Position numbers and translations under genes: made by a program
NCBI GenBank assembly: GCA_002118135.1
Contig: BDIU01000360.1
Location: 124,001-188,000 of the forward strand
Direction: 5' to 3'
Source: Trebouxia sp. TZW2008
Lineage: Eukaryota > Chlorophyta > Trebouxiophyceae > Trebouxiales > Trebouxiaceae
DNA: 64,000 nt
The notes under the pieces: generated by a model
Seen by the model: only the letters and a program-made list of their open reading frames with translations
Told to the model about the DNA's origin: nothing
Databases searched by the model: none
Part shown: positions 1 to 64,000 of the stretch, piece after piece
Layout of the letters: each line of letters opens with the position of its first letter
How positions within the stretch are numbered: the first letter of the stretch is position 1

Positions 1-817
1 TGTACTGGTCTGACAGCACAATCTAGATGCTTATCACAGGGTGCATGCAGTGTCAGCATCAAGGATTTGGACTTGTACAGAAATAGGAGAGTATTTTAGC
101 TGGTTATCAAGCATCGTTTTGCAAGCTTGAATGCTTGCTTCAAGCAAACAACATGCAGCTGATCTCTGTGAGTATTTGTATTTCTAAATTACACTTTCTA
201 GCATACTTTGCAATGTGTGTGGCACACAAGTCTTGTCTTGCCAGGCAGGCTTGGCTTGAGGGTTTGATCCTGACTCACCCGACCAACAAGACATTATAGA
301 ATGTTGTGTCTTGCATCCTGCAGACATGTCTTGAGTGAGCCTAGAACACACACAAAACTGTGTTCTAGGCTCACTCAGATTTGCATCAATTTGCTTGCAT
401 CCCCCCAAGTTTACAACTTGTATTCTAGCAAACAGCTGCATGCTGCAAATACCAATGGGGTGCAAGCAATTTGATGCAAACTGGACTTTGCCCGGAAAAG
501 GGGCTTTAGGATCGCAAAGGCTGTGTCATTTTTTCAGCTGAATTGTACGCCTGTCAATGTACACCAACACCTGCTCAAGACTAGTACCTTGGCGATTCAG
601 CCTACAAAGTCTGTGCCTTCAACCTATGATCAGTCTTTACGTCCTACATAGGTGTCCTGCATTGCTTACTGTCCGCACTCTGCGCTCTGCCTGTGGTCGA
701 CAGGACACTTCAGTTTGTCCACACTCAGTACAGTGTTGATTGTTGTGACCGTTGCAAAGTTTCAGCCTCGTTACTTGTGTTTGTACACTTACCAAGATGC
801 TGCCTGATTGCAATGCA

Positions 818-907
818 GGGGTGACAGCAGACTTTGTGTCCGGGGCAGGCGAGGGGCTGCTGCTGGCAGCCCTTGCTCCTCATGTTGCCAAGCACCCGTC
901 AGCACAG
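818..907 (+). CDS. Candidate upstream exon (possible FAD/flavoprotein C-terminal part of the oxidase)
   Basis: An open 90-base block lies between a good acceptor (caatgcag) and a donor (GTGACA), in phase 0 at both ends. It encodes a small-residue and Leu-rich peptide containing GEGLLLAALAPHVAKHPSAQ. The E-LL-A-L...HPSA pattern loosely resembles the helix of the flavoprotein C-terminal domain that precedes the hammerhead domain in this family. A degenerate copy of its last 30 bases follows at about 1055-1085, the habit seen around proven exons here. I cannot align it confidently, and no exon linking it to 5006 was found. It could instead belong to no gene. Confidence 0.3.
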
Positions 908-1429
908 GTGACATCTTTGCCCTTGTATACTTTCTCGAGCTTGTATCCCTTGTTCATGACTTGCCCTGTTTTCAACAGAATCAGGTTCTTTTTAGGATTT
1001 TGAGTTAGGTGCAGACACAAACAACTTGTTGCTGTGGTCATGTTGAGTGACAGCACATTTGTTGCCAGCCACCTCTCAGCACAAATGGCGTTAACTCCCC
1101 CAAATGTCATTCGTAAAACAAGCAAAAGACATTATTCATTAAGCAGTGCGTCTTGAGCCTTCATGCTCTGTGTGACTGTACTACGCCTGTCAGGACATGC
1201 CAGTGGCAAAAGTTGTTTTTGTTTGATTGCTGTCTCACTGAAAGACGAAGTGTCATGGGCGTAATGGTAGTCCGTACAACAATCTCAACTGCAGTAAGCT
1301 ATGCCAGCGCTGACACATACAGGTCAAACTTCAGCACTACAACTTCTGTCTGGCGTCTTCAAAGCAGCAGAGCTTGTGGAAACTGAGGTATGGAGGTTTG
1401 CTGGCTGTTCGTTTGTCAACCTGTTGTAC

Positions 1430-3560
1430 ATCTGTACAACATGTGATGATCAAGCAGCGAGGAGGCCTTCATACCATGACTTCAGCATGCTCTGCTGTCA
1501 TTTGCAGCTGTACATATAGAGCGTCCTGCCATTGCTGTTCAGCCTTGATGGTAGTGATTGAGCAGCAAGCAAGCCTGTATGCAACAACTTCAGCATGCTC
1601 TGCTGGTGTTTTCAGCTGTTCAGGTAGGGCAGCCTGCCATCGCTGTTCAGCCTCACACTCATCTGGACGCATAGCTGTTGCTTCCCACGCTGTTGACTAG
1701 ATGTCAGTGGTCGAGTAGCGAGCAGACGTTTGTACAGGTGACTGCAGCGTGCTCTGCTGTTATTGTTGAATGCTCCCATGTCAATGCATAGCTGTTTTTA
1801 TTCACGTCGTTGCCTTGATTTTTATTGTTGAGAGTAGCGAGCAGACGCTTGTACCATGACTTCAGCGCATTCTGCTCTTCTTTTCAGCTGTCCATGTAGA
1901 GTGGCCTGCTACTGATGTTCATGTTCATACTCCTATCTCAATGCACGGCTGTTCTGTTTTCACGCTGTCGCCTTGACATTTGTGATCGAGCAGCAAGCAG
2001 ACGCTGTGACACCAACTGCCGTATTAATTGCTGTGCGATCATCTGCAAACGTGCATGTAGTGCAGCCCAGCACTGCTGTTAAGCCTCACAGCCCCATCTC
2101 AATGCACTGCTGTTTTGTTTGCACGCTGTTGCTTTGATGTCAGGGATCAAGCAGCAAGCATGCCTTTATACGATGACTTCAGCACGCTCTGCTGCCATCT
2201 GCTAACATACATGTAGGGTGGTCTGCTATTGATGTTCAGCCTCACAACTCCATCTCACGCATGGTTATTTTGTTTGTGCCTTGATCTCAGTGCTGATTTT
2301 GCCTTCCTGACAAATGATGAAAGCGCTCTCCGCAGCTTCAGTTGTTCTCAACAATGGTGTGACATGGGTAGTGCCATCTGTTGTACAGACAAGTCAAGCA
2401 CTGCTATGACATCGACACACTTGAATAGGTCAAATCAAACGCATATGTAAGGTATTAGCAGACAGCGCAGCGCAAAGGCAAGGCATAGTTCTCATTAAAG
2501 GGTAGAGCTAAGGGTCACTATGACAGAAAGTAGGCATTGTCCTGGCAAGCCTTGCAGTGCACTCTGTAGTTGACTCTCAAGCCGTCACCAAACAGTGCAA
2601 CTCACTGATGTGACAGTTCTGGGTCATAGCTGACTGCATTGACTGGCTCACCTGTGCAGACATCCTCTGCCTGTTGAGCATCCTTAGCTACAACAGGATG
2701 TGGGCATTGCTCCAGAAACCCAGCAGTGTATTCTGCTATTCGCTGCAGCTGCCACCAAACAGTGGGACACACTGATGTGACGGCTCCAGGGTATAGCTGA
2801 CTGTGTTGGCTGGCTCAACTGTGCATTTGCCTTCTGCATGTTGAGTTACGACAGGACGTGGGCGCTGCTCCAGCAAATCCAGCAGTGTATTCTGCAATAC
2901 GCTGCAGCTGTCACCAAACAGTGAAATGCACTGAAGTGACTGTTCCAGGGTATAGCTGACTGCAGTGATGAGCTTACCTGTGCAGTTGCCTTGTTATGCA
3001 TGTGCAGCTGTCACAAACACACTGATGTGACGGTTCCAGGGTATAGCTGACTGTATTGGTTGGCTCAACTGTGCATTTGCCTTCTGCATGTCGAGCTACG
3101 ACAGGACGTGGGCGCTGCTCCGGCAAATCCAGCAGTGTATTCTGCAATACGCTGCAAATGTCACCAAACAGTGAAATGCACTGAAGTGATGGTTCCAGGG
3201 TATAGCTGACTGCAGTGATGAGCTTACCTGTGCAGTTGCCTTGTTATGCGTTTCAATAAATGCCAACAATCCTTAGCTATGACAGGATGTGGGCATTGCT
3301 CTGGCAAACCCAGCAGTGTGTTCTGCAATACGCTGCAGCTGTCACCAAACAGTGGAACATACTGATGGGACGGTTTCAGATGGTAGCTGACTGCAGTGAT
3401 GAGCTTACCTTGCAACACCCTTGTTCTGAATGTCAAGAATCCTTAGGTATTACACGATGTGGGCATTGCTCTGCCCAGCAGTGCTTTCTGCTATTGCCTG
3501 CCAACTCTCACCAGACAGTGGACCTCACTGATGTGACAGTCCTGGTTGATAGCAGAGCAT
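1430..3560. repeat. Two private tandem arrays in the 5' intronic region
   Basis: At 1430-2260, units of about 110-150 bases carry GAGCAGCAAGCA...TTCAGC(A)TGCTCTGCTG...TTCAGC (about six copies). At 2500-3560, units of about 170-190 bases carry GTGGGCATTGCTC...CAGCAGTGTATTCTGC...CACCAAACAGTG...GACTG (about six copies near 2530, 2700, 2867, 3108, 3288, 3460). No family-matching coding content was recognised in them. Confidence 0.8.
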
Positions 3561-4622
3561 TCTGATGGGTACTTGTTGCCTTTTCAACTGCCTTCTTCTG
3601 CATGTTGGGCGCCCTCAAGTCTGCCGGGAAGCACAGGCTCAACTCTTTGCTTGTGGCAAGTTAGCAGTCAGAAAGCAAGGCCAGAAAGCTTGTCATCGAC
3701 TGTTGCTTGTGTCCCATAACTATTTTGAATTGAGCTGCAACACTTGCTTTGCAAAGTGCCATGTGCAAGATCGTCACAGCCAGCTGTGAGATGTTTTGCT
3801 TTCTTACTGTGTGCTCTATGTTATGTTAGTTGAATACCTGAGCAAGTTTGTTGCAAGCCACGGTGAGGTTCCCGACTTTGAAGTTCTGAAGTCTCTGTGA
3901 TTTCACCAAGCAGGACCAGAAAGACACTTTGACACATATCAATACATGCCAGCTGTGTCTAAGTGCAATGTCTGGTTCTGCCTGGTTGAATCATGGAAAG
4001 TTTAGAACTTGTAGACCCAGGAAACACCACAGCTTGCAACCAACTTTCTCAGGTATCCAGTGTGAGTCTGTAGAATATACAGCAACAATGTAAAATATCT
4101 CACATCAGTGCTGGCTGTTGGAATGCCGCTCCAAAGCTGAGCGCTTGCTGCAACTTGTTTTGGCATTCTTGAGCTGAAGAGCTGAGTGGCTGTGTTATCA
4201 GCAATGCTGGCATCCATTTGACATGTGTGCGTCCTTTTCATACAACCCAAGCAGAGCTTTGCTGCATTTGACACATTAGCTCCAAAAAATGCTCCCTCAT
4301 CATGATTGCATGGATCTGTTATGCTGAAGACATTGATGCTTTAATAAGCCACAATCAGCATCAAATTCAATGCAGCACACTGCTCAAGAGCCTCAGAGAG
4401 GGTAACAGCCTAGTTCAAGTCATGGTATGAGCGTCAGACAGCCTGGGATACATTGTCGGCGACACGCTTAAGTGTGTCCCTGGTTGTCCGCTCTCAAGTC
4501 TTGTACTTGTCCATGCTCTATGGTGTTCGCGTTTATGAGGGCAAGTCTGCAAGCAGAGCAAATGTGCATTTCCCTGCGCAACTGGTCTAGTTAATCAGTG
4601 CAATACGTACTCTCATGCCTAG

Positions 4623-4670
4623 AAACGCATACTAGACGGGCTGAAGAGGCCTTCCTAGGTACGTATAGTC
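4623..4670 (+). repeat. Dispersed repeat, copy 1
   Basis: AAACGCATACTAGACGGGCTGA and following to GGTACGTA resembles blocks at 24703-24780 and 51625-51690 (AAACG..CTAG.CAGGCTCAGCAGGCC....AGGT.CGTAC). It is the most diverged of the three. Confidence 0.5.
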
Positions 4671-5005
4671 ACTGAGGGACTGTCTTTGAGCAACTTAGTC
4701 TGTTCACATGCTGAACCACTTCAGAAGCACTGATCAAAAGTGTCCCTGTTTCTGTTATAGCACCAGCAATTGGCTGAGCAAGCGTCTTTGCAAAAACAGC
4801 AATGCCTCAGCATAGCATCGATGCTTTTGGCAGTCTGTGCACTTTGGTTTGTGCCATACCTGATATGCAAAGGCGGTATTAAAGTGGCATGACGGCTGAA
4901 GCTTTCTGTACTGAATTCACATTACAAGTGTATGTGACACTTCTGTCAGATATGGCTGTGAGACGTCTGTGCTGCTGCTGACATCCCTGTATGTGATGCT
5001 TGCAG

Positions 5006-7615
5006 GGCAACTCACAACTGCTGAAGCTGCTGGATGTGCATAGCATGGGCGAACCGCCGTTTCCAGTTACAAGGCATTCTTTTCCTGACCATTCCAACAC
5101 CACTGCACCTGTTGCGTTGCCTGTAGAAAAGGACAGAGTCAGACTACAGGTGAGTTACCATGCCTCCCCAAAGCATACTGTATCGTGTTGGAACGTAACA
5201 GTCATTTTGCACTCCATGTTGCAAATGCACCTGTTTCACTGACACTGGAAAGAGAGTGAGGCAGGTTGCAGACCAGTGAGTATGCAGCCTTTTTCCAAAA
5301 AGCAAGCCAGGTCTCTGGCAGTTTAGAAGACCACATTGTTTGCACTGCCAGTGGCAAAGGACACAGACAGACTTCAGCTAATGGGCATGCTGTGACAAAC
5401 AAGCCACCTGTCATGCACTTGTAACATTGGCCGCTGCATTCCAAGTCAAATTGCTTGAGCAGCAGGAAGTCATAAGTTGAGCCTATGCACGTCTAAGTGG
5501 TCCGTTGTTTGTTGCATCTGTGCTGATTTTTTTTAAAAATGTTCAGCTCAGGTGCAGCAAACACCACATTGCTTGGTCATGCAGAACTTGGCTGATGACC
5601 TCCTTGCTCCTGATAAATCTGTGCAGTGACTTTCTGCACAACAGTAGCTTTACTCACCAAGGACAATCTTGTCCTTATACCGAGTTGTCTGTGTTGTCAG
5701 GTGTCATTGCAGTCAGAACACAGCGATTGGTTCTCAATTGTCCTTGCATCATAAACGTCCTTACGATGAGTATCCTTACAAGCAGGAGTTACTATACAGG
5801 AAGTTGAGAACCTGTTGCCGTCCTTACGATAAGTGTCCTTACAAGGAGGAGTTACTATACAGGAAGTTGAGAACCTGTTGCTCAAAATGACAATCATCAC
5901 TTCCCCTGACAGCCTGCCTGACAAGGCATGCTTAGAAGACTTTCCTCTGCACATCCATCATACATGTACACATGTACAGACAGAGTGTCAACTTTGCTTT
6001 GGGCATACACCGCACACGCGCAAACGAGTCAGCCTGATTTAGAAATCCCACTGTACTTGGAGCGCTGCTAGCAGAGAAGCACAGAGTCAGACAGCAGGTG
6101 AGCAGCCTGCTTCAAAGTGCCAATCTAAAAAGCGTTCACGCATTTCGTTTCAGAGGAAATATGCACTGATGAGCTTTCTTGATTGCCATGTGGGCCACTT
6201 CAACTAATGCTAGTCACGGTTGTTTCAGCTGCTTGAATTGAGCTCAGCGTATACAATGCACACAAGGGCGTGCTACAAGTAGCTTCTGCTTCAGCTAAAG
6301 TGCAAGTTTGCACTGCTGAAGCTGCGCTTCCATTTGCAGCACAGTACTGTGTGCATGCGTAAGCTGAGATGGTCTGCTTCAGCTAGAGCATCTCTGACTC
6401 ACAGTCTAACAGGTGTGACGTTTTTTCTGTTTAGCAATGTGCACATGATTTGCACTTGTTTCAAACTGGCTGATGAAGGCCTGGTCAATCTTGCACACAG
6501 TACGTAGAGTGGCCCCAATTGCTGGAGGCATGAAGCTCAGTGGCTGGTTCGCTGTGCTACCTTCAGGCAACACCCAGCCTTGTTGCTGTTTCATGCTTCA
6601 CATGAAGGGCATGCATGATTTGCAGCAACCATTCTAAAGTGTGATGTTTTATATTCTTGCTCACCGTGATGAGTATGCACTGCAGACAAGTGACGAGGCA
6701 GTGTGTGTCGCAGATGTTGGTATCAGCACCAGGGTACTTTCCGCTGCTCCCTTGAGTACTTCGTGTCTTTGCCAAACTAGGCAAGGTCAACCCCACCTAT
6801 TGTGCACTTTGACTGAGCGAGGAATTTGTGCATTGCAGACAAGTGGAGAGGCAGTGTATGTGGCTGATGTTGGTGTAAGCACCAGGGAGCTTTTTGCTGC
6901 GCCTGTTGAGTCATCCAGAGCCCTTACCAAACTAGGCAAGGTCAACCCTGCACCTGCCTTGAAGCTGCCAGGCATTGTGGCTTTTGTAGGTAAGCCCACT
7001 TTTCAACCTGCATCTACCATGGTATTGCTCAATTGCAATGACCTCATTTGCCATAGTAGCAATGGTGTAATAGGTTCTTGCTCTGTTCGACACATCGTGG
7101 TTCCTACAAATGAGTCTGTTGGCTTGCACACCATATGTCTCTGCAGCAATCACCTTCGATCGCAGATCTTTGATCCCACATGCTCTTATGCATGCATGAG
7201 ACCACCTCCTTCTCCAGCAACCCTTGCAGATACTCATACACCCCAAATCTGCATATTGTTCTGTATGTCTGTATCGTATGCCTCAGGCCAGATGACATTC
7301 TGAAGAATGACTCAGCAGCTTTTGCAACTCTAAGGCCTTTCACTGCAGTTCAGTCTGCGTGAAAATTTGGCTGTTTGTCTGTGCGGCTCAGGACCAGCTG
7401 TCATTCCTGAGCATAAATTGGCAGCTGTCGCATATGTACAGCACGACTGTGCCTTCCATTGTCCTCAACTGCATATGCAAATTGCGCTGTGACTCTCAGG
7501 GCCAGATGACATTCCCAAGAATGGCAACCCAGAGGTTTTTGGACAAATTCTGTTTCCCAAAGACAAGGTGGAGTATCACGGACAGCCATTGGGCTTGATC
7601 GTGGCCAAATCTCAG
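5006..7615 (+). CDS. Oxidase exons 1-3: entry into the hammerhead domain
   Basis: Exon 5006-5149 ends ...KDRVRLQ and joins exon 6839-6989, which begins TSGEAVYVADVG. Together they give the family signature LQ-(A/T)SGEAVY-DD that opens the a/b hammerhead domain. Exon 6839-6989 continues to KLPGIVAFVG and joins in phase 1 to exon 7506-7615 (DDIPKNGNPEVF, then KVEYHGQPLGLIVAKSQ), matching the family's DIPG...V-Y-GQP-G-IVA block. Each exon has a decayed duplicate nearby: 6070-6097 for the first, 6686-6800 for the second (frameshifted), 7288-7312 and 7388-7414 for the third. Confidence 0.9.
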
Positions 7616-10600
7616 GTCAGTTCTCAACTTTGCATGTTTGCTGAATCACAGGTTTGCTATTCACAGCGCCAGATCAGGCTTGCGACTGTTACCTCTAAAA
7701 TAATCTCATATGACATTGAGGTTGATTGTTATAGACTTGATCACATGCCCTGCTTTGATTCTGTACCCTTGTTGCAATGCATTCTGGGTATGCGCTATTG
7801 CATAGCTTTGCTGAAAACCAACGGCTGCCTTGAGCTTGCATCAGCACTTGCTTGCAATGATGCAGTGCCTTGGTAGTACCCAAGGGTGTCTGTCCTAATG
7901 AGGTGACTTGATGCTTCAGCACCAGTGCGCAACATGAATGCTTTGCGTAGTCTGCGCAACATCATTTAGGCTAGCATCTCTTTTGGCCAGCACACAGCTT
8001 GTAGACAGCTTCTGTCAGCTCAGGCAGATACAGATTGCTGAGTAGCATCTCAACCAACTTCGCCCTGTTGACTGTGTTGCTGCTTAAGTTCTCTGTACCT
8101 CCCTGAGCTGACAGCATGCACCTTCAACTTGTGCAATGCCCCTAACGCCGTCTCTCCCGCTTGCCTGCCCTCAAAGCATGATCTGTGCATCTCATTCAGC
8201 TGACTGCATCAGGGTAAGGTTTTGTTCATCAGTCAAGCTGATGTTTCACAGGTGGATGCAACAGGAAGCACACAGGCCGCTTGTACTGTACAGGTGCACA
8301 CAGAAAGAGGCGCAAAAGACATCGAAGTGCCGTCGCGTTCTGCTTGTTCCATGAGCGTCCAAGCAAGCGGTTGCTCATCTGTGCATCTTGTATGTTGCAG
8401 GTGGAGGCAGAGAGAGGTGCACAAGCTGTTGAAGTGGAATACATTGAGGATGCAAATCTTGGCCAACCCATCCTGAGTATAGCTGAAGCCATCAAAGCTA
8501 ACTCCTACTTTGACCCTCCCATGGATCTGGTCACAACCATTGGTGATGCCAAGAGCGCTATGAAGAAAGCTCAGTACACCATCAACAATGCAAGGTGCGT
8601 CAAAGCCAAGCTCAAGTGACTTGTGCAAAGTCAGCTATGCGCTCTGTGCAAGAACTTCCTCCCCGGACCCCGTGTCCCGCCCCTCCCCGCGCCCCCATTT
8701 CCCCTGACCCCACCCTCCATGAGAATTTCCGCCCCTCCCCCGCGCCCCCATTCCCATGCCATCCCTCCTTCCTGAGCATAGCTGAAGCCATCAAAGCCAA
8801 CTCATACTTTGACCCTCCCATAGATTTGGTCACCACCATTGGTGACGCTAAGAGCGTCATGAAGAAAGCTCAGTACACCATAACAAAATGCAAGGTAAGC
8901 CCAAACCTAGTTGAGTAACATGTGCATCAACGCTGCGCCCATCCTCTAATTTTCCAAGCCACTCAGAAAGCATTAAATAAAAACGCCGTCCAGCACCATT
9001 ATGGGAGCCTCTGTGGATAGAGGGAGCGCGGGACAACCCCACATGTCACTCCTAAACACCATGCGCACTGACGCTGCTTGTCTCCCAGTGGCCATTGGAC
9101 ATGCCATGATCTTGAAGACGTTTGTAATCAGCTCCTCACTTTGCAGCAGATTCTGAATGTTGTGCACTCATGAGCTGCTTGCCCAGTAGTGGCAGTTGAG
9201 TACATCATGGTCTGAAAGTCTGCTGTCCCTGCTTCTACATTTGCAGCAGAACACATGAGACTCTCAGACTATGGTTGCCATGCTGTACACACAGGCAGCA
9301 GCTGCAGCTCAAGGATCATCCCAGTACCAAGGAACTGTTATCCAATTTCTTGCAACACCTGAATTTATGTTAGTGAAAAGAGCACTTTTGCAGACAAGTG
9401 TTGACTTTGCTCCTCTGCGCAATCAGTCAGTCAGCTGCTCAAGCCATGGCAAATCCATCACTCCCCACCATTGTGCGCACGTGTGCTGCTTGCCTCACAG
9501 TGGCAGTTGGGCATGCCTTGGTCTGAAGGCCTTAGGTACCAAGCTTCTACATTTGCAGCAGGGCACATGACGGTTTCAGACTGTGGTCTCCATCACTCAC
9601 TCAATCAATCAATCATGGAGTCAGACTCTCCCACATGCACCGCACATTGCAGTCTGAACTGTAATTTCTCAAGCCGAAGCTCTTTTCAGCATCATTTGGC
9701 TGGCTTGGGGTTCTACGCAATAAGCTCATTCAAAAGCTTGTCATATTATCACTGATGCTGACACCCTTGATATCAAAAGCTGTGTATGCTGTGCCTCTGT
9801 GAGCCTGGTAGAGTGACAGGAGGGGCGTACTTTGATGAGCAGCAATTTAGCAAGCAGATGATAGCCTGCTGTCACCAGCGATGTGCCATAATGCTTCACC
9901 GTTTGCTGGTAGCGCTGCAAGTGTCACCAATTAGGAGGGTGCAGTCGTCCCTACCGTCGTCTTCTGTTTTAGGCACAAGCAGACAGAGAGGATGACTTTG
10001 CCCTCCTCAGATGATGGTGACTGCTCATGTATGCAGTCCCTCTTTGAGAAGAAACAGGGTGGACATTTCTTGTCAGTGTTGTACAGCAACCTTCACTAGA
10101 CCGCTCTTCCCAGCAATTGCAGTAACTGCATTGCACCTCACTGTTTGCTGATACTGGTGCAAGCGTCACCATTTGAGGAGGACACGGCACTTCCTTCTGC
10201 GCTGGGGCGTTCAAGGCGGCAGAAGAAGACAACGCGATGTTCGGCGGCGTGACGTGTCTAAAAATCGCAGCAGATCGTATGGACTGGATCAACCGCAAAA
10301 TCGATCTCTATGTTAGCTTCGTCTCGAAGCCAAGTGAAAGCTCACGGTGGTGACAATGCGTGGATGTTGCCGTTCGATCAGATGCTTTTAGACGTATCGA
10401 AATTCTGCTCACCAGCGGAATGCATGCCACAGCGCGCCCTGATCAGAGCCCCGTCAGAAGATTTGGATGACACCCTTTTCGAAAAAAATAACATGGTGTC
10501 GAGGGCGGGACTGTCGCTGGCTTTGGATCCTAGACAATTTATTTTCGTCAAGTTTTCAAACATGCTTTCATTCTGGTTTCCCTTCGAGCAAGATGGCCCA

Positions 10601-13600
10601 CTGCGAAGAATTGCCGTTTATGCTGACGCATGGAACACGGACAGAGCTTTCGACTGCATCTTTCGTCCTCCAATAAGGAGAGATGGCAGTAAGCTGGTAT
10701 GTTACAATGGAGGAACCATGCGAACTTTTCGCCTAGTCAAAAAAAGCTCTAAGGTGATGGCACAGAGAACGTCTAGAGGCTATCAGTATAGTGTTGAGCC
10801 GTCTCCGTTTACCTTCGAGAGAATGGCAGATGTGTTTTCAGCTTATGTTCAATCTGCTGGTCTTTTGCAGAATTCTCCCTGATGTCTTGTTCACTGCGAT
10901 CAAGCCAGATTTGGCATGTTTGGGTTGAAAATGAGCCAACAACGTGGCCACTGACAGCAATTGCATCTTGCTCTGCTGATGGACATGCAGTAGGGGTTTT
11001 GACTACAGTGCAGAGGCCTTGCAGACAGTCATGTTTCAGTGGCAACTCTGACCTTACCCACATCCTTGCTTGGCAACAAAGCTGAGGAGACTGTGAAGCA
11101 CATGACAGAAGGCACATCAAAAATGCCAACACCGGACTAGCACGTATTGCAGTGGGCATTTCATGCAAGTGTAAGTGCTGCCCTGGTCTCCTTGTGATGT
11201 GGTTCCAGCTGCCACAGTGTGTTTGACGCACTCAGCACGTTAGGGTCCAGCTTGTGCTGCTGCAAGAGTTGACAAGATAAGACATTAGCTGCAATGCTAC
11301 CATCTAGTGATGCGGCTCTGTTCTGTCACAACAAGATTTGCTGCAGCACAGACGCAACAGTGTCTGACTTGGCTGGGGCATATCTGTAAGCAATCACTCC
11401 CTCTCATCTGAACAGGCATGGTGACAGAACACTGCAACGCAAGGTTGTTTAGTGGTTCAAGCCCTCTGCTTCAATTTGTGCTGAACGCCAGTTTCTCGCT
11501 TAAGCAAGTGTGAACTGATACCCTAGCGCATGTGGCGCATGCAGGCTCCTGCTACAGTGGAGTTGACATGCTGAGCAGTCTTCTCACAGCAGCATTGCAG
11601 CTTTTGTCTAGCCTTGATTAATTTTGCTGCAGCATAAGCTTCAAGACGTCTGTTTATTTGATGCATTTGTGCATGCAATGCTCCCCCTATCATCTCAACA
11701 GCATCTTGGCACAACGCACTGTGAAGCAAGCTTGCCAACTTGGTCAATTCCTATGCAGTGATAGATCCATTGTTGCATGTTCTTTAACAATGCTCACCAT
11801 TGGACTTGAATCAATAAACATAAGGGACCAGATTTCAAGTCTGTTGCGTTTACCAATGTCATCAAGCAAGCTTCTTAACAAAAAGATGAGAAATAGAGCG
11901 GTCGGCAAATATTACAGATAGATTGCTCGAGAAACGTCGACGATTGTATTTGTGTTTTTCTGCCCTTTTTTCTCAAAGATTGATGCGCCTTTGTTTTTGA
12001 TAGGCAAATTCAAACGCGTGGGCCAGATTAGCGTTTCTTGCTCGTGTAAGTATCAGCTGCTGCCGTGATATCTTGTCTCAGCTCGTTTATGTGACCTTAT
12101 GTTGCAGTGGGTTTGACATGCTCAGCACTCTTGTAACCACAGCATGTCAAACCCTGCGGTTACAAGAGAGCTGAGCATGTCAAACCCACTGCAGCAGGAT
12201 AGCACATGAATGAGATGCCAAGCTGTTTCATTTCATGTACCGGCAAAGGTGTCGTGCATCCTGCCTTGCTCCTGTAGATGCATCAGAACTTGCACTGGCA
12301 GGCGTATTGTGAGCCCAGCACTCACTGGAGTGCCAGCAATAAGTCAGCCAGCTGATCGTGAACATGAGGAAGCTTGACAGATGTCAGCTGTGACCAACTT
12401 GAGGTGTAGGCTGTAGCCAATGGTCAGTTGGTTGGTTAGTCAGTCAGTCAGCTGATTGTGTAGTTCAGGAAGCTGTAGAGATGTCAGCTGTCACTGACCT
12501 GCGATGTAGGCTTTACTTGTCGCGGAATATGCTCACTAAGCTACAGTGACATAGTATATGTAACACTGCTTGCCATTGCCATTGCCTGTCTGACAGATTT
12601 TGTTTCAATCAGATATGGTAGGAGTTGAACAACAACAGACCCAAACCCTGATAGATTATCTTCACCTTGTTGCTCCTGGTCCAACTTTGCCTCCTGTACA
12701 CTGTCTGTCTCCTCACATTGCTGCATAAGCATGTAGCTCGCTGAAAGGAACAGAACCACAAGGGGTGTCATATGAATCCGGACTGTGATTGCTTGAGAGT
12801 TTGGACCACAGATCACGCTAACAAGGCAGGTTGCACTGGAGTGCAAAACAGTCACAACACAAGTTTCAGCGTCTAGCAATTCGACTGCTGCAGCTACAGC
12901 AGAATTGGCTGGGCTGAAAGAGTATGAGTGGCCTTTGGAACATCAGCTGTCAGATACCATGTTAGCATCACATCTTGGACCCCGCTAGCATGGTCACGTG
13001 GCCCACAATGACCTTAAACAGCGCATCCTGAAGCGATTCATGGTGCACAAGCTGCATGTTCTGCTGGAAGGCAGCCTATGCAGGACTGTGTTACAGTCAC
13101 ATCACATTTTTTGACTCGTTATTTCTGCTGCCAAAGCTGCAACAGAATGGCAGGGTTGAGAGTTGTGAGTGGCTGTCGGCACATCAGTTGCAGGCTGCCG
13201 CCTTAGTATCACATGTCTTGAACTTCAAGAATGTTAGGCTGGCTCAACATGACCTTTAGTGCGCCCATGGGCATCTTGAGTTGCAATGATAACTTAGCAA
13301 ATCATGTTGCAATAAGCTGCATGTTATGCTGGAAGGCAGGCTGCTCTGGTGTGCACAACGGTCACATTGCAGTTTTCAACTCCCTCAGTTGTATTGCAAC
13401 TGCTGCAACAGAACTGGCAGGCTCAAAAACTATGTGTGGCTGCCAGCTGTTGTAGGCTGCCATATAGCATCACTTCTTGGAGTTCAAGCATATTTACCCT
13501 GGCTCACTGTGACCTTTGGCTCACCCGAGGGCATTATGAGTTGCCTGGTAGATCATGTTGCAACAAGCTGCATGTTCTGCTGGGCAGGCAGCCTATGCTG

Positions 13601-16600
13601 GAGTGTATTGTGGCCACATTGCATTTGCCAAGTCAGCCAATTCTGCTGCTGTAAATGCAACAGATTTGGCATGTTCACTCTGGCTCATTGTGACCTTCAG
13701 CACACCCTTGGGCATCTTGAGTTTGCAGATTGCGACCAGCTGCATATGTTGCTGTGAAGGCAGCCTACACAGGACTGTGCAGCAGTCGCATCACCTTTCT
13801 GGTTCATCTGATTCTGCTGCCATCACTGCCACAGAATTGGCAGAGCCAAGAAGTGTGTGTGGCTGTCAGCACATCAGAGGTAAGGTGCCCTCTTAGCATC
13901 ATGTTTTGAAGTCTAAGCATGATCTCAAAAGCTGACCTTGACATTGAGCGCACCCATGGGCGTCTTGAGTTGCAGTAATACCTTCGGTATGCCATGCTGC
14001 AACAAGCTGGGTGTTCTGCTGGGAAGGCAGCATTATGCGGGAGAGTAGGGCGTTTACGTTACATTCCTGAATTCTGCAAGTCCTGCTACTGCGACTGTCA
14101 CAGAACTATGTTGGCCAGCGTATCAGCCATCAAGTGCCATCCTAGCGTCACGTGTTGGCATCCAAGATGTTCACTCTGGCTCACGGTGACCTCTGCGGCA
14201 TCCTAATTTCAGTGATTATTCAGCATGTCATGTTGCAGCAAGATGCATGCTCTGCTGGGAAGGCAGCCCATGCTGAGTGTGCAACGGTCACATCACATAG
14301 CTTGTTCTTACCAGCTATGGCAGCAGAGTTGGTGAGAACAAGCTATGTGATGTGACCGCTGCAGCTATGGCAGCAACAGAAGTGGCAGGGAGGAGGCTAT
14401 GTGTGCCTGCCAGCGCGACGGCCATCAGGCGCTGTCTTGGCATCATGCCTTGGAATTTAACGAAATCATGTGGCCCACATTCACATTCAATGCAATCATA
14501 GGCATCCTGAGATTGCAATGAGAATTGCAGCGTTGGTGCAACAAGCTGTAGCTGTTCCCTGTTGCTGGGAAGGCAGCCTATGCACAGAGTGTTGAGCGGT
14601 ACATCACATGGACTGGCCCATCCGCTTCTGCTGTCATGATTGCCGCAGAATCAGCAGAGCCAAGCATTGTGTGTGGCTGTTCGCACATCAATTGCAGGCG
14701 CCCTCTTGGCATCATGTCTGAAGCACAAGCATATTTATGCTGGCACATTCACGGGCGTCATGAGATGCGACAGTAATTTAGCAAATTGTATTGCAACAAG
14801 CTGCATGACCTGCCGGGAAGGCAGACTGCGCTGGTCTGCACAGCGGTCACATTGCAGCTTGCAGCTCAGCCAGTTGTGCTGCAACTGCTGCAGCAGACTG
14901 GCTGGGCTGGAAAGTGTGGCTATGTGTGCATCAGTTGTCAGGTGCCATCATCACTTGGAGTCAATGAATGTCCATCTTGGATCAAATGGACCTCTGGGTC
15001 ACCCACAGGCATTTGGAACTGCAGTGATAACCCAGCGTATCAAGTTGCACCAAGCTGCATGTTCCGCTGGAAAGGCAGACTGCGCTGGTGTTCACAACGG
15101 TCACATTGCAGTTTGCAGACCGCTCAGTTGTGCTGCAACTGCTGCAGCAGACTGGCTGGGCTGAAAACTATGTGTGGCTATGAGTGCACCAGTTGTGTCA
15201 GGTGCCATCTCATCGTCACTTAGAGCCAATCATTGGCAATCATCGTGCATGATCACTCTGGCTCACCTTGACCTTCGGTGCACCCACGGGCATCTCAATT
15301 GCAGTGATCGTGCCGCGCATCATTTTGCGACAAGCTGCATGTTCTACTGCAGTGAACGTGCTGCACATCATGTTGCGACAAGCTGCATGTTCTACTGGAG
15401 AGGCAGCTATGGACGAATCTACAGCAGTCGCATCACATGCCTTACTTCTGCCAGGTCTACTGTCATAGCTGCTTTACAGTTGGCAGGGGGCAGGACTGTT
15501 GCGCTGGCAGGCACTGCATTAGGCGCTGTCTTGGCATCATTTATTGGAATTCATCGTCATCACGTGCCCCACATTGACCTTCAACACAACCGTGGGCAGC
15601 CTGAAATGCAATGAGAATCGCAGCATTTCTTGGTGCAACACACTGCACGTTTTGCTGGAAAGGCAGCCTATGCAGAGTGTGCAGTGGTTGCATCACATAA
15701 ATTGGCCCAATGGTTCTGCTGCCGTAGTTGCCACAGAATTGGCAGAGCCAAGCAATGTGTGTGGCTGCCTGTGCATCAGCAGGCGCCCTCTTAGCAGCAT
15801 GTTCTGGAGTCTCAACATGTTCCCTGTGGCTCATTGTGACTGTCCTTGCACCCATGAGCACCTCATTTGCATGTTACACTCGACAACCCATGTTGTGTGC
15901 GCACGCGCGCGCAAGCTGCTAATCAGAGGCAGTGCGTGTAATGTTTGCAAGATGCACAGATCATTTTCCTTCTGCTGATGTATCTGTTGGATTGTTGTTG
16001 CAGGTACAAGCTACCTTCCCAGCAGCATTTCTACATGGAGCCTCAAGGAGCGGTCGTACTGCCTGATGAGGCCGGCACCTTCACCGTGACTTCCTCCACT
16101 CAGTGCCTGGATGCTGTCCAGAAGGCGGTTGCTGAAACCCTGGGCATACCCTGGCACAAGATCACAGCAGGTTGGTATCTAGTTCCCTATGCTCAAGCCT
16201 GCTTGTTTTTGTTCATTGTGTACCGACGCACAAGAAATGCCGCCTTTGCCAAACAATTGGTTCCATCATGTCCAAACATGTTTGAGGCAATGCCTTTGCT
16301 GATTACTGCAACCTCCAGCCAGACGGAGCTCTGCTTCTGTGTATGTGAGGCAGAGCATTTTTGGATGGTCATTGTTGACTGCCTGAAATAACTGCAATGA
16401 AGGTCTTGCGCCAGAGCGTTGCCGTTACTGAGCGCTGGTGCATCGCCTTGTTCTGCAGTCCTTTCAGGCAAGCAACAATTGCCAAACAGCATGCACTCTT
16501 CTCAACATAGCAGGGACAAACCCTTGACCTCTGCTTCAACTTGTCATGTTTGGCACCATTTCTGATACTCAATGTCTAAACAGCACGAACCATGATCAGA

Positions 16601-19600
16601 AACACAAAACTGCCATGCTTGCAGGCCCTGTAAGCAACTTGACTGAGTACAATTGCATGTTCTTCAGTGTGTTGCGACGCATGCGAGGCAGTGCCTTGGC
16701 AGATTGGTGTAGACAGCAGCTAGCTGTGCTAAGCCAAGCATGGCCCAGCAGTCACCATACTACTCCCGTCACTAAGAGATGAAGCATTCTTGTCTGCCAA
16801 CTGTTGACTGCTTGGTAGCCTTCCGGTAGGGCAATGTGTGCAGCACACTGCCCTGCCAAACGTCTTTCCAGGCAGCCGACAACTGTCAGACAGGATCATC
16901 AGGAAAACCAGCAGTGGCAACAACAGTGCTTCTACATTTTGCCAGCAACTTGGTCTGGCATTGAAGTTGTTGCTTACTGTCAAGACACAAGCTCTCAAGT
17001 GGGCAGGTGGTACAGTAACTTCTTGACATAGGGACACTTGATATAAGGAAATTCTCGACGTAAGGACAATGCAACTGGGAACCAAGCGCTGCAATTTGAC
17101 TACAGTTGTCCCTCTGAGTAAGAACAATTTGATGTAAGGACAAATTTCTTGGTGACCAAAGCAGTCGTTACAAAGAGAGTTTACTGTATCAAGACAGGCA
17201 ATCAAATGATGATGATGAAAAGAGAGATTGTGAAGATGCAGAAGAATTATGATGGGACCATGGTAATCATGATGATGACGAAGAGCATAGCCAGTGTGTT
17301 GTGCGTGCAGTGTGTCGGCGGGTGGGAGGCGGTTTTGGAGGGAAGGCAACTCGGCCGATGCCTGTGGCAGCTGCCTGTGCAGTTGCTGCTCACAAGTTGG
17401 GCAAGCAAGTGCGGCTGTCGTACAACCGCAATGCTGACTTCAGACAAAATGGAGGTCAGTTTTCTAAAGAAAAGTCATGCACACCGCAGATTGTCAGTTG
17501 CCTAAATAGCAGTTTGTGCGCACAGCTGTTGTACAATGGTGCCATACTGACTTCCGGCGGAATGCAAGTCAGCACTCAGAAACCTGAATTTGTATGCAAT
17601 GCACAACAGGATGCACCATGTGCCTTGAGCTTGAATAGATGCATGAAATGGATGCAACGCACCTAGCATGCACATCATTTGATCTCTTGATGCATGCGAC
17701 ACACAGTGTGGATTTTGACATGCACAACGTTATTGATGCATGCAATGCACAGCGTGGTTGACAGCAAGTTTCAACATCTTGCCATACGCATTGCCCAGTT
17801 TGCCTGGCTATATCATCAATGCTTGCTGTGCTTGGAGTGTGATGTTTCGCATGAAGTCAGAACCATCAGTGTCATCAGCAGCAACAGATCTTCAAGGAAC
17901 TGCAAGATGGGGTTGCAGCCGACGCAGATTGTGCTGGCTCTGTGGCTGCAAAGCTTGTCAGCCATTTCTCCCACAAGTGTGATGTCCTCAAAGACGCAAT
18001 CGCGCTTGTGGGGCTCAGTACATTGCTGATGAGTTAGTCTGCGCAACAGAGCGGCACAAGCTGGTCTGCTGCTATGTTCAGTGACTTTGGCTGCTGATTG
18101 GTTCCAGCTTTACATACTGTTAAATCAGCTGCAGTCAGCATCAGCAAATCAGTGAAATGCTGTGTCTATGTCCCCAGATGCATCACATATACCCAACACA
18201 GTCTGAGAAAGGGAAAAAGTGATATGCTCTGAGGCTTTTTTGTAAGTTGGTATAAGGCTGCATTGGTACAGACAGGTTTCCTGATGTGGAACAAGTTTTT
18301 TGCTGTCACCTTGCATTTTGCTTGCAACTGTGCTCAAAGATGAAAAGATGCGCTTGCAACACTGGTTGCAACTATTTTTGCACATTTGTATTTTGGTTTA
18401 GCACACCGTATGTGTTGTTCTGCTCTACACAGGCAGGGGCAAAAAGCAGTAGTAACTTTCTCGGTTGCAACCAACCCCACAGAATCAGGTGCGCCTTTCT
18501 TGCGATCTGCAACTGGTGTCCACAAGCAATCTCAGCAGCTCGATTTCATGTGGTTCACAGGGCGGTCAGAGACAGAGGTGGACTACAGTGTGGGTTTTGA
18601 TGAGAATGGCATCATCACAGCCTTGGATTGCAAGGTGTGGTGCCTAGCAGGTGCCTTCCAAGAGCTGGCGTGGAACGATCTTTATGGTGTCATGACAGGG
18701 CTCGACATGGTAAGCAACTGTACTAGCACAACAGTTCTGAGAGCGGCCTGGAACGACTTTGTCAGCATCAGGACAGGCCTTGACATGGTGAGCAGATACT
18801 GTTGGTTGTGGTCTTACGTCAGCAGTACAACAGGGCTTTGACCTGGCAAGCATTTGCCCTTGCATGCAGCATAGCTTCAGCATTCCAAGAGCTGGCATGG
18901 AATGGATTTTACGGCGTCATGGCGGGATTTGACCTGGTAAGCAGATGCTGTTGTGTGTGTCACAGTCTGTGCAGCTGTTCTGCACTGATGTGTCCAGCGT
19001 CATCTTGGCCTTGGAGTGCAACCTACATTTTGTCTGCGTGATGACACGAGATGTGCTCCTCCCATTAGCAAGAAGTTCATTCTTGACAGGCTGTTTCCTT
19101 GACCTTCTGAGTGGCTGTTGCCCATGATCCTGACTGGCTGGCGGTGGACATGAGCTTGCGCAAACAGCTTGCGTTTGCTGGCCATTCAAGTTTTGTTCAA
19201 GCGCTTGCTTGACAGCATCAAACGTAGGAATGAAACTGGCCTGGCCAGTGAATACAAAGCTAATGCTGCCATTCCTTGGGGCTCTGTGTGCTCTGTAGAC
19301 GTGCTAGGCTTCTGCTAAATGACTGCTTTGCTCAGATCAAGCCTATCATCTTGTCTGCGTGGTGAAAAGGAGCTATTTCCTTGCTTTTGCAGCTCCAAAT
19401 ACAGAGTTGGGGACAGATTGCGTCCTCTGCCACCCCTTGTGATGTACATTGGCTGTCAATGATGACACCAACTGAAATGAGCTGAAGCAAACGCGTTTTC
19501 GTCACTGGCCAGTCAAGTTTCAATTCAGCGCTTGCTTGACAGCATCAAACGCAAAAATGAAACTAGAGTGGCCAGTGGAGACAAAGCTAATGCTGCCACT

Positions 19601-22600
19601 CCCAGGGGCTGTCTGCGCTCATAAGATGGGCCAGGCTTCTGCTAAATGACTGGGTTGCTCAGATCAAGCATAGCATTTTGTCTGCCTGGTTGAAGGGAGC
19701 TGATTCTTGCTCTTGCAAGCTCAAAATATAGATTTGGGGGCAGGTTGTGCTCTGCGCCACCCCTCATGATATTGCTTCGCTGTCGCTGATGATGATAACT
19801 CGCTGGGCATGGAAATGACCTGAAGCAAACGTGTAATGTTCACTGGCCAATCAGGCTTTCTTCAAGTGCTTGCTTGAACACGTCAGACGCATGAAGAAAT
19901 TCTGAAGTGCTAGTGAATGCAAGGCTGATGTTGCAGTTGCCAGAGGGAGCATCTGTTCCCATGCTCAGCCTATCACTTGGCTTGATATGAGTGCAACAAT
20001 CGCTCAGCGAAAACCTGGCAAGTCTCAGGACCCTTACAGCATGTCATGGTTTGTCTTGTTGCTCTTTGTCATTTCTGTTGTTGACTGTACTTCAGTTACA
20101 TCACCAGGCTCACGCATGATATGCATGGTAACATTATGGTTTTGCACGAAAATGCTCAATACAGGATGCTCAGGATTGTCACCTCTGACTGGCTGGGCAT
20201 GGATGTGAGCTTGAGCAAACAGCTTGTGTTTAGTGGCCACTCAAGTTCCCTTCAAGCGCTTGCTTGACAGCATCAAACGTAGGAAGGAAGCTAGAGTGCC
20301 TGTGAACACAAAGCTAGTGCTGCAACTCCCAGGGGTTGTTTGTGCTCATGAGACTTGCTGGGCTTCTGCCAAATGTCTGATTTGCTCAGATCAAACCAAG
20401 CATTTTGTGTGTCTGGTTAAAATGAGCTAGGCTGTTTTTGCAAGCTCACAATCCAGATCAGGGGCTATGTCGCGTCATCTGCCAGTCTCACCCCTGATAA
20501 TGACACTGGAAAGCTCTTGCTGTTGTGCTGTTGGGAACTCGCATCTTGCCCGCGTGGGTAGAGATGCCTGTTCCTCCCATCTGCAAATCAAAGATGAAAC
20601 ATGACAACAGCTGTTCCCTCTGTCAGCCTCTCGCTTGATGACAATAGCAGTATCATGATAGCATGCATTCTAGCATAGGCTTGAGCGTGTGGCACAAGAC
20701 CTCTCTTGCCAGGACAGCCACCCCTGGTTCTGATGTTGATCAGCTGTGGCTGATGACACTGCCTGGCTGGCCATCGAGATGAGCCTCAGAAAACCCCTTG
20801 TGTTGATGGTTCAGTCAAGTGTGCAGGCGTTTGCTTCGAAGCATCAAACGCAAGAGTGAAATCAGGGTCATCAGTAAATACAAGGATACCCCGAGCACCG
20901 CAGAGCCAGCCTGCGCTGCTCGGGGTATCCTTGTACTCATAGAACCGAGTATCCTTGTACTCATAGAACCGTGCAGGCTTTTGCTTGTTGGAAACTTTGC
21001 TCTATCAAGCACACTTGTCGGTCACCAGTGCTGCCGATGGGAGGCAGGGCACCTTTCAAAACGTGCAATTGCAAAGGTTTCTGTCTGTCATGTTCATTAA
21101 TTGCACTGACTTACATCACCAGCGTAAGGCATGCCACAAATGGCATCCTTACACCTGGACATTATCATGCTATATGCAAGCAGACTAGGGTGAGTCAAAG
21201 TCATGGTCATCTGACATCAGGCTGCCAGCATGAGCATGCAGACAAATTGGAAGCTGTGCTGTGACTGTCAGCCAAGCCTGCACAGCATTGGTGCCTGAAA
21301 CCGCTGTTTGTGGGGTCCTTGCAGTTTCGCCAAGCGCAGTGCACAAAGCATGCAGTCAAGGAGATCGTGTTTGCCAGACAGGCATTGCAATCTCTTGTTT
21401 GGCACGCTTTCTGATCTCTGCTTGCTGTTGAGTTGGTTGAGCCTCATGACCCGCACTTCAACTCATCAATATGATTTTGCTGTTGAGGAGGCCCAGCAGT
21501 GCTGCTGGGGTGTGCAGGTGTACTCTTCAAAAGCACTAAGCTCATCCACGAGTATCACGTTGCCTCGCTGGCCAGCACCATTCATTGCTTGTTTGACTGC
21601 CTCAACTGCCTCGTCTCATCAGTGCTTCTTCTTTCCTGGAAAGATCCGTGAAGTACACCTGCAGAGCAACGTTGTTTTGAAACAGTGGTATGACCTTACG
21701 GGTGTATGAGATCCACAATCCACACCTGAAGTGATATGTGCAAAACCGCAGCGGCTCACACCACTGTACGGATGCAGCTTACCTTACAGATACCAAGCTG
21801 TTCATGTTCAGACGCAGCGCTGTGTGGCCTGCAACTGCATAAATTTCACCAACTGTATTGCTCAATGCATTCTCAGCTTCCCACATCCATGTCAAGGCGT
21901 TCGTGTTCAAACAGTTCCGGGGTGTGCAGGTGTATGAGATCCACAACCTTCACCTGGAGGGCAAGCTGTGCCGAACCAACCTGGTGCCCCGGACCATTGT
22001 TCGCGGGCCAGGCTTCCTCAATGCAGTGATGATCATGGAGCAGGTTGGCAGCATATTTGTTCATGTATAAAGTTGCACACATGCATTGGCTTCCTACTTG
22101 CAAGAAGCATTCATCCCTGACTGCATTCATGATCATCGCTGTACTGCAAATGTGCTCTTTTTGATGCACTTCCATTCTACACCGCACATGCACAGATATT
22201 GTCATTGCACTGCTCATCGTGCATACTTCATGATGTATTTGCACTCTGCGTCACACACAAGCAGTTTGTTGCAAATACCATTACCTGTTTAGTCTGCTGC
22301 AAGGACATCAGTCCCAAGTCAAGCTGCTATCATGGTTTTTGGCAAACTGATGTCCACAGCATGAAAGCCTCAAGGCTTGAATCCTGCATCAATTAGCATG
22401 GTTCTCAACGTGCGGTCTGTTGCCATAAAGTAGTAGCCTCCGTGTATTTGGACCATGCTAGTTGTGGCAGGGTCATGCCACAATGCCATTGACAATTGGC
22501 AATGCCACAATGACAATCGGCTTGTCTTGTCAGGCAGCATGCATCACAGGCAGGGGGACCTCCGACCCCTATATCAGACTGCCTGAGGCCACAGGCTCGT

Positions 22601-25600
22601 GGTTGCACATGTTGGACGCTTATGACAGTTGTGCATGCTAAAAGCTGTTGTGGACAGGGCCTTGTTCCTGTGCTGTGACCTTCTGCTGTATGCACGTGCA
22701 TGCAAGAGCTGCTGCATAGCATTGGCAGCATCATGAGGTTTGAGGCAAAGTGATTACCATAGCACGAAGACATTGTGTCTGTACCCCCGTTGCAATGAGC
22801 ATAGCCCACACTGCGCGGTCTGCTGCCATCATGTTGCCACCGTGCTTGTGGACCATGCTGATTGAAGCAGGGTCATGCTGTTGGCAATCAGCTTGACTTG
22901 TCAGGCAGCGTGCATCACAGGCAGGGGACCCCTCAACCACAATATCGAACTGCCAAAGGCCACAGGCTTATGGTTGCACATGTTTGATGCGTCTGACAGC
23001 TGTGCATGTTAAAAGTTGCTGCGGACAGGATTTCGTTGCTGTGCTGTTGCCTTCTGCTAGCTGTACATGCATGTGACAGCTGCTTCATAGCATTGGCACC
23101 ACCATCATGGGATTTGTGGCAGTTTGGAGTCCAAAGCATGAAGGCATTGAGGCTGTAACCCTGCGTCAATTTGCATTGTTCACAACGTACGGTCTGCTGC
23201 CCTTGTGTGCTTTCCACCGTGCATTTGGACCATGCTAATTGTGGCGGGTTACGCTATTGCTAACAAAGTTGCCTTTTGAAATCATGTGCTTTACAGGCAG
23301 GGGAACCCACACCTGTCATTCCTTACCTCTTCTGCCAGATTTGCCAAAGACTGTAGGCCTGTACATGTCTGTTGTGCGTCACAATCTTGCGTGCTGTGAC
23401 TATCTGTGCAAATGCTTGTATGCCATGCAAGCATCTGCTGAGGTATACGCATGTGACAGCTGCCATATGACTCTGTCATAAAAGATTCACAGCTTTGACA
23501 CTCAACCCCATGCTCATCTGCATTTCACTAAATTTCACAGCTACTATCAGATGTTCTGTGTCTGTGGTGTCATTCATTTGGACTTTCTTGCAGCACTCAA
23601 ATCATGACCTCGAACTTGTGATTGTACATGTCTGATGTGTACAACAGCTTTGCACAGACTCAATTTTGTGTCAAGGACTTTGGTATTGTGGCCCGTTGCT
23701 GACTGTATATGCATGTGATCAACAGCTGCCTCAAGGACCTGGCAGAAGTTCCATGAAAATTCAGGTTTGATTTCACCTACAAAGTAAGGGTAGGGACATT
23801 TTAGGGGTTCTTGGTCTGTTGAGCATGGGCCCTGGTTGCGCATTTTGAGTCCCAGGCTGCAAAAGAATTCAAACCAGCGACACCAAAGGTCACATGCCTA
23901 TCTGCATGTCACATGTGATGTCAGATGGCATGTGACGCATTTTGATGTCACTCATATGAGCTCTATTGCAGCTCTGGAATTAAAGTGCAGGATCAGACCC
24001 CATACCTAGTGAAGCAAGTATTCAGTCTACAAGTCTCCCATTTTGATTTGTGGATTTCCAGCTCTGAGATTGAAAAGCACAGTCCCCCCACAAGCCTAAT
24101 GAAAGAAGCACTCAGACTACAACTCCTCCCCTTTGATTTGTGCGCTTGCAGATTTTTGACTCGAGGTGCACAATCAGACCCCATGACTGGAGAAACAAGC
24201 ATTCCAAACCCATTTTCTGTATTTTGATCTGTGGGTTTGCAACTCGTGAACTCACAGTGGACAGTCAGGCCTCAAGCCTGATGAAACAAGCATTTGGGCT
24301 CCATCTCCACCATTTGCTTTGTGGCTTTGCAGCTCTTGAACTCAGAGTGCACAATCAAACCACGCGCCTGGTGAAACAAGCATTCAGACTACCACTCCCC
24401 AGGTTGGGTTTGTGGGTCAAGGCAAATCTCAATGCGCCCAAGCCTCGTCTGGAAGCATCGAGATCCTTGGTCTGCAATTCTGGGGCGTCTATGCTGTACC
24501 TTAAATGCCATCAACCTTGTCACACTTGTTGAGCCTGCTTGCACTGCTTGTGTTGTTGGCACACAGTGCAGTGCCTGACTGCTGTTGCTGAGTTGTTGGC
24601 ACCCAGTGCAGTGTCTGACTGCTTGCGCTGACCTTGGTAAGCGACAGGGCACACATGGTCTTCCATCCACATCAAACCTTTTTTCTTTCATTCATTGTTT
24701 CCAAAACGCAAGCTAGACAGGCTCAGCAGGCCGAGTCAGGTACGTACTGGAGCAATCAGCTGCCTCCAAATGGCTCCATTCTGTGCCAACCTAAATTTTC
24801 ACTGATGGAGAACTCTTTTGGATGCAGCAATTTGCGTCTTGTCTGACTGATTTTGTTGTGCATGAAAACGCAGGTGCTGGAGCATTTGGCTGGTTTCCTT
24901 GGAGCTGATGTGACGCTCATGTGCGAGCGTAACTTCATGCGACCACATGATTTACTGTCCACTTGTACCCGTTAAATGAAGAAAAGCAAAGTTGTTTCTT
25001 TCATGTCTGACTGATTTTGTCATGCACAAAAATTCAGGTGCTGGAACATGTGGCTGGTTTCCTGGGAGCTGATGCTACGCTCATACGCGAGCGTAACTTC
25101 ATGCGACCAAAGAACTTGCCAGCCCACCCCTATCCCTTGCCAGAATCCCAGCAGCTGCCTGCTTCAGCTATCCAACAAACAGCAAAATCTGACACCCAAA
25201 ACTGCAATGGCAAAGCAAAGCACCTAGACGATCACTCTCAGTCACACAGCAACAGCGCCAACAGCAAGGGAGATGAAGAGTTGAAGGGCAGCAGCGCCAA
25301 TAGCAAGGCAGATGAAGAGGTGAAGGAATTGCAAAGCGAGAAGAAGAGGAATGGAGCTACACCAGATGTGGTGTGTGGACGCTTCCAGTACAAAGATGAT
25401 GATACGAATGGCGCAGAAGCTGCAACTGTGTCTGAGGGCCGGTAAGCGAGCAACCTTCAACTTGCTGTTGCCTGCAGCACGGGTGGGTGCTGTGAGTGCT
25501 TTCATGCCACAGGCAATGTCAACTACGCAGAAGCTGTGACTGTGTTTGCGGGCCGGCGAGCCTGCCACCGTTGCCTGCAGCTTGATTTGTATGTGAAGCT

Positions 25601-28600
25601 TACCTGCTGATCAACTCTGCATTCACTGATTTGCGTTATTGGCCGTCCGCCTCATGTACTCTGCTGTCCAATTACATGTGCTTTGCATTAAAGGCATTAC
25701 TAAAATGCATGGCACCTATGAAGCTGTGACCTAGCTGCCACCTGCAATTGCCAAATCTTCAATGTTATAACAGTGAAATAAAGTAATATTGCTATAAATC
25801 GCTATCATCATAAATAATATGAAACTTGGATCATATTGTCTCAGTCAAAGGCAGGCTACTTGACTTGTGAGATGCAGCACTCAGACATAGTTGCAGCTGC
25901 TGCGCCATTTGTGTAGCTGCAGAGCGTATCAATCAAAGGCAGACCAGCACGCTTGTGAGCTACAGCGATTGGATAGCTGATCTGCCTGCAGACACCAGTT
26001 GCATCAGGCGCTATAGCTCACAAGAAGGCTGGCTTGCCTGTGTCTGAGTGCTCAGATGGCTTGCTCAGAAGCTTCTCAGCGCAACCTCTGTGGCTACCTT
26101 GGAGCAACATCCCAATTTCATGGTAGTTTCAGTCAGTTTTGTAGGTTTTAAATGTATCAATCAGCGGCAGACCAGTGGAGTTATGAGCTGCAGCGCTTAA
26201 AGCATCTGATTTGTGTTCCTCACTACCTGTGCACACGCGGATGCTTTGGGTGATGCAGCTCACAAGAGTGCTGGCTTGCCTGTGTTTGACTGTCCAAAGT
26301 GCTTCCTTCAAGACTGTCATTGCTGTGACTTTCTTGAAGCAAAGGCACAGTTTCACAACATTTTCAGCCGTTGGTGTGGCTGCTGAGTGTAGCAATCAAA
26401 GGCAGCCCAGCCCGCTTGTGAGCTGTGGCATGTGTGACAGCTGGTCTATGTGCATCATATCAGCTGCACCAACTGCTGCAGCTCACATGAAGGCTGTCTT
26501 GCGTGAATTTGAGTGCTCAGTTGGCTTGTGCACAAACTTTTCCATTGCAGGATCTGTAACTACCTTGAAGCACAATCCGAACTTTGTAATAATTTCAGCC
26601 ATTTGTGTAGCTGCAGAGAGCATCAACCAACCGCACACCAGCCCGCTTGTGAGCTGCAGCATGCGTTGCAGCTGATCTGTTTGCAACATATCAGCTGCAT
26701 CAATAGCTGCAGCCAACAGGAAGGCTGGACTGCCTGTGTTTGAGTGCGAATGATTTGCTCACAGACTGGTCATGTTGTGAGTACAGCCTGAACTTCACAG
26801 CGGTTTCCGCCCATTTGTGTAGCTGTTGAGTGAGTCATTTTAACGGCAGACTTGCTCGTTTGTGAGATGCAGCTGATATGTGTCCCAAACTGCCTGTGCA
26901 CATGCTTCAGCTGTGTAAGGGGCTGCAGCTCACAAGAAGGCTGGCTTGCCTGTGTTTGACTGCTCAAAGTGCTTCCTCCAAGATTGTCATTGCTGTGACT
27001 TTCTTGAAGCAAAGCCACAATTTCATAACAGTTCAGCCGTTGGTGTGGCTGCTGAGTGTAGCAGTCAACGGCAGACCGCCCGGTTGTGAGCTGTGACAGT
27101 TGTTTCAGCAGATCTGTGTGCCGACAATTCAGCTGCATCAATTGCTGCAGCTTACAAGAAGGCGGCTTGCCTGAATTCGAGTGCTCTCGTTTGGCTTGCT
27201 CACAAACTTTTAGGAGCATAATCTGAACTTTACAGCAGTTTCCGCCATTTGTGTAGCTGTTGAGTGGGCCTTGATTTTACTGCTCAGATGGCTTGCTCAG
27301 AAGCTTTTCATTGTGGCGCCCAAGGCTGTCTTGAAGCGCAGTCCCAGTTCTACGCCAGTTTCAGCCACTTTTGCAGCTGCAGAGCGCACCATCAACTATA
27401 GACAGACCAGCCAGCTTGACGGCTCCCTGGTACAGCTGATCTGCGTGCAGACAATACAGCTGCATCAACAGCTGCAGCTCACAGGAAGGCTGGATTGCCT
27501 GTATTTGAGTGCAAATGACTTGCTCACAGACTTTTCATTTTGGGAGTACAGCCTGAACTTCACAGGAGTTTCTGCCATTTGCGTAGCTGTTGAGCGGATC
27601 GATCAACAGCAGACAAGCCTGCTCGTGAGCTCACAGTCTTGGCACAGCTGGTCTGTGTGCAAACACTTCAGCTGCATCAATTGCTGCAGCCCACAAACAG
27701 GCTGGCTTGCCTTGATTGGAATGCTCAAATGGCTTGCTGATAAGATTGGCCTTGCAAAATCTGCAGCAGTTTTGGAGCACAAATATACAACAGTTTCTGC
27801 CACTTGTACAACTGCAGAGCGTATCAATCAAAGGCAGACCAGCCCACTGGTGAGCTTTGTGTGTCAGTTCTGTGGATCTGTGTGCACACATTTTCGCTGG
27901 ACTTACAGCTGCAGCTCACAAGAAGGCTGACTTGGCTAAGGTCGAGTGCTCAAATGGGCGAGCCTTGTGTTGCAAAATCTGTACATTTCTTCGAGTGCAA
28001 ACCCCAACTTGATGACAGTTTCAGCTATTTTTGTAGCTGCAGAGCGTATCTATACAAGGCAGACCAGCCCGCTTGTGAGCTGTAAGTCAATGAACAGCTG
28101 ATCTGTGTGCAGTTACTTCAGCTGCATTTGTTGCTGCAGCTCACAAGAAGGCTGGCTTGCCTGTGTTTATAGTGCTCAAACGGCTTCCTAGAAGCTTTTC
28201 AACGCAAAAACTGTTGCGATTTTGAAGCACAATTATGACTTCACATCAGTTTCAGCAAATTGTATAGCTGCTGAGTGAATCAAACAACACCAGACAGCCC
28301 ATTTGTGAGCTATGGCATTTGATGCACCTGATGTTTGTACAGATACATCAGCTGCATCGAGTGCTGCAGCTCACGGGCGGCTGACTTGCCTGCTTCTTGA
28401 GTGATGGAATGATTTTCTCCAAAAGCTATACTTTGCAAACTCTGGACAACTTTGGAGCACAATCCCAATGTCACAACATTTTCAGCCATTTCTGCAGCTG
28501 CTGAGTGAATCAAACAATCGCAGACCAGCCTGCTTGTGAGCTGCAGCACCTGAAGCAGCTGATCTGTGTCCCACACTGCCTATGCACACGCGGATGCTTT

Positions 28601-31600
28601 GGGTGATGCAGCTCATAACAACGCTGGCTTGCCTGTGTTTGACTGCTCAAAGTGCTTGCTTCAAGGTTGTCATTGCTGTGACTTTCTTGAAGCAAAGTCA
28701 CAATTTTCACTACAGTTTCAGCTATTTGTGTAGCTGCAGAGCGTATTGACCACAGGCAGACCAGCCTGCTTGTGAGCTCTTAGCGGTCAGATAGCTGATC
28801 TGTGTGCAGACACGTCAGCTGCATGAATTGCTGCAGCTCACAAGCAGGCTGACTTGCCAGAGTTTGAGTGCTCCAACTGTGGCTAGCTTGAGGCACAGTG
28901 CCAAATTCACCACAGTTTCAACCATGTGTTTGCATGGGATGACAATCAAAGGCAGTGCAGCTCACAAGCAGGCTGACTTTCCAGAGTTTGAGTGCTCCAA
29001 CTGTGGCTAGCTTGAGGCACAGTGCCAAATTCACCACAGTTTCAACCATGTGTTTGCATGGGATGACAATCAAAGGCAGTGCAGCCCGCTTGTAAGCTGT
29101 ACCATTTGATGCAGCTGACTTGTGTCCCACACTGCTTGTGCACGCGCTTCAGCTGGCAGGTGCTGCGGCTCACAAGAAGGCTGACTTGCCTGTCTCTGAG
29201 TGCTCAGATGGCTTGCTTGGAAGATTGTCATCGCATCACCTGTGACCAGCTTGAAGCACAGCAACAACCGTTTCAGCCATTTGTGCAGCTGCGAAGCGTG
29301 TCAATCACAGGCAGACCAGCAAGCTTGTGAGATGTAACCCTTGATGCAGCTGGTTTGCGCCCAACACCACCTGTGCACACCCTTCAGCTGGGTCAGAGGC
29401 AGCAGCTCACAAGCAGGCTGGCTTGCCTGTGTCTCAGTGCTCAGATGGCTTGCTCAGAAGCTTGTCATTGCAACCTCTGTGACTATCTTGGAGCAACATC
29501 TCAGTTTCACAGTAGCTTCGACCAACTATGCGGGCTCCAGACGTAGCAATCAGCGGCAGACCAGTGGACCTATGAGCTGCAGCACTTGAAGCAGCTGATT
29601 GGTGCCCCTCACTACCTGTGCACACGCAGATGCTTTGGGTGATGCAGCTCATAAGAGTGCTGGCTTGCCTGTGTTTGACTGTCCCAAGTGCTTCCTCCAA
29701 GACTGTCATTGCTGTGACTCTCTTAAAGCAAAGTTGCAGTTTCACCACGGTTTTAGCCATTTGTGTGGCTGCTGAGTGTAGCAATCAAAGGCAGCCCAGC
29801 CCGCTTGTGAGAGCTGTGGCATGTATTGCATCTGGTCTGTGTGCAACATATCAGCTGCACCAATTGCTGCAGCTCACAAGAAGGCTGGCTTGCTTGTGCT
29901 CAAATTCTCAAATGGCTTACTCAGAAGCTTTTGATCTCGAGATGTGTGCATACCATGGAGCATAGTCCCACTTCACAACAGATGCAGCGATCAATGCAAC
30001 TGCTGAGTGTGGCAATCAACGGCACACCAGCCCGCTTACAAGCTGTAGCATTTGATGCAGCTGATTTGTGTCCGACACTGCCTGTGCACATGCTGCAGCT
30101 GGGAGGTGCTGCGGCTCACAACAAGGCTGGCTTGCCTTTGCTTGACTGCTCAAATCACTTGCCCAAAGGATTTTCATGCCGCAATCTGTGCCAACTCTTG
30201 TGCACTCACGTTCAGCCTTGCTGTAGCTTGATTGCTGCCTGAGATGATACAACCTGTCAGAAACATGAGATGGATTTCCCATTTGCGCTCGTTCAAAATC
30301 AGTAAAAAAGAGGTTTTGTGACTGCAGGGACTTTCCTGTGAACCAATACACATTGCCGCAAGTCTGGGATGGTGTGAAGAACCAAGTGGATTATGCTGCT
30401 AAACAGCAAGAAGTGGAGGAGTTCAACCAGAACCATGTTTGGAAAAAGAGAGGTTGCGCCATCACGTGCACAAGGTGAGAACTTTCGGTCAGCATGCCTG
30501 TTCAATACCGTCCGTAACACTAATCATGATGATGATTCTGATCCTGATCAAGGATCATGACATAGACGCCTGAAAGTAGAAACAATATTACTGATCATGC
30601 TTGTGACAGTGCTTATACTAACAACGACAATAACAACAACAGCAATGGCAATGATAGTAATGATCACGCCAATAACAATGATGACAGATCAGATGCTTTC
30701 AAACTGGTGTTGGTTGTGCAAACTCAGGCCGGTTTGTTTTGAGCGTCGTATGGTATGGCTATCTATGCATCAATGACTTACAAGTAGTGAAACAATGGCG
30801 TAATCCAATTCTCTGCAAGCCTCATTGTACAACGTGCCTTTATTTATGTCTGGCACAAATTGTTTCCCTGCATTGTGCATTCTGCTATGTGCACTTTGTT
30901 CAACATGTGCACTGTAGCACGTCAGCATCTGCACATGTTGACGTCACAACAGTGCAGTGATTGACATGATGCAGCGATCATATTGAAGAGAGTTCACGTG
31001 GTGCAGTGGACACTGCTGGAAACAGGTTTGTACCACGTGAATTATAAGATGACACAAGCCACATCAAAGTGTGCCAAGAAACTTGGTTTCTTAGACTTGC
31101 TTATACCATGCTTCAAACGTGGACAAAAAACATTGCAACTCCTGAACAAGACGCGCATTGTCGTTATGAACATGGTGCTCTGCCTCGGTACACATTCCAA
31201 TATCTGTGAAAGACCAAGCCACAGCTGTGTTACACAGGACATACCTTCACTTAGTGGCCTCTTCAAGGAATCAGAGCAAATGATGATTGCGTTATCAGGC
31301 AGCATGCATGCATTTGGCACACAAGCCAAAGCAGTGCTGTGTTGCTTGCTGATAGCAAATGTTGCATCAGTTGGCATTGTGTAAAAGGAAAAAGCAGTTG
31401 GAGATCTGTCAAGCTTCTGCACAAGGATCCGTCTGTCAGTGCAGCTGTCAGTGTCTGTGTTGGTGGGTGTGCAACTATGACTCACGGCGGCGTCGAGTGT
31501 GGCAAAACAGTCAAATTCCAAGCTACATGAATGGTGGCCTTCCATCTCAATCAGAACTGCATGCTAGGACTAGACGTGTTCAGCACTCACCATAAGGTGA

Positions 31601-34600
31601 TAGCTGACTTCTTTTTTGCATGGGCATGCAGATTTGACTGTGCGCCTCCACCAATCAATGCAGCTGTCAGTGTCTACGCCGATGGCTCTGTGACTGTGAC
31701 TCATGGCGGAATCGAGTGTGGTCAAGGACTGAGCACCAAAGTTAAGCAGGTCAGTCATCTTCAACAGGCTGTTTACTGCTTGCCAGGCCACACTATTTCT
31801 GGTTTCACTTCCACATGGCAAAACGGCTGAGCAATTTTGCAAGAGCCTGTGCATCAGAAAAAGTTACCTGTCTCTGGACGCTGCAATGCTCGCCTACGTC
31901 ATTCAATGCTATGCATGTGCGACGTGGGAGGCCAATGTAGAAAATACAGCAGATCCATCAGCAGCGTCAGAGATCTGCTGACTTTGCATAAAATCATCTC
32001 AATTCTGCATCATAGCACGCTCTTGATACAAGAAATTTTTTCACAGCATGCTGCTTCATACAGACTAGGTGGCATATTCCAAACTATAAAATGCTGCGTT
32101 GGAGATGGCAGCCTTTGTCTTGGGTTCAGTGCACCCAAGTCCACGCTTGTCTTCACCGTGCATCATCAAAACAGCAGCTGCTGCAAGTATAGCAAGCGTG
32201 AGGTGCTGGGACGGTACCAACGGCTGTGGTCATTCTCAAGTGCTTCCTGCAGATGGCAGCCTTTGCTCTGGGTCAACTTCTACCAGAGGCACAGCGGCCT
32301 TTCCCGATGGACATGATCCACATCAACGACACCAGAAGCGACATTGTCCCTAACGCAGGTGGGTCACCTGACTGTGGACCTGATCTTTTCAAGCTGCAAA
32401 ACCCAAAAAATCCATTCCCCAAAGAATATGCTGCAGATTAAGGTGCACAGTCTGCATTGCGTCATTTGACTGTTCTTTGATCAGATTGTGCTGCAATTCT
32501 GACTGGTTTTCTCGTAAGAGACTGCTGAACTTTGCCAGGACGTGACATTTTGCTGCATCACCCTTTGAGCTGTTGGCTCAGTTGTGCTACCTGGATCTGT
32601 TTGAACAGGCCTGCATGCAGACCTGCAGCCATGTACAGCCAAATCTGCAACACAGAGAGATGATCCTGTACAACCATGAGTAGTGTCAGCTGTGATGCAA
32701 CAGGTCCAACATGGTCCAGTACCAGTTCAGAAGGCTGTGTGGCCGCCATAGAACAAGCCTGTGCCAAGATCTGCAGCCGTCTACAGCCACATCTACAACA
32801 GAAGGAGACAACCTGGGCAACGTGGCAGGCTACTGTGAAAGAAGTGCAGGATGGGTCAGCAGTCACGCCTGCCTCTGTGATGCTTTCGGCTTATGGGTTC
32901 TACGACGGCACGCGAAGGGACAAGCATGGACGTACAACCAAAGGTATGGGCCGCTGTCAGATGTGCTGGAGCATCATGACTCTGTTGTGCTTTTTGGTGA
33001 TGCGTTTTACGACAACAAGCAGAGGGACAAGCATGGACGTACCACCAAAGGTATGGGTGGCTGTAGGTTTTGATGTGTGCATGATGACCCTCTGTGATGC
33101 TTTTGGCTCAGGGGTTTCTGTGACAGCACCCACAGAGACAAGTGCGGATGTACCACCAAAGGTATGGGTGGCTGTAGGTTTTGCTGTGTGCATGCTGACC
33201 CTCTGTGATGCTTTTGGCTCAGGGGTTTCTGTGACAGCACCCACAGAGACAAGTGCGGCTGTACCACCAAAGGCATGGGTGGCTGTAAGGTTTATTGTGT
33301 GCATGATGACCCTCTGTGATGCTTTTGGCTCAGGGGTTTCTGTGACAGCACCCACAGAGACAAGTGCGGATGTACCACCAAAGGTATGGGTGGCTGTAGG
33401 GTTTATTGACTGCATGATGATCCTCTGTGATGCTTTCGGCTTATGGGTTCTATGACGGCATGCAAAGGGACAAGCCTGGACGTACTACAAAAGGTATGGG
33501 CAGTTTCCACGCTTCCTGCATGCATGATAACCCTGTGTCATGCTGTTGCCGCATGGCATTTACCACAACACCTGAAGAGATAAGCGCTGTCGCATTTCCA
33601 AAAGGCACTGGGCAGCTGTTGGCTTTGCTGCGCGCACAATTCCTCCCTGTGATGCTTTGCGCTTATGGCTTCTATGACGGCACACAGAGAGACAAGCATA
33701 GACGTACGACAAAAGGTACGGGCAGCCGTCAAATTTGCATTGTTCACAGTGTGCCTTGCGTCCTGACACTGAACTGCACACCATCAGTGTACAGAGCACC
33801 TGTCGTTGGCTGCTTTGCCATGTGCATGCTGACCCTGTGCTTTGGACAGGAACCTGCATTTTGATGCGAAGCATCATTCTCCTTGTTTCGTCCTTCTGCC
33901 TTGGAACGTGCAGCAGGCAATACATCGCATGAATTGCAAACAGTCAGCATCTGTGTTGGCAATGATACCTTGTCCTGAGTTGTGCAGCTCAGATTGCTGT
34001 CAACCCCCAATGCTGTTTTGTACCACCAGCCTTCAGCCCTCCGCCACCTCTCTGCCCCAATGTTGAGACTACAGTAAACTCTCTTTGTAAAGAATCGTTT
34101 GGTAACCAAGAAATTTGTCCTTACATTGAACTGCCCTTACTCAGAGGGATCACTGCAGCCAGAATGCAGTGATTGGTCACCAATGGCGTTGTCCTTACGT
34201 CGAGATTGTCCTTACATTGAGTGTCCTTACAAAGATAGTTTGCTGTAGTATGGCCTCCTTGAATGTGCCAGTGCATGAGCATAGCAAGCTCAACAATATC
34301 CCTGCTTTGCAGGCTCAAAGAGCTTTACTTTCCTCAACTACATCTCCTTTGCTGCTCTGAAGCTGAGTTCAGAATGGAAGCAGATCCAATTGCCTTGCTT
34401 TGCAGCCTCAAAAAGCTCCACCCCTCAAACAAACCTCCAAAATCTTGCTCAAATGCAGTTCTCTGATGTACAGGCTCAAAAAGCTCCATTCCTCTCAAGT
34501 ACACCTCCTTTGGCGCTGCTTTTTCAGAGATGGAAATTGATCTGCTGACTGGCGAGAAGACCATTCTGCGTAGCGATCTGTACTTTGATTGCGGCCGCAG

Positions 34601-36113
34601 CCTCAACCCAGCTGTAGACATTGGCCAAGTGAGACCTTGTAACTGCTGTTTGCTGTGTATTCTGCCCTGTGATTCTTGTTTGCTAGCGCTGCGATCAAGA
34701 ACAAACACAGCAGCTGCTAGATCCACCAGAAAAGAGTGGGACTTGCACTTTGACTGATGACGCAGTTGTAGACTTGAAAGAGATGCAATTTTTCAGCGTT
34801 TGATTGCTGCAGTTTCTGCCTTGCAACTGCTGGATGCTGTGATATTGAGCAGTGGGCAAATGAAACGAGAAAGGCGATGAGTTCAATGACAGACGTTTGC
34901 ATGTGTCCATGACTTTCTGCTGTTGCCGCTCCCAATGCAGCTGTCTGCTCTTTTTGCACAGAGCTGTGCCAAAATCAGCATGTGAATTTAATCAGTTTTT
35001 GACTGTGATTGAAGGCTCAGCACATTCAGAAAGCTGATTATGCTGCAGCTCTGTACATGTGGACAGCTGCATTGTGATTGACAACATCACTCTGATGAGA
35101 GGCTAGTTACAGACATACTTCGCAAGTCTAATGATCCCGTCCTTCACCGTGCACTCTTGATTTTGTTCAGATGCAAGAACACTGAGTGCAAACTGAAGGG
35201 GCCTTCTTCATGGGCATGGGTCTGTTCACCTCTGAGGAGTTTCTTGTCCAACCACTCACTGGCAAGCTTGTCAGTGACAGCACTTGGACCTATAAGATCC
35301 CCACAGCAATGCGTCAATGCTCATTGTGGAGTGTGCCTGATGCAAGAATGCTGTACGCAGATCGAGGGAGCCTTCATCATGGGCATGGGACTGTGCACCT
35401 CAGAGGAGATTCTAGTCCAGCCACTCACTGGCAAGCTACTCAGTGATAGCACGTGGACCTATAAGATCCCTACCGCAGCAGACATCCCTCGCCAATTCAA
35501 TGTCACATTCCTGAAGGACTCGCCCAACATCCGTAGTGTCATGAGCAGCAAGGCTTCAGGAGAACCTTCAATGATGCTGTCCATGTCTGTCTTGTACGCA
35601 TTACGGAGGGCTGTACTGGCTGCTAAGAACAGCATGGCTGGGGCTGCTGCCAATGGCCCTGCCCTGGTGCCTGGGGCTGCTGCCAATGGCTGTGCCCTGA
35701 CGCGTGGGGCTGCTGCCAACGGCTCTCGCCTCACCCCTGGGGTTGCCACCAATGGCCCTGCTCATCAGCAATGGCCTGCTGCTAACTGCCCTGCCTCGAA
35801 GCAGGCTCGCAATCCAGAAGATCACAGTGACAAAGCTGCAGAGCAACTTGAGGCAGTGACTCTGTCACAGCCCGGCGTAGCACAGGTCACTAGCCAGTCC
35901 AGCACTAGCTGTGCGATTGACAGCGGTGCTGTGGGCAAGCCTTTCTTTGTGCTGGAGGCGCCTGTGACGACGTGTCATGGGAAAGAGGCCATTGGGTATT
36001 TCAGCATTGCCAAGATGCTGAAAGCAGCTGCAGGGGAACCTGCAGCAATGGCAGCTGAAGGGGCTGCTGACCTCGAACATCATTCATCTGGAGAATGGGT
36101 GGTAGTGCATTAG
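5006..36113 (+). CDS. Aldehyde oxidase-type molybdenum hydroxylase, 3' part (spliced, 15 exons, partial)
   Basis: Exons read: 5006-5149, 6839-6989, 7506-7615, 8401-8594, 16004-16170, 17311-17454, 18561-18709, 21930-22043, 25038-25441, 30328-30474, 31632-31749, 32253-32362, 32690-32943, 34474-34628, 35361-36113. Phases match at every junction, but the 32362 donor is weak (GTCACC). The sum is about 1037 codons to a TGA/TAG stop at 36113. In this family the C-terminal half binds the molybdopterin cofactor and oxidises aldehydes or N-heterocycles with water as oxygen donor, passing electrons to 2Fe-2S and FAD domains. Those N-terminal domains are not seen here, so the 5' end lies before the window. 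VRGPG (rather than the xanthine dehydrogenase RGFGGPQ form) favours aldehyde oxidase over xanthine dehydrogenase. Two low-complexity insertions make this part longer than usual. The introns are very long and full of decayed exon copies. Family assignment is firm; substrate is unknown. Confidence 0.9.
5642..5867 (+). mobile_element. MITE-like element, copy 3, with duplicated end
   Basis: Related interior (GCAGTCAGAACACAGCGATTGG, CCTTACGATGAGTATCCTTAC) and a right end GGAGTTACTATACAGGAAGTTG. This terminal block of about 65 bases is present twice in tandem (5760-5815 and 5822-5880). It is more diverged than copies 1 and 2. Confidence 0.5.
6686..6800 (+). pseudogene. Decayed duplicate of oxidase exon 2
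   Basis: Directly before exon 6839-6989 lies a copy that begins with the same acceptor (gcactgcag) and encodes TSDEAVCVADVGISTR. It loses frame after about 20 codons: the bases matching the original KLGKVN segment are shifted. An open frame runs through both copies (from 6641), which makes the pair look like one long ORF, but only the second copy ends in a donor at the family-expected position. Confidence 0.8.
8251..8896 (+). pseudogene. Three duplicate fragments around oxidase exon 4
   Basis: Fragments starting at 8251 and 8292 repeat the opening of exon 8401-8594 (GTGGA-GCA..., GTGCA-ACAGAAAGAGG). The block 8776-8896 repeats the last 120 bases of the exon with only a handful of changes and encodes LSIAEAIKANSYFDPPIDL. 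It has a one-base insertion next to the donor, so its phase differs (0 instead of 2). Its upstream side is a C-rich stretch (8660-8765) without a convincing acceptor. It is probably not used. Confidence 0.85.
8401..16170 (+). CDS. Oxidase exons 4-5: end of hammerhead and start of first Mo-binding region
   Basis: Exon 8401-8594 (phase 0 to 2) encodes VEAERGAQAVEVEYIED, then LSIAEAIKANSYFDPP, corresponding to the A-A--V-VEYE...L-I-EAI segment of the family. It joins exon 16004-16170 across a 7.4-kb intron through a split AG|G codon. That exon encodes YKLPSQQHFYMEPQGAVVLP and FTVTSSTQCLDAVQKAVAET, the canonical Q-HFYMEPQ and STQ-P motifs of the first molybdopterin-binding region. The intron carries duplicates of exon 4, a private tandem array at 12900-15880, and the independent ORF at 10310-10882. 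Confidence 0.93.
9890..10210. repeat. Direct repeat before the nested ORF
   Basis: CACCGTTTGCTGGTAGCGCTGCAAGTGTCACC at 9898 recurs as CACTGTTTGCTGATACTGGT... at 10138. They flank about 240 bases and the second copy abuts the change to CpG-richer sequence holding the 190-codon ORF. Confidence 0.6.
10310..10882 (+). CDS. Intron-nested 190-codon ORF, unknown
   Basis: This open frame lies wholly inside the 7.4-kb oxidase intron between exons 4 and 5. The deduced protein is mixed alpha/beta in composition, with segments such as LDPRQFIFVKFSNMLSFWFP and FDCIFRPPIRRDGSKLVCYN, and ends AGLLQNSP before TGA. There is no signal peptide or membrane segment. I recognise no family. Unlike its surroundings the stretch from about 10200 to 10880 is non-repetitive and richer in CpG, as if inserted or a retained small gene. 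A 38-codon frame from ATG 10237 overlaps its start in another phase. It may be a nested single-exon gene, an inserted retrocopy or viral remnant, or chance. Confidence 0.4.
   Translation: MLASSRSQVKAHGGDNAWMLPFDQMLLDVSKFCSPAECMPQRALIRAPSEDLDDTLFEKNNMVSRAGLSLALDPRQFIFVKFSNMLSFWFPFEQDGPLRRIAVYADAWNTDRAFDCIFRPPIRRDGSKLVCYNGGTMRTFRLVKKSSKVMAQRTSRGYQYSVEPSPFTFERMADVFSAYVQSAGLLQNSP
12103..12193. repeat. Long near-perfect inverted repeat (hairpin)
   Basis: Arms of about 36 bases: TGCAGTGGGTTTGACATGCT... at 12103-12138 and its complement at 12158-12193, with a loop of about 19 bases that itself repeats part of the arm (GCATGTCAAACCC). Looser versions of the arm occur at about 11220 and 11550. It lies in the oxidase intron between exons 4 and 5. 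Confidence 0.8.
12900..15890. repeat. Private tandem array in the exon 4-5 intron
   Basis: About eleven diverged units of roughly 250-280 bases. Markers are CTGCATGTTCTGCTGGAAGGCAG at about 13045, 13318, 13568, 13745, 14003, 14245, 14560, 14805, 15057, 15385 and 15650, CTGGCTCA-TGTGACCTT, and GGGCATCTTGAGTTGCA. The array stops about 110 bases before exon 16004. Open frames within it are incidental. Confidence 0.85.
14285..14358. repeat. Inverted repeat with 29-base arms
   Basis: CGGTCACATCACATAGCTTG... at 14285-14313 is complementary to 14330-14358 with about one mismatch and a 16-base loop. It lies inside the tandem array of the same intron, of which one unit has apparently been inverted. 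Confidence 0.75.
17011..17188 (-). mobile_element. MITE-like element, copy 2, inverted
   Basis: About 178 bases ending GTTACAAAGAGAGTTTACTGTA, whose complement is the terminal repeat of copy 1. The other end is TACAGTAACTTCTTGACATA. Its interior contains the reverse complement of the copy 1 interior (CTTGGT-CCCAGTTGCATTGTCCTTACGTCGAGA on the complement). It lies in an oxidase intron. Confidence 0.6.
17311..22043 (+). CDS. Oxidase exons 6-8: GGGFGGK loop to VRGPG
   Basis: Exon 17311-17454 gives VCRRVGGGFGGKATRPMPVA and then AAHKLGKQVRLSYNR, the near-invariant molybdopterin-contacting GGGFGGK loop. Exon 18561-18709 gives GGRSETEVDYSVGFDENGII and AGAFQELAWNDLYGVMTGLD. Exon 21930-22043 gives HLEGKLCRTNLVPRTIVRGP ending GFLNAVMIMEQ. 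Junction phases are 1, 1, 0 and 0. VRGPG is the aldehyde-oxidase form. The third exon is preceded by fragments of itself at about 21509 and 21699-21745. Confidence 0.92.
18738..18937 (+). pseudogene. Two further copies of the 3' half of oxidase exon 7
   Basis: The segment coding AGAFQELAWNDLYGVMTGLD with its GTAAGC donor (about 18646-18715) recurs at 18738-18793 (AAWNDFVSIRTGLDM|GTGAGC) and at 18869-18943 (SAFQELAWNGFYGVMAGFDL|GTAAGC). The last copy has its own possible acceptor (tgcatgcag) and an open frame, so it could serve as an alternative exon. The middle one is too divergent. Confidence 0.8.
19180..20860. repeat. Private tandem array in the exon 7-8 intron
   Basis: Five units of roughly 330-570 bases marked by TCAAGCGCTTGCTTGACAGCAT at about 19200, 19530, 19865, 20250 and a diverged one at 20825. 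Confidence 0.8.
20879..20975. repeat. Hairpin with partial direct duplication
   Basis: Arms TACAAGGATACCCCGAGCA... (20879-20903) and complement (20911-20935) differ at one position, with a 7-base loop. The right end GTATCCTTGTACTCATAGAA is then repeated once more directly downstream. Confidence 0.8.
22390..24420. repeat. Two private arrays in the exon 8-9 intron
   Basis: Three units of about 390 bases marked by CGTGCGGTCTGTTGCC and TTTGGACCATGCTA (about 22400, 22800, 23180). Then about five units of about 110 bases at 23960-24420 marked by GTGAAACAAGCATTCAGACT and TTTGTGGGTTTGCAGCTC. Confidence 0.8.
24703..24780 (+). repeat. Dispersed repeat, copy 2
   Basis: AAAACGCAAGCTAGACAGGC... then GGTACGTACTGGAGCAATCA and GCTGCCTCCAA. 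It shares most positions with the 51625 copy. It is preceded by a short CATT tract. Confidence 0.65.
24874..25560 (+). pseudogene. Duplicates flanking oxidase exon 9 (5' copy 24874-24960, 3' copy about 25512-25560)
   Basis: The 5' copy has an intact acceptor in the same context (GACTGATTTTGT...CAG) and encodes VLEHLAGFLGADVTLMCERN followed by FMRPHDLL. It then reaches a stop (TAA at about 24974) with no donor. The 3' copy repeats the last 40 bases (GCAGAAGCTG...GGGCCG), but its donor reads GC instead of GT. The true exon lies between them. Confidence 0.82.
25038..30474 (+). CDS. Oxidase exons 9-10, with hydrophilic insertion
   Basis: Exon 25038-25441 begins VLEHVAGFLGADATLIRERN, equivalent to the IIEHVA...(R)-N segment. 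It then runs into about 90 residues rich in Ser, Asn, Lys, Glu and Asp with a duplicated SANSK-DEE unit, where relatives have a short linker. The split codon CG|G joins it to exon 30328-30474, encoding DFPVNQYTLPQVWDGVKNQV and VEEFNQNHVWKKRGCAITCT, matching the family's YTLP-IWD and FN--N-WKKRG motifs. The 4.9-kb intron between them is almost wholly one tandem array. Confidence 0.9.
25850..30230. repeat. Large private tandem array filling the exon 9-10 intron
   Basis: Roughly nineteen units averaging about 225 bases, marked by GCTGCAGCTCACAAGAAGGC followed by TGGCTTGCCTGTGTTTGAGTG and TTTCAGCCATTTGTGTAGCTGC, at intervals from 26030 to 30130. Units differ by 10-30 percent. A 120-base segment at 28840-28957 is repeated almost exactly at 28963-29080, a recent event. 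Confidence 0.88.
31427..31530 (+). pseudogene. Decayed duplicate of oxidase exon 11
   Basis: This copy encodes SAAVSVCVGGCATMTHGGVE and then CGKTVKFQAT followed by a stop. The QGLSTKVKQ end, which touches the cofactor, is destroyed and there is no donor. The true exon is about 200 bases downstream. Confidence 0.8.
31632..32943 (+). CDS. Oxidase exons 11-13: QGLxTKVxQ region
   Basis: Exon 31632-31749 encodes VSVYADGSVTVTHGGIECGQ followed by GLSTKVKQ, the cofactor-contacting G-E-GQG--TK--Q motif. Exon 32253-32358/62 encodes MAAFALGQLLP and DMIHINDTRSDIVPNA. Exon 32690-32943 encodes SSTSSEGCVAAIEQACAKIC (family (S/T)S(E/D)--C-A---AC) and LSAYGFYDGT. Joining the last two in frame requires the weak donor at 32363; the strong GTGGGT at 32359 leaves the wrong phase with every AG tested before 32690. 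Either an unusual donor or a base error is implied. Confidence 0.85.
32103..32137 (+). pseudogene. Fragment duplicating the start of oxidase exon 12
   Basis: The bases GAGATGGCAGCCTTTGT and following repeat the start of exon 32253 (MAAFALG) with a short open stretch, then diverge. A usable acceptor is lacking (GGAG in place of TGCAG). Confidence 0.6.
32875..33725 (+). repeat. About eight tandem copies of the 3' end of oxidase exon 13 with its splice donor
   Basis: A unit of about 110 bases repeats from the real exon end (donor at 32944) onward. Copies are centred near 33010, 33125, 33235, 33345, 33450, 33570 and 33690. Each contains the CTCTGTGATGCTTT region and ACAAGCATGGACGTAC-like sequence ending AAAG|GTATGG. 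Because the unit avoids stops in one frame, a 259-codon open frame (32676-33455) crosses the array, but family alignment supports splicing at the first donor. Central units are almost identical, so the expansion is recent. Confidence 0.85.
34069..34248 (+). mobile_element. MITE-like element with TA-flanked terminal inverted repeats (copy 1)
   Basis: About 180 bases, bounded by TACAGTAAACTCTCTTTGTAA and the inverted TACAGCAAACTATCTTTGTAA (19 of 21 identical). The ends start at TA, and there are internal CCTTACA/TGTCCTTAC motifs. Ends of this type and TA targets fit Tc1/mariner-pogo-derived non-autonomous elements. It lies in the last-but-one oxidase intron. Confidence 0.6.
34308..34440 (+). 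pseudogene. Two decayed copies of the start of oxidase exon 14
   Basis: TTTGCAGGCTCAAAGAGCTTTA and following (34303-34381), then TTTGCAGCCTCAAAAAGCTC (from 34393), repeat the acceptor and first codons of exon 34474-34628. The first continues through a recognisable TTTGCTGCTCTGAAGCTGAG region with frame-breaking changes. Confidence 0.75.
34474..36113 (+). CDS. Oxidase exons 14-15: catalytic Glu and C-terminus
   Basis: Exon 34474-34628 encodes YTSFGAAFSEMEIDLLTGEK and SDLYFDCGRSLNPAVDIGQ, strongly family-like. Terminal exon 35361-36113 encodes IEGAFIMGMGLCTSEEILVQ, TWTYKIPTA and SSKASGEPSMMLSMSVLYAL. GEP holds the Glu expected to be the catalytic base. After about residue 90 of this exon the protein departs from relatives: four imperfect repeats around GAAANG and GVATNG, then a polar stretch, before a relic of the usual C-terminus at KPFFVLEAPVTT. 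The stop is at 36111-36113. A TGTAA motif at about 36200 is a possible algal polyadenylation signal. Confidence 0.92.
35173..35312 (+). pseudogene. Duplicate of the 5' part of oxidase terminal exon, acceptor lost
   Basis: This copy encodes TEGAFFMGMGLFTSEEFLVQ and LVSDSTWTYKIPTAMRQ, very close to the true exon at 35361. The acceptor has become TGCAAACTG where the functional one is CGCAGATCG, so AG is missing at the expected point. The coding part has accumulated mostly silent or conservative differences. Confidence 0.85.
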
Positions 36114-37015
36114 GGAAAGATTTCGTTGACGTTTTGGGCTACAGATCTACAGCATTTGATGAGTCTCTGATTGTCATCTTACTATCATCTGGCTGTTGCT
36201 GTAATACTTGTCATGCATGGGAGTACTTTGTGACATTTGTTGTAGACTATGTTTTCTGGGTCTATTTTAGATGCTGGCATATCAGCTTTGATTCAGACCC
36301 TGGTGTGGTTTGGCAAATTTTGAACCTTCTGTGCCTGCTATGCCTTCTGTACCTACAGGTCTCAACATTCATTTGACTTTGTGCAATCTGGTTTTGGCCA
36401 CAATACCTGCATTTGCATTGAAAGGTGTTTGCAAACAGCAACGGCAGCCGTCTATTTTGTGCTTGAATTCAACAAGATCGACTTCCTTGTTTGACAGGAA
36501 CGGTCTTTGAACGACAACGATTCGTGTTCAAGAGTAGCTTGATCTGGACGCCACTGTAACGTTGTTCAATAGCCGCTGTTGGGCCTTGCATGCATGCGCA
36601 TACAACATGATGACTCGAAACGTTGAGTAATGTGCTCAGCGGCTGAGGCATATAGTACTAGTGCCAAAGTTTTCAACTTCCAGTAAATCCCTGGATTGAG
36701 CGAGGCTGTGCACAAGAGCTACTGGTTATCAGATGCAACTGATAAAAGCTTTAGCTGTTACAAATTTTGCAACAGCTTTGATCACGATGTGATAGGTGTG
36801 ACACTGTGCAATTGAGTCCAACACTGCGACGATTCAATCTTTGGATTCCGATTGTATTCAAATCCGCTTGGCGGAATAGGAGTGCACTGGCTACATCAAG
36901 TCATGCTAGGACTCCATGCACGCAGATCTTGGCTCTGCTTATGAGACTGATTTTTTCCAGGAGTCTTCAAGGCAAGCCACATTTGTTTCAGATGAATACG
37001 GTACAAGGCAATTGA
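36114..37015. other. Intergenic: oxidase 3' end to F-box gene
   Basis: About 900 bases, mostly non-repetitive. TGTAA motifs occur near 36200 and 36554 and may serve oxidase polyadenylation. No convincing coding segment; the short open frames have no recognisable protein content. Confidence 0.5.
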
Positions 37016-38374
37016 ATGTTGAGACCTGTAGGTACTGACTGTCAGGCTTGCTACTCACAAGCTGCAGATCTGCAAGTTGGCTTGTGGATGGCATCCCAGG
37101 CTAGTCAACATGGATTGTGGAATGACTTTCCTGTGGAGCTTTGGAGCAAGGTCCTGATTCATGTATACCAGCAGGAAATTAGCACAGTTGACAATGCCTA
37201 CGCTGATGATGACGCAGCAAATTACGGTCTTCCAAGTGTCCTTGAGCTCAAGTCTGTCTGCAAGAAGATGTTATCAGCCTTTACGCAAGAAATGAGGCTG
37301 CACCGCAATATGGTCATACCAGCTAAGAGTCGCAGTCTTGATGAACTGATGACTTGGGCAGAACAACATCATGCTTCAATTGAGAACGTAGTCACCCTGG
37401 CAAGACATGATCCCCTGAACAGCCAGCTAAAAAATCCCTTCACTGATTTGGTCTTGGTTGCTCTCCACATCAAGAGGACGTGTCTGCTGAGTGCGCACAT
37501 AGATGGCGCCAATGGCTTGACAATGCAGATGCTTGCAAAGTTCACATGTATCACACAGGGTGAATTAATGAATCCGCAAACATCATCAAGCACAGACTAC
37601 TTGTCTGTGTCTGCCTTGCAAGCTCTCCCAGATCTGTTTAAGCTCACCTTGAGGTTGGGAAACTTCATGGACATTGATGCAGCCAGGCACTTGACATCAC
37701 TGGAGTTAGACAGGGCGCACTGTTACTGTGTTGAAGATTGCGCCTTTGTGACTTCTCTCACTGTTGCCATCTTGGTCTATAGCAAGCTGGTCCTATTTGA
37801 CGAGGCCGGTTTAGCTGCTTGCTTAGGATTGCAGTATCTTGTCTTTTGTGATGCTGTGGTAACTACATGGGTGACAAATGGTGATCAGGAGGTCCTGCAA
37901 GCTGAATGCGATGTGGTCTATGCATTGTCAGTCTTGACCAAACTGACATTTCTGCAGTTGAAGGGTGTCAGTGAAAGGCGTGAAGCACTGCATTGTAGCT
38001 GGCTAGGGCGGATGCGAGAGTTGGATTACTTGTTTATAGCTTATGATCTTCGTTTGCTGCGACTTCCGTCATGTGTCAGCTTGATGACTAAGCTCAGGAC
38101 TCTAATTGTGCATCCAAACAACAAAGGAAGTTTAGGCGTGTTTGACTTTGACTGGAGGCCGCTGCAGTTTCTAGAAATGGTTCATTTAGCTGGACGATTT
38201 CACTTTGTGCAGGGGCTAGATGCTCTTGCGTTTCTGCCAAACTTGCAACGGGTCAGCTTGAAATATGTGCGACCTGCTGATGTTATGCAACAGAACATAG
38301 TGTCTGCTTTCACGAACAAACTGAAGGAGATACTTTTTCTGCAATCACTCACAACCATTGGATCAGCCAGCTAA
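37016..38374 (+). CDS. F-box/leucine-rich repeat-like protein, single exon
   Basis: A 452-codon uninterrupted frame starting at ATG 37016; ATG at 37088 is an alternative. Residues about 36-84 (LWNDFPVELWSKVLIHVYQQ, later LPSVLELKSVCKKM) resemble an F-box: a P-E-W start, a hydrophobic core and a VCK end, interrupted by an acidic insert. The remainder has periodic leucines (LPDLFKLTLRLGNF, LTSLELDRA, LTKLTFLQLKG, MTKLRTLIVHP, LPNLQRVSLKY) as in degenerate leucine-rich repeats. Proteins of this design usually bind Skp1 and present targets to an SCF ubiquitin ligase, but neither partner nor target can be inferred. It has no introns, in contrast to its neighbours, and is free of tandem repeats. 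Confidence 0.65.
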   Translation: MLRPVGTDCQACYSQAADLQVGLWMASQASQHGLWNDFPVELWSKVLIHVYQQEISTVDNAYADDDAANYGLPSVLELKSVCKKMLSAFTQEMRLHRNMVIPAKSRSLDELMTWAEQHHASIENVVTLARHDPLNSQLKNPFTDLVLVALHIKRTCLLSAHIDGANGLTMQMLAKFTCITQGELMNPQTSSSTDYLSVSALQALPDLFKLTLRLGNFMDIDAARHLTSLELDRAHCYCVEDCAFVTSLTVAILVYSKLVLFDEAGLAACLGLQYLVFCDAVVTTWVTNGDQEVLQAECDVVYALSVLTKLTFLQLKGVSERREALHCSWLGRMRELDYLFIAYDLRLLRLPSCVSLMTKLRTLIVHPNNKGSLGVFDFDWRPLQFLEMVHLAGRFHFVQGLDALAFLPNLQRVSLKYVRPADVMQQNIVSAFTNKLKEILFLQSLTTIGSAS

Positions 38375-39345
38375 GCTTGCCTGGTCATTGGTAATTGGCA
38401 TGTGAATCAGACCTGACAATGCGTCATGCATGACACATTCAGAGCCATGCATGACACATTCAGGGCCTCTGCACCCACCGCCCCGGCAAAGCGCCCCGGG
38501 GCAGANNNNNNNNNNNNNNNNNCAAACAAACACAACCTGTGTTTATCTGCAGCTTGCCTTCATAACTGCAAACTGCACCTTACTTTGTCTTGCACACAAG
38601 TGTCACATGCTTATTGCATGTGATTCTGCCAGCGGTCTCCTGTGATTTATCTACACAGGTACCGTGTGCAGGTGTTGGACAATCTGACTTAAATTTTGAT
38701 ATATGCTTCTATGAAACTGTGTGACAGTCGAGCGGTTCTAGCTGGTCAACGGTTTATGAAGTCATTCTGAGTGCCCCTTTGCATTGCGTTTGAAAAAAGG
38801 TGTCAGTCAACTGAGGGATCTTGAATCAACCAATAAATACTATTCATTTATGATAGGCACTGGATTAACGCAAGGCTATGCTTGAAATAAACAAGTGAGC
38901 TTGTTGTCTGTGTCTTGAAGAAAAAGAGCTTATCAAAAAAATTCAAGAGCATATCACAACAGCATCGTCTGCAGCTATGTTCCTTAGTTGCAGACATACG
39001 CCTTGTTGATTGATGCCCATGAGCTGAGTCCTATGCTACTGCTCTGTAAAAAGTAAGGAAGGAAGCGTATAATATAGTCATACCAAAAAAGCATAGGTGA
39101 CTTGGCAAGCAATACTGCTACAGTGAGAAATAGGGTATGTCGTAGTGAACATAGAACAGTCTGATCCAGCAGGGCTATCTACACAGAGATTGCAAACGGT
39201 CACCACCAGCAAAACCCTGTGAATAGAGATCAATGTGTGACAAACCAGAAAAACTTCATGGTCAGGACGCCTGCCACGTGTCAACTGCATCACACCATAA
39301 TGCTTGCATTCCCTCACTCCAAAACCAGAAACAGAGAAAACGAAT
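38375..39345. other. Convergent intergenic region with assembly gap
   Basis: Between the F-box gene (plus) and the ATPase 3' end (minus). It holds a direct duplication (CATGACACATTCAG at about 38430 and 38450), a C-rich stretch, and a run of 17 N at 38506-38522. The rest is A/T-richer sequence fitting 3' untranslated regions of both genes. No gene seen. Confidence 0.6.
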
Positions 39346-42300
39346 TTATGCACTATGACTGAGCCTTGGAGCCACTGCCACAGTATTTTTGCGCAGAAGA
39401 TGTGCCAAAAGCAGTCTTGTCAGAGAAAGCAGAACTAAATACACTAAAGCGCCCACAATATTGATCACCATGATTTTATTGCGGAAGAAGAAAGGCATGG
39501 CAGCAAATCTCCACTGGCTGAAAATGTGCTGGGGTCCCACCCACACAGTCAGCATGATGAAAAAACAGCACATGCCTTGTAACATTATCTCTGACCGGTT
39601 CCACTTGGTGTGCAGCTTGCAGTCCGCAGCAAAGCTGAAAGCTGGGGTCATGACTTGGCAGCATGCCACTAGCCAGAAGGTAGTTGTCACAGGGTTCTGC
39701 AAGAAAGTGACCACTATGTCAGTAACGCACAATAGTCAGCACTATGTCAGAAGGCGAAGCTGGAAAGCTGGCGTGATCACTTCGCAGCATGCCACTAGCC
39801 AGAAAATACTTGGCACCGGACTCTGCAATGAAAGGAAGGCACTCAGTGAAGCGGGCACAACAGTCAGCACTGCATCAGAAGGCAAAGCTGAAAGCTGGCA
39901 TTATCACTTGGCAGAATGCCACTAGCCAGAAAGTACTTGTCACCGGATTCTGCAAACAAAAGGAAGCACTAAGTCAGGCAGGCACAATAGTCAGCACTGT
40001 ATCAGAAGTCGAAGCTGAAAGCTGGAGTCATCTCTTGGCAACATGCCATTAGCCAGAAAGTTGTTGTCACATGGTCCTGCACGCAAGTCATCCTCAAGTC
40101 AGGCAGGGCTGAGGCTTAGCACTGCATCAGAAGGCAAAGCTGAAAGCTGTGGTCATGATGTGGCAGCATGCTATCAGCCAGAAGGTTGTTGTCACAGGAT
40201 TCTCCACACACATCATTGTTACATCAGGATCCGGACGCACACACGTGTCAGCAACAAACTGCAAGACACACATGTCAGCGCTATATCAGGACTTGTATAT
40301 ATGCTTGGTCACTGACTACCTCACTGTCATTACGCTAGAGCATCAGCACAGGCAAGCCACAGAGGTGCAGATCTCATGCAAGCACCCAAGCTCATGCTGC
40401 ATGCACAATACTTAGCCTATGCAACATCAGACGCATTGTGCTCAATCCTCTGGATGCCCGTTGCAAGCTATGTTGCTGCCACAGCATTGTGTGCTGTTCC
40501 AATACGCACCAGCAGCGTGACTAGCACTCACCTCATCTTGTTGCCCTGTGCCGCCCATGAACCAGTCTTGAGTGTTCAGCACCCTTGCACACCAAAACAC
40601 AATCACGCATGCCAGCACGCAGTGCTCAGTCACCAGCACAAAGCTGGTCTTGTTGCACAGCTTACGCAAAGGCCTGATTGGCTGCAGGGTGTCAGCTGCT
40701 GGCCGTAGTGCTGCTACAATGCCTAAGCTGATGGCAAGGAAATCCAAAGTGTTGATCTGCACGTCAGCAATGCCAAATGTCAGTGTCTTGAATTGTACAG
40801 GTCAGCAATGCACAGATTAACAGCAGGGAAATCGAGGATGTCGGTCTTGTTGCACAACTCATGCGGAGGCCCGATTGGCTGAAGGGTGTTGGCTGCTGGC
40901 CGTAGGGCTGCAACTATGCCTAAGCTGATGGCAAGGAGCCTGAGGTTCATTCATTTGCAGGCCAGCAATGGCAAAGCTGGTTACAAGGAAATCCAGGATG
41001 TTGGTCTGCAGGTCAATATTGCCCAAGCTGATAGCAAGAAAGTCAAGGATGCTAATGTGTAAAACTTTGCTGCCCAAAGAAGGCTTCATCAGATTGAGGG
41101 AAGTGGCCATTACTCATAAACAGAGCTAGGTCCTCAGTCACGCACAGAGACCAGTCCATGTCATTCATGCTTCTATGCAGCAACCACAGGCGTCTCTGCC
41201 ATGCAAACATACAGTTCAGACGGTGCTTGTCATCAGATGCACATGTTTGAGGAAGCGGCAAGGTATAACTAAATCATTAATGTGCATCATAGCATAATAT
41301 AGGGCTCAAACCTGTGTGAGTGAGAAGACAGAGCCATCCAAGTAGAAAGCTGTGTTACAACACAGGCTCAACAGCAGCTGATACATCACCATGTACTGCA
41401 GCCACAAAACACAAATCCGCTTACATGGTTCAGCCACACAGTCAGCAACAACAGGGTGGTCATCTGCAGTTTACAATGCATTTTGATACATGACCATGCA
41501 CTGCAGCCACACAAGCAACTTTTTGCTGGCAGAGAAAGAAATGTGACACACTTGAGCTACATGGTTGCAGATCAGAAATGTGTTCAGCTGCAATGCAATG
41601 CATGCCTTGACGTCAGCGTGCTGCAACAGAAGCAGCTGATGCTGCAAGCCGCTTAAAGGTTTCAGAGCTGCAATGCAACAGCCCCAAGCAGAGGTGGCCC
41701 AGGCATTTACAACATAGCAGCATGCAGACAGCAGCAAGCAAGGCATACGTGCAAACTGATGCTTACATTCTCACAGGAAGAGCTTGGCTATCAATAGGCA
41801 AGATCAGACCAGTAGATGACAGTGTTGAGCAGTCAGTCAACTGTTGTGCATGCTAGCACACAGCAGTGGACAGCATCAGCAATAACAGTAAAAGGATGAC
41901 AACAGCGTGAAGTCAGTTGGCTGGCTGCACCTTGGCAGCACTCAGCTTGACTACTTGACCGCCTCTGGCCCGCCTGATGAGAGTGCAAGTCCCTGCACAT
42001 ATCGGCTTGCTCAATCAAAGCAGACTTTTGACTGTGCTCATGACTGATACGCAGGCAGCTTGCAGCTCCAATAACGCAAATCCAGGACTGCCTGATGCCG
42101 TACTGGCTGATGCATAAGCAGACCAGAAGCTTTTTTGCGCATCTGTCGACAGGACTAATGCCATGCATGGCTATGCCTGATTACAATCAAGCATTTTCCT
42201 TGCCTGCTGTGAGGAAGGTGACAAATCAGTTTACTGCTCTGAACAAGGTAAGAATTCCATTGTTGAGACTACATGGTCCATCAGTAAGACTACAGTGTTT

Positions 42301-42643
42301 TGACGCCGTATTGACAGTTGACATAGTGGCATTCTCCATTCAACAACAATCAAAGTGGGAACCAAGCACTGTATTCTGGCTGTAATGGTATTTCTGAGCA
42401 TTCCCAAAACAATGTGTTGACAACTTTGTTGACAAATGCAGTCCTACATCCAGAAATCACAGTATGTGGGGTCATGCACTGGATTGAGATGGCACACCCA
42501 CCTGCAATGGAGCAGCGCTTAGTGGTGACTGTGGAGGCTGCTGAAGCATCACTGGACGCTATGGCCATGCCCACATCAGCCGCTGCTATTGCTGCCAAAT
42601 CGTTGATGCCATCACCACAGTACATGCAGGTCTTGTTCAGACC
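39346..42643 (-). CDS. ATPase exons 15-18: GDGIND and C-terminal membrane block
   Basis: Exon 42425-42643 encodes GLNKTCMYCGDGINDLAAIA and AADVGMAIASSDAS, the magnesium-binding hinge. It then reads on through VISGCRTAFVNK, like the V-REGR-AL- segment of P5 pumps; its donor is not certain. Exon 41312-41395 gives YMVMYQLLLSLCCNTAFYLD. Exon 40532-40756 gives INTLDFLAISLGIVAALRPA and FVLVTEHCVLACVIVFW. The last exon, 39346-39696, gives NPVTTTFWLVACCQVMTPAF and two more hydrophobic stretches, ending ...RLSHSA at the stop. Confidence 0.88.
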
Positions 42644-45600
42644 CTGCACAGCATTGAACTGCGCCTAAAGCAATCACACATTGATCTCGAAGTCATCACA
42701 GATTGGTCTCCAGGCAGTTGTTGAATGTGGTGGTCATGCCCGCGTCAGCCGCCGCTATTGCTGCCAGATCATTGACCATCACCACAGTACATGCAGGTCT
42801 TGTTTAGACCCTGCACAGCACCAGACTGCTGTCACTGCGTCACATGCCATCATCAACCAGATGCTGCACAGCATCAGGCTGGTCTCAAAGCATTCACTAG
42901 ATGTAATTGCCATGCCTACATCAGCTGCCGCTATTACTGCCCAGTTATTGATGCCGCCATCGCATTACATGCAGATCTTGGTCACACCCTGCGGAACATC
43001 AAACCGCTGTCACCACCGAACAGACGGGTCTCATTTAGACGCTGCACAGCATCAGATTAGTCTCAAAGCAATCACCGGACGCAATAGCCGTGACCACATC
43101 AGCTGCTGCGATTGCCGCCAAATCATTGATGCCATCACCGCAGTACATGCAGGTCTTGTTCAGACCCTGCACAGCATCAAACTGCTGTCATCACAGAACA
43201 GGCAGCTCTTGTTTAGACCCTGCACAGCATCAGGTTGCAATGGATTGATCTCAAAGCAATCACCGGACGCAATACCCGTGACCACATCAGCTGCTGCTGT
43301 TGCTGCCTAGTCATTGCTGCCGTCACCACAAGACATGCAGGTGTTCTTTTAGAGCCTGCGCAGCATCAAACTACTGTCACCACAGAACAGGCAGGTCTCA
43401 TTCAGATGCTGCACAGCATCAGCTTTATCTCAAGACAGACACCAGACGCGCAGTGACGGCAGGTCTAAGACCCTGCACAGCATTGAGTTGCTCTTCAGAC
43501 ACTCTACCAAGCAAGCACTACTGACAATCACAAGACCACCGGCCCTGACGAGTCAAGAAGATGTACTGACTGGTATGTGATGCTGCTGCCCATCGAAGAC
43601 TTGATGCAGCCCCTTGTTGCTCAACAACTCCATGACTGAACTTGCAGGGATGCGCATGTACAATGTCAAGAAAGACAAGTCAAATTTGCGACTGGTCTGT
43701 GCCGCTGCTGTCCTTAAAGACCTGGTGCAGCCCCTTGGTGATCAACAGCTCCATGACCTGCCCCTTCTGACGAGACTGCACGTGTGCATTTTACAAGCAC
43801 CCACGACAAAAACCTTCAAAACCGCACATGTGCAGTGTAGAAGCACCAGGAGCAAGTCAAGAGAGCATACTGACTGGTGTATGGGGCTGTTGCCCTCCAA
43901 GCAATTGGTGCAGCCCCTTGGTGTTCAGCAAACTGACAAGTCTCTCGTATTGACTGCAGAAGGCTGATAAGCAAAGCAGAAGCACCAAGAGACAGATGGA
44001 GGGTGTGTTCTGACAGGTATGAGGCGCTGTTGCCCCTCAAACATTTGGTGCAGCCTCTTGATATATCTTCATGACTTGCCCTTTCTGATGGGACTGCATT
44101 TAAGCAACATGCAAGGATCATGTGATATACACTCAACAAATGAAGACTGTGTACTGACCGGCACATGGCGCTGTTGTCCTTCAAAGACTTGGTGTAGTAC
44201 CTTTGTGCTCAACAGCTCCATGACTTGCCCTTTGTGCTGGGACTGCATCTAACTAGCAAGCCAGGAACATGTGATATACACTCAACGAATGAAGGCTGTG
44301 TACTGACCGGCACATGGCGCTGTTGTCCTTCAAAGACTTGGTGTAGTACCTTTGTACTTAACAGCTCCATGACTTGCCCTTTCTGATGGGACTGCATTCA
44401 AGCAACATGCAAGGAACATGTGATATACACTCAACGAATGAAGGCTGTGTACTGACCGGCACATGGCGCTGTTGCCCTTCAAAGACTTGGTGTAGTCCCT
44501 TTGTGCTCAACAGCTCCATGACTTGCCCTTTGTGATGGGACTGCATCTAACTAGCAAGCCAGGAACATGTGATATACACTCAACGAATGAAGGCTGTGTA
44601 CTGACCGGTATGTGGCGCTGGCGCCCTTCAATGACTTGGTGCAGCCCCTTGGTGCTCAGCAGCTCCATGACTTGCCCTTTCTGATGGGACTGCATCCTAG
44701 CAAACACCGCCACGTTTTGCATCACGGACTCCAGCACGGACAGATCTTGCTGCTGCAGCAGATGACTAAAGGCCTGCCCTGTCACACAGCACTGCACCTT
44801 CCCCTCAGCAAGGGCTGTCAGCCCCATTTGGCCCTCACATGGGCCAGAACTGCCCTCAAAGGTCAGCCTCAAGCCCCTGCTGAGGTGCTGGGGATGCCCT
44901 GACTGTATTTGGAGATGTCCTGAAGCTGCCTCTGAGGAGGGTCCAGCCTCAAGGGCTGTTCCAGAAAGCCCTAGCTGGTGCTGACTTGAGCCTAGGGCCC
45001 TATCAGAATGCCCTGATGCTGTCTGTGACCACTGCACATCTGTAGGTGCCCTTTGTGAATGCCCTGAGTGCCTCTGATGCAGTATCAGTGGCGCTTGAGG
45101 ACCGTCTTGAGCCTGCTGTGCATGCTGTGCCTGCTGTGCATGGCTATACGGGAGTATCATTGACCCTTGAGTGTTGCCTGAGAAGGACTGCTGGAAATGC
45201 CCCGACTGGATCTGAGGGAGCTGGGGATGCCAAGAAAGCTGCTGGGCATGCCCTGAAATGCGCTGGGGATGCCCTGGAGGCTGCTCGGGATGCCTTGCTG
45301 AAATCTCTGAGGGCAAAACTGAGCTGCCCTGGTAGTGAAGGCTTTGCAAATGCTGCCCTGATTGACCAGAATCCTGATGCTGCCTTGCAGTGTAGCCTTG
45401 CGCCTGAACTGACTGAGTCCCAATGGACTGGCTGTTTGGCCTTGCAAGGGAATGATCTTGAGCATCTGGATGGTGATCCTGATCACCTGAATGATGATCT
45501 TGATCATCTTTGGGCTGTGGTCTTGAGCTGGACTCAACACTGAGTCGCCTCTGGCTTTTGCCTGACAGCGCTGATTGCATATCACCAAACTTGACTGGCT

Positions 45601-48600
45601 TTTGGGTCATGACTTGGGCTGATGATGACTCAGGCACACGCTCAGACAGACTAGCAGGACCAAACTCTGACTCGGCTTGGATGATGACGACTGTACTGGT
45701 GGGACCTAGCATGCCCACCTGCCTGGCTGCTGCTATGGCAGTGTAGTGGTAATCACCCGTCACCATCATTGTCCTCATTGCACCCCTGTATCAAACACAG
45801 TGACCATGATCAAGTCATCAATCATTCATGACACATCAACTTGAGTACTCACCAGTGGTCATCATTACTTTCATCGCACCCCTGCATCAATGTAGTCACG
45901 ACATTCATTTCATCAAGCGCTAGTGACCTGTCAAGCTGGGTAGTCACCAGTGACCATCATTATCCTCATGGCACCCCTGCATCAAACACACGTTCAGACA
46001 ATTAGCAGGGCCAAAATGTGACTCAGCTTGCATGATGACAACTTTACTGCTCGGCCCTAGCATACCCACCTGCCTGGCGGTTGCTATGGCGGTATTGGTA
46101 GTCACCAGTGACCATCATTGTTCTCATCGCACCCCTGCATCAGGCACGCCCTCAAAGGATTAGCAGGCCTCAATTTGTAATGGGTTTGAATGATGACAAC
46201 ATACAAACGTCCAGCCCTAGCATGCCCACCTACCTAGACACTGCTATGGCAGTGTGATGGTAGTGACCAGTGACCATCATTGTTCTCATTACAGCCCTGC
46301 TATACACAAGGTAGCCACGATCAAGTTATCAGTCCTTCAAGACTAGGTGTTGGAGGTCTGAATTCTCCACAGTTGGCACTCACCTGGCTTGACGGCCCAC
46401 ACCCTCTGAGGCCATAATTATTGACCAAAGCTACTGAGTTGCCACAGCTACTGGTGAACAAAGCAGTTGAAAGACTGCATGCATGAGGTGTGACATTGGC
46501 CTCTTGCTTTGTTAAGCACACCAATCAAGCTGAAAAGGGTTTGTAGACATACGCACATGCTTGTGCATCTGCCGCAGCAGCAAAACGTTCCTTAAAGCAT
46601 GCTAACTTGCCCTTCTTTGGTCCAGACCAGCTTACTCGTTCTGGAGATGCTCAATTGTGGCTTTGGAGTCAGGTCTCAGCTGATTGCTCATCACAGCAAA
46701 GCCCAGCAGATCCAAGCCACCTGTGTGCTGCTCCAAGTCTTGCAGTGACATTGCTGCCAAATCTAGCCTGGCCACGTCATGCAGCCTTCCACATGCTAGG
46801 CTCAAGAGGCGGTAGCTCTGACTTGCATAGCTGTCCACCACCTATGCAATCAGAGAACACTCAGCACTTGATGTTGGGCAGACAAAGACACACCTATGTA
46901 CAGCATTTCACAAGCCAAGCTCAAAAGACGGTAGCGTTGAGCTGAACAGCTGTTGACTGCCTATGCAGGTCAAACCACACTCAGCAGTTGATGTTGGGCA
47001 GATGAAGACTCAGCTATATTGCAGCACTTCACATGCCACGATCAAAGGAAGGTGGCGTGGAGATGCACAGCTGTTTATGGTCAGTGCAGGTCAAAGCGTA
47101 TTGTAGATTTGATGCCAGGCAGATAGAAAGGCAAGGCAAGGCAAGGCAAGGCAAGGCAAGGCAGGGCAGGGCAGGGCAGGGCAAGGCAGGGCAGGGCAGG
47201 GCAGGGCAGGGCAGGGCAAGGCAAAGCAAGGCAAGGCAATGATTGCAAAGAGAACACAAAGGGGAGCCTGTAGGAAGCAGACCTTCATGTAGTCATCAGG
47301 CAGGGCATTAGGGCTGATCAGACAACTGATTGCTCCTGGCCCTCCCTTCACAAACAGCAGGCCTGAGCCGTCTTGAGATCCTGTCTCTATTGCCACAACA
47401 GCAGACCTATATATACAGAAGCATTTAAACAAGCTGCATGTTGATCCTGTGACACATAGTCAATGAACTCAATCAAGCAGTTGATCAATGGATTAATCAG
47501 GCGCTTGATTGCCTGTAAATCTCTCAAATAGCAGACCTGAGCCGTCCTGACACCCTGTCTCTACTGCCACAACAGCAGACCTACATAAGCAGAAGCATTT
47601 CAACACAAGTCACCACACATACAGAAACATGTCAGCACAGACGCTTAGCAACTCCAGAGTACACACCGTTCTCACTGCAATAAACTCAGACGCACACATC
47701 TAGGAGCATGTCAAGACAAATGCTGTTCACAGTGATCTAAGTGAGCAGATTAGCTTCACATCTTTCTCTATGCAGGCTAACACATGCTGGCTGCCTGTAT
47801 GTTGATGCTACTGGGTGCTGTTGACACACTCTCCAGATGCATTGACATGTGACATGCTACTGGTTGTTTGAGTAGCACTTCAGCCGTAGGAGAGTTGCGC
47901 ACCTGAGCAAGGCCGAGTCAAACTCGAAGCGCCTCACTATCCGCAATTTGCAGATCTTGTAAGAGTGTCTGCTGCTGCGCACTGGCAGTGTGACCAGATC
48001 TCTTTCCTACACAGGCAATTACACAACGTGGTCAATCCAAGTCAAGTCAAGTCAAGTCAAGTCAAGTCAAGCAAAAAGCCCCACAAATCAAAGCTTGTTA
48101 GGGTGTGCATTGCACTACAACAACAGCAATGTGTTAGTTGCACAAGAGAAGATGTGTCAGGGCGTAACATGCTGCTTGTCCAGTGCACCAAACACCAGAA
48201 AGAAAATTGTGCATATCCTGAGTCCTAAGCATCCACATACCAAGCTAGTGGTGACGTTCTACAGGACCAAACGCTGCCATCTGCACAATCATATGGAGGC
48301 ATGAGCTGTGCCAGAAAATGTGCCTCCACTGCTTGGTATACTTGCATCTCTGCTGCATCCCCAACCACCTTGCTCTTGCTCACTCTGGTTAAAGCATTGC
48401 AGACAGCTGCAGCCTGTTTGAGCCTGTTTGGCTTTGTACAGCTGAGACTTGACAGTAAAAAGCAATGCATGACAAGGCAGGATCCTTACAACAAAGTGTG
48501 CCTCTACTGCTTGGTATATCTGCATCTCTGCTGCATCCCCAACCACCTTGCTCTTGCTCACTCTGGTCAAAGCATTACAGACAGCAGCCGCCTGTTTGAG

Positions 48601-51600
48601 CCTGTTAGGCCATCTTCGTGCGTGATTTTGCAGCTGTGCAAAGGCACCGTCCACGAATGGGACCAGCCCATGCAAGTCAGGCTGCAAGCACTGAGCACTT
48701 GTTGAGAAACAAGAATCAGGCTACAGCACACACAGATGTCGCACGCGAGTAAGGTCCTCAAGTTGATGTACGATCAAGTTGAAGCATTGCAGACGGCCAC
48801 CGCCTTGCATGGCTTGATAGCTGTGCAAAGGCGCCATCCACAAATGGCACCAGCTCATGCAATACAGGCTGCAAGCACACAACGTAGGCTGCAAAAGCAA
48901 AGTTTTTTGCGAGACCCTACGCAAAGCGTGCATGCTCAAAATGTGCATTGCGTCATGCATCTTCATGTACTGTGCAAGCAGAAGCGTTCAAATGCGAAGC
49001 AGCAATGGACCAGAAGTCTGCAGACAACAACCAGCAAAGGGAATGTGCAAGTCAGGGCGACACTTAGGATATGCTGGAGCAGCACAGCAGATACATTCAA
49101 GAAGACTAGGGAGATCATGCTACAACAAGACTGGTCAAGGTAAGGAAGTAAAAGAAGAACAGAGCCACACCATGTTGCCAGTCAGCGTCCCAGTCTTGTC
49201 AAAGCACACGACCTCCACAGTGGCAATAGTTTTCAACTTCTCAGGAACCAGCACATGAATGTGCTGAGCCCTGAGCTGAACCACAGCATACCCCACTGCA
49301 AAGACTACGACTGTAGGCGCAGCTGTTGGGCATGCTGCGATGAAAACGCCAAGCGCGTGGTTGAGGGTTTGCTGTGGCGATTCTGAGTGCTGGCGGGCGC
49401 TGACCATGTATGGGATGAAGAAGAAGAGCTGCAGGACCAGGGCAAAGAAGCAGAACTTGAACAGGTCCTGCAGCAGAATGTGACAATCTTTAGAACACGG
49501 CAAAGACTACCACTGTAGGCACTGCAATTGTTGGAAACGCTGCTACAAACACGCCAAGTACGTGCTTGAGGGTTTGTTGTGGCGGCTTTGAGTGACGGTG
49601 GGCACTGACCATGTATAGGATGAAGAAGAAGAGCTGAAAGATCAGGGCAAAGAAGCAGAACTTGAACAGATCCTGCAGCAGAAGGCAAGACTCGTATGTA
49701 CACTGCCAAAATTGTCACTGTAGATGTAGCAGCTGAGACAGCTGAAATGAAAATGCCCAGCATGTGGTTCAATGTCTGCAGTGTTGGCAGCAAATTTTGT
49801 TGCATGAGCACTGCGATGCACCATCCAAAAGTTGACCTTGTCATTGATAAGCATTGATGAAGCTTTGCTGCTTGCATGCAACCTTGAATGTGGCGCTATT
49901 GAGCAAACGACAGCAATGTAGTGAGCACAATTTACATGGCATGTGGGCATGCCTATGGAGAAGGCTCAGGAAACTGTTAGCCTTTTGCCAGCTACAATGA
50001 TTGAAATGTATACAGTATCTGAGCACATTCCTTGACATTTCGTGACTTCTGAGCTGTGAGTAGGGCTGTATCTGCAGCATTCCTGGCATCAGGAATGGTA
50101 CGATCAGACAGTGTCAGGTAGAGAAGAAGCAGCACACCTTCATGCACAGGTCAATGCAAGGTTCAACCTCCGTCCAGAGGCTGTGCAATGCAACACTGTG
50201 TCATGAATGTGCGGCAGCAGAAGGTTCTGAATACTGTCAGCCAAACAATGTTTGAAGCCCAATTAGATGAAGAGGCAATTCATGAAGGGGTCTATGCGGT
50301 GGCGAGTCATCTGCATGGGACTCATGACCTGCCTCAGCAGACTTGCACAAACACTGTGCTGCCAGTCAACACCAGATAGAAAGAGGCTGAAGACATTTGC
50401 AACGACCATGGAGTCAGGAAACAACAGACAACGGAGATAGATCTTAGGCAGCTGGAGGAGAAGCAGCAGACCTTCATGAAGGGGTCTACGCGATGGCGAG
50501 CCATCTGCATGGGACTCATGACTTGTCTCAGCAGGCGCCCCATGGTGGTCCTCAGACCTGTCCTTGCCACCATGACCAGCACTTCTTCTTCCGGGTCTTC
50601 TTCACTCCACACCTGCAGTACAGTCAAGCACCACTCTTATAACAGTCCACAGATACGCTGTTTGTGCTGAAGTGCTTTGGGACTCCCTACAGCGAACAGC
50701 TGCAGTGAATAACATGCAGCAAACGCATGTGTAAGCTCATGTGCGTCACACATGCACAGGGACACCACCTTGAGAAGAGGGTCTGCGGCCCATGTGCGAA
50801 GTGATACACATGCTAAGGGCTGTTGTCACTGTTGTAGCCGTTGCTACAGTGAGGTTTGCCTCACCTGTTGTACAAAAGTGCCTGCATGAATGGTACAGGC
50901 GTGGTGGGTATCAGGGTGGTACTGCCCAGCCCTGCCTCTGGTTGGGCCAACGCAGGATTTGCGCACTTGGGCTGCCTGCATTGCAGCACTCAGGGTGGTT
51001 CATGTTTTTGTTCAATAGTCTGAGGTTAATCAAATATGCAAGTAGCATTGCATGTAACAATTTTTCACATGGTCAGGGAGGAACTGCCCATCTCTGCCTC
51101 TGGTAGGCCCATAGCAGGACTTGCGCACTTGAGTAGCCTGCACTATAGCATCAAACATGACTCACAGTAGAAGCAACCATGTGTCATTTAACATCATGAG
51201 CTGTGATTTGCCGCTGAATCAAAGGGTGCATCATGGCATATCCATAGCATCATACACAGCTGAATGCATCTGCCCAACAACTTGAGAACACCATGATGCA
51301 AGGCAAACAATCAAAAGAGGTCACTACATGATGATGCAAGACAGCGCGACTGAAGCATGGGCCTGACCTCGCCTGATAGCACTGACTCTTCCAGGAGACA
51401 GCAGCCCCTCAACAGCACCATGTCACAGGTAGCTCTCCCTTGCACCAGCACAATCACGTCACCTGGCACCAACCGATGGGATGACACTGCCCTACGGTGT
51501 GCACAGTTTGCTTGTCAGCAGACAGTGACTAGCATTGTTGTTTCAGACTTGATAGGCATGAAAGCTCATTCATTCATTCATTCATTCATTCATTCATTCA

Positions 51601-54600
51601 TTCATTCATTCATTCATTAATTATAAACGTGGGCTAGGCAGGCTCAGCAGGCCCAACTAGGTGCGTACAGATGCAATCAACTGTCTCCAAGAAGCTTATT
51701 GAATGGTACCATACAGCTGTGTGTCTTTCGTGGCGCCAATTTTGCTGCAAGATGTGGTGTGACAGCAGGGATGCAGCTGTCGCCATGAGACACCATGATC
51801 TATTTTGTGACAAGTGCTTTCAGGCCGCAGTCCGCAATGACATATAAAGGCAAACAAATGCAAGAGGATCAGCACTGCCACTCAAGCAAATGTAATGGGA
51901 CATGCAGACAGCCATCTGCGAAGGCAGGAGTGCCGATAAGCCAGGTTGACCACAGTGAAGATTAGAACACAACAAAATACGCCCCATGCTACATGCAAAC
52001 AGTCACCTCTGAAGCCCTGGCATGTAGATCGACCAGCACGTCTGCAACTAGACTCAGAAGGAAACAAAGCAGAGAGCTGACATGCAGAAAGCCACCTCCA
52101 AGGAGCTGACAGTCTAGAAATGCAGCACTGCCACAGCTAGCACCAAGATGCCATGGAACAAAGGGCTGAGGAACAGACAGTCTCCCTAAAGACCTTGCAG
52201 TGTCTGTTAACATTTGAACTGCAGAGACAACAAAACCAAGGGCTGACCTGACTACGCCGCCTTGCACAATGGGTATCAAGTGACGCTGTGACACTGCTGT
52301 GTAAAGCTCCAATCGCTTCTTGTAGAGTTCATAGTTCCCGCTCAAGACTGCGCCAGCTGATATAGAATACAGGATGATGGCATAGATGTACCGTAGCTTG
52401 TAACAGAGGCACCCCAATTCTATGAACTGCATAAAAGCATCCACCATGTACACACGGAAGTCCAAGTGTTAGGTGTGGCTATTTGGGTTCCGTGCTCTTT
52501 GAATTGAACTTGTTGCTCATATGCCAGCAGTCAAGCATTGTGATTCTTTCAACTTGCTCAGAGTACAGGACGATGGCGTAGAGTTACTGCAGCTTGTTAC
52601 AGAGGTATCCCTACTGTATGTGCTGCATAACGATATCATCCGTTTGCATCCGCCAGCTGCTAGGGATGCGTGGTCTAAGGACACATGTGCATGTTGATTG
52701 TGTGACAATGTGATGGGCATGTGTAACAACAAATGACTTTTGAGTGATAAGCTGACCAAGCATGATGCACTGTTGATTGTACCTCAGCAGTCCGTGCAGT
52801 CATTAACATCAAGTCCTGACCCACATGTGCAAATGCCCACTATACAGGTCACTTACGACCTGGACACAATTTTACCAGTGATGTGCAGCCTATTGTCAGC
52901 AGACCTTGACACATAGACCTTTGGTTGAGGATATTGTACCTGGACCACATACATAGGACCGCTCAGCGCAGTCAGAACCATCTTCAAATAGCTTGGACGC
53001 CCAACAAACATATCATTGTAGCCATACAGCTGCGCCCTGTCCCTTCTGCTCCAATCAGATGCTAAGTTGAACCTGTCCCAACTTGCTCCTGCATCATAAC
53101 AGCGAATGCTCAGCTACTGCAACGCTTCATGTACAGAAGAGATACAAACATAGAGTATTGTGTGCTTGTCAGGCCTAACAAACATGTCATTAGATCCAGA
53201 CAGCTGTGCCCTGTCCCTTCTACTCCAATCAGGTGCTGAATTGAACCTGTCCCAAGTTGCTGCTGCATCACTACAGCATCTGCTCAGGTGATGCAATGAT
53301 TCACGTACAGAGTGTCTTCTGCATATCATGGCACTTCAGGGTCACAAGTCTTGACAGACTACATTGCAGCGCTTCCCTATAACATTGTGATTCCCTAGGT
53401 GCTTGACATGCAGGAAAGTCACATGGATGCATTTGACATACATGTCTCGCTCAGGTCCAGTGCACCATACAGTGCTATCACATATCCAGGTTAGTTTGCG
53501 AGTCTACAGTACAGTTGCAGTCTGCAATCACAGTCAAGCTAGTCTGACATTGCATGATGCACCTCAACTTTATGTTATGCATGCATCTTCAAGACAGTCA
53601 TTGAATTGGAAGACACAAGCCAAACCTGCGCTGATCTGCTGCAAAGCTTGCAGTGCTGCTCTAAGTTGCTATGGCAGGTTGCATGGCTTGTCAGCATCAG
53701 ACATAAAGGCTCAACATGTTCATTACAAGACATAAGCCCAAAGCCAACCTGTGCTAATCTGCTGCAAAGCCTGCAGTGCTGCCCTGATTTGCTATGGCAG
53801 GTTGCGTGGCATGTCAGCAACAGGAAGAAAGGTCAAGCATGTTACTGCAAAATGCAAGCCCACCGGTGCTGATCTGCTGCAATGCTTGCAGTGCTGCTCT
53901 GATTTGCTGTGGCAAGTTGCTGGGCATGTCAGCAATTGGCAGGAATGTGTCTGCCTGGTTGTCATATAGGTAGGTCACTAGCAGCACCTGCACGCTCCGC
54001 TGCATGAGCTGCTTTGGATTCAACCAGGCCCCTCTCTGCACAAGACATGCTCCTATGAACATAGACTGAGTCCCCTTGAAGGCACACGGGAAACTCCAAG
54101 AACTCTCTAGAGCACACGACGTCTCACCCCACATGCAATGCACATGATGTGCAACGATTGCTGTTTGATGCAACTTGACAAGATCTGCCCAATGTGAATT
54201 ATACCATGTACCATGTGCCAATTTCAATGAGTTTGAACAATGTAGGGCTGCTGTGCATTGAATGGCAGAGTTGAGGTCTGATGAGCCAGCATTCAGCTTG
54301 CCCAGCCAAGTAAGGCATGCTGTAGCTTGGAAGCAACAGGCAGCATGGAGATTGTCTGATGGATATCTTAGGGCTGCTTCAAAGACATTGACTCACAATC
54401 AGCACGTTGTCTGTGCGTCAAATCAACTGCAAATAGAGCTTTGCATGCCTCATGTGCAGAATAAGCAGATGCTTCAGACTGGAGCCAGTGCCTGTGAAGT
54501 GACAAGTTGCTCAGCAATACTCTCACCTTTTGTGTGGCATGGAGAGAGCTGGCCGGCAGATGCTCTTGCACCCGCACCAACACGTGCTGCCCGTTGACCA

Positions 54601-55075
54601 GCTGCACAAGCATGACGCACTAGTGTCAAATGGCTTGCATACCTGACAAATCATAGCAAACAAGACATGCAAATGGCCAGGGCAGGTCTCCTAGAACATT
54701 CACTTCATGCTTCCAACATCTTGCTGAGGATTGTAAGCTTCAAACTGCACAAGCTTTGTTTGCAGCAATCAGGGTCCAGCAGGCATGGGGTGCAACATTG
54801 AACAAGGGATTAGCAGCTTTGTGCATGAGGCAACATGGCAAGCATGAAAAAGTGACTAATCCGCATCATGCGCCAGTGAATTCACTTCAAATGGTGCAGA
54901 CCTCTGCACGGACAAAATCTGCCTCGCTCAAAGGGCATGCTTTCAAAGTCCAGCGCCTTAGCTCTGGCCAGATGCGGCACATGGGTGCCCATACTCCTGC
55001 AGTAAGTATCACTGCCGCTGTATGTGCTGCTTGCGCCCATCTTGGCACTCTATACCCAGCAAAACCCCTTACAGC
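39346..55075 (-). CDS. P5-type (ATP13A-like) P-type ATPase, 18 exons, start exon not certain
   Basis: Minus-strand exons in order: 54902-55075, 54527-54601, 53864-53987, 52940-53088, 52248-52426, 51368-51491, 50865-50975, 50472-50612, 49171-49467, 48490-48681, 47903-47955, 47283-47406, 46636-46841, 44606-45785, 42425-42643, 41312-41395, 40532-40756, 39346-39696. Phases agree at all junctions and give about 1335 codons; only the 42425 donor is uncertain. The protein shows a P5B-like N-terminal membrane hairpin, actuator domain, DKTGT phosphorylation site, nucleotide-binding domain, VTGD, GDGIND and a C-terminal membrane block. P5B pumps sit in endo-lysosomal or vacuolar membranes, and animal members export polyamines; the cargo here is not shown. 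The initiating exon may lie at 55598-55747. Confidence 0.9.
39760..40215 (-). repeat. Four tandem decayed copies of the start of the ATPase last exon
   Basis: The acceptor and first 70 bases of exon 39346-39696 (minus: CTTGCAG|AACCCTGTGACAAC) recur upstream in the transcript at roughly 39765-39835, 39885-39955, 40010-40080 and 40135-40210, with a period near 125 bases. Each keeps the region encoding TTTFWLVACC-V but with base changes and disrupted acceptors (e.g. ACCGGACTCTGCAATG). Confidence 0.85.
40815..41065 (-). repeat. Tandem copies of the start of ATPase exon 17
   Basis: The block encoding Q|INTLDFLAISLG (true exon ends at 40756) recurs at about 40825-40850, 40915-40935, 40985-41015 and 41020-41055. 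Minus-strand readings include DLQTNILDFLVTSFAIAGLQ and ISILDFLAISLGNI. Some have an intact CTGCAG acceptor and could be competing 3' splice sites. Confidence 0.75.
42730..43375 (-). repeat. Four tandem copies of the ATPase GDGIND exon
   Basis: Relative to exon 42425-42643, copies lie at about 42735-42810, 42910-42990, 43085-43177 and 43275-43360, each with the acceptor-side sequence TGCTGTGCAGGGTCTGAAC or a variant. The 43085-43177 copy is open on the minus strand and still reads CMYCGDGINDLAAIAAADVV. The others have lost GDGxND through substitutions or indels. Extra fragments of only the acceptor region occur between them. Confidence 0.85.
43566..44605 (-). repeat. Seven tandem copies of the 3' end of ATPase exon 14 with donor
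   Basis: Downstream of the real donor at 44606, the segment encoding MQSHQKGQVMELLSTKGLHQ and ending CCG|GTCAGT is repeated. Copies begin near 44451, 44302, 44154, 44011, 43869, 43695 and 43566. The first four are spaced about 149 bases and are nearly identical, while the distal ones are more degraded. Each of the near copies contains a GTCAGT donor candidate. Confidence 0.88.
44606..45785 (-). CDS. ATPase exon 14: VTGD motif, long Gln/His-rich insertion and hinge region
   Basis: The 1180-base exon starts GAMRTMMVTGDYHYTAIAAA followed by RQVGMLG, the P5 IRTVMVTGDN-LTA-SVA motif. It returns to family sequence only about 280 codons later with VQCCVTGQAFSHLL and VAVFARMQSHQKGQVMELLS. The intervening part (about 44820-45660) is rich in Gln, His, Ser and Gly with imperfect SGH-Q and HPQ repeats, plus DDQDHHSGDQDHH near its start. 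P5B members have a short variable loop here. The insertion keeps frame and contains no stop, so it is probably translated. Confidence 0.85.
45845..46310 (-). repeat. Four decayed copies of the 5' end of ATPase exon 14
   Basis: The acceptor region and MRTMMVTGDYHY coding segment recur (minus strand) at about 45850-45890, 45945-45985, 46015-46140 and 46190-46310. The third is longest and includes a copy of the AARQVGMLG and VIIQAES part, but with a frameshift after MRTMMVTGDY. None has been kept open. Confidence 0.8.
46636..49467 (-). CDS. ATPase exons 9-13: DKTGT site and nucleotide-binding domain
   Basis: Exon 49171-49467 carries DLFKFCFFALVLQLFFFIPY, then ACPTAAPTVVVFAVGYAVVQ, then VEVVCFDKTGTLTGNM; Asp of DKTGT is the phosphorylated residue. 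Exon 48490-48681 carries AVCNALTRVSKSKVVGDAAE, the (C)--L-----VGD--E signature. Exon 47903-47955 has RRFEFDSALLR, joining SAVVAIETG and LFVKGGPGAIS in exon 47283-47406. Exon 46636-46841 has YASQSYRLLSLACGRL and LDLLGFAVMSNQLRPDS. The order and spacing follow P5 pumps. The family's KGAPE-type motif reads KGGPG here, and PPxLP in the fourth membrane helix reads PTAAP. Confidence 0.9.
47129..47240. repeat. GGCAA/GGCAG pentanucleotide microsatellite
   Basis: About 22 units of GGCAA and GGCAG in blocks inside the ATPase intron between exons 12 and 13. It creates false open frames on both strands (KARQGKARQ and ALPCPALPC). Confidence 0.95.
48036..48071. repeat. GTCAA pentanucleotide microsatellite
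   Basis: Seven or so GTCAA units in the ATPase intron between exons 10 and 11. Confidence 0.9.
48301..48430 (-). pseudogene. Duplicate of ATPase nucleotide-binding exon 10, donor lost
   Basis: On the minus strand this repeats most of exon 48490-48681, encoding NRLKQAAAVCNALTRVSKSK and GDAAEMQVYQAVEAHF, with very few changes. The GTT|GTAAGG donor of the true exon has become CTGGCACAG, so it cannot splice as the original does. A more decayed 5' copy lies at about 48750-48865. Confidence 0.85.
49500..49810 (-). pseudogene. Two duplicates of the start of ATPase exon 9 (DKTGT exon)
   Basis: The first copy (about 49500-49680, minus) repeats the acceptor CTGCTGCAG and the membrane-helix coding part (FFALIFQLFFFILYMVSAHR) with small changes. 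The second (49690-49795) keeps only the LNHMLGIFISAVSAATSTVT part. Neither contains the DKTGT segment. Confidence 0.8.
50285..50345 (-). pseudogene. Duplicate of the 3' half of ATPase exon 8
   Basis: Minus strand repeats LLRQVMSPMQM-RHR-DPFM with the donor AAG|GTCTGC changed to AATTGC. Spacing from the true exon is about 130 bases. Confidence 0.75.
50472..52426 (-). CDS. ATPase exons 5-8: membrane segments and actuator domain
   Basis: Exon 52248-52426 encodes a hydrophobic pair (CLCYKLRYIYAIILYSISAG) and a cytosolic helix. Exon 51368-51491 gives VSSHRLVPGDVIVLVQGRAT and CCLLEESVLSGE, the P5 LVPGD and TGE motifs with Thr replaced by Ser. Exon 50865-50975 gives THHACTIHAGTFVQQ, the H-LF-GT-V-Q block. 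Exon 50472-50612 gives VLVMVARTGLRTTMGRLLRQ and ends RHRVDPFMK. In the actuator domain the (T/S)GE loop drives dephosphorylation of the pump; Gly and Glu are kept. Confidence 0.87.
50995..51150 (-). pseudogene. Decayed copy of ATPase exon 7 region
   Basis: The forward sequence at about 51075-51145 (GGAACTGCCCATCTCTGCCT... CTTGCGCACTTGAGTAGCCTGCA) parallels exon 50865-50975 and its acceptor, with several indels. No open frame is kept. Confidence 0.65.
51567..51620. repeat. CATT tetranucleotide microsatellite
   Basis: About 13 units of CATT, upstream (on minus) of ATPase exon 6 and adjacent to dispersed repeat copy 3. Confidence 0.95.
51625..51692 (+). repeat. Dispersed repeat, copy 3
   Basis: AAACGTGGGCTAGGCAGGCT... 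then GGTGCGTACAGATGCAATCA and ACTGTCTCCAA, directly after a (CATT)n microsatellite. The shared 3' half (GCAATCA-CTG-CTCCAA) extends the similarity to copy 2 beyond the core. Confidence 0.65.
52940..55075 (-). CDS. ATPase exons 1-4: N-terminal region
   Basis: Exon 54902-55075 encodes AVRGFAGYRVPRWAQAAHTA...TLKACPLSEADFVRAE. This matches the P5B pattern of a GYR start, a re-entrant hydrophobic stretch, then a Trp/Cys-containing segment ending (L)-EAD-V. Exon 54527-54601 (LVNGQHVLVRVQEHLPASSL) and exon 53864-53987 (VLLVTYLYDNQADTFLPIAD) correspond to the variable region with a Y-(Y/W)D turn. Exon 52940-53088 encodes WSRRDRAQLYGYNDMFVGRP and LTALSGPMYVVQ, the family's R---YG-N-I-V....L-P-YVFQ block leading into the next membrane segments. 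Confidence 0.85.
53150..53300 (-). pseudogene. Duplicate of ATPase exon 4
   Basis: Minus strand encodes AAATWDRFNSAPDWSRRDRA followed by QLSGSNDMFVRPDKH, clearly homologous to exon 52940-53088. The YG-N motif is changed to SGSN and the frame then diverges. It lacks the PMYVVQ end and its donor. Confidence 0.8.
53605..53830 (-). repeat. Two tandem copies of the 3' end of ATPase exon 3
   Basis: Blocks at 53610-53700 and 53735-53825 repeat the PSNLPQQIRAALQALQQIS coding end of exon 53864-53987. The period is about 120 bases. Both lack a good GT at the donor position. Confidence 0.75.
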
Positions 55076-55597
55076 CTGGAACAGACTACCATTGATAGGA
55101 AACAACGCCAGTGGTCAGGGTCAGCAAAGCATTGAAGTTGCAGCAGTGACAGATTTCTGCAGCTCAGACTGATGAGCGCACCTCTGCTTTGAGGTCAGCT
55201 GTGCTTGTGGTAGTAGACTGTGCTTGTGGCATTTTGCACAAAGCTGACTAAGCGTATGTGGCTGAAATGAATTTGTTGGTTGTAGGCAGAGAATGAGCAT
55301 ACTCAGCAGATCAGATCAGTGAACGAGGCATGTGAGCAGGAGCAGGTGTCTGCCAGCCCCTTGAACAGCAAGGCTTGAGTTGGAAGCAGTGTGTCAAGTG
55401 AGCTAGGTCTTGACAGGGATGGGTGATCTGTAGCCTTATGGACTGCCCTTAGATACAAAGCTGAGGCAAGATTGGATCCAGTGGCAGCCTTGTTTGCTCT
55501 GAGCATCACCAGGGCGCTCACTCTCGTTCACTGGTTGGCAAGCATATGCTGTGCTGCTTGCTGTGGTGTGTTATGAACGCTGTCGGCGGAGCCCCGA

Positions 55598-55747
55598 TCA
55601 TTCAAGCAGCAAAATGCTGTAAGCGGTGGCCTCGTCCTGTGCGACTCTGACAGGATCGGAACGTTGCGTTCTCGTCCTGCTTGAGCTTAGGGCAAACTTC
55701 AAGCAGATCAACGGAGCAGCGACGACCGCCTGTTGTTGCAGCGGCAT
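55598..55747 (-). CDS. Candidate first exon of the ATPase
   Basis: On the minus strand an ATG at 55747 opens a 49-codon frame (MPLQQQAVVAAPLICLKFAL...) in CpG-richer, non-repetitive DNA, unlike the surrounding introns. It lies 520 bases upstream of the first assured ATPase exon (which opens at an acceptor, CTGTTCCAG, not at an ATG). Splicing from within this frame is possible, but no single donor stands out. It may equally be promoter sequence. Confidence 0.25.
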   Translation of the reverse strand: MPLQQQAVVAAPLICLKFALSSSRTRTQRSDPVRVAQDEATAYSILLLE

Positions 55748-55751
55748 CCGA

Positions 55752-56555
55752 GGGTTATACGACGCCAAAGCTTTGCTTGCAACCTAGCCTGTTGTAGAGT
55801 GAGAGGTTACAGCTGCGCGTGCTAGGTGCCGATTGCCGCACTTTGCGTAAAATGGCAGGCTACTTCAGGGTTGACTGCATCAATGAGTCAATCCAGGCTG
55901 AAATCACAGTCAAGTCTCCATTCAAGGAGCCTTCCAACTTTGATTGTCGATAAATGGCTCTGGCAATGCAGACTGGCATCTCCCAAATTGCGGGCCGGAG
56001 TCTCCCAGCGCATTGACATCACCAAAGCAATCATGAATTTGCACGATGTTGGCATGGCATGTTGTGCACGAGGTGTGACCTCTGCAGCAGTATTTGAGGC
56101 ACGTGCAGTCTGGACTTGACAGTATTGTGAGCGAGGCCTGCATGTTCTTGCATGCTTAAGCTACACCAGTGGGACACAGTTGATGGGTAACATTCTGTTC
56201 AAAGTTCAGATCTTGCAGGCGGCATGATGCAGCATGCCTTAATTGAGCTGCAACAGGCAACTTTGATCATGCGTTCACAGGCTTTGTTCTGCAGCTTTTG
56301 CAGCGGTCACAGAGCGAGTGTGCACTGACCGCGCCAGCAAGCAATGCTGTCAGCAGACACACACGCACGCACAAAGTACAGCAGACGACCGAGGGTTTCG
56401 TGAATCCAGTGCGAAGCCAGCAAGAGTAGGCAGATCACCGCTGAGGACGAGCAGAACAGTGCGCTACTTTGTGAGCGCTGATTTTCGAACAGATCTTTAC
56501 ATCCGCGATCGGCACGTCGATCGAGAAGCTAAGCAACGCGAAGGAGTAAGCAGGC
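55752..56555. promoter_or_regulatory. Probable shared upstream region of the divergent ATPase and gene 4
   Basis: Between the ATPase 5' end (minus) and gene 4 start (plus) the DNA is non-repetitive and CpG-richer, unlike the introns. It contains a 34-codon frame at 55852 (MAGYFRVDCINESIQ..., plus strand) whose reality is unknown. No TATA box or other defined element could be fixed by eye. Confidence 0.35.
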
Positions 56556-59500
56556 ATGTCTGGACCACAAGACACCGGCCCATCAGGCGCACGTTTAGGT
56601 TTGGCTGCGTTCTTAAAAATGCAATTGCATACCAGCCATTTTGTTGTATCTTGCTGACACTACACGTCCGATGAGTGTCACACCGCGGCTCGCGTGACCA
56701 GCTTGGTTAAGCCGATTGCATTGGTCATGCTGTGGATCTATAGGGCATCGCGACTGCTGTCGTTGCTGTTTACCCAGTCTGCAACAGGCAGTCTTCAGCT
56801 TTCTGTTTTGCATGCTTACTTGTGCTGGAGTGTCCCGAACCGGGAGCTTACAGTGGCTTTGTGTGCTGCAGCCTCCTCTGGAACTGGGTATGAAGCAAAT
56901 CCTCGCCAGGTATGCTCGGGCACGCTGGCGCCGGCTCGCTGTCATCGCCACATTGCTGATGCCGCCGACCACTGCACACGTCACTGCTCGCTGGCGATAT
57001 TGCGTTGATTGTGGTGGCTGACAGTGCGAGTTGATTGCAGGGATACGGTCAGCAAGCGAACTATGGTTCTTCCGCTGCTGGCCCTGGCATCGACCAAGGC
57101 TTAGCTGCTCACGTCCCGGGCGGACAGGGTGTGAACACAGCCGGATCGGAGGTATGCAAGACACTTTATTGTCATTTGGAAACTGCCTCTGTGGCACTTG
57201 CCGTGCCTGGCTACTGTATCTTTCAAGAAGCATGTGACATGCAGGGCTTTGGACGTGTTGGTGGGTCTGGCACCAACACAAGTGGATCAGGCACTGGTCA
57301 GCGCGGCATTGACCAATCCTTGGGCAGCCACCTGCCTCAAGGCCAAAATGTTGGCAGCTCCAGTGGACAGGTATCAATACCCACCAAGCATATGTTGAGA
57401 ACTGCAACAGTCCATGCTGCCGTTATGCGGCAATGGGTGCAAGCTCAATATGCGTAGACACCAATTTCTTTCTGGCACCTGCTTGTTGGCAGTAACGTTT
57501 GATGCATTGGCAAGTCAAGACTTGGGCCACACATCCTTGCATTTGTGGGGCTGTGTTGTGCATTGTGAGTCTCATCAACGCAATCATTGTGATCACCTTT
57601 ATCATCTTGAAAATCACTTTCATAGTCAGTATCATCATTGCCACATTTGCCATGTGTGCAGGGCTTTGGGCGTGTGGCTCCACCTTCTGGTGGGCAGCAG
57701 GGCTCAGGCTCTTCAGGCATCCCTCCCTCCTTTGACTCAGGCTATGGCAGCCAGTCACAGGGTGGACAGGGAGGTCAGGGCTATGGCAGTCAGCCCCAGA
57801 GCGGTCAAGGCTATGGCTCACACCAGCAGGTAATTCTATACAGTTTTCTCTGTTCTCAGCTCAGGGTTAGGCAGTCAGTCACATGGTGGTTAAGGCTGTG
57901 GTTCACACCAGCAGGTGATCCTACACACTGTTGTCTAATGTGCAGTTCAGCTCCAATACCATGCGTCAGCTAGTCCTGTTGTATGTGTGTGACAGCTGCT
58001 CCAATTGTGTAAGCAATGTTGTGTGAGCGCTAACCCGTCTTTATGGCTTCAAGTGCTGTCAACACGGTGGGTGTGATGTGGCTTCTCATCAGCATAACAT
58101 TCCAGTGCTGTCTCACACTGCACCAGGAGGATACAGCACGCCCATCACCTTGATGTGACTTTTACTGCATGTCTCTGGTGCAGGGCTCTGGTGTAGTGCG
58201 TGTGGGCGGTGCAGAGACAAACCTTGGTGGGTACGGCAGCAGCAAGAGTGGCAGTGGTTCTGGTGGACAGGTCAGTGGCTGATACCTTTCTAGTGGCTGC
58301 ATGCTGTTGCTGCAAGCTTGCGTTGCAACATGAACAAACTGGATGTTGCAATGCTGGAACTGTTCATGATAATCCGAGTCATGGCTGTGGTAGGTATACT
58401 TGCAATAAGGTTTGTAGGGCCTGTTGGCAACATTTGAGAGGATCTTTCAAAAACTCTCAACACTGCAGCTTCTAGAAGAAGATCCCCTGAGATGTTGCTT
58501 GACATCAGTTCCTGAATACATAAGCAGGGTGAGGCATACCTGCTACATACCTTGCGTTTGCGCAGGCATAGGTATCGATCAATCAATCAACTAGTTACTG
58601 AATGCCTTGCAGCACTGCATTGGCAACCAGCAGAGCAGCATACTGGCATGTGCCAGTTGTACCCTACATTGCACATTTCTGCTCGCAATTTGCTTGCTCG
58701 TTAGGCTTGCATAAGCATCAAGAATGCACCAACCAGGTTGACCTCAACAAAGGTAGACCTCTGGCACAGCTACAGAGCTTTTTTGCCAAATGCTGCATGT
58801 GAGTGATCAATGCACAGGACAAAAATAAGCAACATGTGAGATATATACACATTTTGCTTCAAAATTGGTTTGGTGCTGTGAGTTACAACTGAAAGTTTGG
58901 CCAACTGTGCAGCATGTACCATGTACGAGTACTGCGGTCTAGGCCACAGCCTTGACCTGTACGGTCACCGATTAAACTCAGCAAGCTGTCCCTGTATTTG
59001 CACTGATACAGCTCTCACTTGCCCATGTGTTGTATGGGCTGACCCTGACCCGCCATTGTGATATTGCACGGTTGCATGGTCTTGCCTGTGCAGTCGTTGC
59101 TGAACTCCCACATCCCATGGCTGCAACTGCAGGGCTATGGCAGCCAGTCAGGACCAAGCAGTGGACCTGACCCCAACTACAATGCTGCCCATGCACTTGC
59201 TGACCAAGGCATTGCAGACCAGGCTGCCTATGTGGGATCCAAGACTGTGGGTCACCACAACATCCCACACTATGATGAGGAAGATCCTAAGCTGCCAGCA
59301 GCAGTCGGGGCCATGAGGGGGTCTGGGGTGGCCCAGAAGGGGGGTGACTCCAGGGGTGACAACCTCCCTTCCCAGGATCAGGTGACTGCTGCAACTGAAG
59401 GCCACCCCACTGGTCAGGTACAAGACCTGATCAGCTGCATGCTGCATTCACTCATGCCTCACAACCCTCACAGTCAAAAGAGTTGGTGGATCATACTGAG

Positions 59501-62500
59501 CTGATAAGGACATCTGCACAGTGTGCTTTAGGTTTGTTGCGCCCATCTGCTTTTGCCTCGCTCTGCTCCTACTTGAAGTCATCAACAGTAACATTGTCAG
59601 TCAATTAGAAGTGTTCGGGCCAAAAGTCAATGCGTATGGTGACTCTGCCAGCCAATGTGACCACTGTGTTGTCATCTGCTCGTAGCAGACTGAGCTGGTC
59701 ATGCATCCAGGATATTGCCCTGCACATGTGCTTTGATGACGCCGCACCAGAGCAGAACATGCAAGTGCTTGTGCAGCTAGAGTCTGCTTGAACTCTGGAA
59801 ATGCCCCTTCAGACATGAGGTAAGTCAATTTTCTATGTATTTGTGTTGGCACCATGCAGCCCAACATTGTTATGTGATGTAGGGTGACTCCTTGCACAAG
59901 GAGTGGAGTGCACCAGCAACGTCACCTTGACTGATAGAACTGGATCTTGTGGAGGGTTTAGCACCTGCTTTATGGTTGGTATGTAAGGTACGATTGCTGC
60001 ATAAGCGACAACTGCTGTGTTGTGCAGGGTGACTTGTCCCGCAAGGAGTGGGTCGCACCAGCACTGTCTCCTTTGACTGATGGTACTGGATCTGGTGGAG
60101 CATCAGGCACAGGTGCAGGTCAAAGCCTGCTGGACTCTCTGACCAATGTTGTGGAGGGAGCCAAGGAGTACTTGCCTCCTCAGGTATTGCGTGCAGCGCT
60201 CGGGCTTCTGCATCACCACCATCATCATCGTCATTCATACATGTGTTACTGGAGCCCGCTATCCTTCTGAGTATAAAATGTGTCATTGTCATCATCATCA
60301 TCATCATGTTGTCCATACATGTGGTGTTGAAGCCTTGCGAGCCCACTGTCCTGCAGAGTATGAAACAGAAGCAGTAGTTCTGCATGCTCTGTGCAAGTGG
60401 CCCAGGACAGCAGCCTGAGTCTACTTGGGTATTGACAGTTGCGCCGTCGCTTTGCCTGACCTTCATAGTGTCAACTTCAGCACAAGGTGATAGCTTGATC
60501 AAGCAGTGGGTATTGGCAGAAACTGTTAGCAGGGCATTTGCACATGTCTACAATGGCTTGGTGTGCATGGCAGGCAGTGCATTGTCTGCGTTGTCATGAC
60601 ATGCGCTTGTATCAGTTGCACTTTTACCCTGCGCCCCCTTTGTCACAGTAAGATTCATATAGATTGCTCACCCATTGGCAGTCTGCTGCAATTTGCCGGC
60701 AGTTAGTGGCTTTGTAAGTTGCACAAGCCTGGCCAAAAGCCTGCATGTCAGGGTCCTTAGCTGTGAACTTGCAGGTGGTCAAGCAACAACACAAGACTTG
60801 ATGCTCACACTTCCTGTGTTGCCATCAAGAGGTCACAGCTACTTCCTGATATGCACATTGGCTGGGCTGATGGACTGTTGATGATGCACATGCTTAAACT
60901 TCAGGGCGGTGCAGATCATGGCATACAGTCAAGTTTTCCAGCTTGGCATTGCAAAGTCTCGAGCTCAGTACATCATATCATTGGACAATTGCAGGTTGGT
61001 GGATACAATCAGCAGGCTGGCCAGCAGTTGAGAAGCAGTGGCAATCAGGCTCAAGACACAGCAAACAGAGCTGGTTACCAAGCACAGGACACAGCCAACA
61101 GAGCAGGCAATCAGGCTCAGGACACATACAACAGGACCGCCAACCAGGCTCAGGACACTTACAATAGGGCCGGCGACAAGGCACAGGAGGCGTATGGCGC
61201 AGCAGCCCAGACTGGTCGCAACACTCAGGCACAGGCCGGCCGTGCCGCCGACAACGCCGGTCGCAGCGCGCAGCAGGCTGCCGACAGCGCGAGCCGCAAC
61301 GCTCAGCAGGCGGCAACAGGACTCAAGCAGCAGGCCTACCAGGCTGTTGATGCCGCTCAGCCATACATCGACCAGGCTAAGCAGTATGCCACTGAGACCG
61401 CAGCTGTGGCACAAGACAAGGCCCGCGAGCTGGCAAGTGTTGCCCAGGCTCAAGGCGGTGACACCCTGAGGTGAGGCCATATTTGACCTTGGTATTTTCA
61501 GCTGCGCTGTGCACACTACTCCTGTTTGCTGTGGCCTGTGCAACCCTGCAACCCTGTCCCAGGACAGCCATCAGCAGGCTAGTAGTATTGAATCGCTTAT
61601 TGCGCCCAAGGCGCAAATATACGTTTGGACGCTTCGTATGAAGAGCTGGATATTTGTATATGTCTGCTTGAACTGCTGTATGCACATTGCAAGTCTCAGA
61701 CATGCAGCATCTCATCTGCACGCTGTATGCTGCTCTTTTGCTGGAGCTCATTCCAGATTCAACCCGCAATATATAAGCTATACAGAGCTTTCATACACAT
61801 GGTTGCTGCGTCTGCGTGGCGTGTTGAGACCAAATTCACAGAGCATCACTTGCTATGCAGGCAAGTCCAGGACAAGGTGGCACAGGCAACTGTACAGGCT
61901 CAGGCACAAGCACAACAGCTGGCTCAAGATGTAAGCTTTTGCTATGACTGCGCTTGTCTGCCCATTCACCACGCTGATGCAGATTGTTTTTCTTCTTCTT
62001 TGGCATGCACAGGTGTGATAAGTCAGTCGTTGCATTGCGGTCATATACAAGTGTAGATTTTGTTCACTGGTCTGGAGGCGTTCGCTGCTGTATCTACGTG
62101 ACTGTGGCAACATGCTTGGCTTTTCAAGACAGAGAAGGTGCTGCTGCCAGGGCTGCAAAAATTTACCTTCCTCATCTTGAAAGGCCAAGCTCACTTATGT
62201 TGGCATGGAGGCATTTGTTGCTGTATCAGTGTGACTGTGGCAACATGCTTGGATATTGAAGACAGGGAAGGTGCTGCTGCCAGTGCTGCCAAACTCTACC
62301 TTCCTCATGCTCAAAGGCCAAGCATATCATCACAGTTATAACAGTACTGCAGACAATGACTGCAAGCACTGCCAACGCTGCACACAGCATGCATGCCAGA
62401 TGCAGCTTTTTGAGCATGGTCAAGTGGATCAGCAATTTGATTGCTCTGTCCTTGCAACACTTGCTTTCCAAACCATATGTGGAGTTGCATCCTTCTCTAC

Positions 62501-64000
62501 CATATGAAGGTCCAGAATCTTAATTGATGCTGCTACCATCACATTCTGATTAAAGCATCATCACAGCAGCTGCTGGTCATGTCAGTTTTATTCATATGGA
62601 ATTGCCTAGCTTTACCTGAGTTTTCACTGTGCTGATGTCGTGCTGTTGTTTTGGTGCTGGTGCGCTTCGATTCTGGTGCTGATGTCAGTTGGTTTTTGCT
62701 GCAGCTGAGAGAGCACCCAGAAAACTTGAACAGCAACCCCCTGCTGATGGCACTGGGTACCATCTTCCTAGTGTGGCTGGTGTTTGGCTTCTCTGTGTGG
62801 TATGCCTTCTACGCGACCCTGCTGGCAGGCATTGCTGGAGGCCTCACCTTGCTCACAGGTAAGTGATCACGCTGCACTGTCTCTGCACTGACATACGTTG
62901 TGCAGCAATTTTGACAGTTGCCTGCCAATTTTTGGTGTTGATTGTCTCATCAATAAACTCTTGTTGCCGGTGCTCTTGTTAGTCCATGCAACAACTTATC
63001 ACAGCTGCAATCAGACCAGCATCCTAGAGCAGCGCATATTCAGACATGCCTTGGCGCCTATGCTTGGACAGGCATGTTGTTGCATGCATAAAGTGTCCAA
63101 TGTGTCCAAAACATCGACATGTCTGTAGTTTGTACAACATAAATAGACAGCCAGGCGATGAGCATTCTATGCAGTTGTTACTGTGTTATACAGCATCTGT
63201 GTACCTCACTCTGTAGCTATTGGCGCTGTGATGTGCAGTCGCATCAAGTCTGCTGACACTGAATGCAGCAACATCAGCTGCACAGCATACGCCTATGACT
63301 GTGTCTTGCTCTGACAACTGGTCATAAGTTAATGTCTTGCCATTTTAGCTGACAGCAGTGTCATGTGCAGGGCGTGGCCGTGGTCACACCAAGTTCAGTG
63401 ACACTGGACGCAGCAACACTGGCCGCACAGGCACAGGGTACAGCAGCACCCCTTCAGGCCAGAGCAGCGGCTATGACTACCCCGCTGCAGGCAGCGGTGT
63501 CTCAGCAGCTCCAGGAGGGCAGGGTGCTTACAGCAGCAGCACCACCCGCCCCTCAGGAAACCAGGGCTATGCAGGTCAGTGTTGGCAAGATCAGTTTGTC
63601 CACAAGTAACTACTCTGTCAACTCACTCACAGAGGTTGATTGCATTTCATGGTGCATTTGCGGTCCAATTCTTTCATGGTGCATGTGCGTTGCATTTCAA
63701 CAAGTTGTGGGGCCATGCATACCCTTTATTTTCCCTCCTGAATGAGTCATATGAAAAGTTAGCGCCGCTTTATCTCTTGAGTGAGTCATCCAAAAAGTTA
63801 GTGATGCTCAATCAATCAACACTGCTGCAGGCGGTCAGGGCTACACCGGCTCTGACAACAACAGGAGTGGCGGACAGGGCTACTCATCAGGTGGACAAAG
63901 CACTGGACAGGGCTACCCATCTGGTGGACAAGGCTACGGCAGCGGCAACATTGCAGGCACTGGTGCTAACAGGGGTGGACCTCAGACCAGCCAGGCTCAG
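56556..64000 (+). CDS. Modular low-complexity, LEA-like and membrane-hairpin protein (spliced, runs off window)
   Basis: Exons read: 57041-57151, 57245-57370, 57662-57829, 58184-58270, 59133-59417, 60028-60183, 60995-61470, 61861-61930, 62705-62858, 63371-63574 and 63831 onward. All phases agree. ATG 56556 (MSGPQDTGPSGARLG) is the likely start, but its join to 57041 is not resolved. Order: Gly/Gln/Ser/Tyr-rich modules, an acidic/His stretch, an 11-residue-periodic amphipathic region resembling LEA proteins, one long hydrophobic segment (about 35 residues, possibly a hairpin), then more GYG-rich sequence. I recognise no named family. A membrane- or lipid-droplet-associated, desiccation- or condensate-related role is conceivable but not shown. 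Confidence 0.75.
57041..58270 (+). CDS. Gene 4 modules 1-4: GYG/GFG low-complexity exons
   Basis: Four exons (37, 42, 56 and 29 codons) are each phase 0 at both ends. Each starts with GGC or GGA (GYGQQANYGSS, GFGRVGGSGTN, GFGRVAPPSGGQ, GSGVVRVGGAE) and ends in a CAG or GAG codon before GT. The third has FUS-like GYGSQSQGG and GYGSQPQSGQGYGSHQQ repeats. Similar starts, ends and lengths indicate that they arose by duplication of one exon module. A partial copy of the third module's end with a donor lies at 57890-57916. Confidence 0.8.
59133..60183 (+). CDS. Gene 4 modules 5-6: acidic/His linker exons
   Basis: Exon 59133-59417 starts GYGSQSGPSSGPDPNYNAAH and continues through HHNIPHYDEEDPKLPAAVGA to PTGQ before the donor. 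Exon 60028-60183 starts GDLSRKEWVAPALSPLTDGT and ends LTNVVEGAKEYLPPQ. Both are phase 0-0. They are more ordinary in composition than the flanking modules. A decayed copy of the second lies at 59880-59945. Confidence 0.78.
59880..59950 (+). pseudogene. Decayed copy of gene 4 module 6
   Basis: AGGGTGACTCCTTGCACAAG and following repeats the acceptor and start of exon 60028 (AGGGTGACTTGTCCCGCAAG). It contains in-frame changes (TGACTGATAG stops) and no donor. It lies 150 bases upstream of the true exon. Confidence 0.8.
60995..61930 (+). CDS. Gene 4 LEA-like amphipathic region
   Basis: Exon 60995-61470 and exon 61861-61930 (split codon AG|G) encode successive 11-residue units such as NQAQDTANRAG, YQAQDTANRAG, NQAQDTYNRTA and NQAQDTYNRAG. 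These are followed by Ala/Gln-rich helices (AADNAGRSAQQAADSASRNA, VAQDKARELASVAQAQ) and QVQDKVAQATVQAQAQAQQL. An 11-mer period with Ala faces and alternating charge is typical of group 3 LEA proteins and exchangeable lipid-binding helices. Repeat units are encoded by 33-base DNA repeats at about 61042-61180. Confidence 0.8.
62705..62858 (+). CDS. Gene 4 hydrophobic segment
   Basis: The 154-base exon encodes LREHPENLNSNPLLMALGTI followed by FLVWLVFGFSVWYAFYATLL and AGIAGGLTLLTG. That is a single uninterrupted stretch of about 40 apolar residues with aromatic residues in the middle. It could form two short membrane helices or a monolayer hairpin. It is the only hydrophobic part of the visible protein. 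Confidence 0.8.
63371..64000 (+). CDS. Gene 4 C-terminal Gly/Tyr/Ser-rich modules (partial)
   Basis: Exon 63371-63574 (RGRGHTKFSDTGRSNTGRTG... to RPSGNQGYAG) and the exon starting 63831 (GGQGYTGSDNNRSGGQGYSS...) are in matching phase 1. The last continues past the window with GGQGY-SGG repeats. The RGRG start of the first resembles RGG-type RNA- or membrane-contact motifs, but one copy is weak evidence. Confidence 0.75.

Follow-up and report, generated by a model that had tools for sequence, protein, structure and literature searches.

The locus and its genes

The window, meaning the whole stretch of DNA of the lichen alga Trebouxia analysed here (64,000 nucleotides, C338:124001-188000), belongs to an assembly of 68.5 Mb in 527 contigs. 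Two genes were mapped in it:

1..36113, plus strand: in-window part of a molybdenum hydroxylase gene (spliced alignment; Pfam domains of the relative P0001)
39349..55075, minus strand: P5-like P-type ATPase gene, 19 exons (spliced alignment; domains of the relative P0125)

Exons were mapped by spliced alignment, using a program of our own, to proteins of other Trebouxia and relatives, and the exon ends at 32917, 34500, 36113, 39349, 44606-45785 and 55075 were set by hand from the open frame. All 45 mapped exons are open; the sole stop is the terminal one, in the last exon of the first gene.

This first gene is a member of the aldehyde-oxidase/xanthine-dehydrogenase family (the oxidase) and runs on the plus strand from window position -12399 to 36113. 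An earlier sequence-only reading had recognised it with a start at 5006; the gene in fact begins further left, outside the window, with its first 10 exons up to 12.4 kb beyond the left end and 16 of its 26 mapped exons inside. The 26 exons are spread over 48,513 bases, with introns of 75 to 7,409 bases (median 1,157); mean introns given for five other green algae in PMC5966456 are 230-462 bases. The best protein relative, at 82% identity over 41% of a chimeric query, comes from Trebouxia sp. C0010, and the Pfam domains of the Trebouxia relative P0001 back the family assignment. The public C0010 protein P0001 has its end (residue 1190) within the second molybdopterin-binding domain. Three further exons were mapped beyond that point in the gene studied here, so the P0001 annotation may be cut short.

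The ATPase gene reads from 55075 to 39349 on the minus strand and covers 15,727 bases. Its best protein relatives are from Trebouxia C0004, A1-2, C0006 and C0005 (45-54%), and the relative P0125 carries P5-ATPase and E1-E2_ATPase domains (Pfam). The family has many diverged copies in Trebouxia. P5 ATPases have a PPALP-like motif at a site where this protein and its Trebouxia relatives have PTAAPT or PTGAPT (window 49171-49467). Exon 44606-45785 (1,180 bases) encodes a long insert rich in Q, H and S, which lies between the phosphorylation-domain motifs; the relatives have a different low-complexity stretch at that position. Between the two genes, positions 37016-38374 form a single open frame of 452 residues with a leucine-rich look and no Pfam match. 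The only N run in the window is 17 N at 38506-38522.

Partial copies of exons beside their source

Each exon was compared with its own flanks (3 kb on either side, exons masked). Four controls were set against this: the same DNA reverse-complemented, 20 versions of it shuffled in 2-base blocks, 20 stretches from the surroundings of the other gene, and at most 8 stretches lying far off in the same gene. For 30 of the 45 exons in the two window genes, a same-strand copy within 3 kb outscores every control; the remaining 15 do not beat all of them. A score of at least 150 is reached in the own flanks of 26 of 45 exons, compared with 4 for the reverse complement, 0 for the best of 20 shuffles, 7 for the best of 20 other-gene stretches and 2 for the best distant stretch of the same gene. 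BLAST, run as a plus-strand-only search over 4 kb on either side, gives 79 copies at 29 of 45 exons, and when the window is compared with itself, 160 matches are direct and 8 inverted.

Most exons are flanked by copies of their own edges. The sequence-only reading had put this at nearly every exon, which is too strong; about two thirds is the proportion found, and its count by eye (25 of 33) is close to the 29 of 45 obtained by BLAST. Its description of the copies as pieces of the adjoining exon in the same orientation holds up against the reverse-complement and other-gene controls, and an equal level of matches to introns of other genes, which would have spoken against it, was not seen, own flanks exceeding the controls. 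The acceptor or donor is normally included, as had been said, with 64 of 79 copies extending more than 3 bases beyond an edge. Copy identities run from 68.6 to 100%, in keeping with the proposed range of decay and with decay that continues, and up to nine copies occur at one exon.

The analysis was extended to two more genes, an XDH on contig C52 (17 exons) and a paralogue of the oxidase on contig C62 (8 exons), whose exons were hand-picked from spliced alignments where these looked reliable. These genes have 36 copies at 14 of their 25 exons (9 in XDH, 5 in the paralogue). The copies in the window include the following:

6676..6798, plus strand: acceptor-edge copy of exon 6839-6989 (80.3%, 30-base spacer)
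8767..8926, plus strand: donor-edge copy of exon 8401-8594 (84.5%, 139-base spacer)
18740..18943, plus strand: two donor-edge copies of exon 18570-18709 (18740-18794, 18880-18943)
24837..24945, plus strand: acceptor-edge copy of exon 25038-25441, with 37 intron bases (87.2%)
31436..31502, plus strand: decayed part-copy of exon 31632-31749, upstream (79.1%)
32872..33738, plus strand: 111-base tandem array from the donor edge of exon 32704-32917
35170..35308, plus strand: acceptor-edge copy of the last oxidase exon, 35361-36113 (83.5%, 30-base spacer)
39629..40206, minus strand: 125-base array from the acceptor edge of ATPase exon 39349-39696
40843..40975, minus strand: acceptor-edge copy of exon 40532-40756 (80.6%)
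42731..43419, minus strand: array of acceptor-edge copies of exon 42502-42643; the copies' common spacer is absent at the real exon
43562..44557, minus strand: 149-base array and outliers from the donor edge of exon 44606-45785
45845..46343, minus strand: acceptor-edge copies of exon 44606-45785
47522..47605, minus strand: acceptor-edge copy of exon 47283-47406 (86.9%)
48297..48432, minus strand: donor-edge copy of exon 48490-48681, donor GT lost (88.2%)
48819..48878, minus strand: acceptor-edge copy of exon 48490-48681 (88.3%)
50279..50340, minus strand: copy of the final 62 bases of exon 50472-50612 that stops at the exon's edge (91.9%)
51073..51150, minus strand: acceptor-edge copy of exon 50865-50975 (80.8%)
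53173..53311, minus strand: acceptor-edge copy of exon 52940-53088, with 49 intron bases (82.7%)
53616..53833, minus strand: donor-edge copies of exon 53864-54035, contiguous 124-base tandem unit

The edge rule and the reading frame

The position of a copy follows the edge that it carries. Among the 115 copies of the four genes, on three contigs, all 53 acceptor-carrying copies lie upstream of the exon and all 37 donor-carrying copies lie downstream. Ninety of the 115 extend beyond one edge by more than 3 bases and 25 beyond neither; none spans both, copies that overlap other mapped exons by more than 30% having been dropped beforehand. If units of the observed lengths were placed at random, with uniform placement and equal visibility assumed, 12% of edge-touching events would span a whole exon, which amounts to 6.9 of 56 expected, and the probability of finding none would be 7e-4. 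Inside mapped exons, tandem arrays have periods of 33, 39, 21, 21 and 15 bases, all five divisible by 3. The edge rule and these periods together are what splicing and the reading frame would allow through.

Decay of the copies

Mismatches between exon and copy amount to 11.7, 12.9 and 25.4% at codon positions 1, 2 and 3. A mutation bias at third positions was considered and rejected, since the frequency of change there is about doubled for all bases. Within the exon part of the copies, 56 indels shift the frame and 9 keep it, and 16 changes create stops. The differences in amino acids were assigned using reference proteins, over 681 codons of nearest pairs (the pairs of 4 of 37 exons were unaligned): the first reference agrees with the real exon at 89, with the copy at 11 and with neither at 34, with 4 stops besides, and the second reference gives 66, 15 and 63, respectively. 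At 157 of 543 positions, exon and copy agree with each other yet differ from the reference; since they have the species' own changes in common, the copies mostly postdate the split from C0010 and C0004. Within one array, the intron and exon parts of sibling copies diverge alike (0.762 and 0.745). Judged by their frameshifts, stops and copy-side amino-acid changes, the exon-edge copies appear to be dead.

The 89 to 11 tally also rules out the idea that the copies are pieces of another strain's functional gene, which would have explained both the third-position excess and the unrelated introns. An assembly artefact, for example two strains' sequences set side by side, is a thought that a genome in 527 contigs invites, but it is scarcely credible here, given the spread of identities from 68.6 to 100%, the nine copies at a single exon, the same edge rule in four genes, and differences that sit on the copy rather than on a second functional version.

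Another reading takes the copies for present or former functional alternative exon ends, or for splicing decoys. The third-position excess would suit it, as would the 17 of 28 nearest spaced copies that have neither frameshift nor stop and the splice dinucleotides retained in 76 of 92 covering copies, where about 61 are expected, although this last count is inflated by the requirement that matches run past the splice site. The reading is nevertheless very improbable: the copies carry just one edge, their indels are predominantly frameshifting (19 versus 1 in one set, 56 versus 9 overall), the amino-acid changes sit on the copy, and the copies are absent from the relatives' proteins. Read-through isoforms would favour nearest offsets in multiples of three, of which a tally over the four genes gives no clear excess. 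Tandem exon duplication can give mutually exclusive exons, and the Trebouxia copies resemble these in lying beside the source exon in the same orientation; they differ in being partial and dead, a whole intact second exon being found in 0 of 115 cases.

Duplication beyond exons

Contrary to the sequence-only reading, duplication in these genes is not confined to exons. When the DNA was cut into 150-base pieces, a local direct copy was found for 58% of exon-free intron pieces (n=313), 48% of exon pieces (n=50) and 25% of pieces outside genes (n=166), with 24, 2 and 2%, respectively, in the reverse-complement control. Intron pieces are thus duplicated at least as often as exons, which rules out exon-specific duplication as the sole process. 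Local direct repeats make up 49% of intron bases in the oxidase and 40% in the ATPase, compared with 13% of 26 kb outside. Recognisable exon-edge copies account for only 8 and 33% of intron bases, respectively, and so do not by themselves explain the huge introns, contrary to what had been proposed. The youngest intronic pairs are approximately contiguous (gaps of -6, 0 and 17 bases at 99.2, 95.2 and 95.7% identity), whereas most exon-edge pairs are spaced. Two large arrays lie wholly within introns:

13032..15822, plus strand: exon-free intronic direct-repeat array, private to the locus
25904..30200, plus strand: exon-free intronic direct-repeat array, private to the locus

Neither array has copies elsewhere among the best genome-search candidates scored, and positions 20000-22000 have one 90-base match elsewhere among such candidates. 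The arrays tested being private to the locus and the spacers not matching one another, the absence of a shared transposon or introner is borne out.

One dispersed repeat of about 180 bases is present in the window as an inverted pair (34070-34229 and 17029-17188). The best 40 of 1,223 candidates for it are at 85-90% on many contigs and both strands, and it has the look of a short transposon-like family.

A search of 241 kb for isolated pairs (one partner each, identity at least 75%) found 80, whose offsets peak at 150-175 bases, with 68 of 80 at 75-250; 79 of the 80 lie within 1 kb, with a median offset of 167 bases, exon-edge pairs included. In twelve stretches of other contigs, picked by contig number and not at random, direct matches within 3 kb number 117 and inverted ones 5. 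Direct matches outnumber inverted ones in nine of the stretches, two have no matches and one has 1 direct and 2 inverted; the median offset among 52 pairs is 171 bases. The four genes on three contigs and the 12 further stretches bear out a genomic rather than a gene-specific cause. Longer copies tend to have shorter spacers (r -0.44, n=45) and offsets spread less than in permutations (p 0.001), both being expected if step length is the underlying quantity.

A proposed cause: short direct duplication under selection

The account favoured here, at a probability of roughly 60%, is that short direct duplications occur frequently across the genome and that selection filters them, sparing events that touch one exon edge. 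A stretch of roughly 75-250 bases would be copied beside itself, typically about 165 bases along, in introns, intergenic DNA and exon edges alike, and selection would sort the outcomes. Purely intronic events would be free and build up into arrays. An event with one end in an exon and the other in the flanking intron would be tolerated because the intact exon still splices, and would leave a dead acceptor-edge copy upstream or a dead donor-edge copy downstream. Repeats of a whole exon would be removed, and so would exon lengthening that is not a multiple of three bases. The copy would then decay while the real exon is conserved, and since duplications would often catch one exon edge, most exons would come to adjoin decaying copies of their own edges.

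Several parts of this account are observed directly: the direct orientation, the nearness, the step length, the edge rule and the lack of whole-exon copies, together with the multiples of three inside exons, the decay on the copy side, and the recurrence in other genes and stretches. Selection as the filter is inferred, sequence alone being no proof of it. Nucleosome-sized replication fragments measure about 165 bases, and either faulty processing of such fragments or repair of staggered breaks would fit the length and may be the molecular cause.

Spacers and codon positions

A tandem origin implies that the spacer between exon and copy should resemble the far flank of the copy. In 28 nearest spaced pairs this resemblance has a median z of 0.01, with 2 pairs below p 0.05. 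Local alignment across the four genes detects a weak residual similarity (median z 0.57, n=44; reverse complement 0.01; p 0.008; z above 2 in 5 pairs). Tandem duplication with neutral decay was simulated for 1,500 events on the donor side, of which 871 were detected, assuming uniform ages, 0.12 indels per substitution and an exon omega of 0.1. At 84-93% identity, 24% of the simulated pairs are spaced, the median spacer z is 5.6 and the third-position ratio is 1.47. The observed values are 12 of 13 nearest pairs spaced at 84% identity or more (own count) and ratios of 2.11 in the 28 spaced pairs and 1.96 in the other 42 copies. The simplest form of the account, neutral decay of tandem units as modelled, thus fails on the unrelated spacers, the spaced fraction and the third-position excess.

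Synonymous divergence between exon and copy is about twice the neutral-decay prediction, and pairs of copies likewise differ more at third positions (ratio 1.56). Sibling copies in the array at 42.7-43.4 kb have spacers that are alike (0.76), and that of the real exon is unmatched (0.50). A common inserted element was rejected as the source of the spacers, since no spacer matches another; a few match nearby intron DNA, and two match L014 inversely.

The same simulation bears on detection bias, the idea that tandem duplication is random and that exon copies merely stay visible longer through their conserved partner. Intron pieces are indeed as often duplicated, exon pairs are more alike than intron pairs (identity 0.814 versus 0.767), and copies decay on their own side, all of which speaks for this idea. 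Since its simulation misses the spacers, the spaced fraction and the codon-position pattern, it is disfavoured, and decidedly unlikely.

A possible, if somewhat unlikely, account is that copying aimed at exon edges is separate from tandem duplication in introns, or that exon-edge copies are protected from decay. If aimed, an edge piece of 30-160 bases with a few intron bases would be inserted 20-200 bases away in the adjoining intron, with unrelated DNA between. The unrelated spacers and the third-position excess beyond the simulation argue for this, as do the ending of similarity a median of 10 bases into the intron and the crowding of isolated spaced pairs at exons: 27 are exonic and 3 touch an exon, whereas 55.5 kb of intron has 9, several of them near exon copies. 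The offsets argue the other way, being tighter than copy length and equal to the general step length, and so do the weak residual spacer similarity and the contiguous tandem units that make up 5 of 32 isolated exon pairs. We know of no mechanism for copying directed at exon edges. It is doubtful that, besides ordinary tandem duplication, a second, exon-edge-focused process with a nucleosome-like step of about 165 bases builds introns from their own exons genome-wide by putting acceptor pieces upstream and donor pieces downstream with unrelated DNA between. With the spacers and codon pattern, which do not fit simple decay, weighed against the offset, which is tighter than copy length and spacer would independently give, tandem duplication is kept as the main process, with an exon-edge-directed or decay-protected process as the rival.

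Relation to known systems

In the potato RdRp gene, a tandem genomic duplication crosses an intron-exon boundary (PMC4974935, reported as a single case). That was one event, which made a new intron through a cryptic donor; in Trebouxia, where exon structure was mapped in this one species, tens of events appear to enlarge existing introns and to leave the mapped exons unchanged. In the Rogers model of intron gain (reviewed in PMC3443670), AGGT segments are tandemly duplicated. The model and the Trebouxia copies both involve a short direct duplication within a gene, made harmless by splicing. In the model, however, duplication of an exonic AGGT creates a new intron, whereas in Trebouxia an existing edge is copied inside what appear to be old introns. 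Ninety of the 115 Trebouxia copies cross or supply a splice site, as segments in intron gain do.

Short tandem and near-tandem duplications in rice have been attributed to patch repair of double-strand breaks (Vaughn and Bennetzen 2014, as summarised in PMC7407515). The likeness to Trebouxia lies in insertions of 10-1000 bases that are tandem, partly tandem or derived from within 200 bases; the rice summary states no exon-edge rule, contribution to intron size or peak near 165 bases. Introners and other intron-making transposons (PMC9860276) likewise change introns on a large scale; they are dispersed families, unlike the Trebouxia arrays tested, which are private to the locus, with spacers that match no other spacer.

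The novelty claimed by the sequence-only reading is therefore anticipated in part, by the single boundary case in potato and the local duplications in rice as these sources present them. In the literature covered, mostly outside subscription journals, no description was found of general intron growth by exon-edge duplication, nor of such growth across a whole genome under an edge rule and with a fixed step. The main text of the paper on the chromosome-level Trebouxia 'A48' genome contains neither 'exon' nor 'tandem', and 'intron' once, in a reference.

Implications

Decayed exon edges within introns can be mistaken for exons, which is a warning for annotation. The finding bears on the way in which introns lengthen without transposons. 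For every exon-edge copy the source, the side and the age class are known, and a conserved partner is there against which the copy runs as a neutral clock. Comparison of sister Trebouxia strains could yield a measured rate of intron growth, test how much splicing tolerates when two near-identical acceptors or donors lie 165 bases apart, and show if the step length is set by chromatin or by replication.
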